From contig NC_013441.1 of assembly GCF_000024785.1 (NCBI RefSeq), positions 248,001-312,000 on the forward strand: a DNA stretch of 64,000 nucleotides. The letters run 5' to 3'. Every line of letters starts with the position of its first letter. Within the stretch, counting starts at the first letter, position 1. Below the pieces are notes generated by a model that was not told the origin of the DNA, did not search any database, and worked only from the letters and a program-made list of their open reading frames with translations. Below, one piece after another: positions 1 through 64,000 of this stretch. Origin of the DNA: Gordonia bronchialis DSM 43247 (GTDB lineage Bacteria > Actinomycetota > Actinomycetes > Mycobacteriales > Mycobacteriaceae). Position numbers and translations under genes: made by a program.

Positions 1-83
1 CCGATGCGGTGGCCGTGGAACCAGGCGCCCGGGTGGCCGCCCACTTCACCTCGCTCGGCTCGATCACGATTGCCGGTGGATAG
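1..83 (+). CDS. C-terminal end of a 2-keto-4-pentenoate hydratase / 4-oxalocrotonate decarboxylase family protein (partial)
   Basis: Only the last 26 codons are in the window, read in the third forward frame and ending at the TAG at 81-83. The tail reads HFTSLGSITIAGG, which resembles the C-terminal strand of the fumarylacetoacetase-like hydratase/decarboxylase fold used in meta-cleavage pathways. The stop lies 2 bp before the ATG of the tautomerase, so the two genes are probably one operon. Known decarboxylase and hydratase members share this tail, so the exact step (4-oxalocrotonate decarboxylation or 2-hydroxypentadienoate hydration) cannot be decided here. Both are needed by the ring-cleavage genes further right. 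Confidence 0.6.
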   Translation, partial: DAVAVEPGARVAAHFTSLGSITIAGG

Positions 84-85
84 CG

Positions 86-292
86 ATGCCGATCATTGAT
101 GTCACTCTGGCACAGGGACGTTCGGACGAGCAGGTACGCAAGCTGATCCACGAACTCACTCACGCGGCGTGTCGAGCCATCGACGCCCCGCCGGCCAGTG
201 TCCGCGTCATCGTGCACGAGGTCCCAGCCACTCATTTCGCGGCGGCTGATGTCACGATCGCCGAACGCGCTGCGGCCGAGCCCGACGCCTGA
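86..292 (+). CDS. 4-oxalocrotonate tautomerase family enzyme
   Basis: This is a 68-residue protein, the usual size of a single-domain 4-oxalocrotonate tautomerase. It begins MPII, so removal of Met exposes the N-terminal proline that is the family's general base. The pattern is a short strand, a helix (residues about 13-32) and a second strand (VRVIVHEV). In meta-cleavage pathways the enzyme converts the enol form of 2-hydroxymuconate to the keto form before decarboxylation. It starts 2 bp after the upstream hydratase/decarboxylase-type gene. Before the transposon insertion it would have converged on the AraC gene. A second, longer tautomerase is at 8023-8439, so the two may act on different isomers or substrates. 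Confidence 0.85.
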   Translation: MPIIDVTLAQGRSDEQVRKLIHELTHAACRAIDAPPASVRVIVHEVPATHFAAADVTIAERAAAEPDA

Positions 293-347
293 GCTTGAAT
301 CCGTAAAGCTGTCGACCCCGCACGCTCCCTGAGCCGGATTCAAGCTC
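291..347. repeat. 13-bp perfect inverted repeat downstream of the tautomerase
   Basis: GAGCTTGAATCCG at 291-303 is the exact reverse complement of 335-347, with a 31-bp spacer. It overlaps the tautomerase stop codon. It may help end transcription, but the loop is long and no T-tract follows, so its role is unclear. Confidence 0.5.
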
Positions 348-361
348 GGGGGTGCGCAGCT

Positions 362-387
362 CACTGTTCCCCAGCTGGGGCTCAGTG
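362..387. terminator. Probable bidirectional terminator hairpin
   Basis: CACTG (362-366) and CAGTG (383-387) flank the perfect palindrome CCCCAGCTGGGG (369-380), giving an interrupted hairpin. It lay between the convergent tautomerase gene and the original 3' end of the AraC gene, whose stop codon (382-384, minus strand) is inside the right arm. That position suits a shared terminator. Confidence 0.5.
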
Positions 388-403
388 CTCGGTCCGGTAA
401 CGT
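382..403 (-). pseudogene. Displaced original 3' end of the AraC regulator gene
   Basis: Read on the minus strand these bases give the last codons of an AraC protein: the target duplication supplies the end of ..GRYR and is followed by TEH and a TGA stop at 384-382. The matching upstream codons (..ISPGRY) lie at 4122-4140, just beyond the right end of the mobile element. Joining the two sides at the 8-bp duplication restores a C-terminus ISPGRYRTEH. This shows where the regulator ended before the insertion. Confidence 0.8.
396..403. repeat. Left copy of the 8-bp target site duplication
   Basis: GGTAACGT directly abuts the left terminal inverted repeat that starts at 404. The identical octamer abuts the right terminal repeat at 4122-4129. 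ISL3-family elements are known to make 8-bp duplications. Confidence 0.85.
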
Positions 404-569
404 GGCTCTTCCCAGATGAGGGTGTAGGTCGGCCGGGCGCGTCGGTCCGCAGATAGACGTCGAGATCTCCCGACGATGGAGGTTCCTACGCCATCCATCC
501 GAAAGACCTCGACGTGTCCGAAGCTACCCCGCCGGCCGGCTTCGGCCGCCCTGACCTGACCGCCTTCGC
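404..569 (+). mobile_element. Truncated left-end copy of the ISL3 element
   Basis: This stretch matches 2681-2846 almost base for base, with a few substitutions, and then similarity stops abruptly. It keeps the left terminal repeat and the first transposase codons only. Its terminal repeat matches the right end (4097-4121) better than the inner left repeat at 2681-2705 does, about 20 against 17 of 25 positions. Confidence 0.8.
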
Positions 570-591
570 GTCTTATCCCAATCGACTCTGA
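514..591 (+). pseudogene. Transposase N-terminal fragment
   Basis: A GTG start at 514 opens the same reading frame as the full transposase (MSEATPPAGFGRPDL..). It leaves homology after about 18 codons and stops at 589-591. It is a remnant of the truncated IS copy and would give no active product. Confidence 0.75.
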
Positions 592-797
592 TCGGGTCTG
601 CTGATCCTCTCGACGAGAACGCAGCGACATCACAGCCACCCAACCCCGACCGTCCGGGAAGCCGGGACACGTCACATGGCCTGTGCTGCGGGCGTGTCGA
701 GTGGGTCGTCCAGGGGCGACGCAGGAGCGTCGACGCGACGTGCTGAGAGGTGGTTTTAGTCGAGCACTAGCACACCGGCTACAGGCATGGCGATAGG

Positions 798-1739
798 TCA
801 GGAACGGCGTCGCTCCCTACGCAGGAGGGAGCGCAGAGTCTCGGCGTTCGCGTAGCCGACCCGTAGCGCGATCTCGGCGGAGGTGAGGTCCGTGGTTGCT
901 GAGAGGTGCCGAGCTCGTTCGATGCGAAGCCGTTGGACGAAGCCGAGCGGAGTGAGGTTGAGCGCCGCACGGACTCGTCGTTCGAGGGTGCGCCGGCTGG
1001 TGCCGAGCGACTGCGCGACGAAGGCGACGTTGAACGGTTCGTCCAGGCGGGCGCGCACGAAGCGTTCGAACTCGACGACGATCGGGTCCTCGTGCCGGAG
1101 ATGTTCGTAGGCGACGAAGGCCGCCTGCGACGGGCGCTCGTCGATGATGAGGAGCTTGGCGACATGTTGGGCCAGGTCGGGGCTGATCGATCGCACGAGT
1201 GAGAGCGCGAGGTCGATGTGGGCGAACGCGGCGCCGGCGGTGACGAGGTTCCCGTCGACCACGACCATGGTGTCGAGATCGAGGGCGACGGTCGGATAGC
1301 GCTTAAGGAACTCCGGCCCCAGGAACCAGCTGGTCGTCGCCCGCCGATGATGCATCCGTCCGGTCTCGGCGACAGCGAACACGCCGGTGCACGCCGCGGC
1401 GATCCGGGTGGTCGCCTCGTCGAGGCGCCCGAGCGAGGCGATGACCGAACGAGCATCTCGGCTGTGGAGGGCGTCGTTGGTAGCGGCGGCCGTAAGGGTT
1501 CCAAGCGCAGGGACGACGACCACGTCGAACTCTGCGGACTCCGACAGCGGGTGGTCCACCGACAGGGTCATCGATGCCGTCGTGGTCACTCGCCGTTTCG
1601 GTCCGAGGATGGCGAGTTTGATCGGGTCGATCCGCGGGTCGACATCGCCGCGGGCTCCGTCGGCCACCCGCACGATGTCGATGATCGACGCGATAGCCGA
1701 ACCGAAGCAGCCGTCGATCGCGATCAGTCCGATACGCAT
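798..1739 (-). CDS. GlxA-type transcriptional regulator (DJ-1/PfpI plus AraC HTH)
   Basis: The protein has 313 residues from the ATG at 1739 (MRIGLIAID). The frame is open a further 14 codons upstream, but the conserved first strand begins at this Met. Residues about 1-170 form a DJ-1/PfpI-like domain with the elbow AACTGVFAVAETG. Residues about 210-310 form an AraC-type double helix-turn-helix (QSLGTSRRTLERRV.. and ..EIALRVGYANAETL). GlxA-like proteins are transcription factors whose first domain may sense a ligand. The gene is divergent from the monooxygenase-like gene at 1847, with 107 bp between them, so it probably controls that gene and itself. Both are passengers of the composite element. 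Confidence 0.8.
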   Translation of the reverse strand: MRIGLIAIDGCFGSAIASIIDIVRVADGARGDVDPRIDPIKLAILGPKRRVTTTASMTLSVDHPLSESAEFDVVVVPALGTLTAAATNDALHSRDARSVIASLGRLDEATTRIAAACTGVFAVAETGRMHHRRATTSWFLGPEFLKRYPTVALDLDTMVVVDGNLVTAGAAFAHIDLALSLVRSISPDLAQHVAKLLIIDERPSQAAFVAYEHLRHEDPIVVEFERFVRARLDEPFNVAFVAQSLGTSRRTLERRVRAALNLTPLGFVQRLRIERARHLSATTDLTSAEIALRVGYANAETLRSLLRRERRRS

Positions 1740-1846
1740 GACGTAAACAATAGCAATACTGCCGTATACGCCACTTCCCACCGGCCCTCGCTCGTCATAC
1801 GCTGAACTCGTCCCACGAAGAACCCCGACTTCAAGGAGAGTCCCTC

Positions 1847-2158
1847 ATGTCCACACCCGCATCACTTCCGTATGCCTTCGTCGCCAAGATCGTCGCGGCC
1901 GATGGACAGCACGACGCGCTCGCCGATCTGCTCGCCGGCGCTGTCGCACTCGCCAACGAAGAAGTAGGAACGATTGTCTGGTTCGCGGTCAGGACCCACG
2001 CCGACACCTTCTGGATCTTCGATGCATTCCCCGACGAGGCCGCTCGCGACGCCCACGCCAACGGCGCCATCGTCGCAGCCCTGATGGCCAACCAGCACCT
2101 CCTCGGCGCAGCACCCGAGATCCTGGCGGCCGACGTCCTCGCGTCCAAGCTCCCGTAG
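1847..2158 (+). CDS. Antibiotic biosynthesis monooxygenase (ABM)-domain protein
   Basis: This is a 103-residue protein with one ferredoxin-like ABM domain: an N-terminal strand (YAFVAKIVA), a helix (QHDALADLLAGAVALANEE), a strand with the family tryptophan (TIVWFAVR), and the segment FWIFDAFPDEAARDAHANG. A strong ribosome-binding site (AAGGAGAG at 1832-1839) precedes the ATG. Known members include YgiN-like quinol monooxygenases and small proteins that handle reactive aldehydes or quinones. The substrate here is unknown. It is probably under the divergent GlxA-type regulator and travels inside the transposon. Confidence 0.75.
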   Translation: MSTPASLPYAFVAKIVAADGQHDALADLLAGAVALANEEVGTIVWFAVRTHADTFWIFDAFPDEAARDAHANGAIVAALMANQHLLGAAPEILAADVLASKLP

Positions 2159-2375
2159 TCCGCCAACGCACGAGACGATCGCGCCCCGCCGAGCCGTCGC
2201 CAGGTCGCGACGCAACGCCATGCTGCGTTGCCGAGCGGTGCGAGGCCTATCGGCACACGGACAGGATGCCGGCCGCGAGCGCTCAGCCGGCGAGGGGTGC
2301 GTCGCAGAGGAGAGCGACGTCGGTGTCGGGCAGAGCCGTGAGGCCAGCGCATCGCGCGACCACCAGAACCGAACC

Positions 2376-2407
2376 GCCCCTGCCCTGCGTTTCCGCAGGT
2401 CAGGGGC
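2376..2407. terminator. Strong hairpin next to the tRNA fragment
   Basis: The arms 2376-2389 and 2394-2407 pair at 13 of 14 positions around a TTTC loop. On the minus strand the hairpin lies 8 bp past the 3' end of the tRNA fragment, the position of a natural tRNA terminator. Confidence 0.6.
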
Positions 2408-2415
2408 TGTTCGCC

Positions 2416-2447
2416 GGAGCCGCCTGTCGGAATCGAACCGACGACCT
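2416..2447 (-). tRNA. 3' fragment of a tRNA gene (T-arm and acceptor strand only)
   Basis: On the minus strand this reads a T-arm (GTCGG TTCGATT CCGAC) followed by the acceptor strand AGGCGGC and TCC, as in an actinobacterial tRNA whose 5' acceptor would be GCCGCCT. I could not find a matching 5' strand, D-arm or anticodon arm upstream, so it is not a complete tRNA. Such 3' halves are typical footprints of integrative elements that use tRNA genes as attachment sites. The tRNA-Thr assignment is a guess from memory. Confidence 0.55.
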
Positions 2448-2790
2448 AATCACGTCGGCTTTGCGTCTATCGCTTGATGCGCCCACTGGGCGAACGAGCC
2501 GCTGACCTGCGCAAAAGCCGAGCGTGGGGGACGCCGCCATCCGGTGGTGACCGACGACGATCGACCAGTATCGACCGTTTCACCGGAGCTTGCGGCGGCG
2601 TCGAAGCCGAGCAAGCTCCATTCCTTTAGCTCACCGCGCCCTCCTCCTCGCCGGTCCCGTCGTCGTCGAAGACGTTTCAGGGGTCTTCTCAGATGACGGT
2701 GTAGGTCGGCCGGGCGCGTCGGTCCGCAGATAGACGTCGAGGTCTCCCGACGATGGAGGTTCCTACGCCATCCATCCGAAAGACCTCGAC

Positions 2791-4118
2791 GTGTCCGAAG
2801 CTACCCCGCCGGCCGGCTTCGGCCGCCCTGACCTGCCCGCCTTCGCTCGACTCGACGGCCTCGGTCTGAGCGTGACCGGACAACGACTTGAACCGGATCG
2901 TGCGGTCCTCGCGTGCCGCGTGGTGGAACCAGATCAGCGGTGCCGACGGTGCGGCAGCGAAGGCGCTGCTCGTGACACCGTGATCCGGCGGTTGGCCCAC
3001 GAGCCGCTGGGCTGGCGACCGACCGTGCTGGAAGTTGTAGTGCGCCGCTACCGCTGTGCCGACCGCGGACACGTGTGGCGCCAAGACACCAGCGCCGCGG
3101 CGGAGCCACGCGCGAAGCTCTCGCGCACCGGGCTGCGGTGGGCGCTGGAAGGGATCGTGGTCGCACACCTCACCGTCGCCCGTGTCGCCGAGGGACTCGG
3201 GGTCGCGTGGGACACCGCCAACAACGCGGTCCTGGCTGAAGGCAAGCGGCTGCTGATCAACGACCCCACGCGGTTTGAGGGCGTGAAGGTCATTGGCGTC
3301 GATGAGCACGTACTTGTCGCCACACCAGGCGTGGCGACAAGTACGTCACCGTGATCATCGACCTCACCCCGGTCCGCGATGGCGCCGGCCCAGCAAGGCT
3401 GCTGGACATGGTCGAGGGCCGGTCGAAGGCGGCGTTCAAGACCTGGCTCGCCGACCGCGACGACGCCTTCCGTGACGCGGTCGAGGTGGTCGCGATGGAC
3501 GGCTTCACCGGGTTCAAGACCGCCGCTGCAGAGGAGATCCCGGACGCGGTCACGGTGATGGATCCCTTCCACGTCGTGCGCCTGGCCGGTGACGCCCTCG
3601 ACAGGTGCCGGCGCCGGGTCCAACTCGCGATCCACGGGCACCGTGGGTTCAGAGACGACCCGCTCTACAAGTCGCGGCGCACGCTGCACACCGGAGCGGA
3701 CCTGCTCACCGACAAGCAGAGCGACAGGCTACGCGCGCTGTTCGTTGATGACGCTCACGTCGAGGTCGAGGCGGCCTGGGGTGTCTACCAGCGCATGATC
3801 GCCGCCTATCGCCACGAGGACCGGCAACGTGGCCGCGAGCTCATGGAGAAGCTGATCACCGACCTCAGCGCCGGCGTCCCCAAGGTGCTCACCGAGCTCA
3901 CCACCCTGGGCCGGACCCTGAAGAAGCGAGCCGCTGACGTGCTCGCCTACTTCGAACGACCCGGCACCAGCAACGGGCCGACCGAGGCGCTCAACGGACG
4001 GCTCGAACACCTGCGCGGCTCCGCACTCGGGTTCCGCAACCTGACCAACTACATCGCCCGAAGCCTGCTCGAGACCGGCGGCTTCAGACCCCAACTCCTA
4101 CACCCCCGATTGGGATGA
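2791..4118 (+). pseudogene. ISL3-family transposase, frameshifted
   Basis: The first frame (GTG 2791 to 3354) carries the zinc-finger-like N-terminus (CRRCGS..) and DNA-binding helices and reaches the motif GVDEH. The second frame (from about 3323 to 4118) carries the rest of the DDE catalytic domain (VVAMDGFTGFKTA, DPFHVVRLAGDALDRCR, GPTEALNGRLEHLRG). In related transposases GVDEH runs directly into a segment ending RRGDKYVTVIIDLT. Here the reading frame changes inside a perfect hairpin at 3308-3346. The product should therefore be truncated in the catalytic domain, unless the shift is a sequencing error. Confidence 0.8.
3308..3346. repeat. Perfect 16-bp hairpin at the transposase frameshift
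   Basis: ACGTACTTGTCGCCAC (3308-3323) is the exact reverse complement of 3331-3346, with loop ACCAGGC. The right arm encodes the expected residues (RGDKYV) in the downstream frame. The left arm replaces the expected codons and shifts the frame. Confidence 0.85.
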
Positions 4119-5112
4119 GCCGGTAACGTCCCGGACTGATGCCGAACTGCTTGCGGAATGCTCTGCTGAAGTGTGAGACATCCCGGAAGCCGAGCTGCTC
4201 GCTGAGGTTCGCGCATGTGATTTCCGACTGCAGCAGAAGTGTTCTCGCGCGATCCAGGCGACGCGCGTAGAGCCAGGCTCGCGGCGTGGTCCCGCTTGCG
4301 CTGAACAGCTTGTGGATGTAGCGCACCGACATCCCGAGTTCGGCGCCGACGTCGGCGAGGGTCCGATCGGGATCCGCGATGTCACGCAACAGCACCCGCT
4401 GGATCGCACTCAGGTCGTCGGTGTGTGACTGTTGCGTCGCCGACAGGTGGGTAGAGCATTGCTGCACCGACGCCGAGACGACCTCCAGGACGGCGGTGGC
4501 AACACCGGCCCACGATCCTTCGTCGAGCCGGTCGTCATGCATCGCCAGGTCCACCAGTAGGCGCGACGCGACCCGTCCGATGCCCTCCGTCCCGGAGATG
4601 GACCGTCCGAGGGAGTCGTCGACCACGGCCGCCGGCAACCGTCCCGCCAGGGTGGCCCGCGGAATTCGCACCACCACTTGTTCGAAGGGTGTTTCACCGG
4701 CAACCGTGAACGGCATCGACGCGTCGACGAACCCGAATGAGCCGTCCGAGAGCACCCCCGAATGACCCTGCTGCACAATACTTGCCCGGCCCCGGGTGAT
4801 GAGGCAGAGCAGAAGATCGTCGCCCGGGTCGGAGGCGATCATCGCCGGCGTCCGGACCACGGTATGCGGATCGGCGCGCACCACACTCAGCGATAGTTCC
4901 CCCGCCTGCCGTGCGACGATCTCCGCACCGAAATCAGCGGCGCCCACCGGGGATCCAGGCCACACCACATCCATCTCGCAGTACGTCGAATCGAGTGTCT
5001 GCGACCAGAGTTCACGTGCCTTCTCCGGCCGGTACTCCCGGGTGTTCAGCTCCACCGCGGATGTCGGGGCGGTCATGCAGTCCGAGACAACCATTCGTGC
5101 ATCAACGGTCAT
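4084..5112 (-). CDS. AraC-family regulator of the P450 operon, C-terminus altered by transposon insertion
   Basis: The protein has 342 residues from ATG 5112, preceded by AAGGTGGAGA. Residues about 40-210 form an AraC-binding-like sensing domain. Residues about 235-335 form the double helix-turn-helix ([18 protein letters not shown] and [17 protein letters not shown]) with the usual end FGISPGRYR. The gene is divergent from gcoA by 125 bp, as ethR-type regulators are in ether and guaiacol clusters, so it probably activates that operon in response to the aromatic substrate. The composite element cut it after ..GRY. The last residues (RTEH) were replaced by [12 protein letters not shown] encoded by the IS end. 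Because the loss is past the second HTH, function is probably kept. Confidence 0.85.
4122..4129. repeat. Right copy of the 8-bp target site duplication
   Basis: GGTAACGT directly follows the right terminal repeat (ending 4121) and equals 396-403. Confidence 0.85.
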
Positions 5113-5237
5113 TCTCCACCTTCACTTCCGCCCATAGTGTCCCAGATCACAGGGTGCTCGCGGAAGCCGCGAACGACGCAGCCGGCCATCCCGAACACCC
5201 GAGGGCCCGAATTCGGACTATCGGAACGGAGAAGTTC
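5113..5237. promoter_or_regulatory. Divergent promoter region between the AraC gene and gcoA
   Basis: These 125 bp separate two divergent starts, so both promoters and the AraC operator must be here. Both genes have clear ribosome-binding sites (AAGGTGGAGA on the minus strand, GGAGAAG on the plus strand). I see only a short CGCGG-AAG-CCGCG inverted repeat and no convincing operator pair. Confidence 0.5.
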
Positions 5238-6464
5238 ATGACCACAGCCCACACCCTCACGCCCGACTGGCTCACCGACGTCACAATGGAGCAACTGGAG
5301 TCCGACCCGCATCAGGTGTACGAGCGACTTCGCCGCGAGGCGCCGGTCGCCTACGTGCCGCAGCTGGGTCTGCACATCGTGTCCACGCGTGAGCTGTGCC
5401 TGGAGATCGCGAAGGACTCGGCGAACTGGCCCGCGGTGATCTCACCGGCGGGTGGGCGCACCTTCGGCCACGGCGCGATCCTGAACACCAACGGACCCGA
5501 GCACCGCGACCTCCGTGACATGGTCGAACCGCACCTGCAGCCATCCGCTGTCGACGAGTACATCGACAATCTGGTGCGCCCGTTCGCGCGGGAACGACTG
5601 GTGTCCTTCGATCAGGACGGTGCGGCCGACCTCGTCGCGCAGTACTGCGAGCCCGTCAGCGTGCGCGCTCTCGGAGATCTACTGGGACTCGACGACGTCC
5701 CCGTGGACAAGCTGCGCGAATGGTTCCACAAGTTGAGTGTCTCGTTCACCAACGCGGATATGACCCCCGACGGCGAGTTCGCCAATCCGGACGGGTTCAT
5801 CCCGGGCGACGAGGCCAAGGCCGAGATCATCGCGCACGTCGATCCCAAGATCGATCGGTGGATCGAGCATCCCGACCGTACGGCCATCTCGCACTGGCTG
5901 CACGACGGGATGCCCGACGGCGAGACGCGCAGCCGCGACGTCATCTACCCCAATCTGTACGTGTTCCTCCTCGGCGCGATGCAGGAGCCGGGACACGCGA
6001 TGGCCACCACCCTGGCCGGACTGTTCAGCAGACCAGAACAGCTCGAACGCGTCATCGACGATCCGGCACTCATCCCTCGAGCGGTCAGCGAGGGCATGCG
6101 GTGGGTGGCACCCATCTGGTCCGCCGCGACGAAGGTCTCTACCTCGGAGGTCACCGTCGGAGACGTCACCCTCCCCGAGGGGTCACTCGTGATGCTCACG
6201 TATGGATCGGCGAACAACGACGAGAATGCCTATGACGCTCCGACGGAATACGACCTCGATCGGCCTGTCATCCCCAATCTCACCTTCGGTGGCGGTGTTC
6301 ATGCGTGTGCCGGAACGTACTTCGCCACTGCGGTCGTACGCATCGCACTCGAGGAGCTCTTCGAGTCGATTCCCAACATCGAGCTCGACCCCGACCACGA
6401 CGTGAGCTTCTGGGGCTGGGGATTCCGCGGGCCCAAGGAACTCTTCGTGAACTGGGAGGTCTAG
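5238..6464 (+). CDS. gcoA: Cytochrome P450 of the CYP255/GcoA type, aromatic O-demethylase
   Basis: The protein has 408 residues, matching GcoA/AgcA enzymes (about 407), and resembles them along its whole length as I remember them. Conserved blocks are [45 protein letters not shown], the I-helix [18 protein letters not shown], and FWGWGFRGP at the C-terminus. The heme-binding loop is [10 protein letters not shown], with the ligand cysteine. The I-helix has EPGH in place of the common acid-alcohol pair, as in GcoA. Known members O-demethylate guaiacol or 4-alkylguaiacols to catechols, releasing formaldehyde. The neighbouring extradiol and meta-cleavage genes fit a catechol product. Which methoxyarene is used is not decided by sequence alone. 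Confidence 0.88.
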
Positions 6465-6506
6465 GTGACCATCACAGCCGAACCAACATCACTTCGAGAG
6501 GAAGCG

Positions 6507-7529
6507 ATGGCTGACACACATCGAGTCCAGGTCAAAGGCCAGGACGCCACCCTCGACGTGGGCAAAGAGCAATCGATACTCGACGCCGCTCTGCGAGCCA
6601 ACGCGTGGATACCCCACTCCTGCACCCAGGGAACCTGCGGCACCTGCAAACTCAAGGTCCTCAAGGGCGCGGTCGACCATCGGGAGTCACCCGAGTACAC
6701 GCTGACTGCAGACGAGCGAGCCGCGGGCCTGGCCCTGGCTTGTCTGGCCACGCCCCGGGAGGATCTCGTCGTCGAGCCGACCGGTGCCGTCGATGACGAC
6801 GTCCCGCATCATCGACTACGGGACTTCACCGGTAGGGTCACAGAGCTGTCCGACGTGGCCGCATGCACCCGCCGGCTCGTCGTCGAACTCGATGAGGACC
6901 TGGCATTCAATGCCGGCCAGTACTGCGAACTCATCGTCCCCGGCGCCGGAGTGGGCCGCCAGTACTCCATGGCCAACCCGCCCAGCGAGGCGCGGCGCCT
7001 GGAGTTCCACGTGAAACTGACCCCCGGCGGGCTGGCTTCGGACAAATGGATCTTCTCCACGCTGTCCGAGGGCGATCGGATCGCGCTGCGCGGGCCGTTC
7101 GGCGGATTCCACCTGGTCCGCGAGCAGGCCGAGCCCGCCATCCTGATCGGCGGCGGGACCGGCCTCGCGCCGCTGAAATCGATCGTGCGCCATGCATTGG
7201 AGCACAACCTCGTCCCCGAGCTACACCTCTACCACGGCGGACGTCGCCGCGAGGATCTCTACGACGTCGAGTTCTTCACCGAACTCGCCGACCAGTTCGC
7301 CGAGTTCCACTACCACCCCGCCTTGAGCGAGGAGACCTGGGACGGTGCGATGGGAATGGTGACCGATGTGGTGATCGACGACTTCCGCTCCTGCAAGGGG
7401 ATGAGCGCCTATCTGTGCGGACCGCCACCCATGATCGCCGCCGCCGTCAAATCGCTCAAACGGCGCCGGATGGCACCGCGACTGATCTTCCGAGAAGAGT
7501 TCACACCGATCAACCAAGGAAGTGCCTGA
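6507..7529 (+). CDS. gcoB: GcoB-type P450 reductase (2Fe-2S ferredoxin, FAD and NADH domains)
   Basis: I chose ATG 6507, which has an AGAGGAAG ribosome-binding site. An in-frame GTG at 6465 directly follows the gcoA stop but lacks one. The 340-residue protein has an N-terminal plant-type ferredoxin domain with the cluster motif CTQGTCGTCKL and a fourth Cys in ALACLATP. An FAD domain follows (RQYSMANPP) and then an NAD domain (ILIGGGTGLAPL, YLCGPPPMIAAAV). The C-terminus KRRRMAPRLIFREEFTP matches GcoB. It passes electrons from NADH to the P450, in the ferredoxin-first order typical of the GcoAB pair. Confidence 0.88.
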   Translation: MADTHRVQVKGQDATLDVGKEQSILDAALRANAWIPHSCTQGTCGTCKLKVLKGAVDHRESPEYTLTADERAAGLALACLATPREDLVVEPTGAVDDDVPHHRLRDFTGRVTELSDVAACTRRLVVELDEDLAFNAGQYCELIVPGAGVGRQYSMANPPSEARRLEFHVKLTPGGLASDKWIFSTLSEGDRIALRGPFGGFHLVREQAEPAILIGGGTGLAPLKSIVRHALEHNLVPELHLYHGGRRREDLYDVEFFTELADQFAEFHYHPALSEETWDGAMGMVTDVVIDDFRSCKGMSAYLCGPPPMIAAAVKSLKRRRMAPRLIFREEFTPINQGSA

Positions 7530-7840
7530 TGTACCACCTCACTGTGATCTACGGTCAGCCCGACGATCCGAAGGCGTTCGACGAATACTATGCGACACAG
7601 CATCTTTCGCTGGTCAAGAAGATTCCCGGCCTGGTTCGGTTCACTGCGGGCAAGTGCGAGTCCCTCGACGACACACCCCCGGCGTCCTACCTGATTGCGC
7701 AACTGACCTTCGACTCCAAGGAGGCCTGCGGCAGTGCCCTCGGCTCATCGGAAGGCCAGGCGGCAGCCGCCGACGTGGCCAACTTCGCCACCGGCGGGGC
7801 GACGATGCTGTTCTCCGCGGAGACGACCACGATCCCGTGA
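7529..7840 (+). CDS. ethD: EthD family protein
   Basis: This is a 103-residue EthD-type dimeric alpha+beta barrel protein (YHLTVIYGQPDDPKAFDEYY and HLSLVKKIPGL). Its ATG overlaps the gcoB stop (TGATG), so translation is probably coupled. In the ethABCD cluster for fuel-ether degradation a similar protein of this size follows the P450 system and is needed for activity, though its chemistry is unsettled. Its presence after gcoAB suggests an accessory role in this P450 system or removal of a reactive product. No catalytic residue can be named with confidence. Confidence 0.8.
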   Translation: MYHLTVIYGQPDDPKAFDEYYATQHLSLVKKIPGLVRFTAGKCESLDDTPPASYLIAQLTFDSKEACGSALGSSEGQAAAADVANFATGGATMLFSAETTTIP

Positions 7841-7947
7841 GGTCACGCCGCTCGGCCACCGGGGCCGGGCGGCGAACTCGGTACCTCAGCCTGGATTCGC
7901 GGACGCAACGGCTCCCAACGCACCCTGAGCTGAGGCGGAAATCCCCA

Positions 7948-7994
7948 ACGCCCACTGAGCTGAGGTGCTCCTCGCACCTCAGCTCAGTGGGCGT
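7948..7994. terminator. Perfect 21-bp hairpin between convergent operons
   Basis: The arms 7948-7968 and 7974-7994 are exact reverse complements around a 5-nt loop. A further imperfect copy of the left arm lies just upstream (about 7914-7935), in direct orientation. The hairpin sits between the convergent ethD and tautomerase genes and probably ends transcription from both sides. The remainder of 7841-8022 shows nothing else. Confidence 0.65.
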
Positions 7995-8022
7995 GGTGGC
8001 GGCGCCGTTGTTGTCGGGCTCC

Positions 8023-8439
8023 CTATGCTCCCTCGCCGGCCGATGCCCGCGCCGCGATCTCCGCCGCGCGGGCACCACTGGCGGGCACTCCGGCGATTCC
8101 CCAATTCTCCGGTGCCACTTCGACGATCTGGCCGCGGACCCCGGATCGTTCGACACCCAGGGTGTCGACGATCAGATCGGTGAACGCGGTGAGCAACGCA
8201 TGTCGCTGCTCGACCGCACGCCCCGCCAACACGATTGCGGTGAAGTACGGGGCCGCGGAGTCGGCCACGCGGCCGCCCACCGCCACGAGGTTCGGCTCGT
8301 AGTGGACGATGAAGGCCCGCACCCGTTCGATCGGTGAATCGAGTATCCGCGCATACGCGGCGCTTCCCTCGACGAGGAGGCCTTGCAGTTGATCGACCGT
8401 GAATGCCCCTGCGGGAAGATGAAAATGGACTATCGGCAT
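8023..8439 (-). CDS. Fused two-domain tautomerase-family protein
   Basis: The protein has 138 residues from ATG 8439, about twice a single tautomerase domain. I prefer this ATG to the GTG three bases earlier because it gives MPIV, exposing the catalytic N-terminal proline. It also overlaps the SDR stop (TGATG). The first beta-alpha-beta unit spans about residues 1-65. The second spans about 67-125 (PYFTAIVLAG.. ending ENWGIAGVPAS, typical of tautomerases). The second unit does not begin with proline. It is the last gene of the minus-strand catabolic operon and may isomerise 2-hydroxymuconate or a substituted analogue. Its precise role next to the tautomerase at 86-292 is not known. Confidence 0.75.
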   Translation of the reverse strand: MPIVHFHLPAGAFTVDQLQGLLVEGSAAYARILDSPIERVRAFIVHYEPNLVAVGGRVADSAAPYFTAIVLAGRAVEQRHALLTAFTDLIVDTLGVERSGVRGQIVEVAPENWGIAGVPASGARAAEIAARASAGEGA

Positions 8440-9200
8440 CACAGCACCCCGTGTCGGACGCCGCCATCGGCGGTGAGGACGGCTCCGTGCAAGACGGCCG
8501 CCTCCGGGGCGAGCAGCATGTCCACCAGCCAGGCGATCTCGTCCAGCGTGGGCAGCCGCCCCAACGTTGTCTTACCGAGGTAGGCCGACCAGATCTCGTC
8601 CACCGGCCGACCGGTTTCGGCGGCCTGGGTCTCGACCAGGGCACGTAACCGGGGGGTGTCGATGGGGCCGGGAGCGATGGTGTGGGTGGTGATGCCCTTC
8701 GGGCCGTAGAGCGCGCCGATCTGCCGCATCAGGTTGAGCAGGGCCGCATTTGCGGTACCCGGCCCGGCGTCCAGCGGTCCCGGTTCGATGCCGAGGGAGC
8801 CCGCGATGGCAACGAATCGTGACCCCTCGGTGAGGTGGTCACGAACAGCGTGGAGCAGGCGTACCGGTCCGGCGACCTTGATGTTGGCGGCCACCGCGAG
8901 GCCCGACGGCTCGATGGTGTCCGCCGAGCCCCGCACCGGTAGTCCCGCGGCGAAGAGCGCCAGCCGCACCGGTCCGTCGAGGCCGTCCGCGATGGCGCCC
9001 ACCGCGTCGTCGGAGCCGATGTCGGCTACACACGTCGAGATGAGCTCGCTTGTGGTGGCGAGCTTTTCCAACTCATCAGCGCTGCGTGCCACCGCCAGCA
9101 CCCGGCGACCCGCGCCGGCGAGACGCTGGGCGATCACCGATCCCATCGCCCCGGTGGCACCGACGATCACACATGTCTCCGGCGTGGAACTGTCAGTCAT
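8439..9200 (-). CDS. SDR-fold oxidoreductase lacking the catalytic Tyr and Lys
   Basis: The protein has 253 residues from ATG 9200 (MTDSSTPETCVIV). It has a Rossmann nucleotide-binding motif (GATGAMG), the strand VADIGSD and the C-terminal PGPIDTPR typical of classical SDRs. Where YxxxK is expected it reads PGTAN (in LDAGPGTANAALLNL), so both catalytic residues are absent. The serine strand reads AIAGSLG. It overlaps the dehydrogenase gene by 8 bp and the tautomerase by 1 bp, so it belongs to the same operon. It may be a non-redox SDR-fold enzyme or use other residues. The function in the pathway is unknown. Confidence 0.75.
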   Translation of the reverse strand: MTDSSTPETCVIVGATGAMGSVIAQRLAGAGRRVLAVARSADELEKLATTSELISTCVADIGSDDAVGAIADGLDGPVRLALFAAGLPVRGSADTIEPSGLAVAANIKVAGPVRLLHAVRDHLTEGSRFVAIAGSLGIEPGPLDAGPGTANAALLNLMRQIGALYGPKGITTHTIAPGPIDTPRLRALVETQAAETGRPVDEIWSAYLGKTTLGRLPTLDEIAWLVDMLLAPEAAVLHGAVLTADGGVRHGVL

Positions 9201-10674
9201 GGTCGGCACCTGAGCGCTGGAGGCGAATCGTGACGGCGCGCGGCTCGGTGAAGAACTCCCGCGAGTACTGTCCACCCTCGCGACCGAGGCCACTGATGCC
9301 CTCGCCACCGAACGGCAGACGCAGATCCCGCTCGAAGAACGTGTTGATCCACACGGTGCCGGCCTTCCATCGCGCGGCCATCCGGTGTGCGCGGTCGAGG
9401 TTCTGGGTGAACAGCATTCCGGCGAGGCCGTACGGAGAGTCGTTGGTGATCCGCAGCGCCTCCTCCTCGGTGTCGAACCCGAGAACGGTCTCCACCGGGC
9501 CGAAGATCTCCTCGCGTGCGGCCCGCGCCTCGTTGGTGAGTCCGGTGATGATAGTCGGCGGATAGTAGAAGCCGTCCTTGTGCTCGGCGCCGGTCAGGCG
9601 TTCGCCGCCGGTGATGATCTTGCCGCCTTCCTCCTGTGCGAGTTCAACATAGCCGTGCACCTTCTCGAGGTGCTGTTCCTCGATGAGTGGACCCATGAAC
9701 GACGCCGGGTCCTTGGGATCCCCGACCTTCAGGTTGCGTGCCTCCTCGGTGAACCGTTCCAGGAACTCCTCGCGAATCGAGTTCTGCACCAGAAGTCGGG
9801 TACCCGACAGGCAGACCTGGCCATTGCCTCCGAAGATCGCCCGGATCGCCTTGGGCACGGCCACATCGAGATCCGCGTCGGCGAAGATGATGTTCGCAGA
9901 CTTGCCGCCCATCTCCGCCGACACCGGTGTGTGATTGGCCGCAGCTGCCTGCAGGATCTTCACGCCGGTCGCACTCGAACCGGTGAAGGTGATCCGGTCG
10001 ACCCGCGAGTCCGATGTCAACGGCCCCGCCACCGCGTCGCCGCCGAAACCCTGGACCACATTCAGCACACCCGGCGGCAGGCCTGCCTCGAGGGCGAGTT
10101 CGGCGAATCGGTGGGCGGTCAGTGGTGTCTGCGGTGCTGGTTTCAGCACCACGGTGTTGCCGAAGGCCAACGCGGGCGCGATCTTCCAGGTGGCGAGCAT
10201 CAGTGGCGCGTTCCACGGGCTGATCGCCGACACCACGCCGGCAGGCGGATACAGAGTGTACGAGAACAGGTCACCGTCGGGGTATGCCTCGTTGCCGGCC
10301 ATCGCGACATAGTCGGCAAAGAACCGAAAATTGTGTGCCACACGCGGGATCTCGGCATGCAGGGACTGTGTGATCGTCTTGCCGCCGTCGCGAGTCTCGA
10401 GTTGTGCGAGTTCGTCGCGGTGCTCATCGACGTTGTCGGCGACCGCGTGCAGAATCGCGGCCCGCTCCTTCGGTGACATCTGTGGCCACGGACCGTCGTC
10501 GAAGGCGGTGCGTGCCGCGGCGATCGCGGCCCGGCCGTCGTCGGCGGTGCCGCGCGCGACGGTCGCGAGCAGCGAACCATCGTGCGGGTCACGGGATTCG
10601 AAGGTGTCGCCGTCCGACGACGCGACCCATTCGGTTCCGATGAGGTGTTTGACCTCGGATACTGTCGTGCTCAT
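9193..10674 (-). CDS. 2-hydroxymuconic semialdehyde dehydrogenase-like aldehyde dehydrogenase
   Basis: The protein has 493 residues, normal for the family, with GAGGAGC before ATG 10674. Motifs seen are SPWNAPLMLATWKIAPALA (cofactor loop), TFTGSSATG, the general base Glu in SAEMGGKSANI, and the nucleophile Cys in GNGQVCLSGTR. The C-terminal LPFGGEGISGLGREGG is like 2-hydroxymuconic semialdehyde and related (HpaE-type) dehydrogenases. It would oxidise the ring-cleavage product to 2-hydroxymuconate with NAD+. It lies 9 bp after the aldolase gene and overlaps the SDR. Other aldehyde substrates cannot be excluded, but the context strongly favours the meta-cleavage step. Confidence 0.85.
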   Translation of the reverse strand: MSTTVSEVKHLIGTEWVASSDGDTFESRDPHDGSLLATVARGTADDGRAAIAAARTAFDDGPWPQMSPKERAAILHAVADNVDEHRDELAQLETRDGGKTITQSLHAEIPRVAHNFRFFADYVAMAGNEAYPDGDLFSYTLYPPAGVVSAISPWNAPLMLATWKIAPALAFGNTVVLKPAPQTPLTAHRFAELALEAGLPPGVLNVVQGFGGDAVAGPLTSDSRVDRITFTGSSATGVKILQAAAANHTPVSAEMGGKSANIIFADADLDVAVPKAIRAIFGGNGQVCLSGTRLLVQNSIREEFLERFTEEARNLKVGDPKDPASFMGPLIEEQHLEKVHGYVELAQEEGGKIITGGERLTGAEHKDGFYYPPTIITGLTNEARAAREEIFGPVETVLGFDTEEEALRITNDSPYGLAGMLFTQNLDRAHRMAARWKAGTVWINTFFERDLRLPFGGEGISGLGREGGQYSREFFTEPRAVTIRLQRSGADHD

Positions 10675-10683
10675 GTGTGCTCC

Positions 10684-11739
10684 TCAGACGGCCGCGACGG
10701 CCGGTGTCGAGTAGGTGCGGCCCGCAAGTTCGGTTGCCACGTCGATGATCATGTCCTCCTGGCCGCCGATGACACCGCGGCGGCCGAGTTCGAGAAGGAT
10801 CTCGCGGGTGGACACGCCGAACTTCTTCGCGGCCCGCTTGGTGGGGTGGAAGAAGGTGGAGTAGACGCCTGCGTAGCCGAGGATCAGCGCGGTCTCGTCG
10901 ACGATCTGCGGCTCCGTCATCAGCGGTGCCACCACATGTTCGGCCGTGTCGATCAGCGGGTACAGATCGACGTTGGTCTCCCACCCGGCACGTTCGAAAG
11001 CCGCTGCGAGCACCTCGGTTTGCGCATTGCCGGCGCTGGCACCGAGGCCCCGCAACGATCCGTCGATGAACGTCGCCCCGTTGTCGGCCGCCGCGAGCGC
11101 ATTGGCCACGCCGACACCGAGATTGTTGTGGGCGTGAAAGCCGATGTCGGCTCCGATGGCCGAACGCAGCGCGGCCACCCGCGCCCCGGCCTGATCGGGA
11201 ACCATTGCCCCGGCGGAGTCGACGACGTAGACGACGTCGGCGCCGTAGGAGTCGAGTGCGGCAGCCTGCTCGGCAAGTGCGTCGGGTTCGAGTTTGTGGC
11301 TCATCATCAGGAAGCACATCACGTTGAGACCCTTGGCTTTTGCCCACTCGACGGGCTGCTGACCGCAATCGGCCTCGGTGCAGTGCACGGCGACGCGGAC
11401 CGTCTTGATTCCGGCGTCGATGGCGCCCTGCAACTCGGTGAGGGTGGCGATGCCGGGCACGTACAGCACGGCGATATCGGCGTTGTCGACAGCATCCACG
11501 GCGGCCCGCACGTATTCGGGGTCGGTGGCGGCGGCAAAGCCGTACTGGATCGACGACGCACCCAGCCCGATACCGTGGGCGACCTCGATGGTGGGGACAC
11601 CTGCGCGGTCGAGTCCGGCTGCGATGTCGGCGACGTTTTGTGTCGTGAACTTGTGCGACACACTGGACATGCCGTCGCGCAGCGTGGTGTCGACCAGGGT
11701 CACGGTGCCCTTGGTTCCGGTTGTGGCGGTGGTGGTCAT
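10684..11739 (-). CDS. dmpG: 4-hydroxy-2-oxovalerate aldolase
   Basis: This 351-residue aldolase of the DmpG/BphI/HsaF family cleaves 4-hydroxy-2-oxoacids to pyruvate and an aldehyde. Metal-site features are visible: VDTTLRDGM near the N-terminus and the HxH motif in GFHAHNNLG. The communication region [13 protein letters not shown] with its tyrosine is conserved, as is [11 protein letters not shown]. An AGGAG site precedes ATG 11739. Its start overlaps the acetaldehyde dehydrogenase stop by 4 bp; the two proteins form a channelling complex in known systems. One oddity is that the family's catalytic His after RDGM (GMHAIRH in DmpG, from memory) reads GMSSVSH here. Confidence 0.88.
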
Positions 11740-12614
11740 CGGGTTGCTCCTGTCACGAGGTTCTGCTGCGCCATGACGTCGGCCACCCGGACGGCGGCCG
11801 CGGTGATGATGTCGAGGTTGCCGGCGTAGGTGGGCAGGTAGTCGCCCGCACCCTCGACTTCGAGCATGACGGTCACGAGGTCACCGTCGACGTCGACGAG
11901 CCGTAGTGAATAGCCCGGCACGTACTTCTGCACCTCGGCCACCATGTCGACGACGGCGCGTTCGATGGCCGCCGCGTCGGGGTTGCGCACCTTGGCATAT
12001 ACGGTGTCGCGCATGTTCATCGGCGGTTCGGCCGGGTTGATCACGGAGATCGCCTTTGCCCGATCCGCACCGGCGACCTGGGCCAGGGCGCGCCCGGTCT
12101 TCTCACTGAACTCGCTGAGGTTCTGACGTGTGCCGGGTCCGGCGCTCTTGGCGGCGATGGCGGCGACGATCTCGCCGTAGGAGGCGTCGGCAACCTCGTT
12201 GATCGCGTACAGGATCGGGATGGTGGCCTGGCCGGCGCAGCTGACCATGTTGACGTTGGGTGCACGCAGGTGTTCCTGCAGGTTCACTGCGGGAACCACA
12301 TAGGGGCCTACGGATGCGGGCGTGAGGTCGATCGCCGTGATGCCGGCCTCCGCATAGCGGGGAGCGGTGGCAGCGTGGATCTTCGCCGAAGTCGCCTCGA
12401 ACACCAGATCCGGTAGGTCGTTCTGCGTGAGCAGCCAATCGGCACCGCCGGCGGAGGTCTCCAACCCCGCCGCGCGGGCTCGCGTGAGGCCCTCGCTGTT
12501 GGGGTCGATGCCCACCATGTAGACCGGGTCGACGTCGGGCGACCGAATCAGTTTGTACATCAGGTCGGTTCCGATGTTGCCGGAACCGACGATCGCGGCC
12601 GTCAATCGACTCAT
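11736..12614 (-). CDS. dmpF: Acylating acetaldehyde dehydrogenase
   Basis: The protein has 292 residues from ATG 12614, preceded by GGAGGAG. It has an N-terminal NAD-binding fold ([16 protein letters not shown]) and the catalytic Cys in [11 protein letters not shown]. It converts the aldehyde released by the aldolase, with CoA and NAD+, to an acyl-CoA, completing the pathway to acetyl-CoA or propionyl-CoA. It overlaps the aldolase gene by 4 bp, in the order known for the physical complex. The frame is open upstream to 12710, but that extension lacks family similarity and covers the divergent promoter. It is the first gene of the five-gene minus-strand operon. Confidence 0.9.
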
Positions 12615-12719
12615 CACATTCTCCTCCGTCGGCGCGTGTCGAGTCCGACGGTAAGAGGCAGGTGGCTCCCAGGGCGTTCCGAACGGACTGCCCGGACGGC
12701 GGCAGCCCATTTCGTGACG

Positions 12720-12740
12720 CTGTTCGGGATTGCCGAACAG
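12720..12740. promoter_or_regulatory. Probable operator in the divergent catabolic promoter
   Basis: CTGTTCGG and CCGAACAG form a perfect 8-bp inverted repeat with a GATTG spacer. A shorter palindrome with a related core (CGTTC-C-GAACG, 12675-12685) lies 35 bp to the left. Both are in the 222-bp gap between the divergent acetaldehyde dehydrogenase and dioxygenase starts. I infer a shared regulator; none is encoded next to it. Confidence 0.5.
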
Positions 12741-12836
12741 TGGTGACCGGCATCACAACGATCGCGCATGCTTGCGGTCATCCGCACCGGAACGGACGTC
12801 GAAGACCGGCGTCCGATGAGTCACACAGGAGATCCG

Positions 12837-13925
12837 ATGGCCGAGAACCCAGCTCGTTTCGACATTGCGCACCTCGCGCGGGTCGAACTCTTCAGCCCGA
12901 AGCCCCAGGAGACCGAAGAGTTCTTCACCAAGTTCCTCGGCCTGCGCGTGACCAAGCGTGAGGGCCAGTCGGTGTACCTGCGTGCCTTCGAGGATCCGTA
13001 CCAGTGGAGCCTGAAGGTCACCGAGGCGCCAGAGGCCGGGATGGGGCATGCCGCATTGCGCACCCAATCGGCCGAGGCCCTCGAACGGCGCGTCTCGTCA
13101 CTCAAGGACGCGAACGTGGAGGGCAAGTTGCACGAGGACGACTTCGGCTACGGCAAGACCTTCAGCTATCAGTCGCCCGACGGGCACAACCTGTCGCTGC
13201 TCTGGGAGGCGGAGAAGTACGTCGCACCGCCGGAGCTGCAGAGCAAGATCCTGACGCGGCCGTCGAAGAAGCCGCTGCAGGGAATCCCGGTCAAGCGCAT
13301 CGACCATCTCAACCTGATGGCGTCGGACGTGTCGGCCATCCGCAACTCCTTCGAACGTCACCTCGGGTTCCGCACGACCGAGAGCGTCGTCGACGGCGAC
13401 ACCGAGATCGGCGCGTGGATGAGTTCCAACCTGCTCGGCCACGAGGTGGCCTGCATGAAGGACATGACCGGCGGACGCGGCAAACTGCATCACGTCGCGT
13501 TCTTCTACGGAAACGGCCAGCACAACATCGATGCGGCAGAGATGTTCCGCGACTACGACATCCAGATCGAAGCCGGCCCCGACGTCCACGGCATCACGCA
13601 GGGCCAGTTCCTCTATGTCTTCGAACCCGGCGGCAACCGGATCGAGCTGTTCGGTGAGGCCGGCTACCTGCACATGGACCCCGACGCCGAGACCAAGACG
13701 TGGCAGATGTCGGACATCGACACCGGCCTGGCGATCGGTGGCGCGAAGCTGCCGTGGGAAACCTACTTCACCTACGGCACCCCGTGCGTACTGAATCTCG
13801 ATCGCCACATCGAGGCGTTTGCCCACTTCGGTCCGGGTGAACCGCTGCCGGAGGCGCATCTCGCCGCGGCGAACATGCCCGACGAGATCGAGCAATCCCG
13901 CGCCGTCGCCGGCGCGCCCGCCTGA
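12837..13925 (+). CDS. Type I extradiol (catechol 2,3-) dioxygenase
   Basis: The protein has 362 residues from ATG 12837, chosen for the AGGAGA at 12827-12832; an in-frame ATG at 12816 is possible. Two vicinal-oxygen-chelate domains are present. Iron ligands are His in IDHLNLMASD, His in LHHVAFFYG and Glu in EPGGNRIELFG, in the type I order. It cleaves a catechol next to the hydroxyls to a 2-hydroxymuconic semialdehyde. It is divergent from the operon that consumes that product and downstream of a GcoAB-type system that would make catechol. It is longer than the roughly 300-residue archetypes because of a C-terminal extension (after about residue 280) of unknown role. Confidence 0.88.
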   Translation: MAENPARFDIAHLARVELFSPKPQETEEFFTKFLGLRVTKREGQSVYLRAFEDPYQWSLKVTEAPEAGMGHAALRTQSAEALERRVSSLKDANVEGKLHEDDFGYGKTFSYQSPDGHNLSLLWEAEKYVAPPELQSKILTRPSKKPLQGIPVKRIDHLNLMASDVSAIRNSFERHLGFRTTESVVDGDTEIGAWMSSNLLGHEVACMKDMTGGRGKLHHVAFFYGNGQHNIDAAEMFRDYDIQIEAGPDVHGITQGQFLYVFEPGGNRIELFGEAGYLHMDPDAETKTWQMSDIDTGLAIGGAKLPWETYFTYGTPCVLNLDRHIEAFAHFGPGEPLPEAHLAAANMPDEIEQSRAVAGAPA

Positions 13926-13935
13926 CCGATCATCC

Positions 13936-13979
13936 ACACAGCTCTGCCCACCGTCGGATGGCGGTGGGCAGAGCTGTGT
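13936..13979. terminator. Perfect 18-bp bidirectional terminator hairpin
   Basis: The arms 13936-13953 and 13962-13979 are exact reverse complements around an 8-nt loop. The hairpin separates the convergent dioxygenase and embB genes. Confidence 0.75.
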
Positions 13980-14004
13980 TCGGGTGTTGGTTCGCTACCC
14001 CCGA

Positions 14005-17000
14005 TCAGTACCCACTCGACCGCATCGGCGCCGGGTCGTACATCCCAGACCGGCGCGCGGTGCCGATCTCGAGCTCAGCCGGGGGCGCGGGCGCGATCTC
14101 GGTGAACCGTTGCAACCCACCCCAATCGCGTCCCCAGTTGTTCCGCAGGTAGGTCGGCAGCAGGGTCGGACGCAGCATCGCCTCGGTGATGCCCAGCGGC
14201 CCACCGGCCTTGCCGGACATCCAGGTCTGGCTGTTCTTCCGGGTCGCCTCGGCGTCGGGCATGATCCGCCACTTGGGTACCTCGAGGACACCGTTGCGGA
14301 CCGCCATCGGCCGCTGGCAGGGGAACACGAATCCGGGCAGCCAGTCGATGAAGACCGGATCGGTCCGTCCCACAACGTCATTCAACGTGGCAAGCGAGCT
14401 GACCCGGGGTGGTGTGATGGCCACCCATTCCGACGGCGCGCCGGAGGTGTCCTCGACGATCACGCGGACCACCGTCGCCTCACGGGGCGCGTCGGCGAGC
14501 GGGAACCGGAGGTTGCGCCAGGTCGGAGTCTCCCCGATGTCAATCGGGGTGCGGATGGCAACGGTGCTGACCCGGCCGGACGGTTCGAGGTGCCCGTATT
14601 GCACGACTACCTTCTGCCCGGGATGCACCACGCCGATACCGTCGACGGCTTGTACCGAGCCGGCGACCGCGATGGTCAGCAGCGGGGCGTTGTGCCGCTC
14701 CGGCAACCGATACCAGTCCGTGGTCAATGACGCGGTGCCCGAGGGTGATCCGTAGGATCCCAGGACCGGGGTCTTGGCCGGGTCCAGACCGAAGGGCAGG
14801 CGCACCGTCGAACCGTTGACGCCGCGGACGCCGCCCTTGCCGCCCTCGGTGCCACCCTGGGCCGAGGTGTTCTGGTCGTCGGACACCTCGTCTGCACCGG
14901 CGCCGGTCTGCGCGGTGTTCTGTGCGGACGTGGTGGAGTCCTGATCCTCGGTGGCGTCCACCGACAGGCGGTCGGGCACCCCGTCGGGGGTGAATCCGGA
15001 ACTGTCCGCGCCGGACAACGCCTGTGCGACACCGGGCGCCGGGCGGCGGCCGATCGCGGCCGGTACGAGCAGGCCCGCCGTCGGGTCGGCCTCCACCAGC
15101 ACGTCGTTGGCGAGAGCACAGGAATTACCGCTCAGCGCACGGGCATTCGATTTCGCCCACGACCACGAATCGCGTTGTTCGTAGGCGCCCTTGATGAACG
15201 AGGCCACCATGAACAGCACGACGAACCCGGCGATCACCGGCAGCGGCGAGAACTTGAGACGCGAATACCACGCGCCACCACCGATTGTCCGGGTCTTCTC
15301 GTCGACGTAGTCGTCGCGGAAGTGGAACCAGAGACCCACCAGCGCGGTGACCACGGCCAGGATCAGGAAGGCCCAGCCGAGCTTGATCGGCCCGATCGAC
15401 GGCGGACGGTCCCACCAGGGGATGCCGTAACTGCCGACGAACCACCAGCCGTTGGTCCCGGCGAAGGACATGCCGGTGACCGCGAGGACAGCCGCGGCGA
15501 AGAAGGTGCGGTTGCGCCGCGACCGCAGGATCGCCGGCGCCATCATGGCGCCCGCCGCGGCAGCGAGACCGGCAGCGATACCGGCGTACACACCGAAGTG
15601 GTGTGTCCACTTGGTGGGTGTGAACGAAATGAAGAACATGGTACCCAGCGTCACCGCCACCAGCCGCCAGATGGGCGCGCGCGCAACACCGCTCGGGTGT
15701 TCACGACGCAGCAGCCGCAGCAACACCACCACCAGGCACAGGATCATGATGAGAATGCCGAAGCGGCGTGCCAGCGTGCCGTCGGCGGTCGGCAGGATCA
15801 GGTAGTAGTAGCGAACCGGTTCCTGCCACCACTCCAGCGTCGGGCCGACGTCGGTGGCCACCTGATTGCCGGCGATCAGCGGTGCGAGCGGCTGATCGGC
15901 GAAGATCTGGAACAACACGGCGGTACCGGCGGCCAGGATCGGTGCGAGCATGGGCAGCAACCCATCTCGACGACGACGCGTCACCAGTGCCTTGACGACG
16001 GGACGGATTCCGGCGAGCAGTGCCGCGACGGCCATCAGCCCGCCCGGTGCCAGCGCCAGCGTGAAGGCGGCGGCCACCACCGCGACCGCGTACGGCAACA
16101 GACGACGCGTCGCGATGGCCCGCTCCACACAGCACCAGGTGAGCAGGGCGCCGACGGCTTCGGCGGGTTCGGGACGCAGACCGTTGTTGTAGGGCAACCA
16201 GATCGCGAGGAACACGAAGGCCGCCGACCACACCGCCGGGGTGCTGTTGCGCACCGCGCGGCCCAATCGTGGGATCACCTCGCGGCTGATCAGCCACCAG
16301 CCGAGCAGCCCGAGTAGGAAGGCGGGCAGGCGCATCCACGGCGCGGCCAGACTCACGTGGCTCATCGCCGAGATCACCTGGAAATGCCAGCCGAACGGGT
16401 CCTGCGGCACCCCGAAGTACCGGAAGTAGTTGTCGGCGTAGCCCGCCTCACCGGTGATACGCCCGACGACGAAGTTGTAGCCGTCGTCGGAGGTGTTGGT
16501 GCCGGCGAACCACCAGAACGCCAGGATGACGAACACCGCGACGTCCGGGCCGCGGATGGTCCACCATTGTGAGGGCAGAAAACGCTTGTGGCCCCGACCA
16601 TCCCGGTGATCGAGGATGCCCAGCGCGACCAGCGACAGGATCGTCATCAGGATGCCGAGGATGATCACCGTGAGTTTGAGAGCCGATGGCGTGCTGACGT
16701 AGCGGGTGTCGATGGTGGCCCGCAACGAGAGTCCGTCACGCGGGGCATCGGCCGGGAGATAGCTGTACACGCCGACGATCTGCGGCCGCATCTCGTGATC
16801 ACCGGTGGTGAAGGTGGTGAGTCCCGTGCTCGCGCCGGCGTTCTCGAAACGTGCCTGCACGCCATGTCCGTCGGCGTGCAGGATGATGCGGCAGCCCGGA
16901 TTCGACTGTGCCGCAGCACGCGGGGTGCTGAGGATGACGACGTCGCGGTCGGTGACGGTCAGGGTGTCGGCGGTGGCCCGCACGAACAGTCCGCGCGCCG

Positions 17001-17331
17001 CCGAATCCTGTCCCTGTTCGGGGATGGTGGACAGCAGCACCCCGCCGTTCGCGGGTAGCCGTGCCGCCAGCACACACGGCACCGTCATGTCCATGTCGAT
17101 CGGCACGTACGACACCAGCGGAGCCGCAACATCCGACACGGTATCGCCTTGTGGCCAACGGAGTTCCGCGGTGGTCTGATTGACCGGCAGCAGAGGGGTC
17201 AGCACGGCCGCCAGGAATCCCAGCAGGCCGGTCACCACCGCGGCGATCTTCACCCAGCGATAGTCCCGGCGAGCGTCGGCGGGTGCCTCGTCGTCGGCTG
17301 TGACCACTGTGTTCTCGGGTCCGTCACTCAT
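14005..17331 (-). CDS. embB: EmbB-type arabinosyltransferase, minus-strand pair
   Basis: The protein has 1,108 residues, the usual Emb length. It has an N-terminal cytoplasmic tail, a first membrane helix (about 28-50), a periplasmic domain, a multi-helix GT-C domain and a C-terminal carbohydrate-binding part. The catalytic acidic pair is D282-D283 in NTSDDGYNF, and the conserved FTPTKWTHHFG loop is intact. RYYYLILPTADGTLARRFG matches EmbB best as I recall it. Emb proteins move arabinose from decaprenyl-phosphoarabinose onto arabinan chains of the envelope. A Ser/Thr/Asp-rich linker follows the membrane part. It overlaps the embA stop by 8 bp (ATGAGTGA), as the plus-strand pair does. EmbB versus EmbC class is inferred from memory. 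Confidence 0.85.
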   Translation of the reverse strand: MSDGPENTVVTADDEAPADARRDYRWVKIAAVVTGLLGFLAAVLTPLLPVNQTTAELRWPQGDTVSDVAAPLVSYVPIDMDMTVPCVLAARLPANGGVLLSTIPEQGQDSAARGLFVRATADTLTVTDRDVVILSTPRAAAQSNPGCRIILHADGHGVQARFENAGASTGLTTFTTGDHEMRPQIVGVYSYLPADAPRDGLSLRATIDTRYVSTPSALKLTVIILGILMTILSLVALGILDHRDGRGHKRFLPSQWWTIRGPDVAVFVILAFWWFAGTNTSDDGYNFVVGRITGEAGYADNYFRYFGVPQDPFGWHFQVISAMSHVSLAAPWMRLPAFLLGLLGWWLISREVIPRLGRAVRNSTPAVWSAAFVFLAIWLPYNNGLRPEPAEAVGALLTWCCVERAIATRRLLPYAVAVVAAAFTLALAPGGLMAVAALLAGIRPVVKALVTRRRRDGLLPMLAPILAAGTAVLFQIFADQPLAPLIAGNQVATDVGPTLEWWQEPVRYYYLILPTADGTLARRFGILIMILCLVVVLLRLLRREHPSGVARAPIWRLVAVTLGTMFFISFTPTKWTHHFGVYAGIAAGLAAAAGAMMAPAILRSRRNRTFFAAAVLAVTGMSFAGTNGWWFVGSYGIPWWDRPPSIGPIKLGWAFLILAVVTALVGLWFHFRDDYVDEKTRTIGGGAWYSRLKFSPLPVIAGFVVLFMVASFIKGAYEQRDSWSWAKSNARALSGNSCALANDVLVEADPTAGLLVPAAIGRRPAPGVAQALSGADSSGFTPDGVPDRLSVDATEDQDSTTSAQNTAQTGAGADEVSDDQNTSAQGGTEGGKGGVRGVNGSTVRLPFGLDPAKTPVLGSYGSPSGTASLTTDWYRLPERHNAPLLTIAVAGSVQAVDGIGVVHPGQKVVVQYGHLEPSGRVSTVAIRTPIDIGETPTWRNLRFPLADAPREATVVRVIVEDTSGAPSEWVAITPPRVSSLATLNDVVGRTDPVFIDWLPGFVFPCQRPMAVRNGVLEVPKWRIMPDAEATRKNSQTWMSGKAGGPLGITEAMLRPTLLPTYLRNNWGRDWGGLQRFTEIAPAPPAELEIGTARRSGMYDPAPMRSSGY

Positions 17332-20300
17332 CTGCTTGCGGCTCCACCCTGATCGAACCCGTTCGCGACCAACCCCACTGTGTCACCTCTCCGGTGCTCA
17401 GCCGGGCCGGCGGTGCATCCGGCACCAACGGCGTGAGTCGTTCCAGTGCACCCCAATCCCGCGTCCAGTCGTCCTTCAGGTAGGTCGGGACGGCCAGCGC
17501 CGAGGTGGTGGACTCGGAGACGGACAGCAGGCCACCGTCGGCCGCGGCCTGCCACGTCTTGGACTGCGAGTTGGTGGTCGGGTAGTCGGCCAGGATGCGC
17601 CACTGGGGTACCTCGGCGACGCCGTGGCGCACCTGCAGGGGACGCTGGCAACTGAAATGCGCGGCCGCGCTGAAGTCGATCAGCGTCGGCGCGTCGGACC
17701 CGACGACCTGCTGCAGGGTCTGCAACCGCGGGGCGCGCGGCGGCGTGATCCCGATGAACTGATACTGCCCGAGGTTGTTGTCCAGCAACGACAGTCGCAT
17801 CAAGCTGGCGGCCCGGGGTACGGCGGCCATCGGTACCCGCAGGTTGCGCCACGGCCGATTGGTGATCACCGGGCCGGGATCGATCGGCAACACATCGGGA
17901 CCGATCTGGGTGAACGCACCGCCCGGACCGGGCCGGCCGAATTGGACGACGAGCTTCTGCCCGAAGTTGCGCACCCCGAACTGATCGATCGTCGACACCG
18001 CGCCCGCCGTGCTGAAGACCAGCAGCGGCGACACCGACCGGTCGGCGGGCAGTTCGTAGGCGCCGGTGGTCAGCCGCGCCTCACCGAGGTGGCCGTAGCT
18101 ACCGAGAACAGGCGTCGTCTTCGGGTCGAGTCCAAAGGGCAGCAATGCATTCGAGCCGTTGACGGTGGTCGGTCCGACGCCGCCGGTGGTTCCGGCGCCG
18201 AGTCCGCCGGTGATGGCGAACGGCTTGGCGAAACTCGCCGACACATTCATCTGGCCGGGCCGCTGACTGCCGGGTTCGGGAGCCAGGTTCTCCGGAATGC
18301 CCTGCGGGGTGAAACCGACCGAACCGACACCGGTCAACGCCGCGGTCGCCGAGAGCCCGTCGGCCGGGACCAACATGCCCGCGTTCGGATCCGACTCCAC
18401 CAGAACCTGATCGGCCATCCCGCAGGAGTTGCCGCGCAGCGTATCGACGTTCTCGGAGAACACGGTGACGGCCGGGTAACGGCTGACCGCCGCCTTGGCG
18501 AACACCAGGAGTTCGGCGATCACCATCAGGCCCGCGATCACCGCGATCGGCGACGACGCCAGGAACAGTCGTCGCCGATCGGCTCGGCTCTGCCCCGGGC
18601 CGTCGTCGGCGTGCGCCAGCCCCTTGTTCTGCACGTAGTCGAGTCGAAGATGTTGCCAGACAGCCATTCCCGCGGTGATGACGGCGAGGATCAGGAACCC
18701 CGTCGATACCTCGTAACCGGCGAGAACAGGTGCGCGGTCGAACCAGGAGATCCCGTATTCATAGACGAACGGCCACGAGTTGTAACCCGCGGTAGCCGCC
18801 GCCATCGCGAAGAACAGGCCGGAGACGAACACCGTCAGATTGCGGGCCGAGCGCGCCGCCGACTGTGCCACGGCCAGAGTGGCGGCGGCCGCGATCGCCG
18901 CACCGAGACCGGCGAAGACACCGAACTGGATGGTCCACTTGGTGGGGGTGAAGGCGAACAGCAGCAGCGTCACGCCGATCGCACCGATGAGCCGCCACAT
19001 CGGGCCGGGCGCGACACCACGGATGCGGGTGCGCCGCAGCATCACCGCGACCGTGACGATCACACCGGCCAGCAGGAGCAGCAGCGGTACCCGTCTGGTG
19101 AGCGCGCCGTCGTCGGTGGGGACGGTGATGAAGTAGTAGCGCAGGAACTCCTGATGCCAGCTGATCACCGGACCGACCTGATAGCGCAGCTTCATCGCCT
19201 CGAGGACGCCTGCCAGGGTCTGATCACGGAACACCACGACGGCCACCAGCGAGCCCGCGGCCGCGATGGGTGCGATCAGGGCGAGGGTACCGGCGACTCC
19301 GCCGCCGGTGGTACGCCGACGATCGAGCAGGATGTGCAACAACGGGCGGGCCGCGACCAACAGGATGGCCACCCCGATCACGCCGTGCGGGGCCAGTGCC
19401 AGCGTGAACGACGCCGCGATGGCCGCCAGCGCGGCCGGCAGCAGCCGCCGGGTGGCGATGGCGTTCTCGGCGGCCCACCACGTCAGCAGCGAGCCGAGCA
19501 CGATGATGCCCTCGCTGCGCAGGCCGCTGCAGTACGGCAACCAGAACGCGGTGAAGGTCAGCGCAGCCGCCCACAGCGCCCAGCCACTCGATCGAACCGC
19601 CGCCCCCAACCGCGGCAACAGCACGCGAGTGAGGATGAACCACGACGCCAGCCCGGCGATCAGCGGCGGGATGTGCATCCACAGCAACGACGGCGACACC
19701 GACGACCAGTGGGCCAGGAAGCTGTAGTACCAGTCGAACGGCGCTTCGGGGATGCCGTAATAGCGGTAGTAGTTGGCCAGGTAGCCGAAACCGTCGGCGG
19801 TGCGGCCCATGTTCAGGATGTAACCGTCGTCGGGGCTTCCCGCGCCCAGCAGCAGCCAGATCAGCAGCACGGCGGTGACGGCGAGATCGGTGACTCGCGG
19901 ACGCAGCGTGCGCCACCACGGGCCGGCCCGCGTGCGGCGAACCCGCGGCGCGTGCAGCCGGTCCAGCAGGTACAGCGCGATGAGCGCGACGAGCACCGCC
20001 ACCACCGCGGCCACCATCACGACAAGTTTGAGGACCGTGGGCGAGTTCTCGTAGCGGTTGTCGATCTCGACGTGCACGCGCAGGCCCTGCGCGGCGCGCA
20101 CCGCGTCGGTCGGCACCGCACTGAAGACGCCGTCGACCTGCGGGCGTTTGTCCGGCGCCAGGGTGGTCGACGGTCGCAGGCCGACGAATTGCGCGCCCGG
20201 CCCGCTCGGCGCCGACCACACATGGAGCTCGCTGCATCGGCCCAGCTCGGAGCGGGCAGCGGTGGCCGCGACGCTGTTGCGGAACGTCACCGTCACCGAC

Positions 20301-20695
20301 TCCGCGGTCGCGGTGATGTAGAGCGCCGACGCCTTGGACTTGGCTGCCGCGGTCGGCATGGTCCCCACGATGACGCCGGCGCCGTCGGGCAACGCGGGCA
20401 GGATCGTCGAGGTGAGCGTCGCGCACGGGATGCGGATGTCGAGGCTACGGGGGGTCTGTGCGATCAGCGGTGCCGTCACCGACGACGTCTGTGCCGACAG
20501 CGGCTGATCCTGCGGCCAGTCGAAGGTGGCGTCGGTGGCCTTGACCGGCAACAACGGCGTCAGTGCACACAGCACGACACCCAGGACGCCGGCCACGATG
20601 GCCACCAAGCGGGCGTTGTCCGCCGAGAACGGCCCGGACACCTCTGCGGTCGGCTGATCTGCTCCTGGCGCAGGGGTCGGGGCTGTCACAGGCAC
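17324..20695 (-). CDS. embA: EmbA-type arabinosyltransferase, minus-strand pair
   Basis: The protein has 1,123 residues from GTG 20695. It has an N-terminal tail, a first helix about 29-51, and the acidic pair D289-D290 in GAGSPDDGYIL. GIPEAPFDWYYSFLAHW has the APFDW form seen in EmbA, and VVFRDQTLAGVLEAMK is also EmbA-like. FTPTKWTIQFG is intact. The C-terminal part carries NGSNALLPFGLDPKTTPVLG and FSCQRPLQ, common to the family. It is the first gene of a two-gene operon with the EmbB-type gene and is divergent from a second embA, with 103 bp between starts. EmbA and EmbB form a heterodimer in mycobacteria, so this pair probably does too. Confidence 0.87.
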   Translation of the reverse strand: MPVTAPTPAPGADQPTAEVSGPFSADNARLVAIVAGVLGVVLCALTPLLPVKATDATFDWPQDQPLSAQTSSVTAPLIAQTPRSLDIRIPCATLTSTILPALPDGAGVIVGTMPTAAAKSKASALYITATAESVTVTFRNSVAATAARSELGRCSELHVWSAPSGPGAQFVGLRPSTTLAPDKRPQVDGVFSAVPTDAVRAAQGLRVHVEIDNRYENSPTVLKLVVMVAAVVAVLVALIALYLLDRLHAPRVRRTRAGPWWRTLRPRVTDLAVTAVLLIWLLLGAGSPDDGYILNMGRTADGFGYLANYYRYYGIPEAPFDWYYSFLAHWSSVSPSLLWMHIPPLIAGLASWFILTRVLLPRLGAAVRSSGWALWAAALTFTAFWLPYCSGLRSEGIIVLGSLLTWWAAENAIATRRLLPAALAAIAASFTLALAPHGVIGVAILLVAARPLLHILLDRRRTTGGGVAGTLALIAPIAAAGSLVAVVVFRDQTLAGVLEAMKLRYQVGPVISWHQEFLRYYFITVPTDDGALTRRVPLLLLLAGVIVTVAVMLRRTRIRGVAPGPMWRLIGAIGVTLLLFAFTPTKWTIQFGVFAGLGAAIAAAATLAVAQSAARSARNLTVFVSGLFFAMAAATAGYNSWPFVYEYGISWFDRAPVLAGYEVSTGFLILAVITAGMAVWQHLRLDYVQNKGLAHADDGPGQSRADRRRLFLASSPIAVIAGLMVIAELLVFAKAAVSRYPAVTVFSENVDTLRGNSCGMADQVLVESDPNAGMLVPADGLSATAALTGVGSVGFTPQGIPENLAPEPGSQRPGQMNVSASFAKPFAITGGLGAGTTGGVGPTTVNGSNALLPFGLDPKTTPVLGSYGHLGEARLTTGAYELPADRSVSPLLVFSTAGAVSTIDQFGVRNFGQKLVVQFGRPGPGGAFTQIGPDVLPIDPGPVITNRPWRNLRVPMAAVPRAASLMRLSLLDNNLGQYQFIGITPPRAPRLQTLQQVVGSDAPTLIDFSAAAHFSCQRPLQVRHGVAEVPQWRILADYPTTNSQSKTWQAAADGGLLSVSESTTSALAVPTYLKDDWTRDWGALERLTPLVPDAPPARLSTGEVTQWGWSRTGSIRVEPQADE

Positions 20696-20798
20696 GATGT
20701 CTGATGGTAAGCGAGATGCCTGAGAGCACCTAAATCTCTTCTCAGACTTCCGCCCGCCGCGATTCCGGCGCGCAGCTGTCCACTACTGTCACAGACTG
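20696..20798. promoter_or_regulatory. Shared divergent promoter region of the two embAB operons
   Basis: Only 103 bp separate the two embA starts, so both operons must be driven from here. I see no convincing -10/-35 pair or inverted repeat. Neither embA has a strong ribosome-binding site. Confidence 0.5.
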
Positions 20799-23700
20799 AT
20801 GACTGCGCCTTCCGAGCCGTCCGCGGAACCATCGCCGGACGCGCCCACCGATTCGGCCGAACCGGCCCATGCCACCGCGTCGAACACCCGGCGCTGGGCG
20901 CTGGCCGCCGTGTTCGGCGGGATCGTCGCGGTCATCGCCGCGATCCTGACGCCGCTGTTGCCGGTCACCGAGCACACCGCCCGCATCGACTGGCCGCAGG
21001 CGACCGGCACGGCCGTGACCGCCTCACTCGCGGCGCAGACGCCCGCCGGACTCGACATCGCCGTGCCGTGTTCGACGCTGGACCGCGAGGTCCGCAGTGG
21101 CACGCCCGGCGCCGCGCGGGTCGTGGTGCTGTCCACCGTGCCCGCCGGCGGCTTGCGGGCCGCCGACAAGGGCCTGTTCATCACCACCGACCGGACCGGC
21201 GCATCGGTGACCGTCCGCGGCAAAGAGGTGCTGCGCATCCCGGCCGCCGAGCTCGCCCGATGCGAGCGTGTGCGCATCACCTCGACCCTCGCGGGTCTGC
21301 AGGCCCGCGCGGTGGGTATCGGCACCACCGGGTCCGTGGGTCCCACCGACCTACCGCAGGTGTCCGGGGTGTTCACCGACCTCGAGCCGGCCGCGGTCAC
21401 CGCCGCAGGCGCCGACGGACTGGCCGTCCGCATCGACATCGACAACCGATTCGACACCGCGCCCACGGCACTGAAACTGTTCGTGATGATCGTCGGGGTG
21501 CTGGCCGCGATCCTCGCCCTGATCGCGATCGCCGTGCTCGACGTCCGCGGCGGCTACCACCGGCGTGTCGGCCGAGGTGACCTGCGCCGGCTGCTCTGGC
21601 CGCGCCCCGCCGACCTCGCCGTCACCGCGGTGCTGGTGATCTGGCATTTCCTCGGTGCCGGGTCCTCCGACGACGGCTACATCCTCACCATGGGCCGCAA
21701 CAGCACCGACGACGGCTTCCTGGCCAACTACTACCGCTTCCACGGCATCCCCGAGGCCCCGTTCGACTGGTACTACACCTTTCTGGCGCACTGGTCGACG
21801 GTGTCGACCGCGGGTGTGTGGATGCGGTTGCCCGCACTGATCGCCGGACTCGTCTCGTGGTTCATCCTGAGCCGAATCCTGTTGCCGCGGCTCGGCGGGG
21901 CGGTACGCCGATCGCAGTGGGCGATGTTCACCGCCGCCGCCGTGTTCGTCGCGTTCTGGATGCCGCTGTGCAGTGGGCTGCGCAGCGAGGGCATCATCGT
22001 CGCCGGTTCGCTGCTCACCTGGTGGGGCGTCGAGCAGGCCATCGCCACCCGGCGCATGCTGCCGGCCGCCGGCGCGGCCCTGGCCGCGGGAATCACTCTC
22101 GCGCTCGCGCCGCACGGCATCATCGCCGTCGCCCTGCTCATCGCCGGATCCCGGCCGATGCTGCGGATCATCCGCCGGCGCGGCACCGAGAACGGACTGC
22201 TGCCGCTGATCGCGCCGATCGCCGCCGCGGCCGCGATCGTGGTGATCCTGGTGTTTCGTGACCAGACGCTGGCGACCGTCGCCGAAGCGCTGCGGGTGCG
22301 CTACACCGTCGGCCCCACCCTGGCCTGGTATCAGGAACTACTGCGCTACTACTTCCTCTCGCTGACCACCCAGGACGGCAGCCTGGTGCGTCGCGTGCCG
22401 TTGCTGCTGTTCCTCACCGCCCTGTTTGTCGCCATCGCGGTGATGTTGCGGCGCAAGCACATTCGTGGCGTCGATCCAGGGCCCGTGTGGCGCCTGGTGG
22501 GCGCGGTGCTGCTCACCGTGCTGCTGCTGTCGTTCACGCCCACCAAATGGACCGTGCAGTTCGGCATCTACGCCGGCGTCGCGGCCGCGATGGCGGCGGT
22601 CGCAACCGTGGCCGTGGCCGAGTCGGCCCGCCGATCCCCACGCAATCTGTGGATGTACATCGCGGTGCTGATGTTCGCGTGTGCGGTGGCGTCCGCGGGG
22701 AAGAACGCGTGGGGCTGGGCCTACGACTTCGGTATCGCCTGGTTCGACAAGGCGCCGTCGGTCGCCGGAATCCAGCTCTCCAGCGTGCTGCTGGTGGCCA
22801 CGGTTGCGGCGCTCGCGGTGGCGGTGTGGTTCCACCTGCGCATCGACGTCGACGCCGAACGCGGCGTCGTCCGGTCCGCACAGGCGGCGCCGTCGGCAAC
22901 CCAGATCGCCATCGCATCGTCGCCGATGCTGATCATCGCGACGCTGTTGGTGCTGGTCGAGTTGGCGTTGTTCGCCAAGGCCGCCGCGGTCCGGAGCGAC
23001 ACCTACACCACGTTCAGCGCCAACATGCGTGCGCTGACCGGCAACACCTGCGGGATGGCCGACGACGTCCTCGTCGAATCCGATCCCAACGTCGGTGCGC
23101 TGCAACCGATCGGCACCACCGACATCTCGCGTGCCCTCGCCGGTGACTCCACCGGCTTCACCCCCGACGGGGTGGCGCCGGACCTGCTGCCCGACCCGGA
23201 ATCGCTCGGTGCCGGCACCATCAACACCTCCGGCAACCTGGCCCGGCCGTTCGTACTCTCCGGCGGTCCGCCCGGAACCACCGGCGGCGTCGGGCCGGTA
23301 GGGGTCAACGGCAGCCGGGTGAAACTCCCGTTCGGATTGAACCCCCGAACCACCCCGGTGCTGGGCAGTTTCGGGCACGACAACGAAACCGCCGAGCTCA
23401 CCTCCGGCTGGTATCGGCTTCCCGACCGCAACGCCTCACCGTTGTTGGTGATCACCGCGGCCGGACCGGTCTTCTCCGTCGACCAGGACGGTGTCGCCGC
23501 ACCCGGTCGGTCGCTGAAGGTCCAGTTCGGGCGAGCCGGGACCACGCCTGACGCCTTCGAGCCGATGGGCCCGGGTTACGTGCCGATCGACCCGGGACCC
23601 ACCAAACCCAACCGGCCGTGGCGGAACCTGCGCATCCCGATGGAGGCCGTCCCGGCGGGTGCGACCGCGATGCGGATCGTCGCACTCGACAACAACGTGA

Positions 23701-24143
23701 GTCCCGATCAGTGGCTGGCGTTCACGCCGCCGCGCGCCCCGCGGCTGCGGACGCTGCAGCAGGTCGTCGGCTCCGATGCGCCTGTGCTGCTGGATCTCTC
23801 GGTGGGCAGCCAGTTCCCCTGCCAGCGCCCGATGACCACCCGAAACGGTGTGCTCGAGGTCCCGCAGTGGCGGATCGTGCCCGATGCGGTCACCACGAAC
23901 TCGAAGTCCAAGACGTGGCAGGCGGCGGTCAACGGCGGTCTGTTGACCACCCCGGAGGCACTCACCTCGGCGGACACCGTCGCCACGTACCTCGACCATG
24001 ACTGGTATCGGGATTGGGGTGGCCTGCAACGACTGTCGCCGCTGGTGCCCGACGCGACACCGGCACACGTGACGACGGGGGAGAAGACGACGTGGGGCGT
24101 GAGCCGACCGGGCCCGATCAGGGTGGTGCCGCAAGATGACTGA
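20799..24143 (+). CDS. embA: EmbA-type arabinosyltransferase, plus-strand pair
   Basis: The protein has 1,114 residues, closely resembling the minus-strand EmbA. It has the acidic pair D291-D292 in GAGSSDDGYILTMGR, GIPEAPFDWYYTFLAHWSTVS, VVFRDQTLATVAEALRVRY, intact FTPTKWTVQFG, and a C-terminal binding part with PFGLNPRTTPVLGSFG and FPCQRPM. The pattern VFRDQTLATVAE is the form I recall for mycobacterial EmbA. It is the first gene of the rightward embAB pair, overlapping the next gene by 8 bp (ATGACTGA). It is probably a duplicate of the leftward embA; which copy is ancestral cannot be told from the window. Confidence 0.87.
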   Translation: MTAPSEPSAEPSPDAPTDSAEPAHATASNTRRWALAAVFGGIVAVIAAILTPLLPVTEHTARIDWPQATGTAVTASLAAQTPAGLDIAVPCSTLDREVRSGTPGAARVVVLSTVPAGGLRAADKGLFITTDRTGASVTVRGKEVLRIPAAELARCERVRITSTLAGLQARAVGIGTTGSVGPTDLPQVSGVFTDLEPAAVTAAGADGLAVRIDIDNRFDTAPTALKLFVMIVGVLAAILALIAIAVLDVRGGYHRRVGRGDLRRLLWPRPADLAVTAVLVIWHFLGAGSSDDGYILTMGRNSTDDGFLANYYRFHGIPEAPFDWYYTFLAHWSTVSTAGVWMRLPALIAGLVSWFILSRILLPRLGGAVRRSQWAMFTAAAVFVAFWMPLCSGLRSEGIIVAGSLLTWWGVEQAIATRRMLPAAGAALAAGITLALAPHGIIAVALLIAGSRPMLRIIRRRGTENGLLPLIAPIAAAAAIVVILVFRDQTLATVAEALRVRYTVGPTLAWYQELLRYYFLSLTTQDGSLVRRVPLLLFLTALFVAIAVMLRRKHIRGVDPGPVWRLVGAVLLTVLLLSFTPTKWTVQFGIYAGVAAAMAAVATVAVAESARRSPRNLWMYIAVLMFACAVASAGKNAWGWAYDFGIAWFDKAPSVAGIQLSSVLLVATVAALAVAVWFHLRIDVDAERGVVRSAQAAPSATQIAIASSPMLIIATLLVLVELALFAKAAAVRSDTYTTFSANMRALTGNTCGMADDVLVESDPNVGALQPIGTTDISRALAGDSTGFTPDGVAPDLLPDPESLGAGTINTSGNLARPFVLSGGPPGTTGGVGPVGVNGSRVKLPFGLNPRTTPVLGSFGHDNETAELTSGWYRLPDRNASPLLVITAAGPVFSVDQDGVAAPGRSLKVQFGRAGTTPDAFEPMGPGYVPIDPGPTKPNRPWRNLRIPMEAVPAGATAMRIVALDNNVSPDQWLAFTPPRAPRLRTLQQVVGSDAPVLLDLSVGSQFPCQRPMTTRNGVLEVPQWRIVPDAVTTNSKSKTWQAAVNGGLLTTPEALTSADTVATYLDHDWYRDWGGLQRLSPLVPDATPAHVTTGEKTTWGVSRPGPIRVVPQDD

Positions 24144-27100
24144 GAAGCGTTACCGCATCGCCAAGCTCGTGGCCGTCATCGCCGGCGCGATCGGTGTCCT
24201 GCTCGCGCTGGCCGCACCCTTCCTCCCGGTGACCTACACCAAGGCCGAGCTGAATTGGCCGCAACAGGGTTCGGTGCAGAATGTGGCCGCCCCCAACGTG
24301 TCCTATGTGCCGGTGTCGGTGGACATCGCGGTGCCGTGCACCTTGGCCGCCGACCTGCCGGCCGCCGGTGGCGTGCTGTTGTCGACGGTTCCCGAGAACG
24401 GGGCCGAGGCCGGCAAGGTGGGCCTGTTCATCCGGGCAACCGAGCAGCGACTCATCGTCACGCAACGAAATGCGGTGCTGCTCAGCGTGCCCCGCGCACA
24501 GGCGCAGGACAATCCGGGATGTCGCGTGGTGATCCACGCCGACACCTCCGGTACCCGCGGCGCGGTGGAGGGACTTGCCCCCGAAGCCGGGGTGACCACC
24601 TTTGATCTGCGCGATCCCAACGCCCGACCGCAGATCATCGGCGTCTACACCGATCTGCCGCCCGGTGCGTCGACCGAGGGCCTGTCCTACCGGTCCACCA
24701 TCGACACCCGATTCATCTCGAGTCCCACCACCCTCAAGGGTCTCGCGCTCATCATCGGCGTGCTGTGCACCATCGCGTCGATGATCGCGCTCGCGGTGCT
24801 CGACTCCCGGGACGGCCGCAAGCTGCGAAAGCTGTTGCCGCACCGCTGGTGGCGTCCGCGCATCGTCGACGTCGTGGTGGGCGTGGTGCTCCTGATCTGG
24901 TTGTTCATCGGTGGCAACACCGCCGACGACGGCTACCAGGTGACCGTCGGCCGGATCGCGCCCGGCGCCGGCTATCTGGACAACTACTACCGCTATTTCG
25001 GTGCGCCGCAGGACCCGTTCGGCTGGCACTACCAGTATCTGGCGCTGTGGATGCAGGTCAGCACGGCCACGCCATGGCTGCGTCTGCTGCCGTTCCTGTT
25101 CGCGCTCGCCGGCTGGTTCCTCATCAGCCGGGCCGCCCTGCCACGGCTCGGCAAGGCGGTCGCGTCGTCGACGCCGGCGATGTGGGCGGCCGGCCTCGGC
25201 TTCCTGGCGGTATGGCTGCCGTTCAACAACGGTCTGCGGGTGGAACCCGTTCTGTCGGTGGGCATCCTGCTGACCTGGGTGCTGGTGGAACGCGCCGTGG
25301 CCACCGGCCGGCTGTTCCCGCTGTCGCTGGGTATCGTGTCGGCGGCCTTCACCCTGACGATCCATCCGGCCGGGGCGATCGCCGTGCTACCGCTGCTCGC
25401 CGCGCTGCGGCCGATCCTGAAGCGACTGCGAATGCGGTGGCGCCGAGACGGATTCCTGCCCGTACTGATGCCCATCCTGGCGTCGGGTCTCGCGGTCCTC
25501 TTCGAGATCTTCGCCGACCAACCGCTCGCCTCGATCCTGGAAGGTGTCGAGGTACAGGGCATCGTCGGCCCCACCAACAAATGGTGGACCGAGGCGATGC
25601 GGTACTACATCCTGCTCAATCCCACACCCGACGGCTCGATCGCCCGCCGCGTGGGCATCTTCGTGACCATCCTGGCGGTGCTGATCATCGTGCTCACGCT
25701 GCTGAGCAAGCGCCGGGTGTCGCGGGTGGCCAGCGCGCCGCTGTGGCGGTTGGTCACGGTGACCGCCGGTGCGGTCGCGGTGCTGGCTTTCGTGCCCACC
25801 AAGGCCACCCACCAGATGGGCGCCTTCGCCTGTCTCACCGGTGTTCTCGCGGCTGCTGCGACGGCGCTGCTGCGACCGTCGGTGATGCGACGACGCTGCA
25901 ACCGGACCTTCGTCACCGCGGCGGCCGCCTACGCGCTCGCGGTCGCCTTCGCCGGCCGCAATCAGTGGTGGTACGTCGGCAGCTACGGCATCCCCTGGGG
26001 CGACGACACCCCCAACGTCCGCGGTATCGGACTCTACGTCCCGATCCTGGTGGTGGCGGTCGCGCTCACCGCCTACGGCGCCTGGCAGTACTACCGCGAC
26101 GACAAGCTTGCCGAACTCGGCGAGCCGGTACCCGCCTACCGCGTCAACGATCCTCGCCCGCAACGGTTCCTGCGCCGAATCCCCACCTACTCACTGGCCA
26201 TTATCTGCGCCGCGATGCTGGGTTTCACGTTCATCTCATTCGCCAAGGCGATCGACACGCAGCGCGATTCCTGGTCGTGGGCAAGTTCCAACCTCGACGC
26301 CATGCGGGGGAACACCTGCGCCCTCGCCGACGCCGTCCTCGTCGAGGAGGACCCCAATACGGGACTGCTGGCACCGGCACGTGTTGCCGGGCAGAACAAT
26401 CCGTCGCCCGGTGCGGCGCTGGCGGGCCGCGGGATGACCGGATTCGATCCCAACGGGGTGTCGTCGAACCTGGAGAGCGACAGCGAGGGAGAGGACTCCG
26501 ACGACGCCGGCCAGGACCGCACCCAGACCGATCCCAACAAGGCGCCCGAAGAGCCCAGCGGCGGTGCGGGTTCGGCCGACACGGGTGGCGGCACCACCGC
26601 CACGCGTGGCGTGAACGACTCCATGGTCCGCCTGCCGTTCGGCCTCGACCCACAACGCGTCCCGGTCCTGGGAACCTACGGAAACCCCAGCGGCAGTGGC
26701 CATCTGCAATCCGACTGGTATCAGCTGCCCGCGCGCAGTGACGACCGCCCGATCGTGACCATGTCGGTGGCCGGCAAGATCGAATACATCGACGAGCTCG
26801 CCGTGCGTCATCCCGGACAGAAGTTGCGACTCGAGTTCGGGCGGGTCGAGCCCGACGGTCGCGTCACCACCGTCGCGTCGATGCTGCCGCTGGACCTCGA
26901 CGCCGCACCCGAGTGGCGCAACCTACGCTTCCCGCTCGACCAGGCTCCGCAGCGCGCCTCGGTGGTGCGCATCGTCGCCGACGACACCTCCGCCGACCCC
27001 GACCAGTGGCTCGCCGTCACCCCGCCGCGGGTGACCAAGCTGGTGACACTGAATTCGCTTGTCGGTAGCGAAGATCCGGTACTCCTGGACTGGGAGGTGG

Positions 27101-27429
27101 CCTTCGCCTTCCCGTGCCAGCGTCCGGCGTCGGCCGCCAATGGGGTCCTCGAGACACCGATGTGGCGCATCACCCCCGACGCCGAGGGTGAGCGCGTGAA
27201 CTCGCGGCGCTGGATGGCCGGCGACTACGGCGGCCCGCTCGGCATCGTCGAGAACGAACTACGCCCGACGGTGCTGCCGGCCTACCTGCGCAACGACTGG
27301 GCCAAGGACTGGGGCAGCCTGCAACGCCTGACCCCCCTCAAACCGCAGGTGACCGCCGAGATCGACCTCACCGACGACGTCCACTGGGGCTGGTGGACAC
27401 CCGGACCGATGCGCGCGGTCAAGAACTGA
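24136..27429 (+). CDS. embB: EmbB-type arabinosyltransferase, diverged copy
   Basis: The protein has 1,097 residues with only a short N-terminal tail. The acidic pair D264-D265 (NTADDGYQV) and GAPQDPFGWHYQYLALW are present, so the glycosyltransferase core is likely active. The otherwise invariant FTPTKW..FG loop reads FVPTKATHQMG (residues 552-562), with Ala in place of Trp; the other four Emb proteins here keep the Trp. An Asp/Glu/Ser-rich linker (about 775-815) precedes the C-terminal carbohydrate-binding part. It is coupled to the rightward embA by an 8-bp overlap and converges on embC. The divergence suggests a changed acceptor or a different role from the leftward EmbB. Confidence 0.83.
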   Translation: MTEKRYRIAKLVAVIAGAIGVLLALAAPFLPVTYTKAELNWPQQGSVQNVAAPNVSYVPVSVDIAVPCTLAADLPAAGGVLLSTVPENGAEAGKVGLFIRATEQRLIVTQRNAVLLSVPRAQAQDNPGCRVVIHADTSGTRGAVEGLAPEAGVTTFDLRDPNARPQIIGVYTDLPPGASTEGLSYRSTIDTRFISSPTTLKGLALIIGVLCTIASMIALAVLDSRDGRKLRKLLPHRWWRPRIVDVVVGVVLLIWLFIGGNTADDGYQVTVGRIAPGAGYLDNYYRYFGAPQDPFGWHYQYLALWMQVSTATPWLRLLPFLFALAGWFLISRAALPRLGKAVASSTPAMWAAGLGFLAVWLPFNNGLRVEPVLSVGILLTWVLVERAVATGRLFPLSLGIVSAAFTLTIHPAGAIAVLPLLAALRPILKRLRMRWRRDGFLPVLMPILASGLAVLFEIFADQPLASILEGVEVQGIVGPTNKWWTEAMRYYILLNPTPDGSIARRVGIFVTILAVLIIVLTLLSKRRVSRVASAPLWRLVTVTAGAVAVLAFVPTKATHQMGAFACLTGVLAAAATALLRPSVMRRRCNRTFVTAAAAYALAVAFAGRNQWWYVGSYGIPWGDDTPNVRGIGLYVPILVVAVALTAYGAWQYYRDDKLAELGEPVPAYRVNDPRPQRFLRRIPTYSLAIICAAMLGFTFISFAKAIDTQRDSWSWASSNLDAMRGNTCALADAVLVEEDPNTGLLAPARVAGQNNPSPGAALAGRGMTGFDPNGVSSNLESDSEGEDSDDAGQDRTQTDPNKAPEEPSGGAGSADTGGGTTATRGVNDSMVRLPFGLDPQRVPVLGTYGNPSGSGHLQSDWYQLPARSDDRPIVTMSVAGKIEYIDELAVRHPGQKLRLEFGRVEPDGRVTTVASMLPLDLDAAPEWRNLRFPLDQAPQRASVVRIVADDTSADPDQWLAVTPPRVTKLVTLNSLVGSEDPVLLDWEVAFAFPCQRPASAANGVLETPMWRITPDAEGERVNSRRWMAGDYGGPLGIVENELRPTVLPAYLRNDWAKDWGSLQRLTPLKPQVTAEIDLTDDVHWGWWTPGPMRAVKN

Positions 27430-27443
27430 CCCGCCTCCGCGGT

Positions 27444-27480
27444 CGTTGACCGTGCGTCGGATCTCGACGCACGATCAACG
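27444..27480. terminator. Bidirectional terminator hairpin between embB and embC
   Basis: The arms 27444-27459 and 27465-27480 pair at 15 of 16 positions around GATCT. A third copy of the core (GACGCACGGTCA, 27487-27498) follows in direct orientation. It lies between convergent emb genes. The rest of 27430-27548 shows nothing else. Confidence 0.65.
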
Positions 27481-27548
27481 GATATGGACGCACGGTCAGT
27501 GGGCGGACGCAGGGAGACGACGCTGGTCGTAACCGGGAGCGTCGAGTA

Positions 27549-30500
27549 CTACTTCCGGATCGGCGCCGGACTCCACAGCCCGCTGCGGGTGGCGGTGCCG
27601 GTCTGGATGTCCGCGAGGGTCGTCACGCCGCCATACGGCGTGTAGCGTTCCAGCGCTCCCCAATCGCGACCGATGTCGCCTCGCAGGTAGGTGGCGAGTG
27701 CGGTCGCCTCCTGGGACACCTGCAGCCAGCCGACCGGGCCGCCGCCGAACTGGTCCTGCCAGGCGGTCACCGCGGCAGCGAGATCGGCGCCCGGCTTGAT
27801 GCGCCAGTCGGGGATCTCGGCCACACCGACGTGATGGTCGAAGGGCCGCTGGCATGGGAAGGCGAGTCCGGAGGTCCAGTCGACGTGCACCGGCGCCTCA
27901 CGTCCGACGACGTCCTCGAGCGTGCGCATCTTCGGCACCCGCGGCGGGGTGACGACGATGAAGCGATCCTCGGACAGGTTGTCGTCGGTGGCGACGATAC
28001 GGACCGCGGTGGTGTCGGCGGGCAGATCCTTGGTGTCATAGCGCAGGTTTCGCCAGGACGGCCGGGGCCCGGGGTCGATGAGTTCGGTCTCGTCGGCCGG
28101 GGTGAGGTCGCCGTCGCGGGTGTTCGGCCCGATCGGATCGGAGGTGTACTGCAACATCAGATTGGGGTTGTCGTACTCGCCGGCGACCGACATCGTCAGC
28201 AGCGGACGGTCGCGCCAGCCGGCGGGCAGTGCGTACCAGCCGGAGGTCAGTTTCGCCGGGATCTGGTCGGTCTTGGAGTAGCTCCCCATCACCGGGGTGG
28301 TGGCCGGGTCGAGGAAGAACGGCAGCTTGGCGCGGCTGCCGTTGATTCCGGGGGTGGGCAGTACGCCGCCGCCGGTGCCGCCGGGGTTGGAGTTGAGGAT
28401 GTCCGGCGCCGCCCAGACGTTGCCGGCGAGGACGCCCAGTGAGCCCTCGCTGGCGGTGCTGGACAGATCGTCCTCGACGCCGTTGGGCGAGAACCCGACG
28501 GTGCCGGGCTGGGCGTCGGAGCCCGGTGGCGTCGTCGGCCCGCCCAGCGGGTTGGGGAGCGTTCGATCGACTGGCCGGAGCATGTCGCGGTTGGGGTCTT
28601 CTTCCACCCACACCCAGTCGGCCATCCCACATTCGTTCCCCGCGAGAGCTTCCAGGTTGGAACGCGGAGTGGAGAAGGAACTGCTCTGGTTGATGGCGGA
28701 GAACGCGGCGGTGACGATCTCGAAGACCACCACGGCGGCCGCGACGTAGGCGAACGGAGCCGATGCAATGGATGTGCCCACCCGCCGGTAGGCGCGTGGA
28801 TGACGCGGTGGGGGAGCGTTCTCGGCCGGGTCGGTGCCGGTGAACGGTTCGCGGAAGTGGAACCACAGGGCCAGTGCGAGCAGCAGCAGCGACAGGTAGA
28901 GCAGCAGTTGGCCGAGCATCAGCCCGCCGATCGTCACCTGGCTGATGCCCCACGGCATCCCCCACGACGAGTAGTAGTAATACGAGTTGGGTGCGGTGAA
29001 TGCGAAGCCCGTGACAAACAGGACCAGCGCCGCGAACAGCGTCCGGTTGCGGCGCGAGTGCATTGCCTGATGGCCGGCCGCGATGGTGGCGATCGCCGCC
29101 AGCGCGGCGGCGAGCCCCGCGAACACGCCGAAGTGGTGGGTCCACTTGGTGGGCGTGAACATCAGGAACACCAGTGACGCGAAGGTGATCCCGACGATGC
29201 GACGTGACGGACCCAGTGCGGTCCCCGGGATACGCGACTTGCGGATGAGGACAGCCGCGGAGACCACCATCGCCAGGATCATCGCGAGCACCGCGAACCG
29301 GCGCGCGATGGAACCGTCCGCCGAGAACGCGAAAAGCGAACTGTAGCGGTCGATCTCACTGAACCAGTGGCGCGACGGTCCGACGTCGGTCTTCATCGTC
29401 GACGCCTCGGTGAACGAGCGCAGCGTCAAGTTGGAGAAGACGACGAACACGACGAAGGTGCCGGCCGCAACGATGGGCGCGATCAATGCGACGTAGGACC
29501 ACGCGCCGCCGCCGATGACCCGCGCCCGCTTGATGAGTGCCATGATCATCGGCCGGGCGCCGGCGATGAGCGCGGCGACCGCCAGCAGGCCGGTGGGCCC
29601 GGCGGCGAGGCTGAATGCGCCGACGAGGCAGGCCACCGCCGCCGGCAGGAGCCGTCCGGTCGCGATCGCGCGTTCCACCGAACACCAGGTGAGCAGGGCG
29701 CCGAGGCAGATGATGGGTTCGGGACGCAGCCCGTTGTTGAACGGGAACCAGAACGCCAGGAACACGAAAGCAGCCGTCCACGCCACCGGCGGCCGGGTCA
29801 GCGCGGCGCGGCCGAGGCGCGGAATGACCTCGTGGCTGACGATCAGCCAGGCCAGGATGCCGCAGATCAGGGCCGGGATCCGCATCCACGGACTGGCCAC
29901 CGACACGTGGCTGAGCATGCCGAAGACCTGGTAATACCACCCGAACGGCGCTTCGGGTGCGCCGAACCAGCGGAAGTAGTTGGCGGTGTAGTCGGTGTCC
30001 TGGGCGACCCGCGACATGGTCAGCAGGTAACCGTCGTCGGAGGTGTTGGGCCCGATGAAGTGCCACACGATCAGCGCGCCGATCACCACGTAGTCACGGG
30101 CGTTGAGGTGCCACCAGCGGGCGGGCAGGAATCGGCGGTGACGGCGGCCGTCGGTGGAGTCGAGCGCAGCCAGGGCGACCAGCGACAGCAGGGTCGCGAT
30201 CACGCCGACGATGACGACGATCCACTTGAACACCGTCGGGGCGGTGTTGTACCGGGAATCGATGGTGACGTGGGCGTCGAGCCCGGGGACGTCGGCGGCG
30301 GGGCCGCTGAGGTCGGTGAACAGCCCGGTGAGCTGCGGACGCTGATCCGGCCAGTACTTGTACTGGTCGCGGGTGTCGGTGGACCCCATCAGCGGTGACC
30401 CGTCGTTGCCGCGCATACCCACGAACTCGGCGGTCACCGCGTCGGCGTCGGCGTGCACCACGATGTCGCGGCACGGCTGTGACCGGACCTGGGCGAGTGT

Positions 30501-30953
30501 CGCCGACACGAGCGGCACGTTGCGGTTGACGACCTCCACCGAGCGGTGGTCGTCGGGGTCGCTCGGTGAGCCGGTGACGCGGATGAACAGTCCGCGTTCG
30601 CCGCTTTTCTCCGCTTGCTTGGGCAGCGTCGACAACAGGACCGAGCCGTTGTCGCCGAGGCGGTCGACCGCGGTGCATGGGATCGAGATGTCCAGGTCGA
30701 TGGGGACGTAGCTGATCAGCGGTGCCGCCACCGAGCTGATCGCGTTCTGCTGCGGCCAGGTGATCTCTGCGGTCGTCTGCTTCACCGGCATGAGCGGTGT
30801 GGCGAGCGCGAGGAACAGGCCTGCCAACCCGGCGATGATGGCGACGAGTTTGGCTCGCCTCACGTTCTGGGCTGCGGACACAATGAGAGATGTTAGCCCC
30901 GGCGTCTCACCGTCCCTTTCCGGGACGGCTCCGGTAGGCCCGGCGGGGACCAC
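27549..30953 (-). CDS. embC: EmbC-type arabinosyltransferase
   Basis: The protein has up to 1,134 residues from GTG 30953. A shorter start at the GTG for VSAAQNVRRAKL (24 codons later) would also give a full family N-terminus. The acidic pair is in NTSDDGYLLTMSR (D306-D307 in the long form). FTPTKWTHHFGVFAGL, GTALGPSRRIVGIT and the end RSGLWSPAPIRK match mycobacterial EmbC closely, as I recall it. EmbC extends the arabinan of lipoarabinomannan in mycobacteria. Here it is not adjacent to aftA as in Mycobacterium tuberculosis: aroQ, an SRPBCC gene, an ArsR gene and a hydrolase lie between them. It is divergent from aroQ, with only 12 bp between the longest possible starts, so the shorter start may be the true one. 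Confidence 0.85.
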   Translation of the reverse strand: MVPAGPTGAVPERDGETPGLTSLIVSAAQNVRRAKLVAIIAGLAGLFLALATPLMPVKQTTAEITWPQQNAISSVAAPLISYVPIDLDISIPCTAVDRLGDNGSVLLSTLPKQAEKSGERGLFIRVTGSPSDPDDHRSVEVVNRNVPLVSATLAQVRSQPCRDIVVHADADAVTAEFVGMRGNDGSPLMGSTDTRDQYKYWPDQRPQLTGLFTDLSGPAADVPGLDAHVTIDSRYNTAPTVFKWIVVIVGVIATLLSLVALAALDSTDGRRHRRFLPARWWHLNARDYVVIGALIVWHFIGPNTSDDGYLLTMSRVAQDTDYTANYFRWFGAPEAPFGWYYQVFGMLSHVSVASPWMRIPALICGILAWLIVSHEVIPRLGRAALTRPPVAWTAAFVFLAFWFPFNNGLRPEPIICLGALLTWCSVERAIATGRLLPAAVACLVGAFSLAAGPTGLLAVAALIAGARPMIMALIKRARVIGGGAWSYVALIAPIVAAGTFVVFVVFSNLTLRSFTEASTMKTDVGPSRHWFSEIDRYSSLFAFSADGSIARRFAVLAMILAMVVSAAVLIRKSRIPGTALGPSRRIVGITFASLVFLMFTPTKWTHHFGVFAGLAAALAAIATIAAGHQAMHSRRNRTLFAALVLFVTGFAFTAPNSYYYYSSWGMPWGISQVTIGGLMLGQLLLYLSLLLLALALWFHFREPFTGTDPAENAPPPRHPRAYRRVGTSIASAPFAYVAAAVVVFEIVTAAFSAINQSSSFSTPRSNLEALAGNECGMADWVWVEEDPNRDMLRPVDRTLPNPLGGPTTPPGSDAQPGTVGFSPNGVEDDLSSTASEGSLGVLAGNVWAAPDILNSNPGGTGGGVLPTPGINGSRAKLPFFLDPATTPVMGSYSKTDQIPAKLTSGWYALPAGWRDRPLLTMSVAGEYDNPNLMLQYTSDPIGPNTRDGDLTPADETELIDPGPRPSWRNLRYDTKDLPADTTAVRIVATDDNLSEDRFIVVTPPRVPKMRTLEDVVGREAPVHVDWTSGLAFPCQRPFDHHVGVAEIPDWRIKPGADLAAAVTAWQDQFGGGPVGWLQVSQEATALATYLRGDIGRDWGALERYTPYGGVTTLADIQTGTATRSGLWSPAPIRK

Positions 30954-30965
30954 TAAGGTGAGGTC

Positions 30966-31436
30966 ATGTCCGACGACGCCGGGGCCCGCGAAACCACCGA
31001 ACCACTGCCCATCCTGTTGCTCAACGGTCCCAATCTGAACACCCTGGGCACCCGTCAGCCCGAGGTGTACGGGTCGGACACCCTGGCCGACGTCGTCGAT
31101 CTGGCCGAGCGCACGGCTGCCGAGCTGGGCTTTGGGCTACGGGCCGCGCAGACCAATCACGAGGGCCAGATGATCGACTGGATTCACGAGTCGGTCCGTC
31201 AGATCAGCGGCATCGTGATCAATCCAGCCGGCTGGACCCATACCTCGGTGGCGCTGGCCGATGCGCTGGTCATCCCGGGTGCCCCCATCATGGAGGTTCA
31301 CATCAGCAATGTGGCCGCCCGTGAACCGTTCCGCCATCATTCCTACGTCTCCCCGCACGCATCGGGCGTGATTGCCGGGTACGGCATCCGTGGGTACGAG
31401 TTCGCGATCCGACGCCTCGTCGACATCATCGGATGA
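30966..31436 (+). CDS. aroQ: Type II 3-dehydroquinate dehydratase
   Basis: The protein has 156 residues, the normal length of the dodecameric type II enzyme. Motifs are LLLNGPNLNTLGTRQPEVYG (N-terminal, with the active-site Arg and Tyr on the flexible lid), TNHEGQMIDWIH, INPAGWTHTSVALADAL and EVHISNVAAREPFRHHSYVS with the catalytic His. It converts 3-dehydroquinate to 3-dehydroshikimate in the shikimate pathway. It stands alone here, divergent from embC, with no other shikimate gene in the window. Confidence 0.95.
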   Translation: MSDDAGARETTEPLPILLLNGPNLNTLGTRQPEVYGSDTLADVVDLAERTAAELGFGLRAAQTNHEGQMIDWIHESVRQISGIVINPAGWTHTSVALADALVIPGAPIMEVHISNVAAREPFRHHSYVSPHASGVIAGYGIRGYEFAIRRLVDIIG

Positions 31437-31450
31437 CCTATCTTCGTACC

Positions 31451-31513
31451 GCAACCGTAGGGTTGCGTTACGCCGTCGTCGGTGTCACTATTCAAGTGCA
31501 ACTCAGATGTTGC
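31451..31513. promoter_or_regulatory. Twin ArsR-type operators
   Basis: GCAAC-N6-GTTGC occurs twice: 31451-31466 and 31498-31513. The second is embedded in a perfect 8-bp inverted repeat (AGTGCAAC/GTTGCACT, 31495-31516). The centres are 47 bp apart, both just upstream of the SRPBCC-ArsR operon. I infer autoregulation by the ArsR protein. Confidence 0.6.
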
Positions 31514-31545
31514 ACTCTGGAAGATCCTCGACATCAGGAGCACCC

Positions 31546-31998
31546 ATGACCACCGCCGACCACGACCGGATCGAACGTGAGATCACCATCGACGCGCCCG
31601 TCGACCGTGTCTGGACACTCGTCTCCGAACCCGGTTGGTACATCAACGACAAGCAGATCACCGAACACCGCATCGAGACGCGCGGTGAGGTGACGATCGT
31701 GCACGATCCCACCCACGGGGCGTTCGCGATGCTCGTCCTGGAACTCGACGAACCGCGCTACGCCGCCTTCCGCTGGCTCATCGACGCCGACGACCCGCAG
31801 AGCACGTCCACCCTCGTCGAATTCTGGCTCACCGAAACCGATTCCGGCGTCGTCCTCAAGGTTGCCGAGAGCGGCTTCGCGTCCCTCGACGACTCCGACG
31901 CCAATCGTCGTTCCCGATTCGAGGATCATTCCGACGGCTGGCGCATCGAACTCGAACTCGCCCGCGATCACCTCACCCGGCAGGATGCGCGTGCCTGA
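31546..31998 (+). CDS. SRPBCC (AHSA1-type) domain protein
   Basis: The protein has 150 residues from ATG 31546, with AGGAG at 31537-31541. It starts with a typical START-like N-terminus (REITIDAPVDRVWTLVSEPG) and ends with the long helix DGWRIELELARDHL. These helix-grip proteins bind hydrophobic ligands; AHSA1-type members are often cotranscribed with ArsR regulators, as here. It overlaps the ArsR gene by 14 bp. No ligand or reaction can be assigned from sequence. Confidence 0.85.
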   Translation: MTTADHDRIEREITIDAPVDRVWTLVSEPGWYINDKQITEHRIETRGEVTIVHDPTHGAFAMLVLELDEPRYAAFRWLIDADDPQSTSTLVEFWLTETDSGVVLKVAESGFASLDDSDANRRSRFEDHSDGWRIELELARDHLTRQDARA

Positions 31999-32320
31999 GA
32001 ACGACGCGGCCACCGTCGAACTCTTCGCGGCGCTCGCCGACGACACCCGCTGGCAGATCCTGGTGCGGCTCGGCCGCGAGCCCGCGTCGGCCTCGGCGCT
32101 GGCCGGCGAGTTCCCGATCTCCCGGCAGGCCATCGCCAAACACATTCAGCTGCTCACCGACGTCGGTCTGGTGACACCGGTCCGCGTGGGTCGGGAGATC
32201 CGCTACGAGACGGTGGGAGCCCGGCTGTCCGGTGTCGCCCGGCGCCTCGACGACATCGCCCGTGGATGGGACCGGCGACTGGCGCGGATCAAGACGTTGG
32301 CCGAGGATGCAACCACCTAG
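31985..32320 (+). CDS. ArsR-family transcriptional regulator
   Basis: The protein has 111 residues from ATG 31985 (a GTG at 31991 is also possible). It is one winged helix: FAALADDTRWQILVRLGREPASASALAGEFPISRQAIAKHIQLLTDVGLV. It lacks the Cys-rich metal-binding motif of ArsR/SmtB, so it probably senses something other than metal, perhaps with the partner SRPBCC protein. It overlaps that gene and likely binds the twin GCAAC-N6-GTTGC sites upstream. Its 3' end converges on the hydrolase gene, with 9 bp between them. Confidence 0.85.
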   Translation: MRVPENDAATVELFAALADDTRWQILVRLGREPASASALAGEFPISRQAIAKHIQLLTDVGLVTPVRVGREIRYETVGARLSGVARRLDDIARGWDRRLARIKTLAEDATT

Positions 32321-32329
32321 TGGTCCCGT

Positions 32330-33076
32330 TCAGTTGTCCAGGGCGTGCTGCGCGGCCAGCGCCACGGGTCCCCGGTGGATCGGTCCGTGACCGGGGAACA
32401 GGACGGTCGCGTCGAGCCGAGTGAACGCGTCGACGGTGCGCCTCGCCTCGTCGACGTCGTGCTGGAAGGCATCCGAGATGCATTGTGGCCCGGTGATCGT
32501 CGAGATCGGGTGACCGCTGACCAGCGCGTCGCCGGAGACCAGTACCGCGCCGCCGGCTGCGAGGTAGGCGCTGTGGCCGTCGGTGTGTCCGTGTGCGGCA
32601 ACGGGTGTGGGCCGACCGGGCAGATCGAGCGGATCGGGGAACGGTTGGGCGTCGGGCAGCCCGGCCCGACTCAGCACACCCAGCGGAGTCACCATGGCAA
32701 GCCACTTCAGGACCCGCGGGCGGTAGGCGATGGGTGCGATGTCGCGGACGTCGGCCTGCTGGAGGTGGTCGCGGCGGGCATGGGCCACCTCGACGGGGTC
32801 CATGTAGACGTCGAAGCCGTAGCGGCGCTGCAGTTTTGCCAGACCGCCGAGATGGTCGACGTGGGCGTGGGTGAGCAGGGCCCCGCGGATGTCCTCGGGT
32901 TGCGCACCGATCGCCCGGATCGATGAGACCACCGTCGACGCCTGTCCGGGGTAGCCGCCGTCGATCAGGGTGAGATCGGACCCCTCCCGCAGGATCACCC
33001 AGTTGACCGCGCCGGTGGTGACGAGATGTGCTGTGCCCGAATCGGATTCGACGGTCTCGAGCCGGAAGGCGCTCAT
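32330..33076 (-). CDS. Metallo-beta-lactamase-fold hydrolase, coupled to aftA
   Basis: The protein has 248 residues from ATG 33076, whose ATGA overlaps the aftA stop. The metal motif THAHVDHLGG is present, with later ligands in AHGHTDGHSAY, SGDALV and PGHGPIHRG. The fold covers glyoxalase II, lactonases and quorum-quenching enzymes; no signal peptide is seen, so it is probably cytoplasmic. It is the fourth gene after dprE1, dprE2 and aftA. I do not recall such a gene at this place in the M. tuberculosis cluster. A role in arabinan metabolism is possible but unproven. Confidence 0.85.
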   Translation of the reverse strand: MSAFRLETVESDSGTAHLVTTGAVNWVILREGSDLTLIDGGYPGQASTVVSSIRAIGAQPEDIRGALLTHAHVDHLGGLAKLQRRYGFDVYMDPVEVAHARRDHLQQADVRDIAPIAYRPRVLKWLAMVTPLGVLSRAGLPDAQPFPDPLDLPGRPTPVAAHGHTDGHSAYLAAGGAVLVSGDALVSGHPISTITGPQCISDAFQHDVDEARRTVDAFTRLDATVLFPGHGPIHRGPVALAAQHALDN

Positions 33077-35022
33077 CGCCGGGGTCCCTCTCGGACGACG
33101 AGGACAAACGGCCCTATCCCGTCGGTGGTGACGCGAAAGCGGGGATCGGCGAACAGCGTCGGGTCGAAGGTGACGGTGTAGCGCTTCACGTTCGGGTCGT
33201 TGGGGTAGACGTCCTGAGCGAGCCGGAGTGTGAAACCGTCTGCGCTGTAGCGGAACAGGAAGACATCGGGGGCGGGCCACGGCGAGCGGTTCAGCCGGTC
33301 GATGAGGTCCTGCGGTGACGTAGACTCCGACCAGCGTGCGATCGCGGCCGCCCGCTTGTCGAACTCGGCGAGCGGATTGGCGTAATGCGATGTGAGACCC
33401 TGGAATCCCCAGTACGGGTAGATGGACAGGAAACCGTAGTCGGCGGTCAGCACGATGTTGTCGGTGGGCACGCGCTGTGTCTGCTCGCGGATGAGCCGGT
33501 CGATCTTCGGGTAGTACGACTCGGCGCCGGCCGGTCGATGATCACCACGTTCGCCGTACCCGTCGGTGTCGGTGTATGCCGTGGTGATCTCGGCACTCAG
33601 ATGTCCCGGAATCCCCTGTGCCACAGCGATCGCGGCGATGGTGGCCACGGCGCCGACGACGAACCGAACATCACCGAAGCGGCCCACCGCGGCGTGCGCG
33701 AGTTCGATCACCCCGAAGACGCCCGCCGCGGTCAGCACGGCGATCAGGATCGGGTCGAGCCGGAAGGAGAGCAGCGTGGAACCGGCCGCCGTCATGAGCA
33801 TGGACAGCAGGCAGAAGAGATAGACGGCCACCACCGTCGCGCCGAAGGCGAGCGCCACCGTCCGTTGCCGGAATCGCAGCAGAATCCACACCAGGCCGAT
33901 CAGGGTGATGACCCCGACCAGGTTCAGCTGGAACATCGGGACCGGGAAGACGGCACCGCCCTCGGGCAGATAGTGTTCGGCGGTCCCGCCGCTGGCGGGC
34001 CGGTTGGTGACCCGCGCCCACAGGTAGGGCGCCCAAACGGTCAGTGCGACAAGACCGGTGACCGCTCCGACGGCCACCAGCCGCACCGCGATCGCGCCGA
34101 TCACGCGACGACGTTCGGTGCGCACCTCGTCGGTGGGCAGGGCCTTGTTGGCCAGGCCGCGCCACCCCTGGACGGCGAAGTAGAGCGCGAGCAGGATCGC
34201 GACGATGGCGAACAAGCCGATGAACAGCGTGTACATCGTGGCGCACAGGCCGACGAAGAGTCCGGCGGCGATCACCGCCGGCCAACTGGTGCCCTCCCGC
34301 ACGCCGGGCACCGGTCCGTCCGCGGCCCGCGAACGCCCCCGCAACGCATACGTCAGGACGATCACCATCGGTACGGCCAGCAGAACCAGCACGGCGGCAT
34401 AGGGTTCCGGTGACGCATACATCAACGTCACCGTCGTCACCGCGAGGGCCAGCGCGCCACCGCGGTCCGCACCGAACATGCGGTTGAGCGCGACCACGGC
34501 CACCGCCGCGGCGATCGCGATCGAGATGATCGCCCACGGCTTGTACGCCTCCCAGCCGGGCTGGCCGGAGAGCTGGGCAAAGCGTCCGCCCCACCAGAAC
34601 CAGCCGGCCGGATAGTAGGGCGGCAGGTCCACGTAGGTCATGTCCGCCAGCCGCGGACTCGACGTCATCCGGGTGAGGTACTCGGTGCGGAACTCCTGGT
34701 CGACGGACAGGCCGAACAGATACAGCCGCGTCGCGCCCAGCGGCATGCCCAGGGTGACGGTGACGAACCCGGACATGGCTGCCGCCGACAGGAACGGGAT
34801 CGCCACGCGCGCACGCCCGTAGCGGTACAGCAGAGCCACCGCGACGACCACCGCGATCGCGATGGCCTGACCGGCGGTGGTCAGTGCGCGGGTGACGTTG
34901 GACGAGTTGTAGGCCGGCCAGTCAACGGCGTCGATCACCTTCAGACCGGCCAGTGCGACGACCGCGCCGACCACCACGGCGATCACCAGTGTGCCGAGAT
35001 CGCGCCCCAGGCTCTTGGTCAT
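33073..35022 (-). CDS. aftA: Galactan 5-O-arabinofuranosyltransferase AftA
   Basis: The protein has 649 residues, the AftA length. A GT-C type membrane domain spans about residues 1-480, and a periplasmic C-terminal domain carries DNIVLTADYGFLSIYPYWGFQGLTSHYANP. The loop LPPYYPAGWFWWGGR is typical of AftA. In mycobacteria the enzyme adds the first arabinose from decaprenyl-phosphoarabinose to galactan, priming Emb action. It follows dprE2 by 2 bp, matching the dprE1-dprE2-aftA order in Mycobacterium, but embC does not follow. The start (MTKSLGRDLG) leads directly into the first helix. Confidence 0.9.
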   Translation of the reverse strand: MTKSLGRDLGTLVIAVVVGAVVALAGLKVIDAVDWPAYNSSNVTRALTTAGQAIAIAVVVAVALLYRYGRARVAIPFLSAAAMSGFVTVTLGMPLGATRLYLFGLSVDQEFRTEYLTRMTSSPRLADMTYVDLPPYYPAGWFWWGGRFAQLSGQPGWEAYKPWAIISIAIAAAVAVVALNRMFGADRGGALALAVTTVTLMYASPEPYAAVLVLLAVPMVIVLTYALRGRSRAADGPVPGVREGTSWPAVIAAGLFVGLCATMYTLFIGLFAIVAILLALYFAVQGWRGLANKALPTDEVRTERRRVIGAIAVRLVAVGAVTGLVALTVWAPYLWARVTNRPASGGTAEHYLPEGGAVFPVPMFQLNLVGVITLIGLVWILLRFRQRTVALAFGATVVAVYLFCLLSMLMTAAGSTLLSFRLDPILIAVLTAAGVFGVIELAHAAVGRFGDVRFVVGAVATIAAIAVAQGIPGHLSAEITTAYTDTDGYGERGDHRPAGAESYYPKIDRLIREQTQRVPTDNIVLTADYGFLSIYPYWGFQGLTSHYANPLAEFDKRAAAIARWSESTSPQDLIDRLNRSPWPAPDVFLFRYSADGFTLRLAQDVYPNDPNVKRYTVTFDPTLFADPRFRVTTDGIGPFVLVVREGPRR

Positions 35023-35024
35023 GC

Positions 35025-35786
35025 TCAGATGGGCAGCTTGCGGAAGACGGCGCGCGGGATGTGCCGCAGGACCATCATCACGAAGCGGAATTGCCCGGGT
35101 ACCCAGACGATTTCCTTGCCCTTGGTGGCGGCGGCGACGGCGAGACGGCCGACGTCCTCCTTCTCGACGGTCATCGGCGCCTCCTTCACGTGCGCCGACA
35201 GTCGCGTCCGGACCTGACCGGGCCGGATCACCAGAACGCGAGGACCGAATGGCCGCAACGCTTCTCCGAGTCCGAGGTAGAAGCCGTCGAGACCGGCCTT
35301 GGTGGAGCCGTAGACGAAGTTGCTGCGCCGCACCCGCTCACCGGCCACCGAACTCATCGCGATGATCTGGCCGTGACCCTGCGCTCGCATCTTCTCGCCG
35401 AGCAGGACGCCGACGGAAACGGCTGCAGTGTAGTTGATCTCGGCTTCGGCGACGGCCAGCTTGTGGTCTTGCCACGCCTGCTCGTCGTCGCCCTGGATGC
35501 CGAAGGCGACGATTGCGACGTCCACGTCACCGCCGGCGAAGGCCTTGTCGATGACCTCGCGGTGGGTGTCGGTGGCGCGGGCGTCGAAGTCGATCAGTTC
35601 GACGTCGGTGGCGCCGGCCGCCTTGGCCTTGGTCGCGGCGGCCTCGGCGGTCGGATCACCGGGAACCGTCGCCAGGATCACCCGCGCCGGTCCCTTCTTG
35701 AGGTACTCGGCGGTGATTGCCAGCCCGATCTCCGAGCTCCCGCCCAGGACGAGGATGGACTGTGGTGCGCCGACGGCGTTCATCAT
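35025..35786 (-). CDS. dprE2: Decaprenylphosphoryl-2-keto-beta-D-erythro-pentose reductase DprE2
   Basis: The protein has 253 residues and starts MMNAVG; either Met may be used. It is an SDR with the motif GGSSEIG, the catalytic Tyr and Lys in [12 protein letters not shown], and [12 protein letters not shown]. It reduces the 2-keto intermediate made by DprE1 to decaprenyl-phosphoarabinose, the only known arabinose donor for the cell wall. It lies 30 bp after dprE1 and 2 bp before aftA, so the three form one operon. Confidence 0.93.
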
Positions 35787-35816
35787 TGTGTGTATGCCTT
35801 TCGATTGTGGTGCGCG

Positions 35817-37241
35817 TCAGCCGAGTTCGTAGCGTCGGCCCATGTCCGACATGAACACGCCGTGCGGGTCGATGCGGCGGCGGACGGCGAGCCACTCGTC
35901 GATGCGCGGGTACATCTTGTGGAAGCTTTCCGCCGATGTGCGTGAGTCCTTGGCGGTGTAGAGGCGACCGCCCATGGCCATCACGCGGGCGTCGAGCTCG
36001 TTGAGGAACTCCGCCAGCCCCGCCTTGACCGGGAAGTCGAGGCAGACGTTCCAGCCCTTGAACGGGAAGCTCAGCGGCGCCTTGTTGCCCTCGCCGAACA
36101 GCTTGATGACGTTGAGGAAGCTGACGTGCCCGGACGCCTGGATGTCCTCGATGAGTCTGGTGAACTCACCCTCGTTGCCGGTGGGCACGATGAACTGGTA
36201 CTGGGCGAAGCCACCGCCGCGACCGTAGGCGTTGTTCCAGTTCCCGAAGACGTCGAGCATGTGATAGAACTGCGCGAGATTTTTGACCTTGCCCTGGCTG
36301 GGCGGTCCCATCCGGTAGTAGCCCTCGCCGACCACCGAGAAGCTCAGCTTGTTGGCCAGCCCCCGCGGGAAGATGTTGGGGAAGGTGATCAGCGGCTTGT
36401 TGTTGAAGCTCAGCGGGTTCTCCCGATACTTCTCCGGGAGTTCGTCGAGCTTGGCGAGGTTGCCGCGCGAAAAGGTGCCGCGACCCAGCTTGGGGGGTGC
36501 GCTGATGGTGTCGAACCAGCCCGAGGCGTACTCGTACCCGTCCTCGAAGCCGTCCTGCAGGTGCAGGTCGATGGTCTCCTGCAGGGTCGAGGTCTGCGCG
36601 GTGTCGGCGATGAAGTAGGCACTCTCGGTGCGTTTCATCGCGATCTTGGCGCGCAACACGATGCCGGTCAGGCCGATGCCGGCGACGGTCGCCCAGAAGA
36701 GTTCGGCGTCCGGGTCATCGGGCGAACCGTCGGGCGTCAGCGTCAGGATGCGACCGTCGGCCACCAGCAACTGCATCTCGCGTACATGGTTGCCGAAGCT
36801 GCCCTGGCTGTGATGGTTCTTGCCGTGGATGTCGTGGGCGATCGCCCCGCCGACGGTCACCTGGCGGGTACCGGGCAGCACCGGGACCCACAGTCCGTGC
36901 GGCAACGCCACCTGCATCAGGGTGTCCAGACTGATCCCGGCGTCGACGTCGACGATCCCGGTCTCGTCGTCGATCGAGTACACCCGGGTCAGCTGCGTCA
37001 TGTCGACGGTCAGTCCGCCACTGTTCTGGCCGGACTCGTTGTAGGACCGGCCCAGGCCACGGGCGATCACGCCACGCTTGAGATAGTCCGGTTTGTCCGA
37101 GTTGTCGTCGGCGACGCGCGCGACGGCCTCGGCGATGACCTCGGGATATGGAGTCGAGAGCACGTGACCCTCGATGGGTGTGGTGCGGGACCATCCGACC
37201 AGCGTGCGGGTGGTGATCGGCAACAACTCTTCAGTAGACAT
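35817..37241 (-). CDS. dprE1: Decaprenylphosphoryl-beta-D-ribose oxidase DprE1
   Basis: The protein has 474 residues, with an N-terminal FAD-binding (VAO-type) domain showing [16 protein letters not shown] and [20 protein letters not shown], and a substrate domain ending [23 protein letters not shown]. The cysteine that benzothiazinone drugs attack in M. tuberculosis (C387) is kept as C400 in [14 protein letters not shown]. It oxidises decaprenyl-phosphoribose at C2'. It is the first gene of the operon with dprE2, aftA and the hydrolase. The gtrA-like gene that neighbours dprE1 in Mycobacterium is 16 kb away here. Confidence 0.94.
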
Positions 37242-37333
37242 CGCTCATGAGGGTACCCGGATCACCTGAGGGTCGAGACCGTCCCCGGGGGCACGGCGTG
37301 AGCGCCGCCCGATCATCGGCGGGCCGGCCGGGA

Positions 37334-37818
37334 TCAGGCGTGCTTGTATCCATACACCAGTACATACTCCGACCCCATCATGCTGCCCGAGAGCATCACG
37401 ATGGTGCCGCTGCGGCTCAGCGACGCCGACCGGATGGCCTTCCGGGCGGGTCGACAGTGGTCATCGGCGCGAAGCCGGCGGCTTCGAGTTGAGAGACGGC
37501 GGCGTCGAAGGCGCTCGGCCCCAGTCCCCGCACCTCGAGGGTGTCGGCGCCGGTCTGGCCATGTGCCATCCGGTAGGTGCCGCCGCTGACGACCGGGATG
37601 TCCTGCGGCCATTCTGCGGGGATCTGCGGGGACCCGGGCATGGTCGACCGCGTGGTCGGGTGCACGAAGGTCGATGTGGTCGATGTGCTCGTTGCGCTGC
37701 TGGTCGAGGCGGCCGCGTCATCGGCCGAGTCGTTGCCGCAGGCGGCGAGCAGGGCGACTCCGGCGACGACGCCCAGGATCGCTGAGACCTTCCTGGATCT
37801 CCTGGCGCTGGGACTCAT
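37334..37818 (-). pseudogene. Lipoprotein gene with a frameshift near its 3' end
   Basis: The first frame (37818-37417) encodes a signal peptide with lipobox LLAACG, a Ser/Thr-rich linker and a domain with WPQDIPVVSGGTY, and ends abruptly after FAPMTTVDP. The expected continuation, KAIRSASLSRSGTIVMLSG.. to the end at 37334, is in another frame. It aligns with the C-terminus of the intact paralogue next door. A single-base deletion near 37433-37441 explains the break, or a base-calling error in a GC-rich run. The 92-bp gap to dprE1 shows nothing else. Confidence 0.7.
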
Positions 37819-37832
37819 GGCATACCTTTCGG

Positions 37833-38297
37833 TCAGGCGGCCTTCCGTACTGTGTAGGTGAGTACATACTGGTCGCCCTGACCCGTCGCGACCAGCACCA
37901 CGACCGTTCCACCGCGGTTCAGCGACGTCGTCCGCAGGGACTCGGTCCCGGGATCGATCGCGCCGAGGGGTGTGAACCCGGCGTTCTTCAGCTCGTCGAC
38001 GGCACGGTCGAAGGCCGACGGTTCCAGGCCGTACACCTCCACGGCGACGGCACCGCCGACCGATTGGGCCGTCGAGGACTTGTAGCGTCCGCCGCTGATG
38101 ATCGGCACGTCCTGCGGCCAGTCGGCGGGCACCTGCGGAGAGCCCTGGTCCGCCGTTCCGGCGGTGGTGACGGTCACTGCCTGCGAGGAGCCCGACGACG
38201 TCGGTGTGCCGCTCGAATCGTCACCGCATGCGGTGACCATCGACATGGCTGCTGCCGCACAGATGAGTGCGGTGGCTCTGGCTCGCCTTCGCTTCAT
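37833..38297 (-). CDS. Secreted lipoprotein of unknown function
   Basis: The protein has 154 residues with signal peptide and lipobox MVTACG, a low-complexity Ser/Thr/Gly linker, and a small domain with WPQDVPIISGGRYK and RGGTVVVLVATGQGDQYVLTYTV. It is a tandem paralogue of the frameshifted gene 14 bp downstream and should be anchored outside the membrane. I do not recognise the domain family. The short spacing suggests an operon. Confidence 0.75.
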   Translation of the reverse strand: MKRRRARATALICAAAAMSMVTACGDDSSGTPTSSGSSQAVTVTTAGTADQGSPQVPADWPQDVPIISGGRYKSSTAQSVGGAVAVEVYGLEPSAFDRAVDELKNAGFTPLGAIDPGTESLRTTSLNRGGTVVVLVATGQGDQYVLTYTVRKAA

Positions 38298-38411
38298 GAG
38301 TCCCTCCCGATCGCCGATTGCGCCATGCGAACCTACACCGCCGGTCCGTCAGCCGGAGAGGACGTCCTGGTGTGGCAAGTCATCCTCGATCGGTCGGGAA
38401 CGGCCGAACGA

Positions 38412-38837
38412 TCAGTCGTAGATGACGGCCTCGCCACGGCGTGTCAGGTCGGCCAGCCCGTCACGCATGGCTGCGATCTGCTCCGGGGCATGCCCCACCC
38501 AGTCCGTGACCTCGCCGACGACCCGCACCGGCTCGCGCGTGCGGTATGACCGGGTCGGATTGCCGGGAAACTTCTTGTCGGTGACGTTTGGGTCGTCCTC
38601 GATCTCGCCGAGCGGTTCGACGATGTAGATGCGGCCGCGGCCCTCGCCCTTGGCCATCTCGGCGCCCCACGTCGCCGCGTCGAGCGTCCGTGTCACGTAC
38701 ACGTGGTTGATGATCCGCCCGGTCTCGAAGTTGGATTCGCGGCCCGGCACCAGCAGATCACCCACGCCCAGATCGGCTTTCGTGCCGTGCAGGAGCTGTC
38801 CGGTCTCGTAGACCTCAAAAGGTTTCGGTGCGTCCAT
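38412..38837 (-). CDS. arr: Rifamycin ADP-ribosyltransferase Arr
   Basis: The protein has 141 residues, the Arr length. The triad described for Arr is visible: H17 (LLHGTKADLGVGDLL), Y47 (INHVYVT) and D82 (EDDPNVTDKKFPGNPTRSY). The enzyme transfers ADP-ribose from NAD+ to the C23 hydroxyl of rifamycins and gives resistance. It stands alone on the minus strand. A rifamycin-associated element lies 59 bp upstream of its start and overlaps the likely promoter. Confidence 0.95.
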   Translation of the reverse strand: MDAPKPFEVYETGQLLHGTKADLGVGDLLVPGRESNFETGRIINHVYVTRTLDAATWGAEMAKGEGRGRIYIVEPLGEIEDDPNVTDKKFPGNPTRSYRTREPVRVVGEVTDWVGHAPEQIAAMRDGLADLTRRGEAVIYD

Positions 38838-38878
38838 CGCTGGTATCCCCTCGCTCGGTCATCGCAGTCGGCCGCACG

Positions 38879-38914
38879 ATTGTGGACCACGATGGGGGGC
38901 TTGCGGCAAGGCCC
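38879..38914 (-). promoter_or_regulatory. Rifamycin-associated element (RAE) and putative arr promoter
   Basis: GGGGCTTGCGGCAAGGCCC at 38896-38914 is the 19-bp RAE sequence as I remember it from actinobacterial rifamycin-inactivation genes. On the minus strand a TTGCCG inside it (38909-38904) and CACAAT (38884-38879), 19 bp apart, could be the -35 and -10. The rest of the 314-bp gap 38838-39151 shows nothing further. Confidence 0.7.
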
Positions 38915-39151
38915 CCGGTGTGTCATAACGTGAGAGTGGGAGGCAACGGTTTCGCCGGCCTCGCGCAGATCATGGGGGATTACGCCCACGATGTCCTCGG
39001 CAGAACGGTTGGCGCGACCGGATAACCTGCGCCGTCGGCCGGATCTACATCGAAAGTATGGGTGACATCGAGACTTCCGGCTGATCCGTTCGGCGAATCG
39101 GGTCACTAGGTTCGGGTTGCACTGGGTACCAGCGAGATTCGAAAGCGGGCA

Positions 39152-40498
39152 ATGACCACCGAAACCGAAGTAGGAGCCGACGAGCACGTCACCTCACCGG
39201 GCGCAACCGAAGCAGACACTGCACCGCACCGATGGAACTCGGTGCACCTGATCGCTTTTCGATTCTGCTGCGTCTACGTCACCGGCTTCTGTCTGCTGTT
39301 CGCGCAGATCCTGTTCGCACTCTTGGGCGTGGTGGGCGACCTGGTGCCGCCGAGCGCGATCATGTGGCAGCTGACGACGCTGGCTCCTGTCCTGGAATGG
39401 GTCGCCCGCACCGTGTTCGGGGTCGACGCCACGCTGCACACCGACTCGGGAAGCGGCGATCAGACGGTCATCTGGGTGCTCGTGTTCTGTTTGCTGGTGT
39501 TCGCGGCGCTGGTGACGGTGGTCTGGTCCGTGCTGGACCGCGGGCGCGGTGACTACCGGCGCCTGGCTGCGTGGTTCCTGCTGTTCGTACGGATCTGTCT
39601 GGCCGGGCAGATGCTGTTCTACGGGTTCGCCAAGCTGATCCCATCCCAGATGGGGGAGCCATCGCTGACAGCTCTGCTGCAGCCCCATGGCGATTTCAGC
39701 CCGGCGTCGGTGCTGTGGTTGCAGGTCGGGAGTTCCCCGGTCTACGAGATGCTGCTCGGCAGCGTCGAGGTCCTCGGGGGACTGCTACTGTTCTGGAATC
39801 GGACCGCGACACTCGGGGCGCTGGTCAGCCTGGTGGCCATGATCCAGGTGTTCCTCCTGAACATGACATTCGATGTGCCGGTCAAGATCCTGTCGTTTCA
39901 CCTCGTGGTGCTGTCGCTGGTTCTGCTGGCACCGCAGATCCGGAATCTGCTGGGTCTGTTCGTGCTGAACCGGCCCGCCGCGACGGTGTCCCCACCCGAG
40001 TTGTTCACCAGCGCCCGCCGTAACCGTTGGGCGACGATGAGCGTTGTCGCGCTGGGCGTGTGGGTCACCGTCGGAACCGCGGTCGGCGGCTACGACGACT
40101 ACCAGAAGTACGGTGGCGGAGCGGAGAAGCCAGCGCTGTACGGCATCTGGGAGGTGCAGGAGTTCCGGGTCGACGGGAAGCCGCTGCCACCCCTGACAAC
40201 CGACGAGACACGGTGGCAGCGACTGGTTTTCGATACCCCCGAGGCGGCGACGGTACAGCTGATGGACGGCACCCTCACGGTCGTGCCGGCCACGGTCGAC
40301 GCCGAGCGGCAACGCATCGACCTGCCACCGTTGGCCGCGAGCTTCGGCTTCGACCGTCCGGCGCACGATCGGCTGCTGCTCACCGGGACGCTGGATGGCA
40401 GACCGGCCGCGGTGAGGTTGGTTCGTGCCGACGAGAACGCCTTCACGTTGCGCAGCAGGGGTTTCCACTGGATTCAGGAAGAACCGTACTTCCGGTAG
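39152..40498 (+). CDS. DoxX-like integral membrane protein of unknown function
   Basis: The protein has 448 residues. A hydrophilic N-terminus (about 30 residues) is followed by some seven or eight hydrophobic segments (for example FCCVYVTGFCLLFAQILFAL and VLVFCLLVFAALVTVVW) to about residue 320. A soluble C-terminal domain (about 330-448, YGIWEVQEFRVDG to HWIQEEPYFR) then resembles a small beta-barrel. The membrane part recalls DoxX-type proteins (RICLAGQMLFYGFAKLIPSQM). No catalytic motif is seen. It stands alone, converging on the GntR gene 14 bp away. Confidence 0.6.
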   Translation: MTTETEVGADEHVTSPGATEADTAPHRWNSVHLIAFRFCCVYVTGFCLLFAQILFALLGVVGDLVPPSAIMWQLTTLAPVLEWVARTVFGVDATLHTDSGSGDQTVIWVLVFCLLVFAALVTVVWSVLDRGRGDYRRLAAWFLLFVRICLAGQMLFYGFAKLIPSQMGEPSLTALLQPHGDFSPASVLWLQVGSSPVYEMLLGSVEVLGGLLLFWNRTATLGALVSLVAMIQVFLLNMTFDVPVKILSFHLVVLSLVLLAPQIRNLLGLFVLNRPAATVSPPELFTSARRNRWATMSVVALGVWVTVGTAVGGYDDYQKYGGGAEKPALYGIWEVQEFRVDGKPLPPLTTDETRWQRLVFDTPEAATVQLMDGTLTVVPATVDAERQRIDLPPLAASFGFDRPAHDRLLLTGTLDGRPAAVRLVRADENAFTLRSRGFHWIQEEPYFR

Positions 40499-40512
40499 AC
40501 CGACCCGATGGC

Positions 40513-41163
40513 TCAGGTTCGCATCAACCGTACGAGCACCCCGGCGGCATGGGCCTTCGCGGCCCGTTCGGCCTCGTCGGCGTCACCGGCCTCCAGCGCG
40601 GCGACGATCCGACGGTGCTCGGTGACGGCGAGTCGTCGGGTCACATCGTGGGACCACATGTGCGATCGGTAGAGATGCGACTGGGTGTCTAGCTTCAGCA
40701 GGGCGTCGCACAGCGGTTTGTTCCCCGACAGCGACCGCACCGCGGTGTGGAAGGCGAGGTCGATATCGGCGTCGCGCCGATGATCGGGCTCCGCGTCGAG
40801 CAGGCGTTCCTGCTCGCGGACGTGCTCCCACAATTCCGCCAGCTCGGCGAGGGTCACCTGCGCGGTCGCCTGCCGGGCGGCGAGTCCGTCGAGCACCTCC
40901 CGGACCTCGAAGACGTGCCGCAGCATCTCGTCGTCGAGCACCGCGACCTTGGCGCCGGCCCGCGGCGTGTACACGGCCAGACCGTCGGTCACCAGTTGCT
41001 GGACCGCCTCCCGGACGGGGCTGCGCGACACCTCGAGTCGCGCCGCCAGGCCGGGCACCGACAGGGCCGTGCCCGGCGGCAGGATTCCCTCGAAGATCTC
41101 GTCGCGCAGCCGGCGCAGCACCGACTGCGTCAGCAGCGCACCGGTCTCGCTGTCGTCGGTCAT
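40513..41163 (-). CDS. GntR-family regulator (FCD/FadR type)
   Basis: The protein has 216 residues from ATG 41163. The N-terminal winged helix has LSVPGLAARLEVSRSPVREAVQQLVTDGL. The C-terminal FCD helical domain has metal or ligand His positions in DLAFHTAV, QSHLYRSHMW and TEHRRIVAAL. FCD regulators usually sense small acids and repress neighbouring catabolic genes. It lies 44 bp after the oxygenase gene on the same strand. It is the best candidate to bind the four TACATGTA palindromes in the divergent promoter at 43647-43878. Confidence 0.9.
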   Translation of the reverse strand: MTDDSETGALLTQSVLRRLRDEIFEGILPPGTALSVPGLAARLEVSRSPVREAVQQLVTDGLAVYTPRAGAKVAVLDDEMLRHVFEVREVLDGLAARQATAQVTLAELAELWEHVREQERLLDAEPDHRRDADIDLAFHTAVRSLSGNKPLCDALLKLDTQSHLYRSHMWSHDVTRRLAVTEHRRIVAALEAGDADEAERAAKAHAAGVLVRLMRT

Positions 41164-41207
41164 GGAGGTCAAGCCTAGGCGCCGGACCGGCCGTCGCGCC
41201 GCGGCGG

Positions 41208-42239
41208 TCACGATGCGGCCATCACGCGCCGCGCCTCCCGGTCGGCGGCCACCGGGGCGATCCCGCCTTTCATACCGGCGAGTTTGGCGTCGATGTTCTC
41301 CGCGACGGTGATCGGCGGGTAGCCGGGATGGTCGGTGCGGGCGCACCCGGGCAGCGTCTCGATGACGGCGTCGGAGTTGCCGTCGAAGAAGAAGGCGGCC
41401 GATCGTCGGCGCAGGATGCGCCCGTCCACCACCGGCGGATCCACCCGATGGATGGTGGAACGCCACCGGTCGTTGGTCCACCGGGCCATCGCGTCGCCGA
41501 GATTGACCAGCAACGCACCGTCGGCGGGTGCCACGTCGTGCCAGCAGCCGTCGTGGTCGAGTACCTGCAGACCGGGCACTTGGTCGGCCCACAACTCGGT
41601 GAGGATGCCGAAGTCGGTGTGCGCGCCCATGCCGGTCAGTTCGCCCGCAAGCTCGATGTCGCCTTCCGGCAGCGTGTAGTTGTTCAGTTTGAGGGCGTCG
41701 ATGGAGTGATCGGTCATGGCGTCGAAGTAGCCGGGTGCCAGTCCGAGGTCGTCGGTGAAGGCGGTGAGCAGCACGCGGGAGAGCCCGCGGGCTGCGGTGA
41801 ACCACTCCTGCACGGCCGGCCGGAAACCGGGTGCCGCGCCGGGCCAGGTGTTGTCGGGGTAGCTCGTTTCCGGCAGATCGTGCCCGGGGAACCAGGAGCG
41901 TTCCGAGCCGACGGTGAAGGCCTCGTAGAAGTCGTTCATCTGGTTGGCGGCGGCCACCCCGAGACTCATGCTGAGCGATTCGCTCTTGGGTGGGCTGTAG
42001 CCCCGGTTCTCGCCCGGGCGCGCATACTGCTTCTTCACCTCGAGTGGCAGGGCGTAGAACTCGTCGAGTGCCGCGGTGAGTCGCTCGACGACGGCGGTGT
42101 CGATGCCGTGGCCGACGATCTGGATGAATCCAACTCCACTGCAGGCATTGTCGAGTTCTTCCGCGACGCGTTGGCGGTCCTCGGGGCTGCCGTTGGGATC
42201 GACGTAGGGTGCGATGTCGACGGTGGGTACGGTGAACAT
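41208..42239 (-). CDS. Isopenicillin-N-synthase-like 2-oxoglutarate/Fe(II) oxygenase
   Basis: The protein has 343 residues. The N-terminal DIOX_N part has GFIQIVGHGID, and the jelly-roll has the iron ligands H..D in GAHTDFGILT and the distal His in STIHRVDPP. An Arg-rich stretch (ILRRRSAAFFF) could bind 2-oxoglutarate. It follows the ABC permease gene by 27 bp. A second, distinct member is encoded across the divergent promoter at 45146-46147. The substrate is unknown; the transporter and amidohydrolase suggest an imported nitrogen- or sulfur-containing compound. Confidence 0.87.
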   Translation of the reverse strand: MFTVPTVDIAPYVDPNGSPEDRQRVAEELDNACSGVGFIQIVGHGIDTAVVERLTAALDEFYALPLEVKKQYARPGENRGYSPPKSESLSMSLGVAAANQMNDFYEAFTVGSERSWFPGHDLPETSYPDNTWPGAAPGFRPAVQEWFTAARGLSRVLLTAFTDDLGLAPGYFDAMTDHSIDALKLNNYTLPEGDIELAGELTGMGAHTDFGILTELWADQVPGLQVLDHDGCWHDVAPADGALLVNLGDAMARWTNDRWRSTIHRVDPPVVDGRILRRRSAAFFFDGNSDAVIETLPGCARTDHPGYPPITVAENIDAKLAGMKGGIAPVAADREARRVMAAS

Positions 42240-42266
42240 GGTTGTCTCCTTGGTGGATTGAGATGG

Positions 42267-43139
42267 TCAGCGGCGTCGGTTCACCAGTGCGTTGAGCACA
42301 CTGAAGATCCCGAAGACGGCGATGCCGAAGATCGACGCCAGAACGATCGCGGCGATCAGATCGTCGGATTGCAGTCGCGCACGGTAGATGTCGAGCAGGG
42401 TGCCGATGCCGGGTTGACCTTTGGCGAAGAACATGTCGCCGATGATCGCGCCGACCACCACCAGACCCGACGCCGTGCGGAAGCCGGTCATCATCGACGG
42501 TAGGGCAGAGGGGAATTCGAGCTTCATCAGGCGCTGGAGCGGTGACGCCTTGGCAAGGGTGAACAGCTCGTGGGAGGCCTTGTCGACCGACACCAGGCCG
42601 AAGTGTGTGTTCGCGATGATCGGGAAGATCGCGATGATGACGCAGACGATGGTGCGGGCGACCATGCCGTAGCCGAACCACAGACCGATCAGCGGCACAA
42701 TGGCCAGCACCGGGATCACCTGCAACACAACAGCCCACGGGTAGATCGCGCGTTCCAGAAATGATCCGCGGCTCATCACCACCCCGATCGTCACCCCGAT
42801 CGCCGCGGCGAACACGAAGCCCACCAGGCACACCTTGGCGGTCACGGCCAGGGCTTCGAGCATCGGTCCCACGTGTGCCGGGTCGAGCAGCGAATCGGTC
42901 AGCACCTCATGCGGCGGCGGGAGCAGGAAGCGCCGGTGTTCGGCGAGGATCAGGTAGGTCACCGCGTACCACGCCGCGATACCCACTGTGAACGACAGGA
43001 TCGGGGGAAGTCCGTAGCGTAGAACGGCTTTCACACGGCGGTGCCGAGCGGTTGGTAGGGGCGCGGAATCGCGGCGCGCGGCCGGCGTCTCCGCTCGACG
43101 GGTGGTGATCGCGCTGGTCTCGGTGGCGGTGGTCATCAT
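42267..43139 (-). CDS. ABC transporter permease (SsuC/TauC type)
   Basis: The protein has 290 residues from ATG 43139 (MMTTATETS). It has about six membrane helices and the permease coupling loop around KASPLQRLMKLEFPSALPSMMTGFR, typical of taurine/sulfonate/nitrate-type importers. Its reading frame is also open upstream into the damaged ATPase gene, giving one 453-codon frame. That fusion results from a deletion plus frameshift rather than being a natural two-domain protein. Partner genes are the ATPase just upstream and the binding protein at 43931. Confidence 0.85.
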   Translation of the reverse strand: MMTTATETSAITTRRAETPAARRDSAPLPTARHRRVKAVLRYGLPPILSFTVGIAAWYAVTYLILAEHRRFLLPPPHEVLTDSLLDPAHVGPMLEALAVTAKVCLVGFVFAAAIGVTIGVVMSRGSFLERAIYPWAVVLQVIPVLAIVPLIGLWFGYGMVARTIVCVIIAIFPIIANTHFGLVSVDKASHELFTLAKASPLQRLMKLEFPSALPSMMTGFRTASGLVVVGAIIGDMFFAKGQPGIGTLLDIYRARLQSDDLIAAIVLASIFGIAVFGIFSVLNALVNRRR

Positions 43140-43628
43140 GCGCCTCGCAGGGTGTCGGAGATCTGCGCGACGTACTCGGTGAAGCGGGCGTCGTATCGCA
43201 GATCCGGATGGCGGGGGTGGGGATTCGAAGCCGGAGAGCCCGACGGCGTCGATGGCTGCCTGGGCACGTGCACGGCGTTGCGCGGTGGGGAGGCCGGCGA
43301 TCTCGGCGCACAGTTCGACGTTGGCCCGCACGGATCGCCACGGGAGCAGCGTCGGGTCCTGGAAGATGAACCCGACCGCATCCGTGGCCAGTGCGACGCT
43401 GCCCTCGGTGGGGCGTTCGAGGCCGGCGGCCATCCGCAGCAGGGTGGACTTTCCGCAGCCCGACGGCCCGACGACTGCGACGAACTCACCTTCGGCGATG
43501 TCGAGGTCGACGTCGGAGAGGGCGACGGTGCCCGACGCGAACCGTTTGGTGACACCGGACATCGAGAGCGCGACACCTTTGGTGAGGTGCCGGGCGTCGA
43601 CGTCGTTCATCGTGTCGTAGAGACTCAT
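43136..43628 (-). pseudogene. ABC transporter ATPase, internally deleted
   Basis: The start is normal (VTKRFASGTVALSDVDLDI, Walker A GPSGCGKST, Q-loop FIFQDPTLLPW) and continues to about residue 140 (AIDAVGLSGFE). The signature LSGG, Walker B, D-loop and switch His are all missing. After the junction near 43205-43225 the true C-terminus (DLRYDARFTEYVAQISDTLRGA, ending at 43136) is in another frame. The gene is about 490 bp instead of roughly 780, so some 95 residues are lost. It cannot hydrolyse ATP, and the transporter is dead unless another ATPase serves it. Confidence 0.8.
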
Positions 43629-43646
43629 GGCAACTCCGGTCTGGTT

Positions 43647-43878
43647 TACATGTAATGGATGTGGCTGTTGCAGGTCTGATTCTTGGTTACATGTATTACG
43701 TTCCAGTGACCTGACGTAAATCCTGCGTCACCGAACCGCTGGGCCAGGACCTTCGCTCAGCAGGCATGTCGCCTCAAATAGCCAGTTCAGGTGGCTTCTT
43801 CCGACGGCGTGCGGCCGGGACCGATGGCAAATCCCAGGAGTAGCGCACGGTGGCGAGGTACATGTACATCTACATGTA
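43647..43878. promoter_or_regulatory. Four TACATGTA palindromes in the divergent promoter
   Basis: TACATGTA occurs at 43647-43654, 43688-43695, 43859-43866 and 43871-43878, three times as a 10-bp palindrome (TTACATGTAA, GTACATGTAC, CTACATGTAG). The first pair is next to the ATPase start and the second pair is 52 bp before the binding-protein start. I infer operators for the GntR protein. The 302-bp gap holds no gene. Confidence 0.65.
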
Positions 43879-43930
43879 GATCACGGAAGCGGCCACGCCA
43901 TTGGTCCGCATCGCAGTCAGGAGACGCACC

Positions 43931-45109
43931 ATGAACCTTCGTCCCGTCATCACCCGCCGATCCCGGGCCGTCCTCGCCGGCGTGTCGGCGGCCCTCTGTG
44001 CCGCCACATTGGCCGGCTGTTCGGGGTCGGATTCCGACGTCGCCTCGACGGCGAGCCTGGCGCCGGCGTCCGCCGCCAACAACCTTGCCCAGGTGTGCCC
44101 GAAAGACGTTGTGGTGCAGCTGCAATGGCAGCCACAGTCGGACATGGCCGGGGTCATCGGACTTCTCGGCCCCGGCTACACCGTCGACACCGACAACAAA
44201 TCCGTCACCGGCCCACTGGCTTTTGACGGCCAGGACACCGGCGTGGACATCACCCTGCGTGCCGGGGGGCCGGCGATCGGCTTCCAGTCGGTGCCCTCGG
44301 CCATGTACGCCGACGACTCGATCAACCTCGGACTCGTGCACGGTGATCAGCTGATCTCGGCGGCGACCGATCAGCGGGTCGTCGGTGTGACCCCACTGCT
44401 GCAATACAATCCGTCCATCATCATGTGGGACCCGGCGAGCCATCCCGACGTGAAGACCATCGCCGACATCGGCCGCAGTGACGCCAGCGTGGTGGTCTCC
44501 AAGGACCAGATCTTCCCGCAATGGCTGGTGGCCAAGGGGCTTCTCAAGAAGAGTCAGCTCGACACCAGCTACGACGGTGCTCCCGCCCGCTTCGTCGGCG
44601 ACCCGTCGATCACCCAGCAGGGCTTCGCCAAATCCGAGCCCTACACCTACGAACACGAGACCCCGGCGTGGAACAAGCCGGTCGCCTACGCCATGGTCAA
44701 AGACGCCGGCTACGACGTCTACGCGTCCAACGTGTCGGTGCGCGCCGACAAGCTCGCCGAACTGTCGCCCTGCCTGCGCAAACTGGTCCCGATGATCCAG
44801 CAGACCGGGAAGAACTACGTCAACGCGCCAGACGCCATCAACGCGACCATCGTCGACTGGGTCTCCCAGGACATGGCGGTTACCCCGTATTCGGCGGGTG
44901 AGGCCGCCTTCTCGGCGAAACTGTTGAAGGACAAGGGCGTCATCGCGCCCGGCAGTGACGGGGTCTACGGCAGCTACGACATGGTCAAGGCGCAGAAGAT
45001 CATCGACGACCTGCGGCCCATCCTCAACGCCGACGGCGCGAACCTGCCCGCTCAGCTGCCCGCCACCACGATCTTCACCACCGAGTTCATCAGCGATCAG
45101 GTGCGCTGA
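43931..45109 (+). CDS. ABC transporter substrate-binding lipoprotein
   Basis: The protein has 392 residues from ATG 43931. It has a twin-Arg-like start (ITRRSRAVLAG) and lipobox TLAGCSG, followed by a NMT1/SsuA-type periplasmic-binding fold (VVVQLQWQPQSDMAGVIGLL, TIADIGRSDASVVV). It is divergent from the permease and ATPase genes, with the palindrome cluster between them, and heads the operon with an oxygenase and an amidohydrolase. QLQWxPQxxFAG-like starts occur in binding proteins for pyrimidine or riboflavin-like ligands, but the ligand here is not known. Confidence 0.85.
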   Translation: MNLRPVITRRSRAVLAGVSAALCAATLAGCSGSDSDVASTASLAPASAANNLAQVCPKDVVVQLQWQPQSDMAGVIGLLGPGYTVDTDNKSVTGPLAFDGQDTGVDITLRAGGPAIGFQSVPSAMYADDSINLGLVHGDQLISAATDQRVVGVTPLLQYNPSIIMWDPASHPDVKTIADIGRSDASVVVSKDQIFPQWLVAKGLLKKSQLDTSYDGAPARFVGDPSITQQGFAKSEPYTYEHETPAWNKPVAYAMVKDAGYDVYASNVSVRADKLAELSPCLRKLVPMIQQTGKNYVNAPDAINATIVDWVSQDMAVTPYSAGEAAFSAKLLKDKGVIAPGSDGVYGSYDMVKAQKIIDDLRPILNADGANLPAQLPATTIFTTEFISDQVR

Positions 45110-45145
45110 CCCCCGTTGACATCCCCGACCGCAGAAAGAGATCCG

Positions 45146-46147
45146 ATGTCCCACACCACCGCAACAACCCCGACCGAGATGGCCGAACTCGATCGCGAAC
45201 GCCGCATGGGCGGCCAGGGCACCGAGACCACCGACCGGGAGGTCCGGCGCATCAGCCTCGCCGACTTCGAGAACCGACGCGCCGAGATCACCGACCAACT
45301 CTGGTCCGCGGCAACCGACATCGGCTTCTTCCAGGTCGTCGACCACGGGATCGACCTCGCGACCGTCGACCACGCCTTCGACATGTCGGCACGGTTCTTC
45401 GACCTGCCGCGCGCGGTGAAGGAACAGTATCCGCTGAAGAAGGGGCAGAACGCGGGCTGGGAGTACATGACCCAGGTGCGCCCGTCGGTGGGTACACCGG
45501 ATCAGAAGGAGTCCTACCAGTACACCCGGCCACGGATGGACGCGTTGTGGCCCAGCGAGGAGGAGCTGGCCGGATTCCGCAGCACCATCGAGGATTTCGA
45601 ACATCGGTGCTGGCGGCTGGCGATGAACCTGCTCGGCTGCTTTGCCGACCGTCTCGGACTCGACCGCGAGTTCTTCACCCGCGCACACGATCCGTCGTCG
45701 ACGACCTACCAGAGCACGCTGCGTCTGCTGCACTACTACGCCTTCCCCGACGAACTGCTCGACGACGAAAGCATCTGGCGGGCCGGCGCGCACACCGACT
45801 TCGACGCACTGACCCTGCTGTTCCAGCGGTCGGGGCAGGGCGGACTGCAGGTCTTGCCGGGGGCGGAGGCGCACGGTCAGGCCTGGACTCCGGTGGAGCC
45901 GTCCGACGACGCGATCACCTGCAACATCGGCGACATGTTGATGCGCTGGTCCGATGACCGGTTGCCGTCGAACTTCCACCGGGTCCGGGCCCCGCGTCGG
46001 GGTGAGTACCGCGGTCCGCGCTACACCATCGCCTACTTCGCGCAGGCCAACACCGACGTCCTGATCGAAAGTGCCGGTGGCACCTACCCGCCGATCACGG
46101 CTGCGGCCTACATCGCGCAGCGGATCGCCGCCAACTTCCGGAAGTAG
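45146..46147 (+). CDS. Isopenicillin-N-synthase-like 2-oxoglutarate/Fe(II) oxygenase
   Basis: The protein has 333 residues from ATG 45146, with GAAAGAG upstream. DIOX_N region: ATDIGFFQVVDHGID. Iron ligands: GAHTDFDALTLLF and the distal His in SNFHRVRAP; Arg in GPRYTIAYF. It differs clearly from the oxygenase at 41208, so the two are old paralogues rather than a recent duplication. It is second in the operon after the binding protein and 5 bp before the amidohydrolase. Substrate unknown. Confidence 0.87.
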   Translation: MSHTTATTPTEMAELDRERRMGGQGTETTDREVRRISLADFENRRAEITDQLWSAATDIGFFQVVDHGIDLATVDHAFDMSARFFDLPRAVKEQYPLKKGQNAGWEYMTQVRPSVGTPDQKESYQYTRPRMDALWPSEEELAGFRSTIEDFEHRCWRLAMNLLGCFADRLGLDREFFTRAHDPSSTTYQSTLRLLHYYAFPDELLDDESIWRAGAHTDFDALTLLFQRSGQGGLQVLPGAEAHGQAWTPVEPSDDAITCNIGDMLMRWSDDRLPSNFHRVRAPRRGEYRGPRYTIAYFAQANTDVLIESAGGTYPPITAAAYIAQRIAANFRK

Positions 46148-46152
46148 CCGAC

Positions 46153-47467
46153 ATGGACAACGCCACAACCCGGCCGGAGCCGGCCTTCGCCGACGTCACC
46201 GTCTTCACCGGCGGCCGATGGCACGAGCACCAGGACGTGTACGTGGCCGACGGGGTGGTCACCTCGATGACGTCGGCGACCCGAAGCTCCGGAACCGGTG
46301 GCGGCCACCTGATCCCGGGATTCGTCAACACACACGCACCTGCAGCAGTCGTTGATGCGCGGCATCGCCGAGTGCACGCCGCTCCTCGAATGGCTGCTGG
46401 CCGTCGGGGAGGAGTCGGTGGCCATCACGCCGGAACGGGCGTACCTGGCCGCGGTGTCGGCGTGCCTGGAGGCATTGCGGTCGGGCACCACGACCGTCGT
46501 CGAACACATGTGGCCGCACCCGTCGACGGAGGTGCACGATGCGGTCCTGCAGGCGTTGCGCGACACCGGGATTCGCGCGGTGCTCGGACGGGGGGTGGCC
46601 GACCGGGCGGATGCCACCCGCAAGTGGGGTTTCGAGCCGCGGCTCATGCAGCCGCTCGGCGACGTCCTCGACCACGTCGATCATCTGCGCGCCGCGGTAC
46701 ACGACGATGCGCGGATCTCGATCGGGCTCGCCGTACCCAATCCCCGCTCGGTCACCGGGGCCGGGATGCGCTCGATCCAGGAGTTCGCAGCCGAGCGCGA
46801 CCTCCCGGTGTCCATCCACCTGCTCGAGACGCCGACCGACGACCGGTTGTGCCGCGAACACGCCGGCGTCGGGGCCGTCGATTACCTCGACGGTGGTGGC
46901 TTCCTGTGGGATCGGGTCCTCGCGGTGCACTGCGTGGAGCTCGACGACGCCGGACAGCGCACCCTGGCGCAGCGCGGAGTCGCGGTGTCGCACAACCCGT
47001 TGTCGAACATGCGTCTCGGCAGCGGGGTCGCGCCGGTCCCGGCGATGCTCGCCGCCGGCCTCGCCGTGGGACTCGGAGTGGACGGTGCGGCCAGCAACGA
47101 CACCCAGGACATGCTGGAGACCTTCCGCATCGCTGCGTATCTGCAGCGGGCGGTACATCGTCGGGCCGATCTGCTCGGCTTCGCCGACATGCTCGACATC
47201 GCCTGCGGCGGTGCGAATGCGGTGCTGGGGCTACCCGCGGTGTCCGGTGGGGTGCGGATCGGTGGTCCGGCCGATCTGACGCTGGTGCGCTTCGACCGGG
47301 ACTACGCCACCCTGCCGGTCCGCGATGCGGGGGCCTCGCTGCTGACCACCGGATCACGGTCCATCGTCGATGTCGTGATGGTGGCCGGGGAGGTGGTCGT
47401 CGCCGACGGTCGCAGCACCCGCGTCGACGAGGTGGAGTTCACCAAGACGCTGGCGGCATTGGGGTGA
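46153..47467 (+). pseudogene. Amidohydrolase (cytosine deaminase / chlorohydrolase type), frameshifted in the metal motif
   Basis: The first frame gives the N-terminal barrel (FADVTVFTGGRWHEHQDVYVADGVV) and reaches GGGHLIPGFVNTH. There the frame changes. LQQSLMRGIAECTPLLEWLL and the rest (AVHCVELDDAGQ, SHNPLSNMRLGSG, GLGVDGAASNDTQDMLE) continue in the second frame to 47467. The break, near 46333-46338, falls inside the HxH metal motif and is explained by loss of one CG/GC dinucleotide. Intact relatives deaminate or dehalogenate N-heterocycles. No product with a complete active site can be made unless this is a sequencing error. Confidence 0.78.
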
Positions 47468-47477
47468 TGGGCTGAAG

Positions 47478-49019
47478 TCACCCGGCGTCGAGCACCTTGA
47501 CCGCGGCGTTGCGTCCCGGTATCCCACTGACCCCACCGCCGCGTCGCGCACCCGCCCCGCACAGCAGCAGGCGCGGATGGCGTGTCTCGACACCCCACGT
47601 CCCGACCTCGGAATCGGTTTCGGCCCAGGGCCATTGCAGGCTGCGGTGGAAGATGTTGCCACCCGGCAGGCTCAGGGTGTCCTCGAGATCCTGCGGTGTC
47701 TTGAACTCGATGCACGGATTGCCGGCCCGGTCGTGGGCGAGGACGTTCTGGATGGGTTCGGCCAGAACCGAATTCAGCGACGACAGGGTCGCGCCGACGG
47801 CATGCTCGACGGCGCCCGGCTCGTCGAAGACCTCGGGTGGCATGTGTAATCCGAACAGGGTGAGGGTGTGTTTGCCGTCGAGTTCGGGGCCGAGGATGGA
47901 CCGGTCGGACAGGGTGTGGCAGTAGACCTCACACGGCGGGACATCGGGAACCTCACCGCGACACGCCTGACGGTAGGCCGTATGCAATTGGGACGCAGTC
48001 TCATTGATGTGGAAGGTGCCGGCGAAGGCGGTCTCCGGGGGCACGCCGGACCGCAGCCGCGGTAGTCGCTCGAGCAGCAGGTTGATCTTGAGCTGCGACC
48101 CCCGTGGATCGAGTTCGGTGCTGATCGGGTCGTCGAGGTAGGTGTTGATCACCGCGGGTGCGCACGCCGCGTACAGCTGACCGCCGGCGATGGTGACCCC
48201 ACCGTGCTCCGTTGTGCCGTATTCCACGGTTCCGTCGCCGACGTCGATGCCGCCCAACGTGATTCCGGTTTCGATTCGGGCTCCCGCCGACACCGCGGTC
48301 TCATACAGCGCTCCGGACACCGCGCCCATCCCGCCGGCCGGGACATCCCAGTCGCCGCCGACAAGGTGATACAGGAAGCAGATGTTCTGACGCAGCGACG
48401 CGTCGTCGAGGTCGGCGAAGGTGCCGATCAACCCGTCGGTGGCGGCGATCCCGCGGAGCACGTCGTCGTCGAAGTACTGCTCGAGCAGCTCGCCGAGTGG
48501 GCGGGTGGTGAGTCGCTCCCACAGTTCGGCGTCACTGGAGTCGGTGCCCACCGCCACGTCGCGGATGTCGTCGCCGCGGCGCAGCGGTTCGAGCATCGTC
48601 GGGAACACCCGCTCGGCGATCCCGGACATCCGCGTGTAAAACGACTGCCATGCGGTGAAGTCGGATTCGTCGCCGGTGGCGCGCCGGAAGGACTCCGCGG
48701 TGGCGTCGGGGTCGTCGTTGTCGACGAGCACTCCGCGGGTCGGGTCGTCGGGGAGCGGGGTGTACGACGAGATGCGACGGCGAATCAGCCGCAGGTCCAG
48801 ATCGAGATCGGCCATGATCTGCCGCGGCATCAGCGATACCAGATACGAGTACCGCGACAGCCGGGCGGGCATGCCGGGGAAGGGCATCGCCGAGATGGCC
48901 GCGCCGCCCACATGATCGGAGCGTTCGAGGACGAGGACGCTGCGGCCCGCGCGTGCCAGGTAGGCGGCCGCGGTGAGGCCGTTGTGTCCGGCGCCGATGA
49001 TGATGTCGTCGAATCGCAT
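47478..49019 (-). CDS. FAD-dependent oxidoreductase (phytoene desaturase / PYROXD2-like)
   Basis: The protein has 513 residues from ATG 49019 (MRFDDIIIGAGHNG). The dinucleotide-binding motif GAGHNGLTAAAYLARAGRSVLVLE is at the very start. The C-terminal FAD motif is LLLCGAGARRGGGVSGIPGRNAA. WDVPAGGMGAVSGALYETA is the conserved central region. Such proteins desaturate or isomerise lipids, and many have no assigned substrate. It converges on the amidohydrolase pseudogene. A shorter member of the same superfamily is at 53756-55156. Confidence 0.8.
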   Translation of the reverse strand: MRFDDIIIGAGHNGLTAAAYLARAGRSVLVLERSDHVGGAAISAMPFPGMPARLSRYSYLVSLMPRQIMADLDLDLRLIRRRISSYTPLPDDPTRGVLVDNDDPDATAESFRRATGDESDFTAWQSFYTRMSGIAERVFPTMLEPLRRGDDIRDVAVGTDSSDAELWERLTTRPLGELLEQYFDDDVLRGIAATDGLIGTFADLDDASLRQNICFLYHLVGGDWDVPAGGMGAVSGALYETAVSAGARIETGITLGGIDVGDGTVEYGTTEHGGVTIAGGQLYAACAPAVINTYLDDPISTELDPRGSQLKINLLLERLPRLRSGVPPETAFAGTFHINETASQLHTAYRQACRGEVPDVPPCEVYCHTLSDRSILGPELDGKHTLTLFGLHMPPEVFDEPGAVEHAVGATLSSLNSVLAEPIQNVLAHDRAGNPCIEFKTPQDLEDTLSLPGGNIFHRSLQWPWAETDSEVGTWGVETRHPRLLLCGAGARRGGGVSGIPGRNAAVKVLDAG

Positions 49020-49060
49020 CTCCACCAGTGTCCCCCGCAACCGGGGTTCGTGTGGGCCGT

Positions 49061-50266
49061 TCAGCGCATGATGCGCGCGAGGAACGGCGTCGAATCCCGC
49101 ATCGAGGCGATCACCGTGCCGGAGTGATCCTGGTCGGGGTAGATGTGCAACTCGACGGGTTGCCCGGCGGCCCGCATCTGCGCGTACAGCGAGAGCGCCG
49201 AGGGCGCCGGCACGTCGACGTCCCGCAGCCCCTGGCCCAGGAAGATCGGTCGATCAAAACCGGAGTACGGCGTTCCCATGTAGTCCACGAGTGCTGCGCG
49301 GACCCCGGGAATGGTGGCGACGGGCGCAGCGAACATGTCCCGCAACGTCTTTCCGCGCACCAGCGGCTTCATGTCCTGGTAGCAGGTGGTCCGCGCGAGC
49401 CGGACGAGCCGTCGGCCCTCGGCGGTGAGGATCGACAACGGGCGCAGGTCGGGGCGGGCGTCGGCGAAACCGGCCCAGATGTAAGTGGCGTAGGTGTTGA
49501 GCGCCGGCGGCAGTGCGACCGGCGGCAACTGTGGTCCCGCGAGCGCAACCACCTGCTCGATGTTGGCCGGCGTGCCGGTGGCCACCACACCGCGGTAGTC
49601 CAGATGGTGTCCCGCGGACAACCGGTTGGCGTCCCGGGCGGCGGCCAAAGCGGCACCGGCGCCCTGGGACTGTCCGACGATCGCCCACCGGCGTGCCAGC
49701 GGAACACCCATCCGATGGGCGGAGATCACCGAGTCAACGATCGAGGTCGCCTCGACCTTGCCGCTCAGGTAGTTCATCAGCCCGGGTGTGCCCAGGCCGG
49801 CGTAGTCGGTTGCGACGATGGCGTATCCCTGACGCAACCAGTGCCCGAGGTAGCGCACATCGCGCGGAATCCGCGGCTGCACCGACGGCGCACAGTCGTC
49901 GCCGAGGCCGACGGTTCCGTGCGCCCACGCCAGCACCGGATATCCGCCACGCGGTGCAGGTGAGCGCGGCAGTAACACCGCCCCGGTGCTCACCGCGGAA
50001 CGACCGCGGATGTCCCGTGTCGCGTACAGAACCCGATATGCGCGACCGGCATCCGACAGCGTCACCGATCGGTCCAGCGGCACCTGCCGGATGAGGGTGC
50101 CCGGAGCGCCGATCGGGCCGGAATAGGTACGGGCGTCCAAGCCGGAGAGCGCCGGTGTCCGCAGCGGTGGCATGTCCTCGGCATGCGCCGCGGGGGTCAT
50201 CAGGAGTGGCACCACGACGAGCAAACCGGTCACGAGTACCGGGACCATCCGCCTGAGTACGTTCAT
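49061..50266 (-). CDS. Secretory lipase-type alpha/beta hydrolase
   Basis: The protein has 401 residues from ATG 50266. A clear signal peptide (RRMVPVLVTGLLVVVPLLM..AHA) is cleaved near residue 29. The catalytic serine is in the elbow GQSQG, with the oxyanion region LAWAHGTVGLGDDCAPS, a likely Asp late in LGQGLRDVDVPAPS and His in DQDHSGT. YPVLAWAHGT and NYLSGKVEATSIVDSV are typical of the LIP family of exported lipases/esterases. The frame is open further upstream but without signal-peptide sense. It is divergent from the aldo/keto reductase, with 66 bp between them. Confidence 0.82.
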   Translation of the reverse strand: MNVLRRMVPVLVTGLLVVVPLLMTPAAHAEDMPPLRTPALSGLDARTYSGPIGAPGTLIRQVPLDRSVTLSDAGRAYRVLYATRDIRGRSAVSTGAVLLPRSPAPRGGYPVLAWAHGTVGLGDDCAPSVQPRIPRDVRYLGHWLRQGYAIVATDYAGLGTPGLMNYLSGKVEATSIVDSVISAHRMGVPLARRWAIVGQSQGAGAALAAARDANRLSAGHHLDYRGVVATGTPANIEQVVALAGPQLPPVALPPALNTYATYIWAGFADARPDLRPLSILTAEGRRLVRLARTTCYQDMKPLVRGKTLRDMFAAPVATIPGVRAALVDYMGTPYSGFDRPIFLGQGLRDVDVPAPSALSLYAQMRAAGQPVELHIYPDQDHSGTVIASMRDSTPFLARIMR

Positions 50267-50332
50267 CACGAGCCGAACCCTATCGCGCCGAACCCTCTCG
50301 TTGAGCCGGTCAACGCTCATATTCTGTATGAC

Positions 50333-51181
50333 GTGGACATTCCCGCCGCGTTGTCCGATCACACCGTCGCGCTCAGCGACGGCCACACGATTCCGCTCGT
50401 CGGTCTCGGGACCTTCGGGATGCTCGGGCAGGCGTGTGCGGATGCGGTGTCGGTGGCCCTGCGGTCGGGCTATCGGCTTCTCGACACCGCGTCGCGGTAC
50501 AGCAACGAACTCAGCGTCGGAATGGGACTGCGCGAGTCGGGTGTACCGCGCGACGAGGTGGTGGTGCAGACCAAACTCGGTGGCGGCGATCAGGGATTCG
50601 ACGAGGCGATCAACGCAGCCAAGGAGAGTGCCCGCCGGCTCGGCGTCGCCCACATCGACGTCTACCTCATCCATTGGCCGTGTCCGACGCTGGGACGGAC
50701 CGTCGAATCGTGGCGAGCCCTGCTCACGCTGGCCGACGAAGGATTCATCCGGGTGCCGGGCGTCTCCAATTTCAAGCAACATCACCTGCAGATGCTCTAT
50801 GACGAGACCGGTCGGTGGCCGGCGCTCAATCAGATCCAATGCTCACCGGCACTGGCGCGCACCGAGTTGCGTGCGTTCATGGCCGAGCACGACATCTTCG
50901 CGCAGGCGTGGCATCCGACCGGCCGCAAGGAGCACATGCTCGGCGAGCCCGCGGTGCTGCGCCTGGCGCGCAAGTACGGCAAGTCACCGACGCAGATCGC
51001 GTTGCGCTGGTCGGTTCAGCAGGGCATCGGGGTGGTGCCGAAGTCGTCGCATGCCGGCCGGCAACGGGAGAACGCCGATCTGTTCGACTTCGAGCTCGAC
51101 GCCGACGACATGGCCGCTCTCGCGGCACTCGACCGCGGGGAACGCGCAGCGCGGGATTCCGATGTGGAAGAAGAGTTCTGA
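50333..51181 (+). CDS. Aldo/keto reductase
   Basis: The protein has 282 residues from GTG 50333; the frame is open upstream, but this start gives the family's normal length (VDIPAALSDHTVALSDGHTIPLVGLGTFG). The catalytic tetrad is visible: Asp in RLLDTASRY, Tyr in SRYSNE, Lys in VVQTKLGG and His in YLIHWP. NADPH-binding features include GVVPKSSHAGRQRENADLF. It reduces aldehydes or ketones; the substrate is unknown. No operon partner is close. Confidence 0.85.
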   Translation: MDIPAALSDHTVALSDGHTIPLVGLGTFGMLGQACADAVSVALRSGYRLLDTASRYSNELSVGMGLRESGVPRDEVVVQTKLGGGDQGFDEAINAAKESARRLGVAHIDVYLIHWPCPTLGRTVESWRALLTLADEGFIRVPGVSNFKQHHLQMLYDETGRWPALNQIQCSPALARTELRAFMAEHDIFAQAWHPTGRKEHMLGEPAVLRLARKYGKSPTQIALRWSVQQGIGVVPKSSHAGRQRENADLFDFELDADDMAALAALDRGERAARDSDVEEEF

Positions 51182-51263
51182 CGGCGCCCTCGAGCCCCTG
51201 GCGTGACGGCCAGAGTCTTGTCGGTGGCCCGCGTTAGTGTGTGGGTAGTTCAGATGATGAGGG

Positions 51264-51284
51264 TGTGAACCGGCCAGGTTCACA
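51264..51284. promoter_or_regulatory. Inverted repeat upstream of the HNH gene
   Basis: TGTGAACC and GGTTCACA form a perfect 8-bp inverted repeat with spacer GGCCA, 70 bp before the ATG. It could be an operator. The binding protein is not known. Confidence 0.4.
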
Positions 51285-51354
51285 GGAGTTTTCGACGACG
51301 AGTACGTGACGACAGCGTCCCTGGTTACTTCGTACCGGAAGCGTGCCTCTCGTG

Positions 51355-53163
51355 ATGTTCACTCTGACCGATCCGGTCGCCGACGACACTGGTGTGTCGT
51401 CGATGGTTTCGGATGCGGTGGTGGACGCGGCGCGGGAGATGCAGCAGTTGGCGCGGCGTGCTGAGGCCCGTACGGTGCTGCTGGCCTACCGGATCGGGCA
51501 TGCGGTGTATCAGGACATGATCGCCGACCCGTCCTGGAACCGGACACTGGGCCGTCGGGTCCGCGATATGCCCGACAAAGCCGCCATCGGGCAGGTGTCG
51601 GTCCGGCTGGGGATCTCCCGCTCCACCGCAAGCCGGTGGATCACGCTGGGCACCCACCTGCAGCAGCTGCCCGCGGTGCGGATCGCGTTCCTCGACGGCC
51701 GGCATTCGTTGGCGCGTACCGCGTTGATGGCCAACGCCCTGTTGTTGCTCGGTGAGGACACCCGGGTGGGTGCCGAACAGCTGGCGTTGACGCTCTCGGC
51801 GCGGCCGTCGGCGGATCGGGTGTTGCGTGAACAGCTCGAGGAACTCGTCATCGCGTTGGACCCTGACGCGGCGATCCTCGCGCGCAAAGACTTCGCCGAG
51901 CGTCACCAGAACGTCGTCATCGGCGATGACGCTCACGGGCATGCGAGCATCGATGCCACCGTGCCCGCCGAACACGGCGTGTATCTGACCCGCCGAATCG
52001 CCGACCTCATCGCCCGCCATCTCTGCGCCGACGATCCCCGCCGGATCGGTGTCCAACGCGTGGCTGCGCTGGCCCACCTCATCGGACTACCCGGCGGCCA
52101 TCTCGCATGCACCTGCGGCACCACCACCTGCCCCGCCACCCCCGCCCCCGACCCCACCGCCGATGACGACGACTGCGCCGACGACACACCTACCGGCACC
52201 GACGAGGGAAACACCGCGGAGGGAGACACCGCGGAGGGAGACACCGCCAGCAGCACCCAAGCAGACACCGACTCTGACGCGGGCCTCGACCCGACCGCCA
52301 CGACCACCTCGACCGACGTGGACACCGCGACCGACGTGGACACCGCGACCGACGTGGACACCTCGGTGGACCCGGCCGAGGCCGGCGTGCACACAGACAG
52401 CTGCTCGGACCCGGGTAGCGACGCACCTGAAGCACCCGAGGGCCCCGCGGTGGAGGTGGCCGACACCCCCACCGCGTGCGATCTCGGTGAACAAACCGCA
52501 CTGATCGTCGTCACCGACCCCGCCGGCATCGAGGTGCCCTACCTGCGTGGCCATGGGCCCATCGACCCCGACCACGCCGAGGACCTCATCTCCAACTCGA
52601 TCGCCGGCCAACTGCTCCTCCCGTCGGGCTACTCCGGGCTCATCGTCACCGGCCGAGACGGTCCGGCCCCACCCATCGACCCCACCGGACACGGCGGATA
52701 CGACCTGCCACCACCGGGCGCCGGGAGCGAAGCGAGCGGGCCCATTCCACCGGGCGCCGGGAGCGAAGCGAGCGGGCCCATTCCACCGGGCGCCGGGAGC
52801 GAAGCGAGCGGGCCCATTCCACCGGGCGCCGGGAGCGAAGCGAGCGGGCCCATCCCACCGGGCGCGCTGACCTATCGTCCGAGTAGGGCGGTGCGTGAAC
52901 GGGTGATCAGCCATGACCGCACCTGCCGCTACCCGCAGTGCGGGCGGCCGTCTGACGAATGCCAACTCGATCACCTGGTGAAGTTCGATCCCCGAGATCC
53001 GCTCACCGGGGGCTGGAGCATATTCGAGAACCTCATCCCGCTGTGCACCCCGGATCACCACCGCAAGCACCTCGGCCTCTGGATACCCACCATGCACACC
53101 GACCGCACCATCACCTGGCGCGACCCGATCACCGGGGAGATCATCATCACCTACCCACGATGA
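51355..53163 (+). CDS. DUF222 / HNH endonuclease-domain protein (13E12-type) with internal repeats
   Basis: The protein has 602 residues from ATG 51355 (GTG 51343 is possible). The N-terminal DUF222 part (about 10-240) is helical. An acidic Thr/Asp-rich linker (about 270-380) contains TDVDTATDVDTATDVDTS. Four PPGAGSEASGPI units (residues about 452-500) precede the C-terminal HNH: CRYPQCGRPSDECQLDHLVKFD..NLIPLCTPDHHRKHL. Such proteins are multicopy in Mycobacteriales and are often linked to mobile or repeat sequences; most have no tested function. The linker length probably varies between strains. Confidence 0.85.
   Translation: MFTLTDPVADDTGVSSMVSDAVVDAAREMQQLARRAEARTVLLAYRIGHAVYQDMIADPSWNRTLGRRVRDMPDKAAIGQVSVRLGISRSTASRWITLGTHLQQLPAVRIAFLDGRHSLARTALMANALLLLGEDTRVGAEQLALTLSARPSADRVLREQLEELVIALDPDAAILARKDFAERHQNVVIGDDAHGHASIDATVPAEHGVYLTRRIADLIARHLCADDPRRIGVQRVAALAHLIGLPGGHLACTCGTTTCPATPAPDPTADDDDCADDTPTGTDEGNTAEGDTAEGDTASSTQADTDSDAGLDPTATTTSTDVDTATDVDTATDVDTSVDPAEAGVHTDSCSDPGSDAPEAPEGPAVEVADTPTACDLGEQTALIVVTDPAGIEVPYLRGHGPIDPDHAEDLISNSIAGQLLLPSGYSGLIVTGRDGPAPPIDPTGHGGYDLPPPGAGSEASGPIPPGAGSEASGPIPPGAGSEASGPIPPGAGSEASGPIPPGALTYRPSRAVRERVISHDRTCRYPQCGRPSDECQLDHLVKFDPRDPLTGGWSIFENLIPLCTPDHHRKHLGLWIPTMHTDRTITWRDPITGEIIITYPR
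52711..52865 (+). repeat. 36-bp in-frame tandem repeat, four units plus a partial
   Basis: Units start at 52711, 52747, 52783 and 52819, and a partial unit covers 52855-52865. The units are identical except for the last base of the fourth. Each adds 12 residues (PPGAGSEASGPI) between DUF222 and HNH. Near-identity means recent expansion. Confidence 0.9.
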
Positions 53164-53232
53164 GCAGGGTTCGCCGTACGGGGGTCGGCGACTGCCGGGT
53201 CCGGACGTCGATGGTGGTACTAGGGTGGCAGG

Positions 53233-53745
53233 GTGTCTCGTCCCGATCCCGACCAATCGCGCGACCCCGCCGTCGAGCCGCGCCACGAGGATTTCGCCAC
53301 CCGGCATGCGCCCACACCCATAGAGCTGCCGCTCGACGATGGCGAGGCGTCCACCAACGTCGACCTCAAGACCCAGATGATCCGGTTCATCATCACCGGT
53401 GCCGGGTCGGGGGTGCTGGACTTCGGGCTCACCATCCTGCTGCAGTACGTGGTCGGTGCGGACTTCTGGATCGCCAAGTCGTTCGGCTTCATCCTCGGTA
53501 CCACCACCGCCTACCTGCTGAATCGGCGCTGGACCTTCGAGGCCCCGCCCAGCACGGTGCGTTTCCTCGCGGTGGTGGCGCTCTACGCGGTGACCTTCTT
53601 CGTCAACGTCGGCCTCTACACCGTGCTCTCGCACGCCTGGCCGGTGACACTGATCTACAGCTTCATCGCCTACGTCATCGCACAGGGCACCGCCACGGTG
53701 ATCAACTTCGTCGTCCAGCGACTGGTCATCTTCCGGATTCGGTGA
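53233..53745 (+). CDS. GtrA-like membrane protein (Rv3789-type)
   Basis: The protein has 170 residues from GTG 53233, with a soluble N-terminus of about 45 residues and four membrane helices. Motifs are MIRFIITGAGSGVLDFGLTILL, SFGFILGTTTAYLLNRRWTF and INFVVQRLVIFRIR. In Mycobacterium the related Rv3789 lies beside dprE1 and is linked to arabinan synthesis, first proposed as a decaprenyl-phosphoarabinose flippase. Here dprE1 is 16 kb to the left. The next gene, 10 bp on, is a flavoprotein. Confidence 0.82.
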   Translation: MSRPDPDQSRDPAVEPRHEDFATRHAPTPIELPLDDGEASTNVDLKTQMIRFIITGAGSGVLDFGLTILLQYVVGADFWIAKSFGFILGTTTAYLLNRRWTFEAPPSTVRFLAVVALYAVTFFVNVGLYTVLSHAWPVTLIYSFIAYVIAQGTATVINFVVQRLVIFRIR

Positions 53746-53755
53746 GGGCGGTTCG

Positions 53756-55156
53756 GTGACCTCGGCGGTCGTGGTCGGCAGTGGTCCCAACGGGCTGACC
53801 GCGGCGGTCACGCTGGCTCGTGCCGGGCTGTCGGTCGAGGTGATCGAGATGGCCGACGTCATCGGTGGTGGTACTCGGTCGAGTGAATTGTTGCGCCCCG
53901 GCATCATTCACGATCATTGCGCAGCGTTTCATCCACTGGGCGCGGGTTCGCCGGCGTGGCGGGGACTCGACCTGCGGTGGCGGTGGCCGGAGATCGACTG
54001 TGCGCATCCGCTCGATGACGGTCGGGCTGCGCTGCTGTTCCGGTCGGTGAGTGCCACCGCGGCCGGATTGGGTCGCGACGGTGACGTCTGGCGCGACGTG
54101 ATCGGCAGCGTCGCCACCGATTTCGACGACCTCGCCGACGACATCCTCGGTCCGCTGCTGCACCTGCCGCGGCATCCGATGCGGCTGGCCGAGTTTGCCC
54201 ACCACGCGTTGTATCCGGCGACGATGCTGGCCCGGGTGTTCGGTTCGGAGGACACCCGCGCCCTTTTCGCAGGTGTTGCGGCGCATGCGTTCACGCGACT
54301 CGACAAGCCCGGATCGTCGTCGGCCGGGCTGATGCTGCTCGCCGCCGGGCACCGCCACGGATGGCCGGTCGCCGAAGGTGGCTCGGCGTCGATCGCGACG
54401 GCGTTGGCGACGGCGCTGATCGACGCGGGCGGGTCCATCAGCACCGGCCGTCGGGTCACTGACCTCGCCGAACTGGACTCGCCGGACGTCGTGGCGCTGG
54501 ACGTGATGCCCGGTGCGGCGGCGGCAATTCTTGGAGACCGGCTGTCGGCAAGCAGGTTTCGGCGATTGACGCGATACCGGCACGGCCCGGCCGCCTTCAA
54601 GGTCGACTATCTCATCGACGGTGAGGTCGGCTGGCTCAACCCGGACTGCGCGCGCGCCGGCACGGTGCACCTCGGTGGCACGTCGTCGGAGATCGCGGTC
54701 GCCGAGAGAGACGTGGTCGCCGGACGGATGCCCGAACGACCCTTCGTGCTGGTCGGCCAGCAATGGGTGGCCGATCCGACCCGCACACCCGGTTCGCTCA
54801 AACCGCTCTGGGCGTACGCCCATGTGCCGCACGGATACCCGCACGACGCCACCGATGTGGTCACCGCGCAGATCGAACGTTTCGCGCCCGGCTTCCGGGA
54901 TCGCATCGTCGATTCCGTCAGCACCGGACCGGCCGACCTCCAGCACGCCAATCCCAACTACGTGGGCGGCGACATCGGTGGCGGCCGCAACGATCTGCGC
55001 CATCTGATCGCTCGGCCCCGGCTGTCTGCCAACCCCTATGCGACGGGGGTGCCCGGCGTCTATCTCTGCTCCTCGGCCACCCCGCCTGGCGGTGGAGTCC
55101 ACGGCATGTGCGGGTATCGCGCGGCGCAGGCTGCACTCCGCGACCTCGATCGCTGA
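53756..55156 (+). CDS. FAD-dependent oxidoreductase (phytoene desaturase-like)
   Basis: The protein has 466 residues from GTG 53756. It starts directly in the dinucleotide fold (SAVVVGSGPNGLTAAVTLARAGLSVEVIE) and ends with the second FAD motif (GVYLCSSATPPGGGVHGMCGYRAAQAAL). HPLGAGSPAWRGLDL and VAEGGSASIATAL are superfamily features. It is 10 bp after the gtrA-like gene, so the two may be cotranscribed. The substrate is unknown. It is related to, but clearly different from, the protein at 47478-49019. Confidence 0.8.
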   Translation: MTSAVVVGSGPNGLTAAVTLARAGLSVEVIEMADVIGGGTRSSELLRPGIIHDHCAAFHPLGAGSPAWRGLDLRWRWPEIDCAHPLDDGRAALLFRSVSATAAGLGRDGDVWRDVIGSVATDFDDLADDILGPLLHLPRHPMRLAEFAHHALYPATMLARVFGSEDTRALFAGVAAHAFTRLDKPGSSSAGLMLLAAGHRHGWPVAEGGSASIATALATALIDAGGSISTGRRVTDLAELDSPDVVALDVMPGAAAAILGDRLSASRFRRLTRYRHGPAAFKVDYLIDGEVGWLNPDCARAGTVHLGGTSSEIAVAERDVVAGRMPERPFVLVGQQWVADPTRTPGSLKPLWAYAHVPHGYPHDATDVVTAQIERFAPGFRDRIVDSVSTGPADLQHANPNYVGGDIGGGRNDLRHLIARPRLSANPYATGVPGVYLCSSATPPGGGVHGMCGYRAAQAALRDLDR

Positions 55157-55171
55157 GTCCACGCGTCGGGC

Positions 55172-57775
55172 TCACGCCCGGCTTGGCGTCTCCGGTGGGA
55201 TGGCGTCCAACAGCATTCGGGTGTAATCGGTTTCGGGGTTGTGCAGGATGTCGACGGCGGGGCCGGACTCGACGACGCGACCGTTCTGCATCACGGCCAC
55301 GGTGTCGCTGATCTGCTCGACGACCGCCAGATCGTGAGCGATGAACAGATAGGTGAGCCCCTTCTCGCGCTGCAACTCGGCCAGGAGGTCGAGGACATTC
55401 GCCTGGACAGAGACGTCCAGCGACGCGGTGGACTCGTCGAGGATCAGGACCTCCGGGTCGGAGGCGAGAGCGCGGGCCAGGCAGACGCGTTGACGTTGGC
55501 CGCCGGACATTTCGTGGGGGTAGCGATCGAGGAAGGACCGATCGAGACTCACGTCGTCCATGAGTTGCTCGGCACGGCTGCGCATCTCGTCACGACCGGA
55601 TGCCAGACGATGGGTACGCAGCGGCTCGGCGACCGACCGGCCTGCGGTCATCCGCGGATCGAGCGAGGCCGCCGGATCCTGGAAGACCATCGCGAGGCGA
55701 CGGCGCAGGACCGCGGCGTCGGCACCCCGCACGCCGACCGCGTCGATGGTGCGTCCGTCAACGGTCACCTCGGCGCTGCCACGCACCGCAGTGCCGTGAC
55801 CGGACTCGATCAGTCCGGTGAGAACCCCTGCGACGGTGGATTTCCCGGACCCGGATTCTCCGACGATCCCCAGCGTGGTCCCGCGCAGGACGTCGAGATC
55901 GACGTCGGTGATCGCGTGCACCGTGTCCCGGCCCGTGGCACCCCGAACCGTGTAGTCCACGCCCAGGCCCCGAACCTTCACCAGTGGTGCTTGCTTCGCG
56001 CGGGCGTCCGGGGCCTCGGGCGCCCGCTCGCTCACCTCGCTCAACAGTAGCCGCGCGTCCAGCAGCCGGCGCGTGTACTCGTCCTGCGGGTTGCCGAAGA
56101 TGTCTGTCACCGAACCGGTTTCGACGACGCGTCCCTCCCGCATCACCATCACGTCGTCGGCGATGCGGCCGATGACACCCAGGTCGTGACTGATCCACAC
56201 GACGGCCATGCCGCGTTCGCGCTGCAACTCGGCGACGAGCGCGATGATCTGCGCCTGCGTGGTCACGTCGAGTGCCGTGGTGGCCTCGTCGGCGACGAGG
56301 ATGTCCGGGTCGCAGGCCAGTGCCACCGCGATCATCACGCGCTGGCGCTGGCCGCCGGACAGTTGATGCGGGTAGGCGCGCAGACGGGCTTCGGGATCGG
56401 GCAGATGAACGTCCCGCAGCAGCGTCAGGGCGCGTTCGCGGGCCGCGGCGCGACTGAGCCCGAGGTGGCGGCGCGGGCCTTCGGTGAGTTGATCTTCGAT
56501 GGTGAGCAACGGATTCAGGCTCGACGACGGGTCCTGGAACACGAACCCGACCCGTGCGCCGTGCAGGGCCCGCAGCGTCGACGCCGAGGCACCGATGACC
56601 TCGGTGGCACCGATGCGCGCGGATCCCTCGACGTAGGCGCTTGGTGCGTTGAAGAGCCCGGTCGCGGACAGTACGCTCAACGATTTCCCGGAGCCGCTCT
56701 CCCCGACGATGCCGAGCGTCTGCCCAGCAGTCACCGAGAAGCTGATGCCGTGCACGATCTCTCGTGGTCCGACCCCGACGGTCAGGTCGCGGACGGTGAG
56801 CACCGGGGTGCCGTCCACCGGGCGCTCGTCACCGTCGCGTACGCCGGCGCCGGGTGCCTTCACCACCGGGCGCCGCACCTTGCCGCGATTGCGCAGCAGG
56901 GTGCGTTGCCGCGGGTCGAGGACGTCGCGGACCCCGTCGCCGATCAGGTTGAACGCGAACACCGTGAACAGGATGGCCAGGCCGGGGAACACACCCATCC
57001 ACCAGGCAGTGGTGATGAAACCCTGTGCGTCATAGAGCATCCGGCCCCACGACGGATCGGGTGGCTGGACACCGAGACCGAGGAAGGACAGCGCCGCCTC
57101 GGACAGGATCGCGAAGGCCAGCGAGATGGAGGTCTGCACGATCACCGGTCCCGAGATGTTCGGCAGCACATGGGAGACGAGGGTTCGCCAGGTGGGCACG
57201 CCCATGGTGCGGGCGGCCAGCACGTACTGGGTCTGGCGGACCCGCAACGTATCCGCGCGGGCCACCCGGGCGAAGATCGGTATGTAGACGATGCCGATCG
57301 CGATCATCGCCGACGTCACCCCGGGACCCAGGATCGCGACGATGGCCAGCGCCAGCAGCATCACCGGAAACGAGAACACGACGTCGACGATGCGCATCAG
57401 CACGGTGTCCAGCACACCACCGGCGAATCCGGCCACCATCCCCAGGATGACCCCCACCAGTAGCGAGATCGCCACGGCGACAACGGCCACCCGCATACTC
57501 ACCGAGGCGGCGAGTACCACCCGGGAGAACACGTCGCGGCCCAGGTCGTCGGTGCCGAACAGGTGCCCCCAACTCGGGGAGCGCAACGCGTTGGGGACGT
57601 CGATCTCGTTGGCGCCGAACGGGGCGATGAGCGGGCCGGCGACGGCGCAGATGATCACGATCGCGATCACCACCATGCCGAACACGGATGCCCGGTTACG
57701 CAGCAGAAGGCGCCACGCGGAATCGGTGTCCGGGGACCCGGCCCCGGCGGCGGGCTGGGGTGCACTGGTGGTCAT
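55172..57775 (-). CDS. Peptide-type ABC transporter fusion: DppC permease plus two ATPase domains
   Basis: The single 867-residue frame holds a DppC-type permease (about 1-300, [15 protein letters not shown]), a first ATPase (about 325-590) and a second (about 610-860). First ATPase: Walker A GESGSGKS, signature LSGGQRQR, Walker [10 protein letters not shown]. Second: [24 protein letters not shown]. Both nucleotide-binding sites look intact. Fusions of this order occur in other actinobacteria. The ATG overlaps the stop of the DppB gene (ATGA), and the binding protein lies upstream, so this is a complete three-gene importer for peptides or similar solutes. Confidence 0.9.
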
Positions 57776-58737
57776 GAGAGCCTGATCCTCGGGTCGATGA
57801 CGGCGTAGCAGATGTCCACCACGAGGTTGACGATGAGGAAGATGATCGCGATCAGCAGGATCGCGCCCTGCAGAACGGGATAGTCACGTGCGGCGACCGA
57901 GTCGTACACGAGCAATCCCAGGCCCGGCCAGGCGAACACCACCTCGACGACGATGACACCGCCGAGCAGGGTGGCGAACTGGATGCCGGAGATCGTCAGC
58001 ACCGGCACCAGCGCGTTGCGGCCGACGTGGGAGAGCAGGATTCTGCTGCGGCTCAGACCTTTCGACTCGGCGGTGGTCACATACGGTGCGTTGACCACTT
58101 CCAGGACCGACGATCGCACATACCGCGTCATGATCGCGCCGGTCACGATGCCGACCGTGATCGCGGGCAGCACGATGTGTTCCAGCCAGCCGCCGAGACC
58201 GTCGAGCAGTGGGGAGTAGCCGGCCGACGGCAACCAGCCCAGCGCAGTGGAGAACAGTCCGATGAGCAGGATGCCCATCCAGAAGTCGGGCACCGAGATG
58301 CCGAACTGGCTGACCACCCGGATCACGTTGTCGGCCGGACGCCCCTCCCGCAGCGCCGCCCACGACCCCAGGGGGACCGCGATCACGAGCGCGACGACGA
58401 TGGAGGTCAGGGCCAGCGAGATGGTGGCGGGCAGCCGATCGAGCAACATCGTCGTCACCGATTCGCCGTTACGGAAACTCACCCCGAGGTCACCGGTGAA
58501 CGCGTGACCGATGTAGTTGACGAGCTGGGTGAACAGGGGCTGATCGAGGCCCGACGCACTCCGCAGTGCCGCATAGGATTCCGGTGTGTACCGGGTCCCC
58601 AGCGCGATGCGGACGGGATCGCCGGGCACGATCTGGATGAGGAAGAACACCGCCACCATCACCCCGAGCAGAACTGCGACGGTGTACAGCAACCGGATGG
58701 CGATGAACCGCAACAGGGGTGAACGCAGCAGCGTCAT
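57772..58737 (-). CDS. ABC transporter permease (DppB type)
   Basis: The protein has 321 residues with six membrane helices. It has the DppB hallmarks FLIQIVPGDPVRIALG near the N-terminus and the coupling region ESKGLSRSRILLSHVGRNALVPVLTISGIQFATLLGGVIVVE (residues about 225-265). It lies 6 bp after the binding-protein gene and overlaps the permease/ATPase fusion by 4 bp. Confidence 0.92.
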   Translation of the reverse strand: MTLLRSPLLRFIAIRLLYTVAVLLGVMVAVFFLIQIVPGDPVRIALGTRYTPESYAALRSASGLDQPLFTQLVNYIGHAFTGDLGVSFRNGESVTTMLLDRLPATISLALTSIVVALVIAVPLGSWAALREGRPADNVIRVVSQFGISVPDFWMGILLIGLFSTALGWLPSAGYSPLLDGLGGWLEHIVLPAITVGIVTGAIMTRYVRSSVLEVVNAPYVTTAESKGLSRSRILLSHVGRNALVPVLTISGIQFATLLGGVIVVEVVFAWPGLGLLVYDSVAARDYPVLQGAILLIAIIFLIVNLVVDICYAVIDPRIRLS

Positions 58738-58743
58738 GACAGA

Positions 58744-60294
58744 TCAGCCCCTGTCCAGCCGGGCGGTACGGAACCGGACCGCCTTGTCGGAGCGGACCGT
58801 GTACCCGACGAGCGCCGTCGTGTAGGCCTGGTTGGCCGACGGGTTGTACAGGTACAGGTAGCTGACGTCGTCGGCGATGCGGGTGGCGGCGTCGCCGTAG
58901 ATCTGTTTGCGCCTCGCCATGTCGAGTTCGGTGCGCCCGGCGTCGAGGAGACGGTCGACCTCGGGATTGGAGTACTTCTGCGCGTTGGATTCTCCGCTCG
59001 AATAGTGCTGCGCGTAGTAGTAGTCGTCGGGATCGAGGTTGCCCAGCCACCCGAGCATCAGCGCGTCGAAATCGCCCTGGGACTGGCGATCGAGCCACGC
59101 ACCGAAGTCCAGCGTCTCGATGGTCACCGAGATCCCGACGTCGTCGAGATTCGACGCGATCACCTGCGCGGCGGTCACGGTCTCCGGATACTCGGTGGTC
59201 ACCATCAATCCCATGTCCAGCGACGTCGTACCCGCCTCGCGCAGCAGTGTTTTCGACCGTTCGGTGGCCGCGGCGCGGTCCAGGCCGGCGGTGTAGCGGT
59301 CGTAGCCGATGAACCACGGGCTGGTGGACGGGATGGCGAGCTGGTTGGGTTTCGCGGTACCGTAACCGACCACCTGGGCGACGGAGTCGCGGTCGATCGC
59401 GTAGGCCACCGCTTGGCGAATGCGGTTGTCGGCGAACGGTTTCCGCTTGAAGTTCATCGTCATGTACCAGTAGTCGTTGGCGACGACGGTCCCGACCCGC
59501 AGCGAGTCGTCGCCCTTGAGGATGCTCAGCTGTTGCGCGGGCATCGCGTCGGTCCAGTCGATCTCACCCGAGCGCAGCGCCGACACCGCGGTGGTGCCCT
59601 GCGAGATGAAGCTGAACGTCACGCCGTCGACGGCGGGCGCCCCACCCCAGTAGCGGGGGTTGGATGTGATGACGATGGACGCGCCGGGGGAGCGGGACAC
59701 GAACGAGAAGGGGCCGGTACCAACCGGGCGGGTGGCGATCTCACCCGATTCGACGTTGCGCCGGTTCACGATTGCCAGCCCCTTGAACCCGCCGATGTTG
59801 GTCAGCAGATTGGGTGTCGGGTGTTTCACGGTGAGGCGAACCCGGCGGTCGTCGAGTGCGGTGATCTGATCGATCGACTCGAGTTTCCAGGCGTTGGACA
59901 GCTCTTCGTCGATGATGCGGCGGTAGGAATAGACCACGTCGGCGGCGGTGCACGGGTCGCCGTTGTGAAAGGCGAGTCCCGGTCGCAGGGTGAACGTCCA
60001 CACCAGGTCGTCGGGGCTGACTGTCCAGCTCTCGGCGAGCGCCGGCCGCATGGTCAGTTGCTCGTCGGGTTCGACGAGGGTGTCGAAGACGTTCTCGAGG
60101 ACCTGGAAGGTGAAGTATGAACTCGATTTGTGCGGATCGAGCTGGTCGGGTTCCCCGGCGATGGCCGCTCGGATGGTGTTGCCCGCGGAACTGCCGGAGC
60201 CGCACGCGCTCAGCAGACCACCACCGGCCAGGGCGATCCCACCGGCTCCTGCGAGCGAGAGGAAACTTCGCCGGCTCAGCGGGGAACCGGTCAT
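58744..60294 (-). CDS. Peptide-type ABC transporter substrate-binding lipoprotein, Tat-exported
   Basis: The protein has 516 residues from ATG 60294, which has an AAGGA site 7 bp before it; ATG 60300 is also possible. The signal peptide has the twin-arginine motif LSRRSFLSLAG and lipobox LLSACGSG. The fold is the DppA/OppA class (EPDQLDPHKSSSYFTFQVLENVFDTLVEP, GTGPFSFVS, QAVAYAIDRDSVAQ). It feeds the DppB and DppC permeases encoded after it. The ligand cannot be told. A GGGGCAG-N16-CTGCCCC inverted repeat (60311-60340) lies just before it in the leader. Confidence 0.9.
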   Translation of the reverse strand: MTGSPLSRRSFLSLAGAGGIALAGGGLLSACGSGSSAGNTIRAAIAGEPDQLDPHKSSSYFTFQVLENVFDTLVEPDEQLTMRPALAESWTVSPDDLVWTFTLRPGLAFHNGDPCTAADVVYSYRRIIDEELSNAWKLESIDQITALDDRRVRLTVKHPTPNLLTNIGGFKGLAIVNRRNVESGEIATRPVGTGPFSFVSRSPGASIVITSNPRYWGGAPAVDGVTFSFISQGTTAVSALRSGEIDWTDAMPAQQLSILKGDDSLRVGTVVANDYWYMTMNFKRKPFADNRIRQAVAYAIDRDSVAQVVGYGTAKPNQLAIPSTSPWFIGYDRYTAGLDRAAATERSKTLLREAGTTSLDMGLMVTTEYPETVTAAQVIASNLDDVGISVTIETLDFGAWLDRQSQGDFDALMLGWLGNLDPDDYYYAQHYSSGESNAQKYSNPEVDRLLDAGRTELDMARRKQIYGDAATRIADDVSYLYLYNPSANQAYTTALVGYTVRSDKAVRFRTARLDRG

Positions 60295-60310
60295 GGACAT
60301 CCTTCGTGCC

Positions 60311-60340
60311 GGGGCAGGGTCGATTCTTGCAGTCTGCCCC
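60311..60340. promoter_or_regulatory. Inverted repeat before the peptide-transporter operon
   Basis: GGGGCAG (60311-60317) and CTGCCCC (60334-60340) are exact reverse complements, 16 bp apart, 17 bp upstream of the binding-protein start. It may be an operator or the terminator of the LLM gene. Confidence 0.35.
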
Positions 60341-60410
60341 AGCGCACGGAGGCCTGCAAGCACCCGCAGCCGACGATGCGGTGCGCCAACAGGCTTGCCG
60401 GATAAGGAAT

Positions 60411-61289
60411 CTAGGTGTTGACCTTGGCGATCACGTTGTCGGCGTACCAGTTCAGATGGTCGAACTTCTTCTGCAGCGGTTCGGTGTCGACGCCCTTGAT
60501 GTAGGGCATCCGGAAGCCCACGATGACGTCGGTGATCCCTTTGTCCTCGAGCCGTTTACATCCGTCGACGCTGTAGGCATCCAAGGAGATCACGTGGATC
60601 TCGAAGGGATCGTTGGTCGTGCCCTCCGCCTTGCGGATGTCGGCGATCTTCTCGAGCAGGACGTCGAGTTCCTCGGCCGGGCCGCCGCCGTGCATCCAGC
60701 CGTCGCCGCGGACGACCGCCCGGCGCAGTGCGGCATCGGCGTGCCCGCCCACCAGCAGCGGGATGGGCTCGGTGGGTGCCGGGGTCATCTTGATCTTCGG
60801 GATGTCGTAGAACTCGCCGTGGAACTCGAAGTACTCGCCGGTGGTCAGACCGCGGATGATGTCCATGCACTCGTCCATCCGCTTGCCGCGCCGGCGGAAG
60901 TCGACGCCCATGAAGTCGTAGTCCTCCGGCCACGGGCTGGTCCCGACGCCGAGGGCGAGTCGGTTGTTGGTCAGGTACGCCACCGAACTCGCCTGCTTGG
61001 CCACCAGCGCCGGCGGGCGGACCGGCAGCTTCAGCACGAAGGGTGTGAACCGGATGGTCGAGGTCACCGCACCCAGTGCCGCGGCCTGGATGAAGGTCTC
61101 GATGAAGGCCTTGCCGTCGAGGAATTCGCGGTTGCCGTCGGGTGTGTACGGGTAGGTCGCATCCGACTCGTACGGGTAGGCAAGCGAGTCGGGGATGGTG
61201 AACCCAGCATACCCGGCCTTCTCGGCAGCCTGCGCCAGCGGCGCGTAGTAGCTGGGGTCGGTCATGGCCTCGGCGAACGTGAATCGCAT
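60411..61289 (-). CDS. LLM-class (probably F420-dependent) oxidoreductase
   Basis: The protein has 292 residues from ATG 61289, with GAGGAGC upstream. It is a luciferase-like TIM barrel: YYAPLAQAAEKAGYAGFTIPDSL, RFTPFVLKLPVRPPALVAKQASSVAYLTNNRLALGVG (residues about 88-124), MDIIRGLTTGEYFEFHGEFYDI, IPLLVGGHADAALRRAVVRGDGWM. This pattern fits the F420 families abundant in Mycobacteriales rather than flavin luciferases, but cofactor choice is inferred. The substrate is unknown. It lies 116 bp before the transporter operon on the same strand. Confidence 0.82.
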   Translation of the reverse strand: MRFTFAEAMTDPSYYAPLAQAAEKAGYAGFTIPDSLAYPYESDATYPYTPDGNREFLDGKAFIETFIQAAALGAVTSTIRFTPFVLKLPVRPPALVAKQASSVAYLTNNRLALGVGTSPWPEDYDFMGVDFRRRGKRMDECMDIIRGLTTGEYFEFHGEFYDIPKIKMTPAPTEPIPLLVGGHADAALRRAVVRGDGWMHGGGPAEELDVLLEKIADIRKAEGTTNDPFEIHVISLDAYSVDGCKRLEDKGITDVIVGFRMPYIKGVDTEPLQKKFDHLNWYADNVIAKVNT

Positions 61290-61470
61290 CGTGCTCCTCG
61301 GGGTGGGCGTCTCCACCGAGGGTAGAACACGTTCTAGTTTGTCCGGAAGTCTTCGGAGGAGTCGGCTTCCCGATTCGCCTACGAACGGGGGAATGTTTCA
61401 TATATCTTCGCGAATGGCTGGTCGGGTGATGTGTCGGAAGTCCGCAGTCATCGTAGGTCGGGAGGATCTC

Positions 61471-61908
61471 ATGCTCGGTTCATCAGGTCGTCGGGTGACG
61501 CTGGGGGCGGCCGTCGTCGCGGCGGCACTGTCGATCGCCGGCGTGGCCGGACTCGGGACGGCGCACGCGGCCGTCGGTGCGCCGCGGATCGTCGACCGGT
61601 CCGGCTTCGGGTCCGTGGGCAACGGTTACGGGGCGGGATGCACCTACGTCATCTCGGTGCCGATTTCCGCGAAGTCCGCCAAGACGACGGTCGTGGCCGG
61701 CCGGCCCGGCACCCGTGCCGCCATCCTCTACGACCAGACGCCACCCGCGGAGGCGGCCAAGGTGACGGTGTGGTGGACGCCACCCGCCGCGGGTCGGTAC
61801 CGGATCATCGCCGGGCAGGTGGCCCAAGGTGGTGCGAAGATTTCGCGGAGCATCCTCGTCGACGTGAAGTTCGGCCTCAACACCGGAAGTTCTTGTCTCG
61901 CCGTCTGA
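61471..61908 (+). CDS. Small secreted protein of unknown function
   Basis: The protein has 145 residues from ATG 61471, with GGGAGGA 7 bp upstream. The signal peptide (RRVTLGAAVVAAALSIAGVAGLGTAHAA) has a likely cut at AHA-A. The mature part of about 110 residues has two cysteines (GAGCTYV and SSCLAV), possibly one disulfide, and an Ig-like beta pattern (KTTVVAGRPGTRAAILYDQTP, VWWTPPAAGRYRIIAG). I do not recognise a named family. It is divergent from the LLM gene. Confidence 0.75.
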   Translation: MLGSSGRRVTLGAAVVAAALSIAGVAGLGTAHAAVGAPRIVDRSGFGSVGNGYGAGCTYVISVPISAKSAKTTVVAGRPGTRAAILYDQTPPAEAAKVTVWWTPPAAGRYRIIAGQVAQGGAKISRSILVDVKFGLNTGSSCLAV

Positions 61909-61913
61909 TCCGA

Positions 61914-62387
61914 TCAGTCTGCTGGAAGCGGACCATGATCACGCGCACCCGGGCCACGGTGTAGCGCCAACGAGGCGCGGGTGACCGGTTCGCCGCATTC
62001 GGAGCAGACCGGCTGCAGCGTCGTGACCTGCCCGCAGTCGCGGTGGGTGGCGACCACCGGTGCGCCGCCGGGTGCGGCCCACTTGTCGCCCCACTGCCGC
62101 AACGCGGTGAGGACCAGCCACAGGTCGCGGCCCTTCTCGGTGAGTCGGTAGTCGTAGCGGACCGGCTTGTCCTGATAGGGCTCCTTGGTGAACACGCCGT
62201 GCTCGACCAGCGTCTCGAGACGCTGGGTCAGGACGTTGCGGGCGATGCCGAGCCGCTCGGAGAATGCGTCGAACCGGGTCACCCCGATGAAGGCGTCGCG
62301 GATGATCAGCAGCGTCCACCATTCCCCGACGATCTCGAGGCTCTGCGCGACCGAGCAGTTCATGTCGGAGAAGGACGCGCGGCGCAT
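61914..62387 (-). CDS. HxlR-family transcriptional regulator
   Basis: The protein has 157 residues from ATG 62387. It has the HxlR signature: a conserved N-terminal Cys (MNCSVAQSLEIVGEWWTLLIIRDAF), wing region RLGIARNVLTQRLETLVEHGV, and DYRLTEKGRDLW. Two CxxC pairs are not complete (CGQ.. and CSECGEPV). HxlR proteins often sense reactive aldehydes or oxidants through the Cys. It is divergent from the MFS transporter by 54 bp and probably controls it. Confidence 0.88.
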   Translation of the reverse strand: MRRASFSDMNCSVAQSLEIVGEWWTLLIIRDAFIGVTRFDAFSERLGIARNVLTQRLETLVEHGVFTKEPYQDKPVRYDYRLTEKGRDLWLVLTALRQWGDKWAAPGGAPVVATHRDCGQVTTLQPVCSECGEPVTRASLALHRGPGARDHGPLPAD

Positions 62388-62441
62388 AGAACTCAGGCTA
62401 GTGGGTTGCGTGAAGCAACTCAACCTGCTGTGATCAGTTGC

Positions 62442-64000
62442 ATGACGAAACTCATGGAGCGGCTCGACACGTCTGCGCCGCGGCGACCAGGCGTCGTCCT
62501 CGTGGTGCTCTCGCTCGCAGCATTCATGGCCAGCCTCGACGTGTTCATCGTCAACGTCGCCTTCGATCAGATCGGGCGCGACTTTCACGGTGTGGGTCTG
62601 CCCGAGCTGTCCTGGGTTCTCAACGCGTACACCATCGTCTACGCCGCACTACTGGTGCCGGCCGGACGGATCGCCGACCGCTACGGCCGCAAGGGGGCGT
62701 TCCTGGCGGGCCTGGCACTCTTCACCGTCGCCAGCGCGGCTTGTGCTCTGGCGCAGGGCATCTGGTGGTTGGTGGCGTTCCGGGTGATACAAGCCGTCGG
62801 GGCGGCGATCCTCACGCCGGCCAGCCTGGGACTCGTCGTGTCGACGATGCCGGTGGCCGTGCGCGCGCGGTCGGTGCGCATCTGGGCGGCCACCGGGGCG
62901 CTGGCCGCCGCCCTCGGGCCTGCGGTCGGTGGCCTGCTCGTGGAGGCGTCGTGGCGGTGGGTCTTTCTCGTCAACGTGCCGGTCGGCATCGCGGCGCTGA
63001 TCGCCGGTGCCCTGGTCCTGACCACATCGGCAGATGAATCGGGCACGCCGCTACCCGATCTGCTCGGTGCCGGACTCCTGGCGGTGGCCATCGGCGCACT
63101 CACCCTTGGTCTCGTCGAAGGTCCCGATTGGGGGTGGTCCGACGGCCGGGTCGTCGGGGCGTGGATCCTCGCGGTGGTCGCCTTCGCCGGCTTCGTCGTC
63201 AGTTCCGGGCGGCACCGGGTCCCGGTGATCGACCCCGCGCTGCATCGCGTGCGATCCTTCGCCTTCGCCAACGTGACCGCGGTGCTGTTCGGTGTCCCCT
63301 TCGCCGGTGCGCTGCTCGCGAATATCCTCTGGCTCCAGCAGGTGTGGGGGTACTCCGCGATCAAGACCGGCTTCGCCGTCTCGGTCGGGCCGCTGATGGT
63401 TCCGATCTTCGCTGCGGTAGCCCATCGGCTCAGTGCGCGAATTCCGGTGGGCGCCATCGTCGCTGGCGGTTGTGCGCTCTTCGGCCTCGGCGGCGTGCTG
63501 ATCGCAGCATCGGTCGGTGCCGAGCCCGACTACGCCGCCGAGATCCTGCCCGGGTGGCTCATCGGTGGTGTGGGCGTCGGGCTGGCTCTGCCGTCGATCC
63601 TGTCGGCGGCGACTGCCGACCTGCCGGCTCATCAGTCTGCGACCGGCAGTGCGATTGTCAACATGAGTCGGCAGGTCGGCCTGGTCCTCGGTGTCAGTGT
63701 GCTCGTCGCCATCCTGGGTACGCCGGTCGGTTTCGAGAACGCGCACAGCGCTTTTCAGCACGCATGGTGGGTGCTGGGGGCAGTGGCCGCCGCGGCCGCG
63801 GTGGCCGCACTCGGGATGACGCCACCGTCACGGGAATCGGGTGTGGGGTACCCGCCCGCTACTGCGGCCGCGAGAACCGCTCCCGACGCCCCAGTCCGCG
63901 CAGCTGCATCCACTCCCGAAAACCTTTCGGGTCACGTTGCTGCACAAGGAAATACCACCCGAATCGGGCATACTCCTGGGGCAGCAGCCTCCGCAGACCG
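62442..64000 (+). CDS. MFS drug transporter (DHA2, 14-helix type), 3' end beyond window
   Basis: The frame is open from ATG 62442 to the window end, 519 codons. Membrane segments begin with VVLVVLSLAAFMASLDVFIVNVAF; motif A is GRIADRYGRKG and motif C-like RVIQAVGAAILTPASLG follows. It resembles actinobacterial multidrug exporters of the EmrB/QacA class. The hydrophobic core ends near VAALGMTPPSRES (about 63835), yet no stop follows in this frame, and the remaining 160 bp overlap a convergent coding sequence. The HxlR gene is divergent from it. Confidence 0.8.
   Translation, partial: MTKLMERLDTSAPRRPGVVLVVLSLAAFMASLDVFIVNVAFDQIGRDFHGVGLPELSWVLNAYTIVYAALLVPAGRIADRYGRKGAFLAGLALFTVASAACALAQGIWWLVAFRVIQAVGAAILTPASLGLVVSTMPVAVRARSVRIWAATGALAAALGPAVGGLLVEASWRWVFLVNVPVGIAALIAGALVLTTSADESGTPLPDLLGAGLLAVAIGALTLGLVEGPDWGWSDGRVVGAWILAVVAFAGFVVSSGRHRVPVIDPALHRVRSFAFANVTAVLFGVPFAGALLANILWLQQVWGYSAIKTGFAVSVGPLMVPIFAAVAHRLSARIPVGAIVAGGCALFGLGGVLIAASVGAEPDYAAEILPGWLIGGVGVGLALPSILSAATADLPAHQSATGSAIVNMSRQVGLVLGVSVLVAILGTPVGFENAHSAFQHAWWVLGAVAAAAAVAALGMTPPSRESGVGYPPATAAARTAPDAPVRAAASTPENLSGHVAAQGNTTRIGHTPGAAASAD
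63859..64000 (-). CDS. C-terminal end of an unidentified protein (partial)
   Basis: The minus strand from 63999 to the TAG at 63861-63859 is open and reads LLPQEYARFGWYFLVQQRDP and then KGFREWMQLRGLGRRERFSRPQ. The aromatic- and Arg-rich sequence looks like real protein. I do not recognise the family. It faces the MFS gene, and the two frames overlap here. Confidence 0.55.
   Translation of the reverse strand, partial: GLRRLLPQEYARFGWYFLVQQRDPKGFREWMQLRGLGRRERFSRPQ

Follow-up and report, generated by a model that had tools for sequence, protein, structure and literature searches.

A second, reversed embA-embB pair in the arabinosyltransferase cluster of Gordonia bronchialis: layout, history and possible function

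Mycolate bacteria carry from one to five Emb enzymes in the genomes that we compared and, to our knowledge, neither the division of arabinan synthesis among EmbA, EmbB and EmbC nor the reason for the differing number of Emb proteins is settled. The window analyzed here, a stretch of 64,000 nucleotides from the genome of Gordonia bronchialis DSM 43247 (NC_013441.1, positions 248,001 to 312,000), contains two embA-embB pairs head to head, together with embC. This raises the question of where the additional pair came from and what it does. The reading that we favor, with a little better than an even chance of being right, is that of a standard cluster with an old, reversed second pair, which would have its own promoter and encode a second heterodimer of altered specificity.

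The resident pair is encoded on the minus strand by embA1 (17324..20695, 1123 aa, GTG start) and embB1 (14005..17331, 1108 aa), which overlap by 8 bp, ATGAGTGA (17324..17331). From the other side of a 103-bp gap (20696..20798), the second pair runs outward on the plus strand as embA2 (20799..24143, 1114 aa) and embB2 (24136..27429, 1097 aa), again with an 8-bp overlap, ATGACTGA (24136..24143). embC (27549..30953, minus strand, 1134 aa) is convergent with embB2 at a distance of 119 bp. The five genes were identified by ORF, Pfam domains and membership in the A1, B1, A2, B2, and C clades, respectively, of the family tree. All five ORFs are open (1097-1134 aa), their products match Arabino_trans_N, Arabinose_trans, and Arabino_trans_C over the full length and far above the Pfam cut-offs, and they are the sole matches to PF04602 in the 5.29-Mb genome. 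No NCBIfam family was assigned to six proteins. The fold of the five is settled by their sequence matches to solved Emb structures. The five genes, the pairs diverging from a 103-bp gap, the 8-bp overlap in each pair and the embC facing the second pair, all described in the initial annotation, are thus confirmed.

The gene aftA (33073..35022, minus strand), with AftA_N and AftA_C domains, precedes embC, as is usual for the cluster. Beyond it, also on the minus strand, are genes for a short-chain dehydrogenase (35028..35786) and a protein of the FAD/D-arabinono-lactone oxidase family (35820..37241), which by their position are dprE2-like and dprE1-like, respectively. The standard single-strand embCAB is interrupted by the inverted embA2-embB2 between embC and the embA1 promoter, and the resident order aftA-embC-embA1-embB1 is otherwise intact. 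The locus thus has the arrangement of a standard dprE1-dprE2-aftA-embC-embA-embB cluster in which a second, reversed embA-embB pair separates the end of embC from the promoter of the ancestral embA.

The catalytic signature of the Emb family consists of a DDx motif, R389, and E391 (PMC7341804). In the numbering of M. smegmatis EmbB, used throughout, D285/D286 are kept in all full-length Gordonia sequences of four clades, including those of the window (58 of 58 C, A1, and B1 each, and 48 of 48 B2), and in 47 of 48 A2, the lone exception having E at D285. The A2 of the window has DD, so that the alignment bears out the catalytic acidic pair noted earlier in all five proteins. R389 and E391 are kept along with it, the A2 with E at D285 being the one exception to the set. 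D314, typical of B-type proteins, is present in 48/48 B2 and 58/58 B1, and the position of H580 is I, V, or M in the A proteins (58/58 A1 and at least 47/48 A2). The A2 and B2 genes are adjacent, overlapping genes of EmbA and EmbB type. B2 is assigned to EmbB by its place in the gene order, its D314, and its clade, because its matches to mycobacterial structures are slightly higher for EmbC (806 bits) than for EmbB (793 bits). In another family tree, mycobacterial EmbB stands apart from Gordonia EmbB, with a support of 0.04 at a deep node.

H581 is replaced by Q in all 48 B2 proteins, while it is H in 58/58 B1 and likewise in each of the nine outgroup B proteins compared. At W578, 30 of the 48 B2 have A, all 17 genomes with mirrored pairs among them. 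In the EmbB2 of the window, residue 557 is A and residue 560 is Q. In both Gordonia EmbB proteins, E313 is replaced by Q and M292 by V. We presume a correspondence of sites with W592/H594 and M306 of M. tuberculosis EmbB; nothing on W592/H594 was found in the literature searched.

How widespread is the second pair? A2 and B2 are both present in 49 of 59 Gordonia genomes and both missing from the other 10, which implies that the pair has been gained or lost as a unit. Both genes are full-length in 47 genomes; A2 is split over two frames in G014, and B2 is cut by the contig end in G027. All full-length Emb sequences recovered from Gordonia sort into one of the five clades, and five emb genes are the usual count for the genus. 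The second pair comes in two versions, alpha and beta, which are together in none of the 59 genomes: each has a single version or lacks the pair. Ten species live without it, and a tblastn search (E ≤ 1e-3) between embC and embA1 at seven Gordonia loci found no remnant of an emb pair. Among the 49 carriers the second pair is mirrored in 17, in tandem in 15, and distant in 17. The initial annotation would have counted a layout universal in the genus and already described as a refutation; the mirrored layout, found in 17 of the 59 genomes, is not universal. No published description of such a second pair or layout was found in the literature searched. A second embA-embB pair is thus common in Gordonia.

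The first account of this DNA took the shared overlap and mirrored order as signs of a duplication with inversion. If the pair had been copied in place in this lineage and the copy then inverted, this would explain why the order is mirrored and the overlaps are equal at 8 bp, but the overlap loses its weight in a broader comparison. A mechanical start-codon check gave A1 overlaps of mostly 4, 8, or 11 bp across the genus, and the same 8-bp form occurs in five of ten outgroup pairs inspected (three Williamsia, G. jinhuaensis, and W. sterculiae). The 8-bp overlap is a widespread and variable feature of embA-embB pairs and is not diagnostic. Furthermore, a tree that unites pair 2 with the pair 1 of Gordonia, as expected of a duplication confined to this genus, fails the AU test (p = 0.002 for A and B combined, 0.033 for A, 0.011 for B), and the A2B2 genes of mirrored and tandem genomes belong to separate sub-lineages. 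The A2B2 tree also conflicts with rpoBC within Gordonia, so that the mirrored pair did not arise by flipping of the tandem pair. Local duplication with inversion is hence scarcely credible.

The claim of conflict between A2B2 and the species tree rests on AU tests. The deep order of the Gordonia groups is itself weakly resolved, since the rpoBC protein tree places soli and the rhizosphera-hankookensis group otherwise than the DNA tree does, and the individual gene trees of C, A1, and B1 are only partly congruent. For instance, the grouping of the window's group with the tandem species has a support of 0.92 in C, is found with part of these species at 0.82 in B1, and is absent in A1.

The phylogeny of all five proteins proposed in the initial annotation answered the question of origin in part: pair 2 falls outside Gordonia plus Williamsia, where it groups with genus g12 (UFBoot 92), but the AU tests leave transfer undivided from ancient duplication with losses. 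A foreign origin, in which the Gordonia stem, and again lineages within the genus, obtained pair 2 horizontally from an actinobacterium not sampled here, is a real possibility that we put somewhat short of even, and it is compatible with the functional readings discussed below. It agrees with the position in the tree, with the discordant histories of A2B2 and rpoBC, and with the emb-like genes borne by plasmids of Rhodococcus, Tsukamurella, and others. Against it, no donor was found: non-Gordonia identity was at most 54% among the matches listed from 401 family genomes (two candidates scored per genome), and among the 120 of 792 protein matches listed, the full-length ones of at least 60% with a stated source were from Gordonia. 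The GC and GC3 contents of pair 2 also resemble those of the other emb genes. A phage origin was considered and discarded, no phage match having been obtained. By either route, the trees indicate that pair 2 is old, since its separation from pair 1 either preceded the parting of Gordonia and Williamsia or was independent of it, and that pair 2 underwent its own exchange, sorting, and loss within Gordonia, where the two versions appear to have been exchanged or sorted among species.

The 103-bp gap contains promoter-like elements for both pairs. A -10-like TACCAT (20704..20709, minus strand) lies 8 nt 5' of the GTG of embA1, as in leaderless transcripts, and the pattern recurs in 17/17 mirrored and 15/15 tandem genomes and in 5/7 outgroup embA loci shown. 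With a 17-nt spacer, TAGGTG (20727..20732, minus strand) occupies a -35-like position and is kept in most mirrored genomes. For embA2, a -10-like TACTGT of the same leaderless type (20784..20789, plus strand) lies 9 nt 5' of the ATG, with its pattern in 17/17 mirrored genomes. These counts are descriptive, because the patterns were drawn up after the alignments had been seen; scans for consensus promoters and terminators gave no excess over shuffled sequences. The conserved elements suggest that the two pairs have separate promoters and yield near-leaderless mRNAs diverging from the gap. The initial annotation allowed for switching between the pairs; the gap might then act as a switch by which the cell uses one pair or the other, and the predicted start sites would lie about 100 bp apart, so that polymerase footprints could touch. 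Nevertheless, each pair has a conserved promoter-like element to itself, the two -10 elements and the -35-like element of embA1 do not overlap, and the pairs are not mirrored in 32 of the 49 carriers. Repeats in the region (at least 24 nt, seed 14) have inverted similarities of 70-87% and lie nearly all between emb genes, the exceptions being two short ones with an arm at 13681-13719; none resembles the edge of an invertible element. No recombinase domain was detected in the subset of flanking ORFs scanned. A switch thus finds no support and seems very improbable.

Divergence between the pairs bears on function. In eight species pairs dN/dS is 0.04-0.20 for A2 and B2 and 0.02-0.16 for A1, B1, and C, pointing to purifying selection on all five genes. 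A1 and A2 of the window are 53% identical, B1 and B2 50%. Across the genus, A1 and A2 share 201 fixed columns with 3 fixed differences, and EmbA2 resembles EmbA1 at constrained sites, while B1 and B2 share 231 fixed columns with 20 fixed differences. A concentration of the B1/B2 differences at the active site was considered; enrichment was not significant in active-site loops (Fisher p = 0.15) or in the membrane core (p = 0.066). The stem branch is longer in B2 (0.30) than in A2 (0.12), and together with the lack of significant enrichment this may reflect faster drift of B2. A redundant pair that performs the same chemistry as pair 1 and adds capacity or backup would accord with the likeness of A2 to A1, the identical catalytic residues, the lack of significant active-site clustering among the fixed changes in B2, and the 10 of 59 species lacking pair 2. 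It accords less well with a divergence of about 50% maintained genus-wide, with the 20 fixed changes in B2, and with the window showing no sign of homogenization between the pairs (longest exact match 23-24 bp). We consider simple dosage rather unlikely.

As judged from sequence, A2-B2 most likely forms a second EmbA-EmbB heterodimer whose specificity is altered. The 8-bp overlap may couple translation, so that EmbA and EmbB are made together. From their families, A1-B1 would be the housekeeping EmbA-EmbB arabinosyltransferase and EmbC the lipoarabinomannan enzyme. The A2-B2 heterodimer would use the same lipid donor, and the changed EmbB2 may elongate or branch a different arabinan stretch or acceptor. 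The fixed changes in EmbB2 would accommodate the earlier suggestion of two kinds of arabinan. More speculatively, and in our estimate unlikely, the alpha and beta versions of the second EmbA-EmbB may be interchangeable arabinosyltransferases whose EmbB donor pocket is modified. Species would exchange them in the manner of a serotype-determining module, and the structure of the arabinan (in arabinogalactan or lipoarabinomannan) would vary among species with the version carried.

Gordonia offers a natural series, from species with C-A1-B1 only to species that add a single EmbA-EmbB pair, either alpha or beta, and this series could link variation in Emb sequence to variation in product. The genus also illustrates that two genes central to the cell wall can differ in history from their neighbors within one genus.

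Among known systems, Corynebacterium has a single emb of the same family as against five in Gordonia; the C. glutamicum control genome has a PF04602 match, and a single match is present in each of two g3 genomes. More than three emb per genome are also present in g22 (genome G098; five, but of other types than in Gordonia), g30 (four), and g21 (four). In the tree, which includes one genome of each of these genera, the copies additional to the first cluster all lie outside the EmbA clade, implying that these genomes have no second embA-embB pair of the Gordonia kind. The embCAB genes of Williamsia and G. jinhuaensis are the nearest relatives of Gordonia C, A1, and B1, and several have the 8-bp A/B overlap; only three emb are present in the loci compared and in the whole genomes G083, G086, G092, G094, G115, and G119 (a grouping that is partly inferred). 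Mycobacterial embCAB and EmbA-EmbB (PDB 7bvf, 7bvc; EmbC 7bve, 7bvh; EmbB 6x0o) share with Gordonia the three Pfam domains, the catalytic DD, R389, and E391, and the order embC-embA-embB, and one Mycobacterium-like locus shown also has the -10-like element and leaderless-type GTG start of embA. Gordonia differs from them in the second full embA-embB inverted between embC and embA, in the Q and V that both its EmbB proteins have at E313 and M292, respectively, and in the Q for H581 of EmbB2, to which the alpha type adds A for W578.

Five open emb genes span 14005-30953 of the window (G000:C1:248001-312000; genome size 5.29 Mb), in the order embB1(-), embA1(-), embA2(+), embB2(+) and embC(-). 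The three Emb domains are present in all five proteins, and a genome-wide search found no PF04602 match besides these. The five-gene layout claimed in the initial annotation is thus borne out: the resident embA1-embB1 (pair 1) is accompanied by a second, inverted embA2-embB2 (pair 2). At higher coordinates than embC, and on the same strand, lie a metallo-beta-lactamase-fold ORF, aftA, a short-chain dehydrogenase and a FAD/arabinono-lactone oxidase family protein; from their position, we take the last two to be dprE2-like and dprE1-like, respectively. Past embB1, P450, ferredoxin-reductase-like, short-chain dehydrogenase, HMGL/DmpG aldolase and glyoxalase/dioxygenase-superfamily ORFs occupy 4911-13925, a block that perhaps serves steroid or aromatic degradation. 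The genome also has a second contig, C2, of ~81 kb (5290012 minus 5208602), possibly a plasmid.

Among 59 genomes of the window's GTDB genus, embA2 and embB2 occur together in 49 and neither occurs alone in any; the other 10 have only embC, embA1 and embB1. Classed by hand from gene coordinates, pair 2 is mirrored as in the window in 17 genomes, tandem downstream of embB1 in 15, distant in 17 and absent in 10. G010, one of the mirrored genomes, has embC on a separate contig, so that only the embA1-embA2 mirror is visible. Both genes are full-length in 47 genomes, the exceptions being G014 (embA2 spread over two frames) and G027 (embB2 cut by a contig end). Six genomes with six PF04602 matches each resolve to five genes, the extra match reflecting one embB2 matched as two in-frame pieces (G026, G030, G031, G037), embB1 split across two contigs (G033) or the two-frame embA2 of G014. 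Two overlapping frames, from sequencing error or a broken gene, are seen in embC of G041 (L171), embA1 of G001 (L146) and embA2 of G014 (G014:C1:361528-362912).

In a tree of 381 proteins, the Gordonia sequences form five clades (58 C, 58 A1, 58 B1, 48 A2 and 48 B2), supported at 1.00 except for B1 (0.84), and no full-length Gordonia Emb falls outside them; one C, one A1 and one B1 are missing because the gene is spread over two frames (G041, G001) or cut at a contig end (G033). In a 314-protein tree, neither A2 nor B2 falls within the clade that unites its Gordonia pair 1 counterpart with Williamsia (1.00 at both nodes). A joined A+B tree of a chosen subset of 55 pairs (IQ-TREE) groups pair 2 with genus g12 (UFBoot 92), both outside Williamsia and Gordonia pair 1. 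The initial annotation had regarded pair 2 as a duplicate of its neighbor, a reading that does not hold, since a sister relationship with Gordonia pair 1 is rejected by the AU test (0.002 for A+B; 0.033 for A alone; 0.0105 for B alone). A position outside Gordonia plus Williamsia (0.42) or as sister to g12 (0.45) is left unrejected; a sister relationship with Williamsia is rejected on A+B and on A, but not on B (0.10). Among the matches listed from 401 family genomes, with two candidates scored per genome, no non-Gordonia genome exceeds 54% identity to EmbB2. In a protein search (120 listed of 792 matches), all source-named full-length matches of at least 60% identity are from Gordonia, which supplies the closest named relatives of the window embB2, and the next identity is 52%; the matches listed also include one lone fragment with 67% identity over 52% of the query. 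The AU rejection, the placement outside the clade and the drop in identity outside the genus argue that pair 2 is old or foreign, and no local copy.

The history of pair 2 conflicts with that of the species, for which C+A1+B1 and rpoB+rpoC DNA (rpoBC; 40 of 59 genomes) were used. The window group (the window, ABSL49 and ABSL1-1) joins the tandem species in both (1.00 each), and the desulfuricans-polyisoprenivorans group joins the sputi group, which is of distant layout (0.98 and 1.00, respectively). The amarae group, likewise tandem, groups with the remaining tandem species when C+A1+B1 is used (0.99); rpoBC DNA does not recover this grouping. The A2+B2 tree instead has all mirrored genomes in one clade (1.00), and the tandem species and the sputi group in another (1.00). 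AU tests on A2+B2 reject a union of the window group with the tandem species when the amarae group is left out (7.6e-92), and one of the sputi with the desulfuricans groups (1.6e-5). On rpoBC DNA they reject monophyly of the mirrored genomes (0.015) and a union of tandem with sputi (0.0027). We rest the case for a conflict on these AU tests, since the deep groups come out partly differently in single-gene trees and in the tree of rpoBC proteins. Residue 557 tracks the split in the 48 EmbB2 examined: A stands there in each of the 17 mirrored genomes and in 13 others of distant layout, and W in 15 tandem genomes and three of the sputi group. We name these versions alpha and beta; no genome in the genus survey has both. 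The conflict may stem either from transfer or from the sorting of two ancient copies.

Of 42 non-mirrored genomes, 11 have >1 kb of other DNA at the embC-embA1 junction. ORFs were scanned in five of these gaps and in one further gap, shorter by the coding-overlap measure: malaquae and zhenghanii have an epimerase-family gene, asplenii a dehydrogenase-PTS-DeoR cluster, and lacunae, G014 and effusa ORFs without a Pfam match. A search of seven such embC-embA1 gaps for emb remnants yielded none. ABSL49 has a P-type ATPase-like ORF between embB2 and embC. Loci of Gordonia other than the window's with unrelated genes inserted are L144, L143, L152, L174, L145 and L249 (embC-embA1 junction) and L039 (embB2-embC junction).

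In mirrored genomes, the gap between the diverging embA1 and embA2 (103 bp in the window, 20696-20798) contains two conserved blocks; a consensus promoter scan turned up nothing there. Patterns were drawn up after viewing the alignments, so that the counts are descriptive. The embA1-type element (TA[ACG][CG]AT, 6-10 nt, GTG; shuffled-sequence rate 0.012), with its -10-like part at 20709-20704 on the minus strand of the window, precedes embA1 in 17/17 mirrored, 15/15 tandem, 2/12 distant and 5/9 pair-2-less assessable genomes. It also precedes embA in five of seven outgroup loci viewed (Williamsia muralis, W. limnetica, g12, the Tsukamurella-like g30 and the Mycobacterium-like g29), the loci of W. 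maris and G. jinhuaensis being those where it was not found; embA1 therefore most likely retained its ancestral promoter on the arrival of pair 2. The embA2 element (TA[GC][GCT]GT, 7-13 nt, ATG; shuffled rate 0.034), with its -10-like part at 20784-20789 on the plus strand of the window, is present in 17/17 mirrored and 0/29 tandem or distant genomes assessed, where embA2 is instead preceded by the embA1-type element in 13/13 tandem and 4/16 distant cases. As the latter element also precedes embC in 57/57 genomes assessed, a common leaderless promoter class of the emb genes is suggested, and element-to-start spacing suggests leaderless mRNAs. No finding favors the proposed switch between pairs.

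In eight species pairs, dN/dS is 0.04-0.20 for A2 and B2 and 0.02-0.16 for C, A1 and B1, low values which indicate that all five genes are maintained. D285, D286, R389 and E391 (M. smegmatis EmbB numbering), named in PMC7341804, are conserved in Gordonia Emb, one A2 excepted. According to PMC7305291, the donor arabinose sits between D285 and E313, and ethambutol binding shifts E313 and H580. The E313 position is Q in EmbB1 and EmbB2 of Gordonia and in the Williamsia and g12 EmbB examined. M292 is replaced by V in both Gordonia EmbB (14005-17331 and 24136-27429), and five Williamsia-type EmbB examined share V and Q at these positions. H581, adjoining H580, is Q in 48/48 EmbB2, and H in every one of 58 B1 sequences and in nine B proteins from outgroups. 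A1 and A2 have three fixed different columns and 201 shared ones, B1 and B2 have 20 and 231, and the stem branch is longer for B2 in the 381-protein tree; active-site concentration of the B1/B2 differences is not significant. These figures are fairly read as divergence of EmbB2 but not of EmbA2, and they suggest that EmbB2 may have an altered reaction or acceptor within the same heterodimer plan.

In the same family, a PF04602 match is absent from two of G087, G118 and G096 and partial in the third, hinting that some lineages lost Emb. Thirteen plasmid records of Rhodococcus, Tsukamurella, Nocardia and Mycobacterium have emb-like matches, in four of them over 80% or more of the query; among the ten listed, six, all Rhodococcus, match just about its first third. 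The embCAB locus of L063, titled Kitasatospora arboriphila NRRL B-24581, groups with Williamsia muralis and is probably from a mislabelled or contaminated assembly.

The literature searched, which lay largely outside subscription journals and included PMC7775120, gave no description of this layout in Gordonia or of five emb genes there. Pair 2 is common to most of the genus and old, its origin is uncertain, and the locus represents a variant form of an enzyme cluster already known. In Williamsia and G. jinhuaensis, the loci examined have embC-embA-embB only, without the extra pair of the window. The standard mycobacterial order is dprE1-dprE2-aftA-embC-embA-embB, and the minus strand of the window matches it, except that embA2-embB2 is inverted between embC and embA1.
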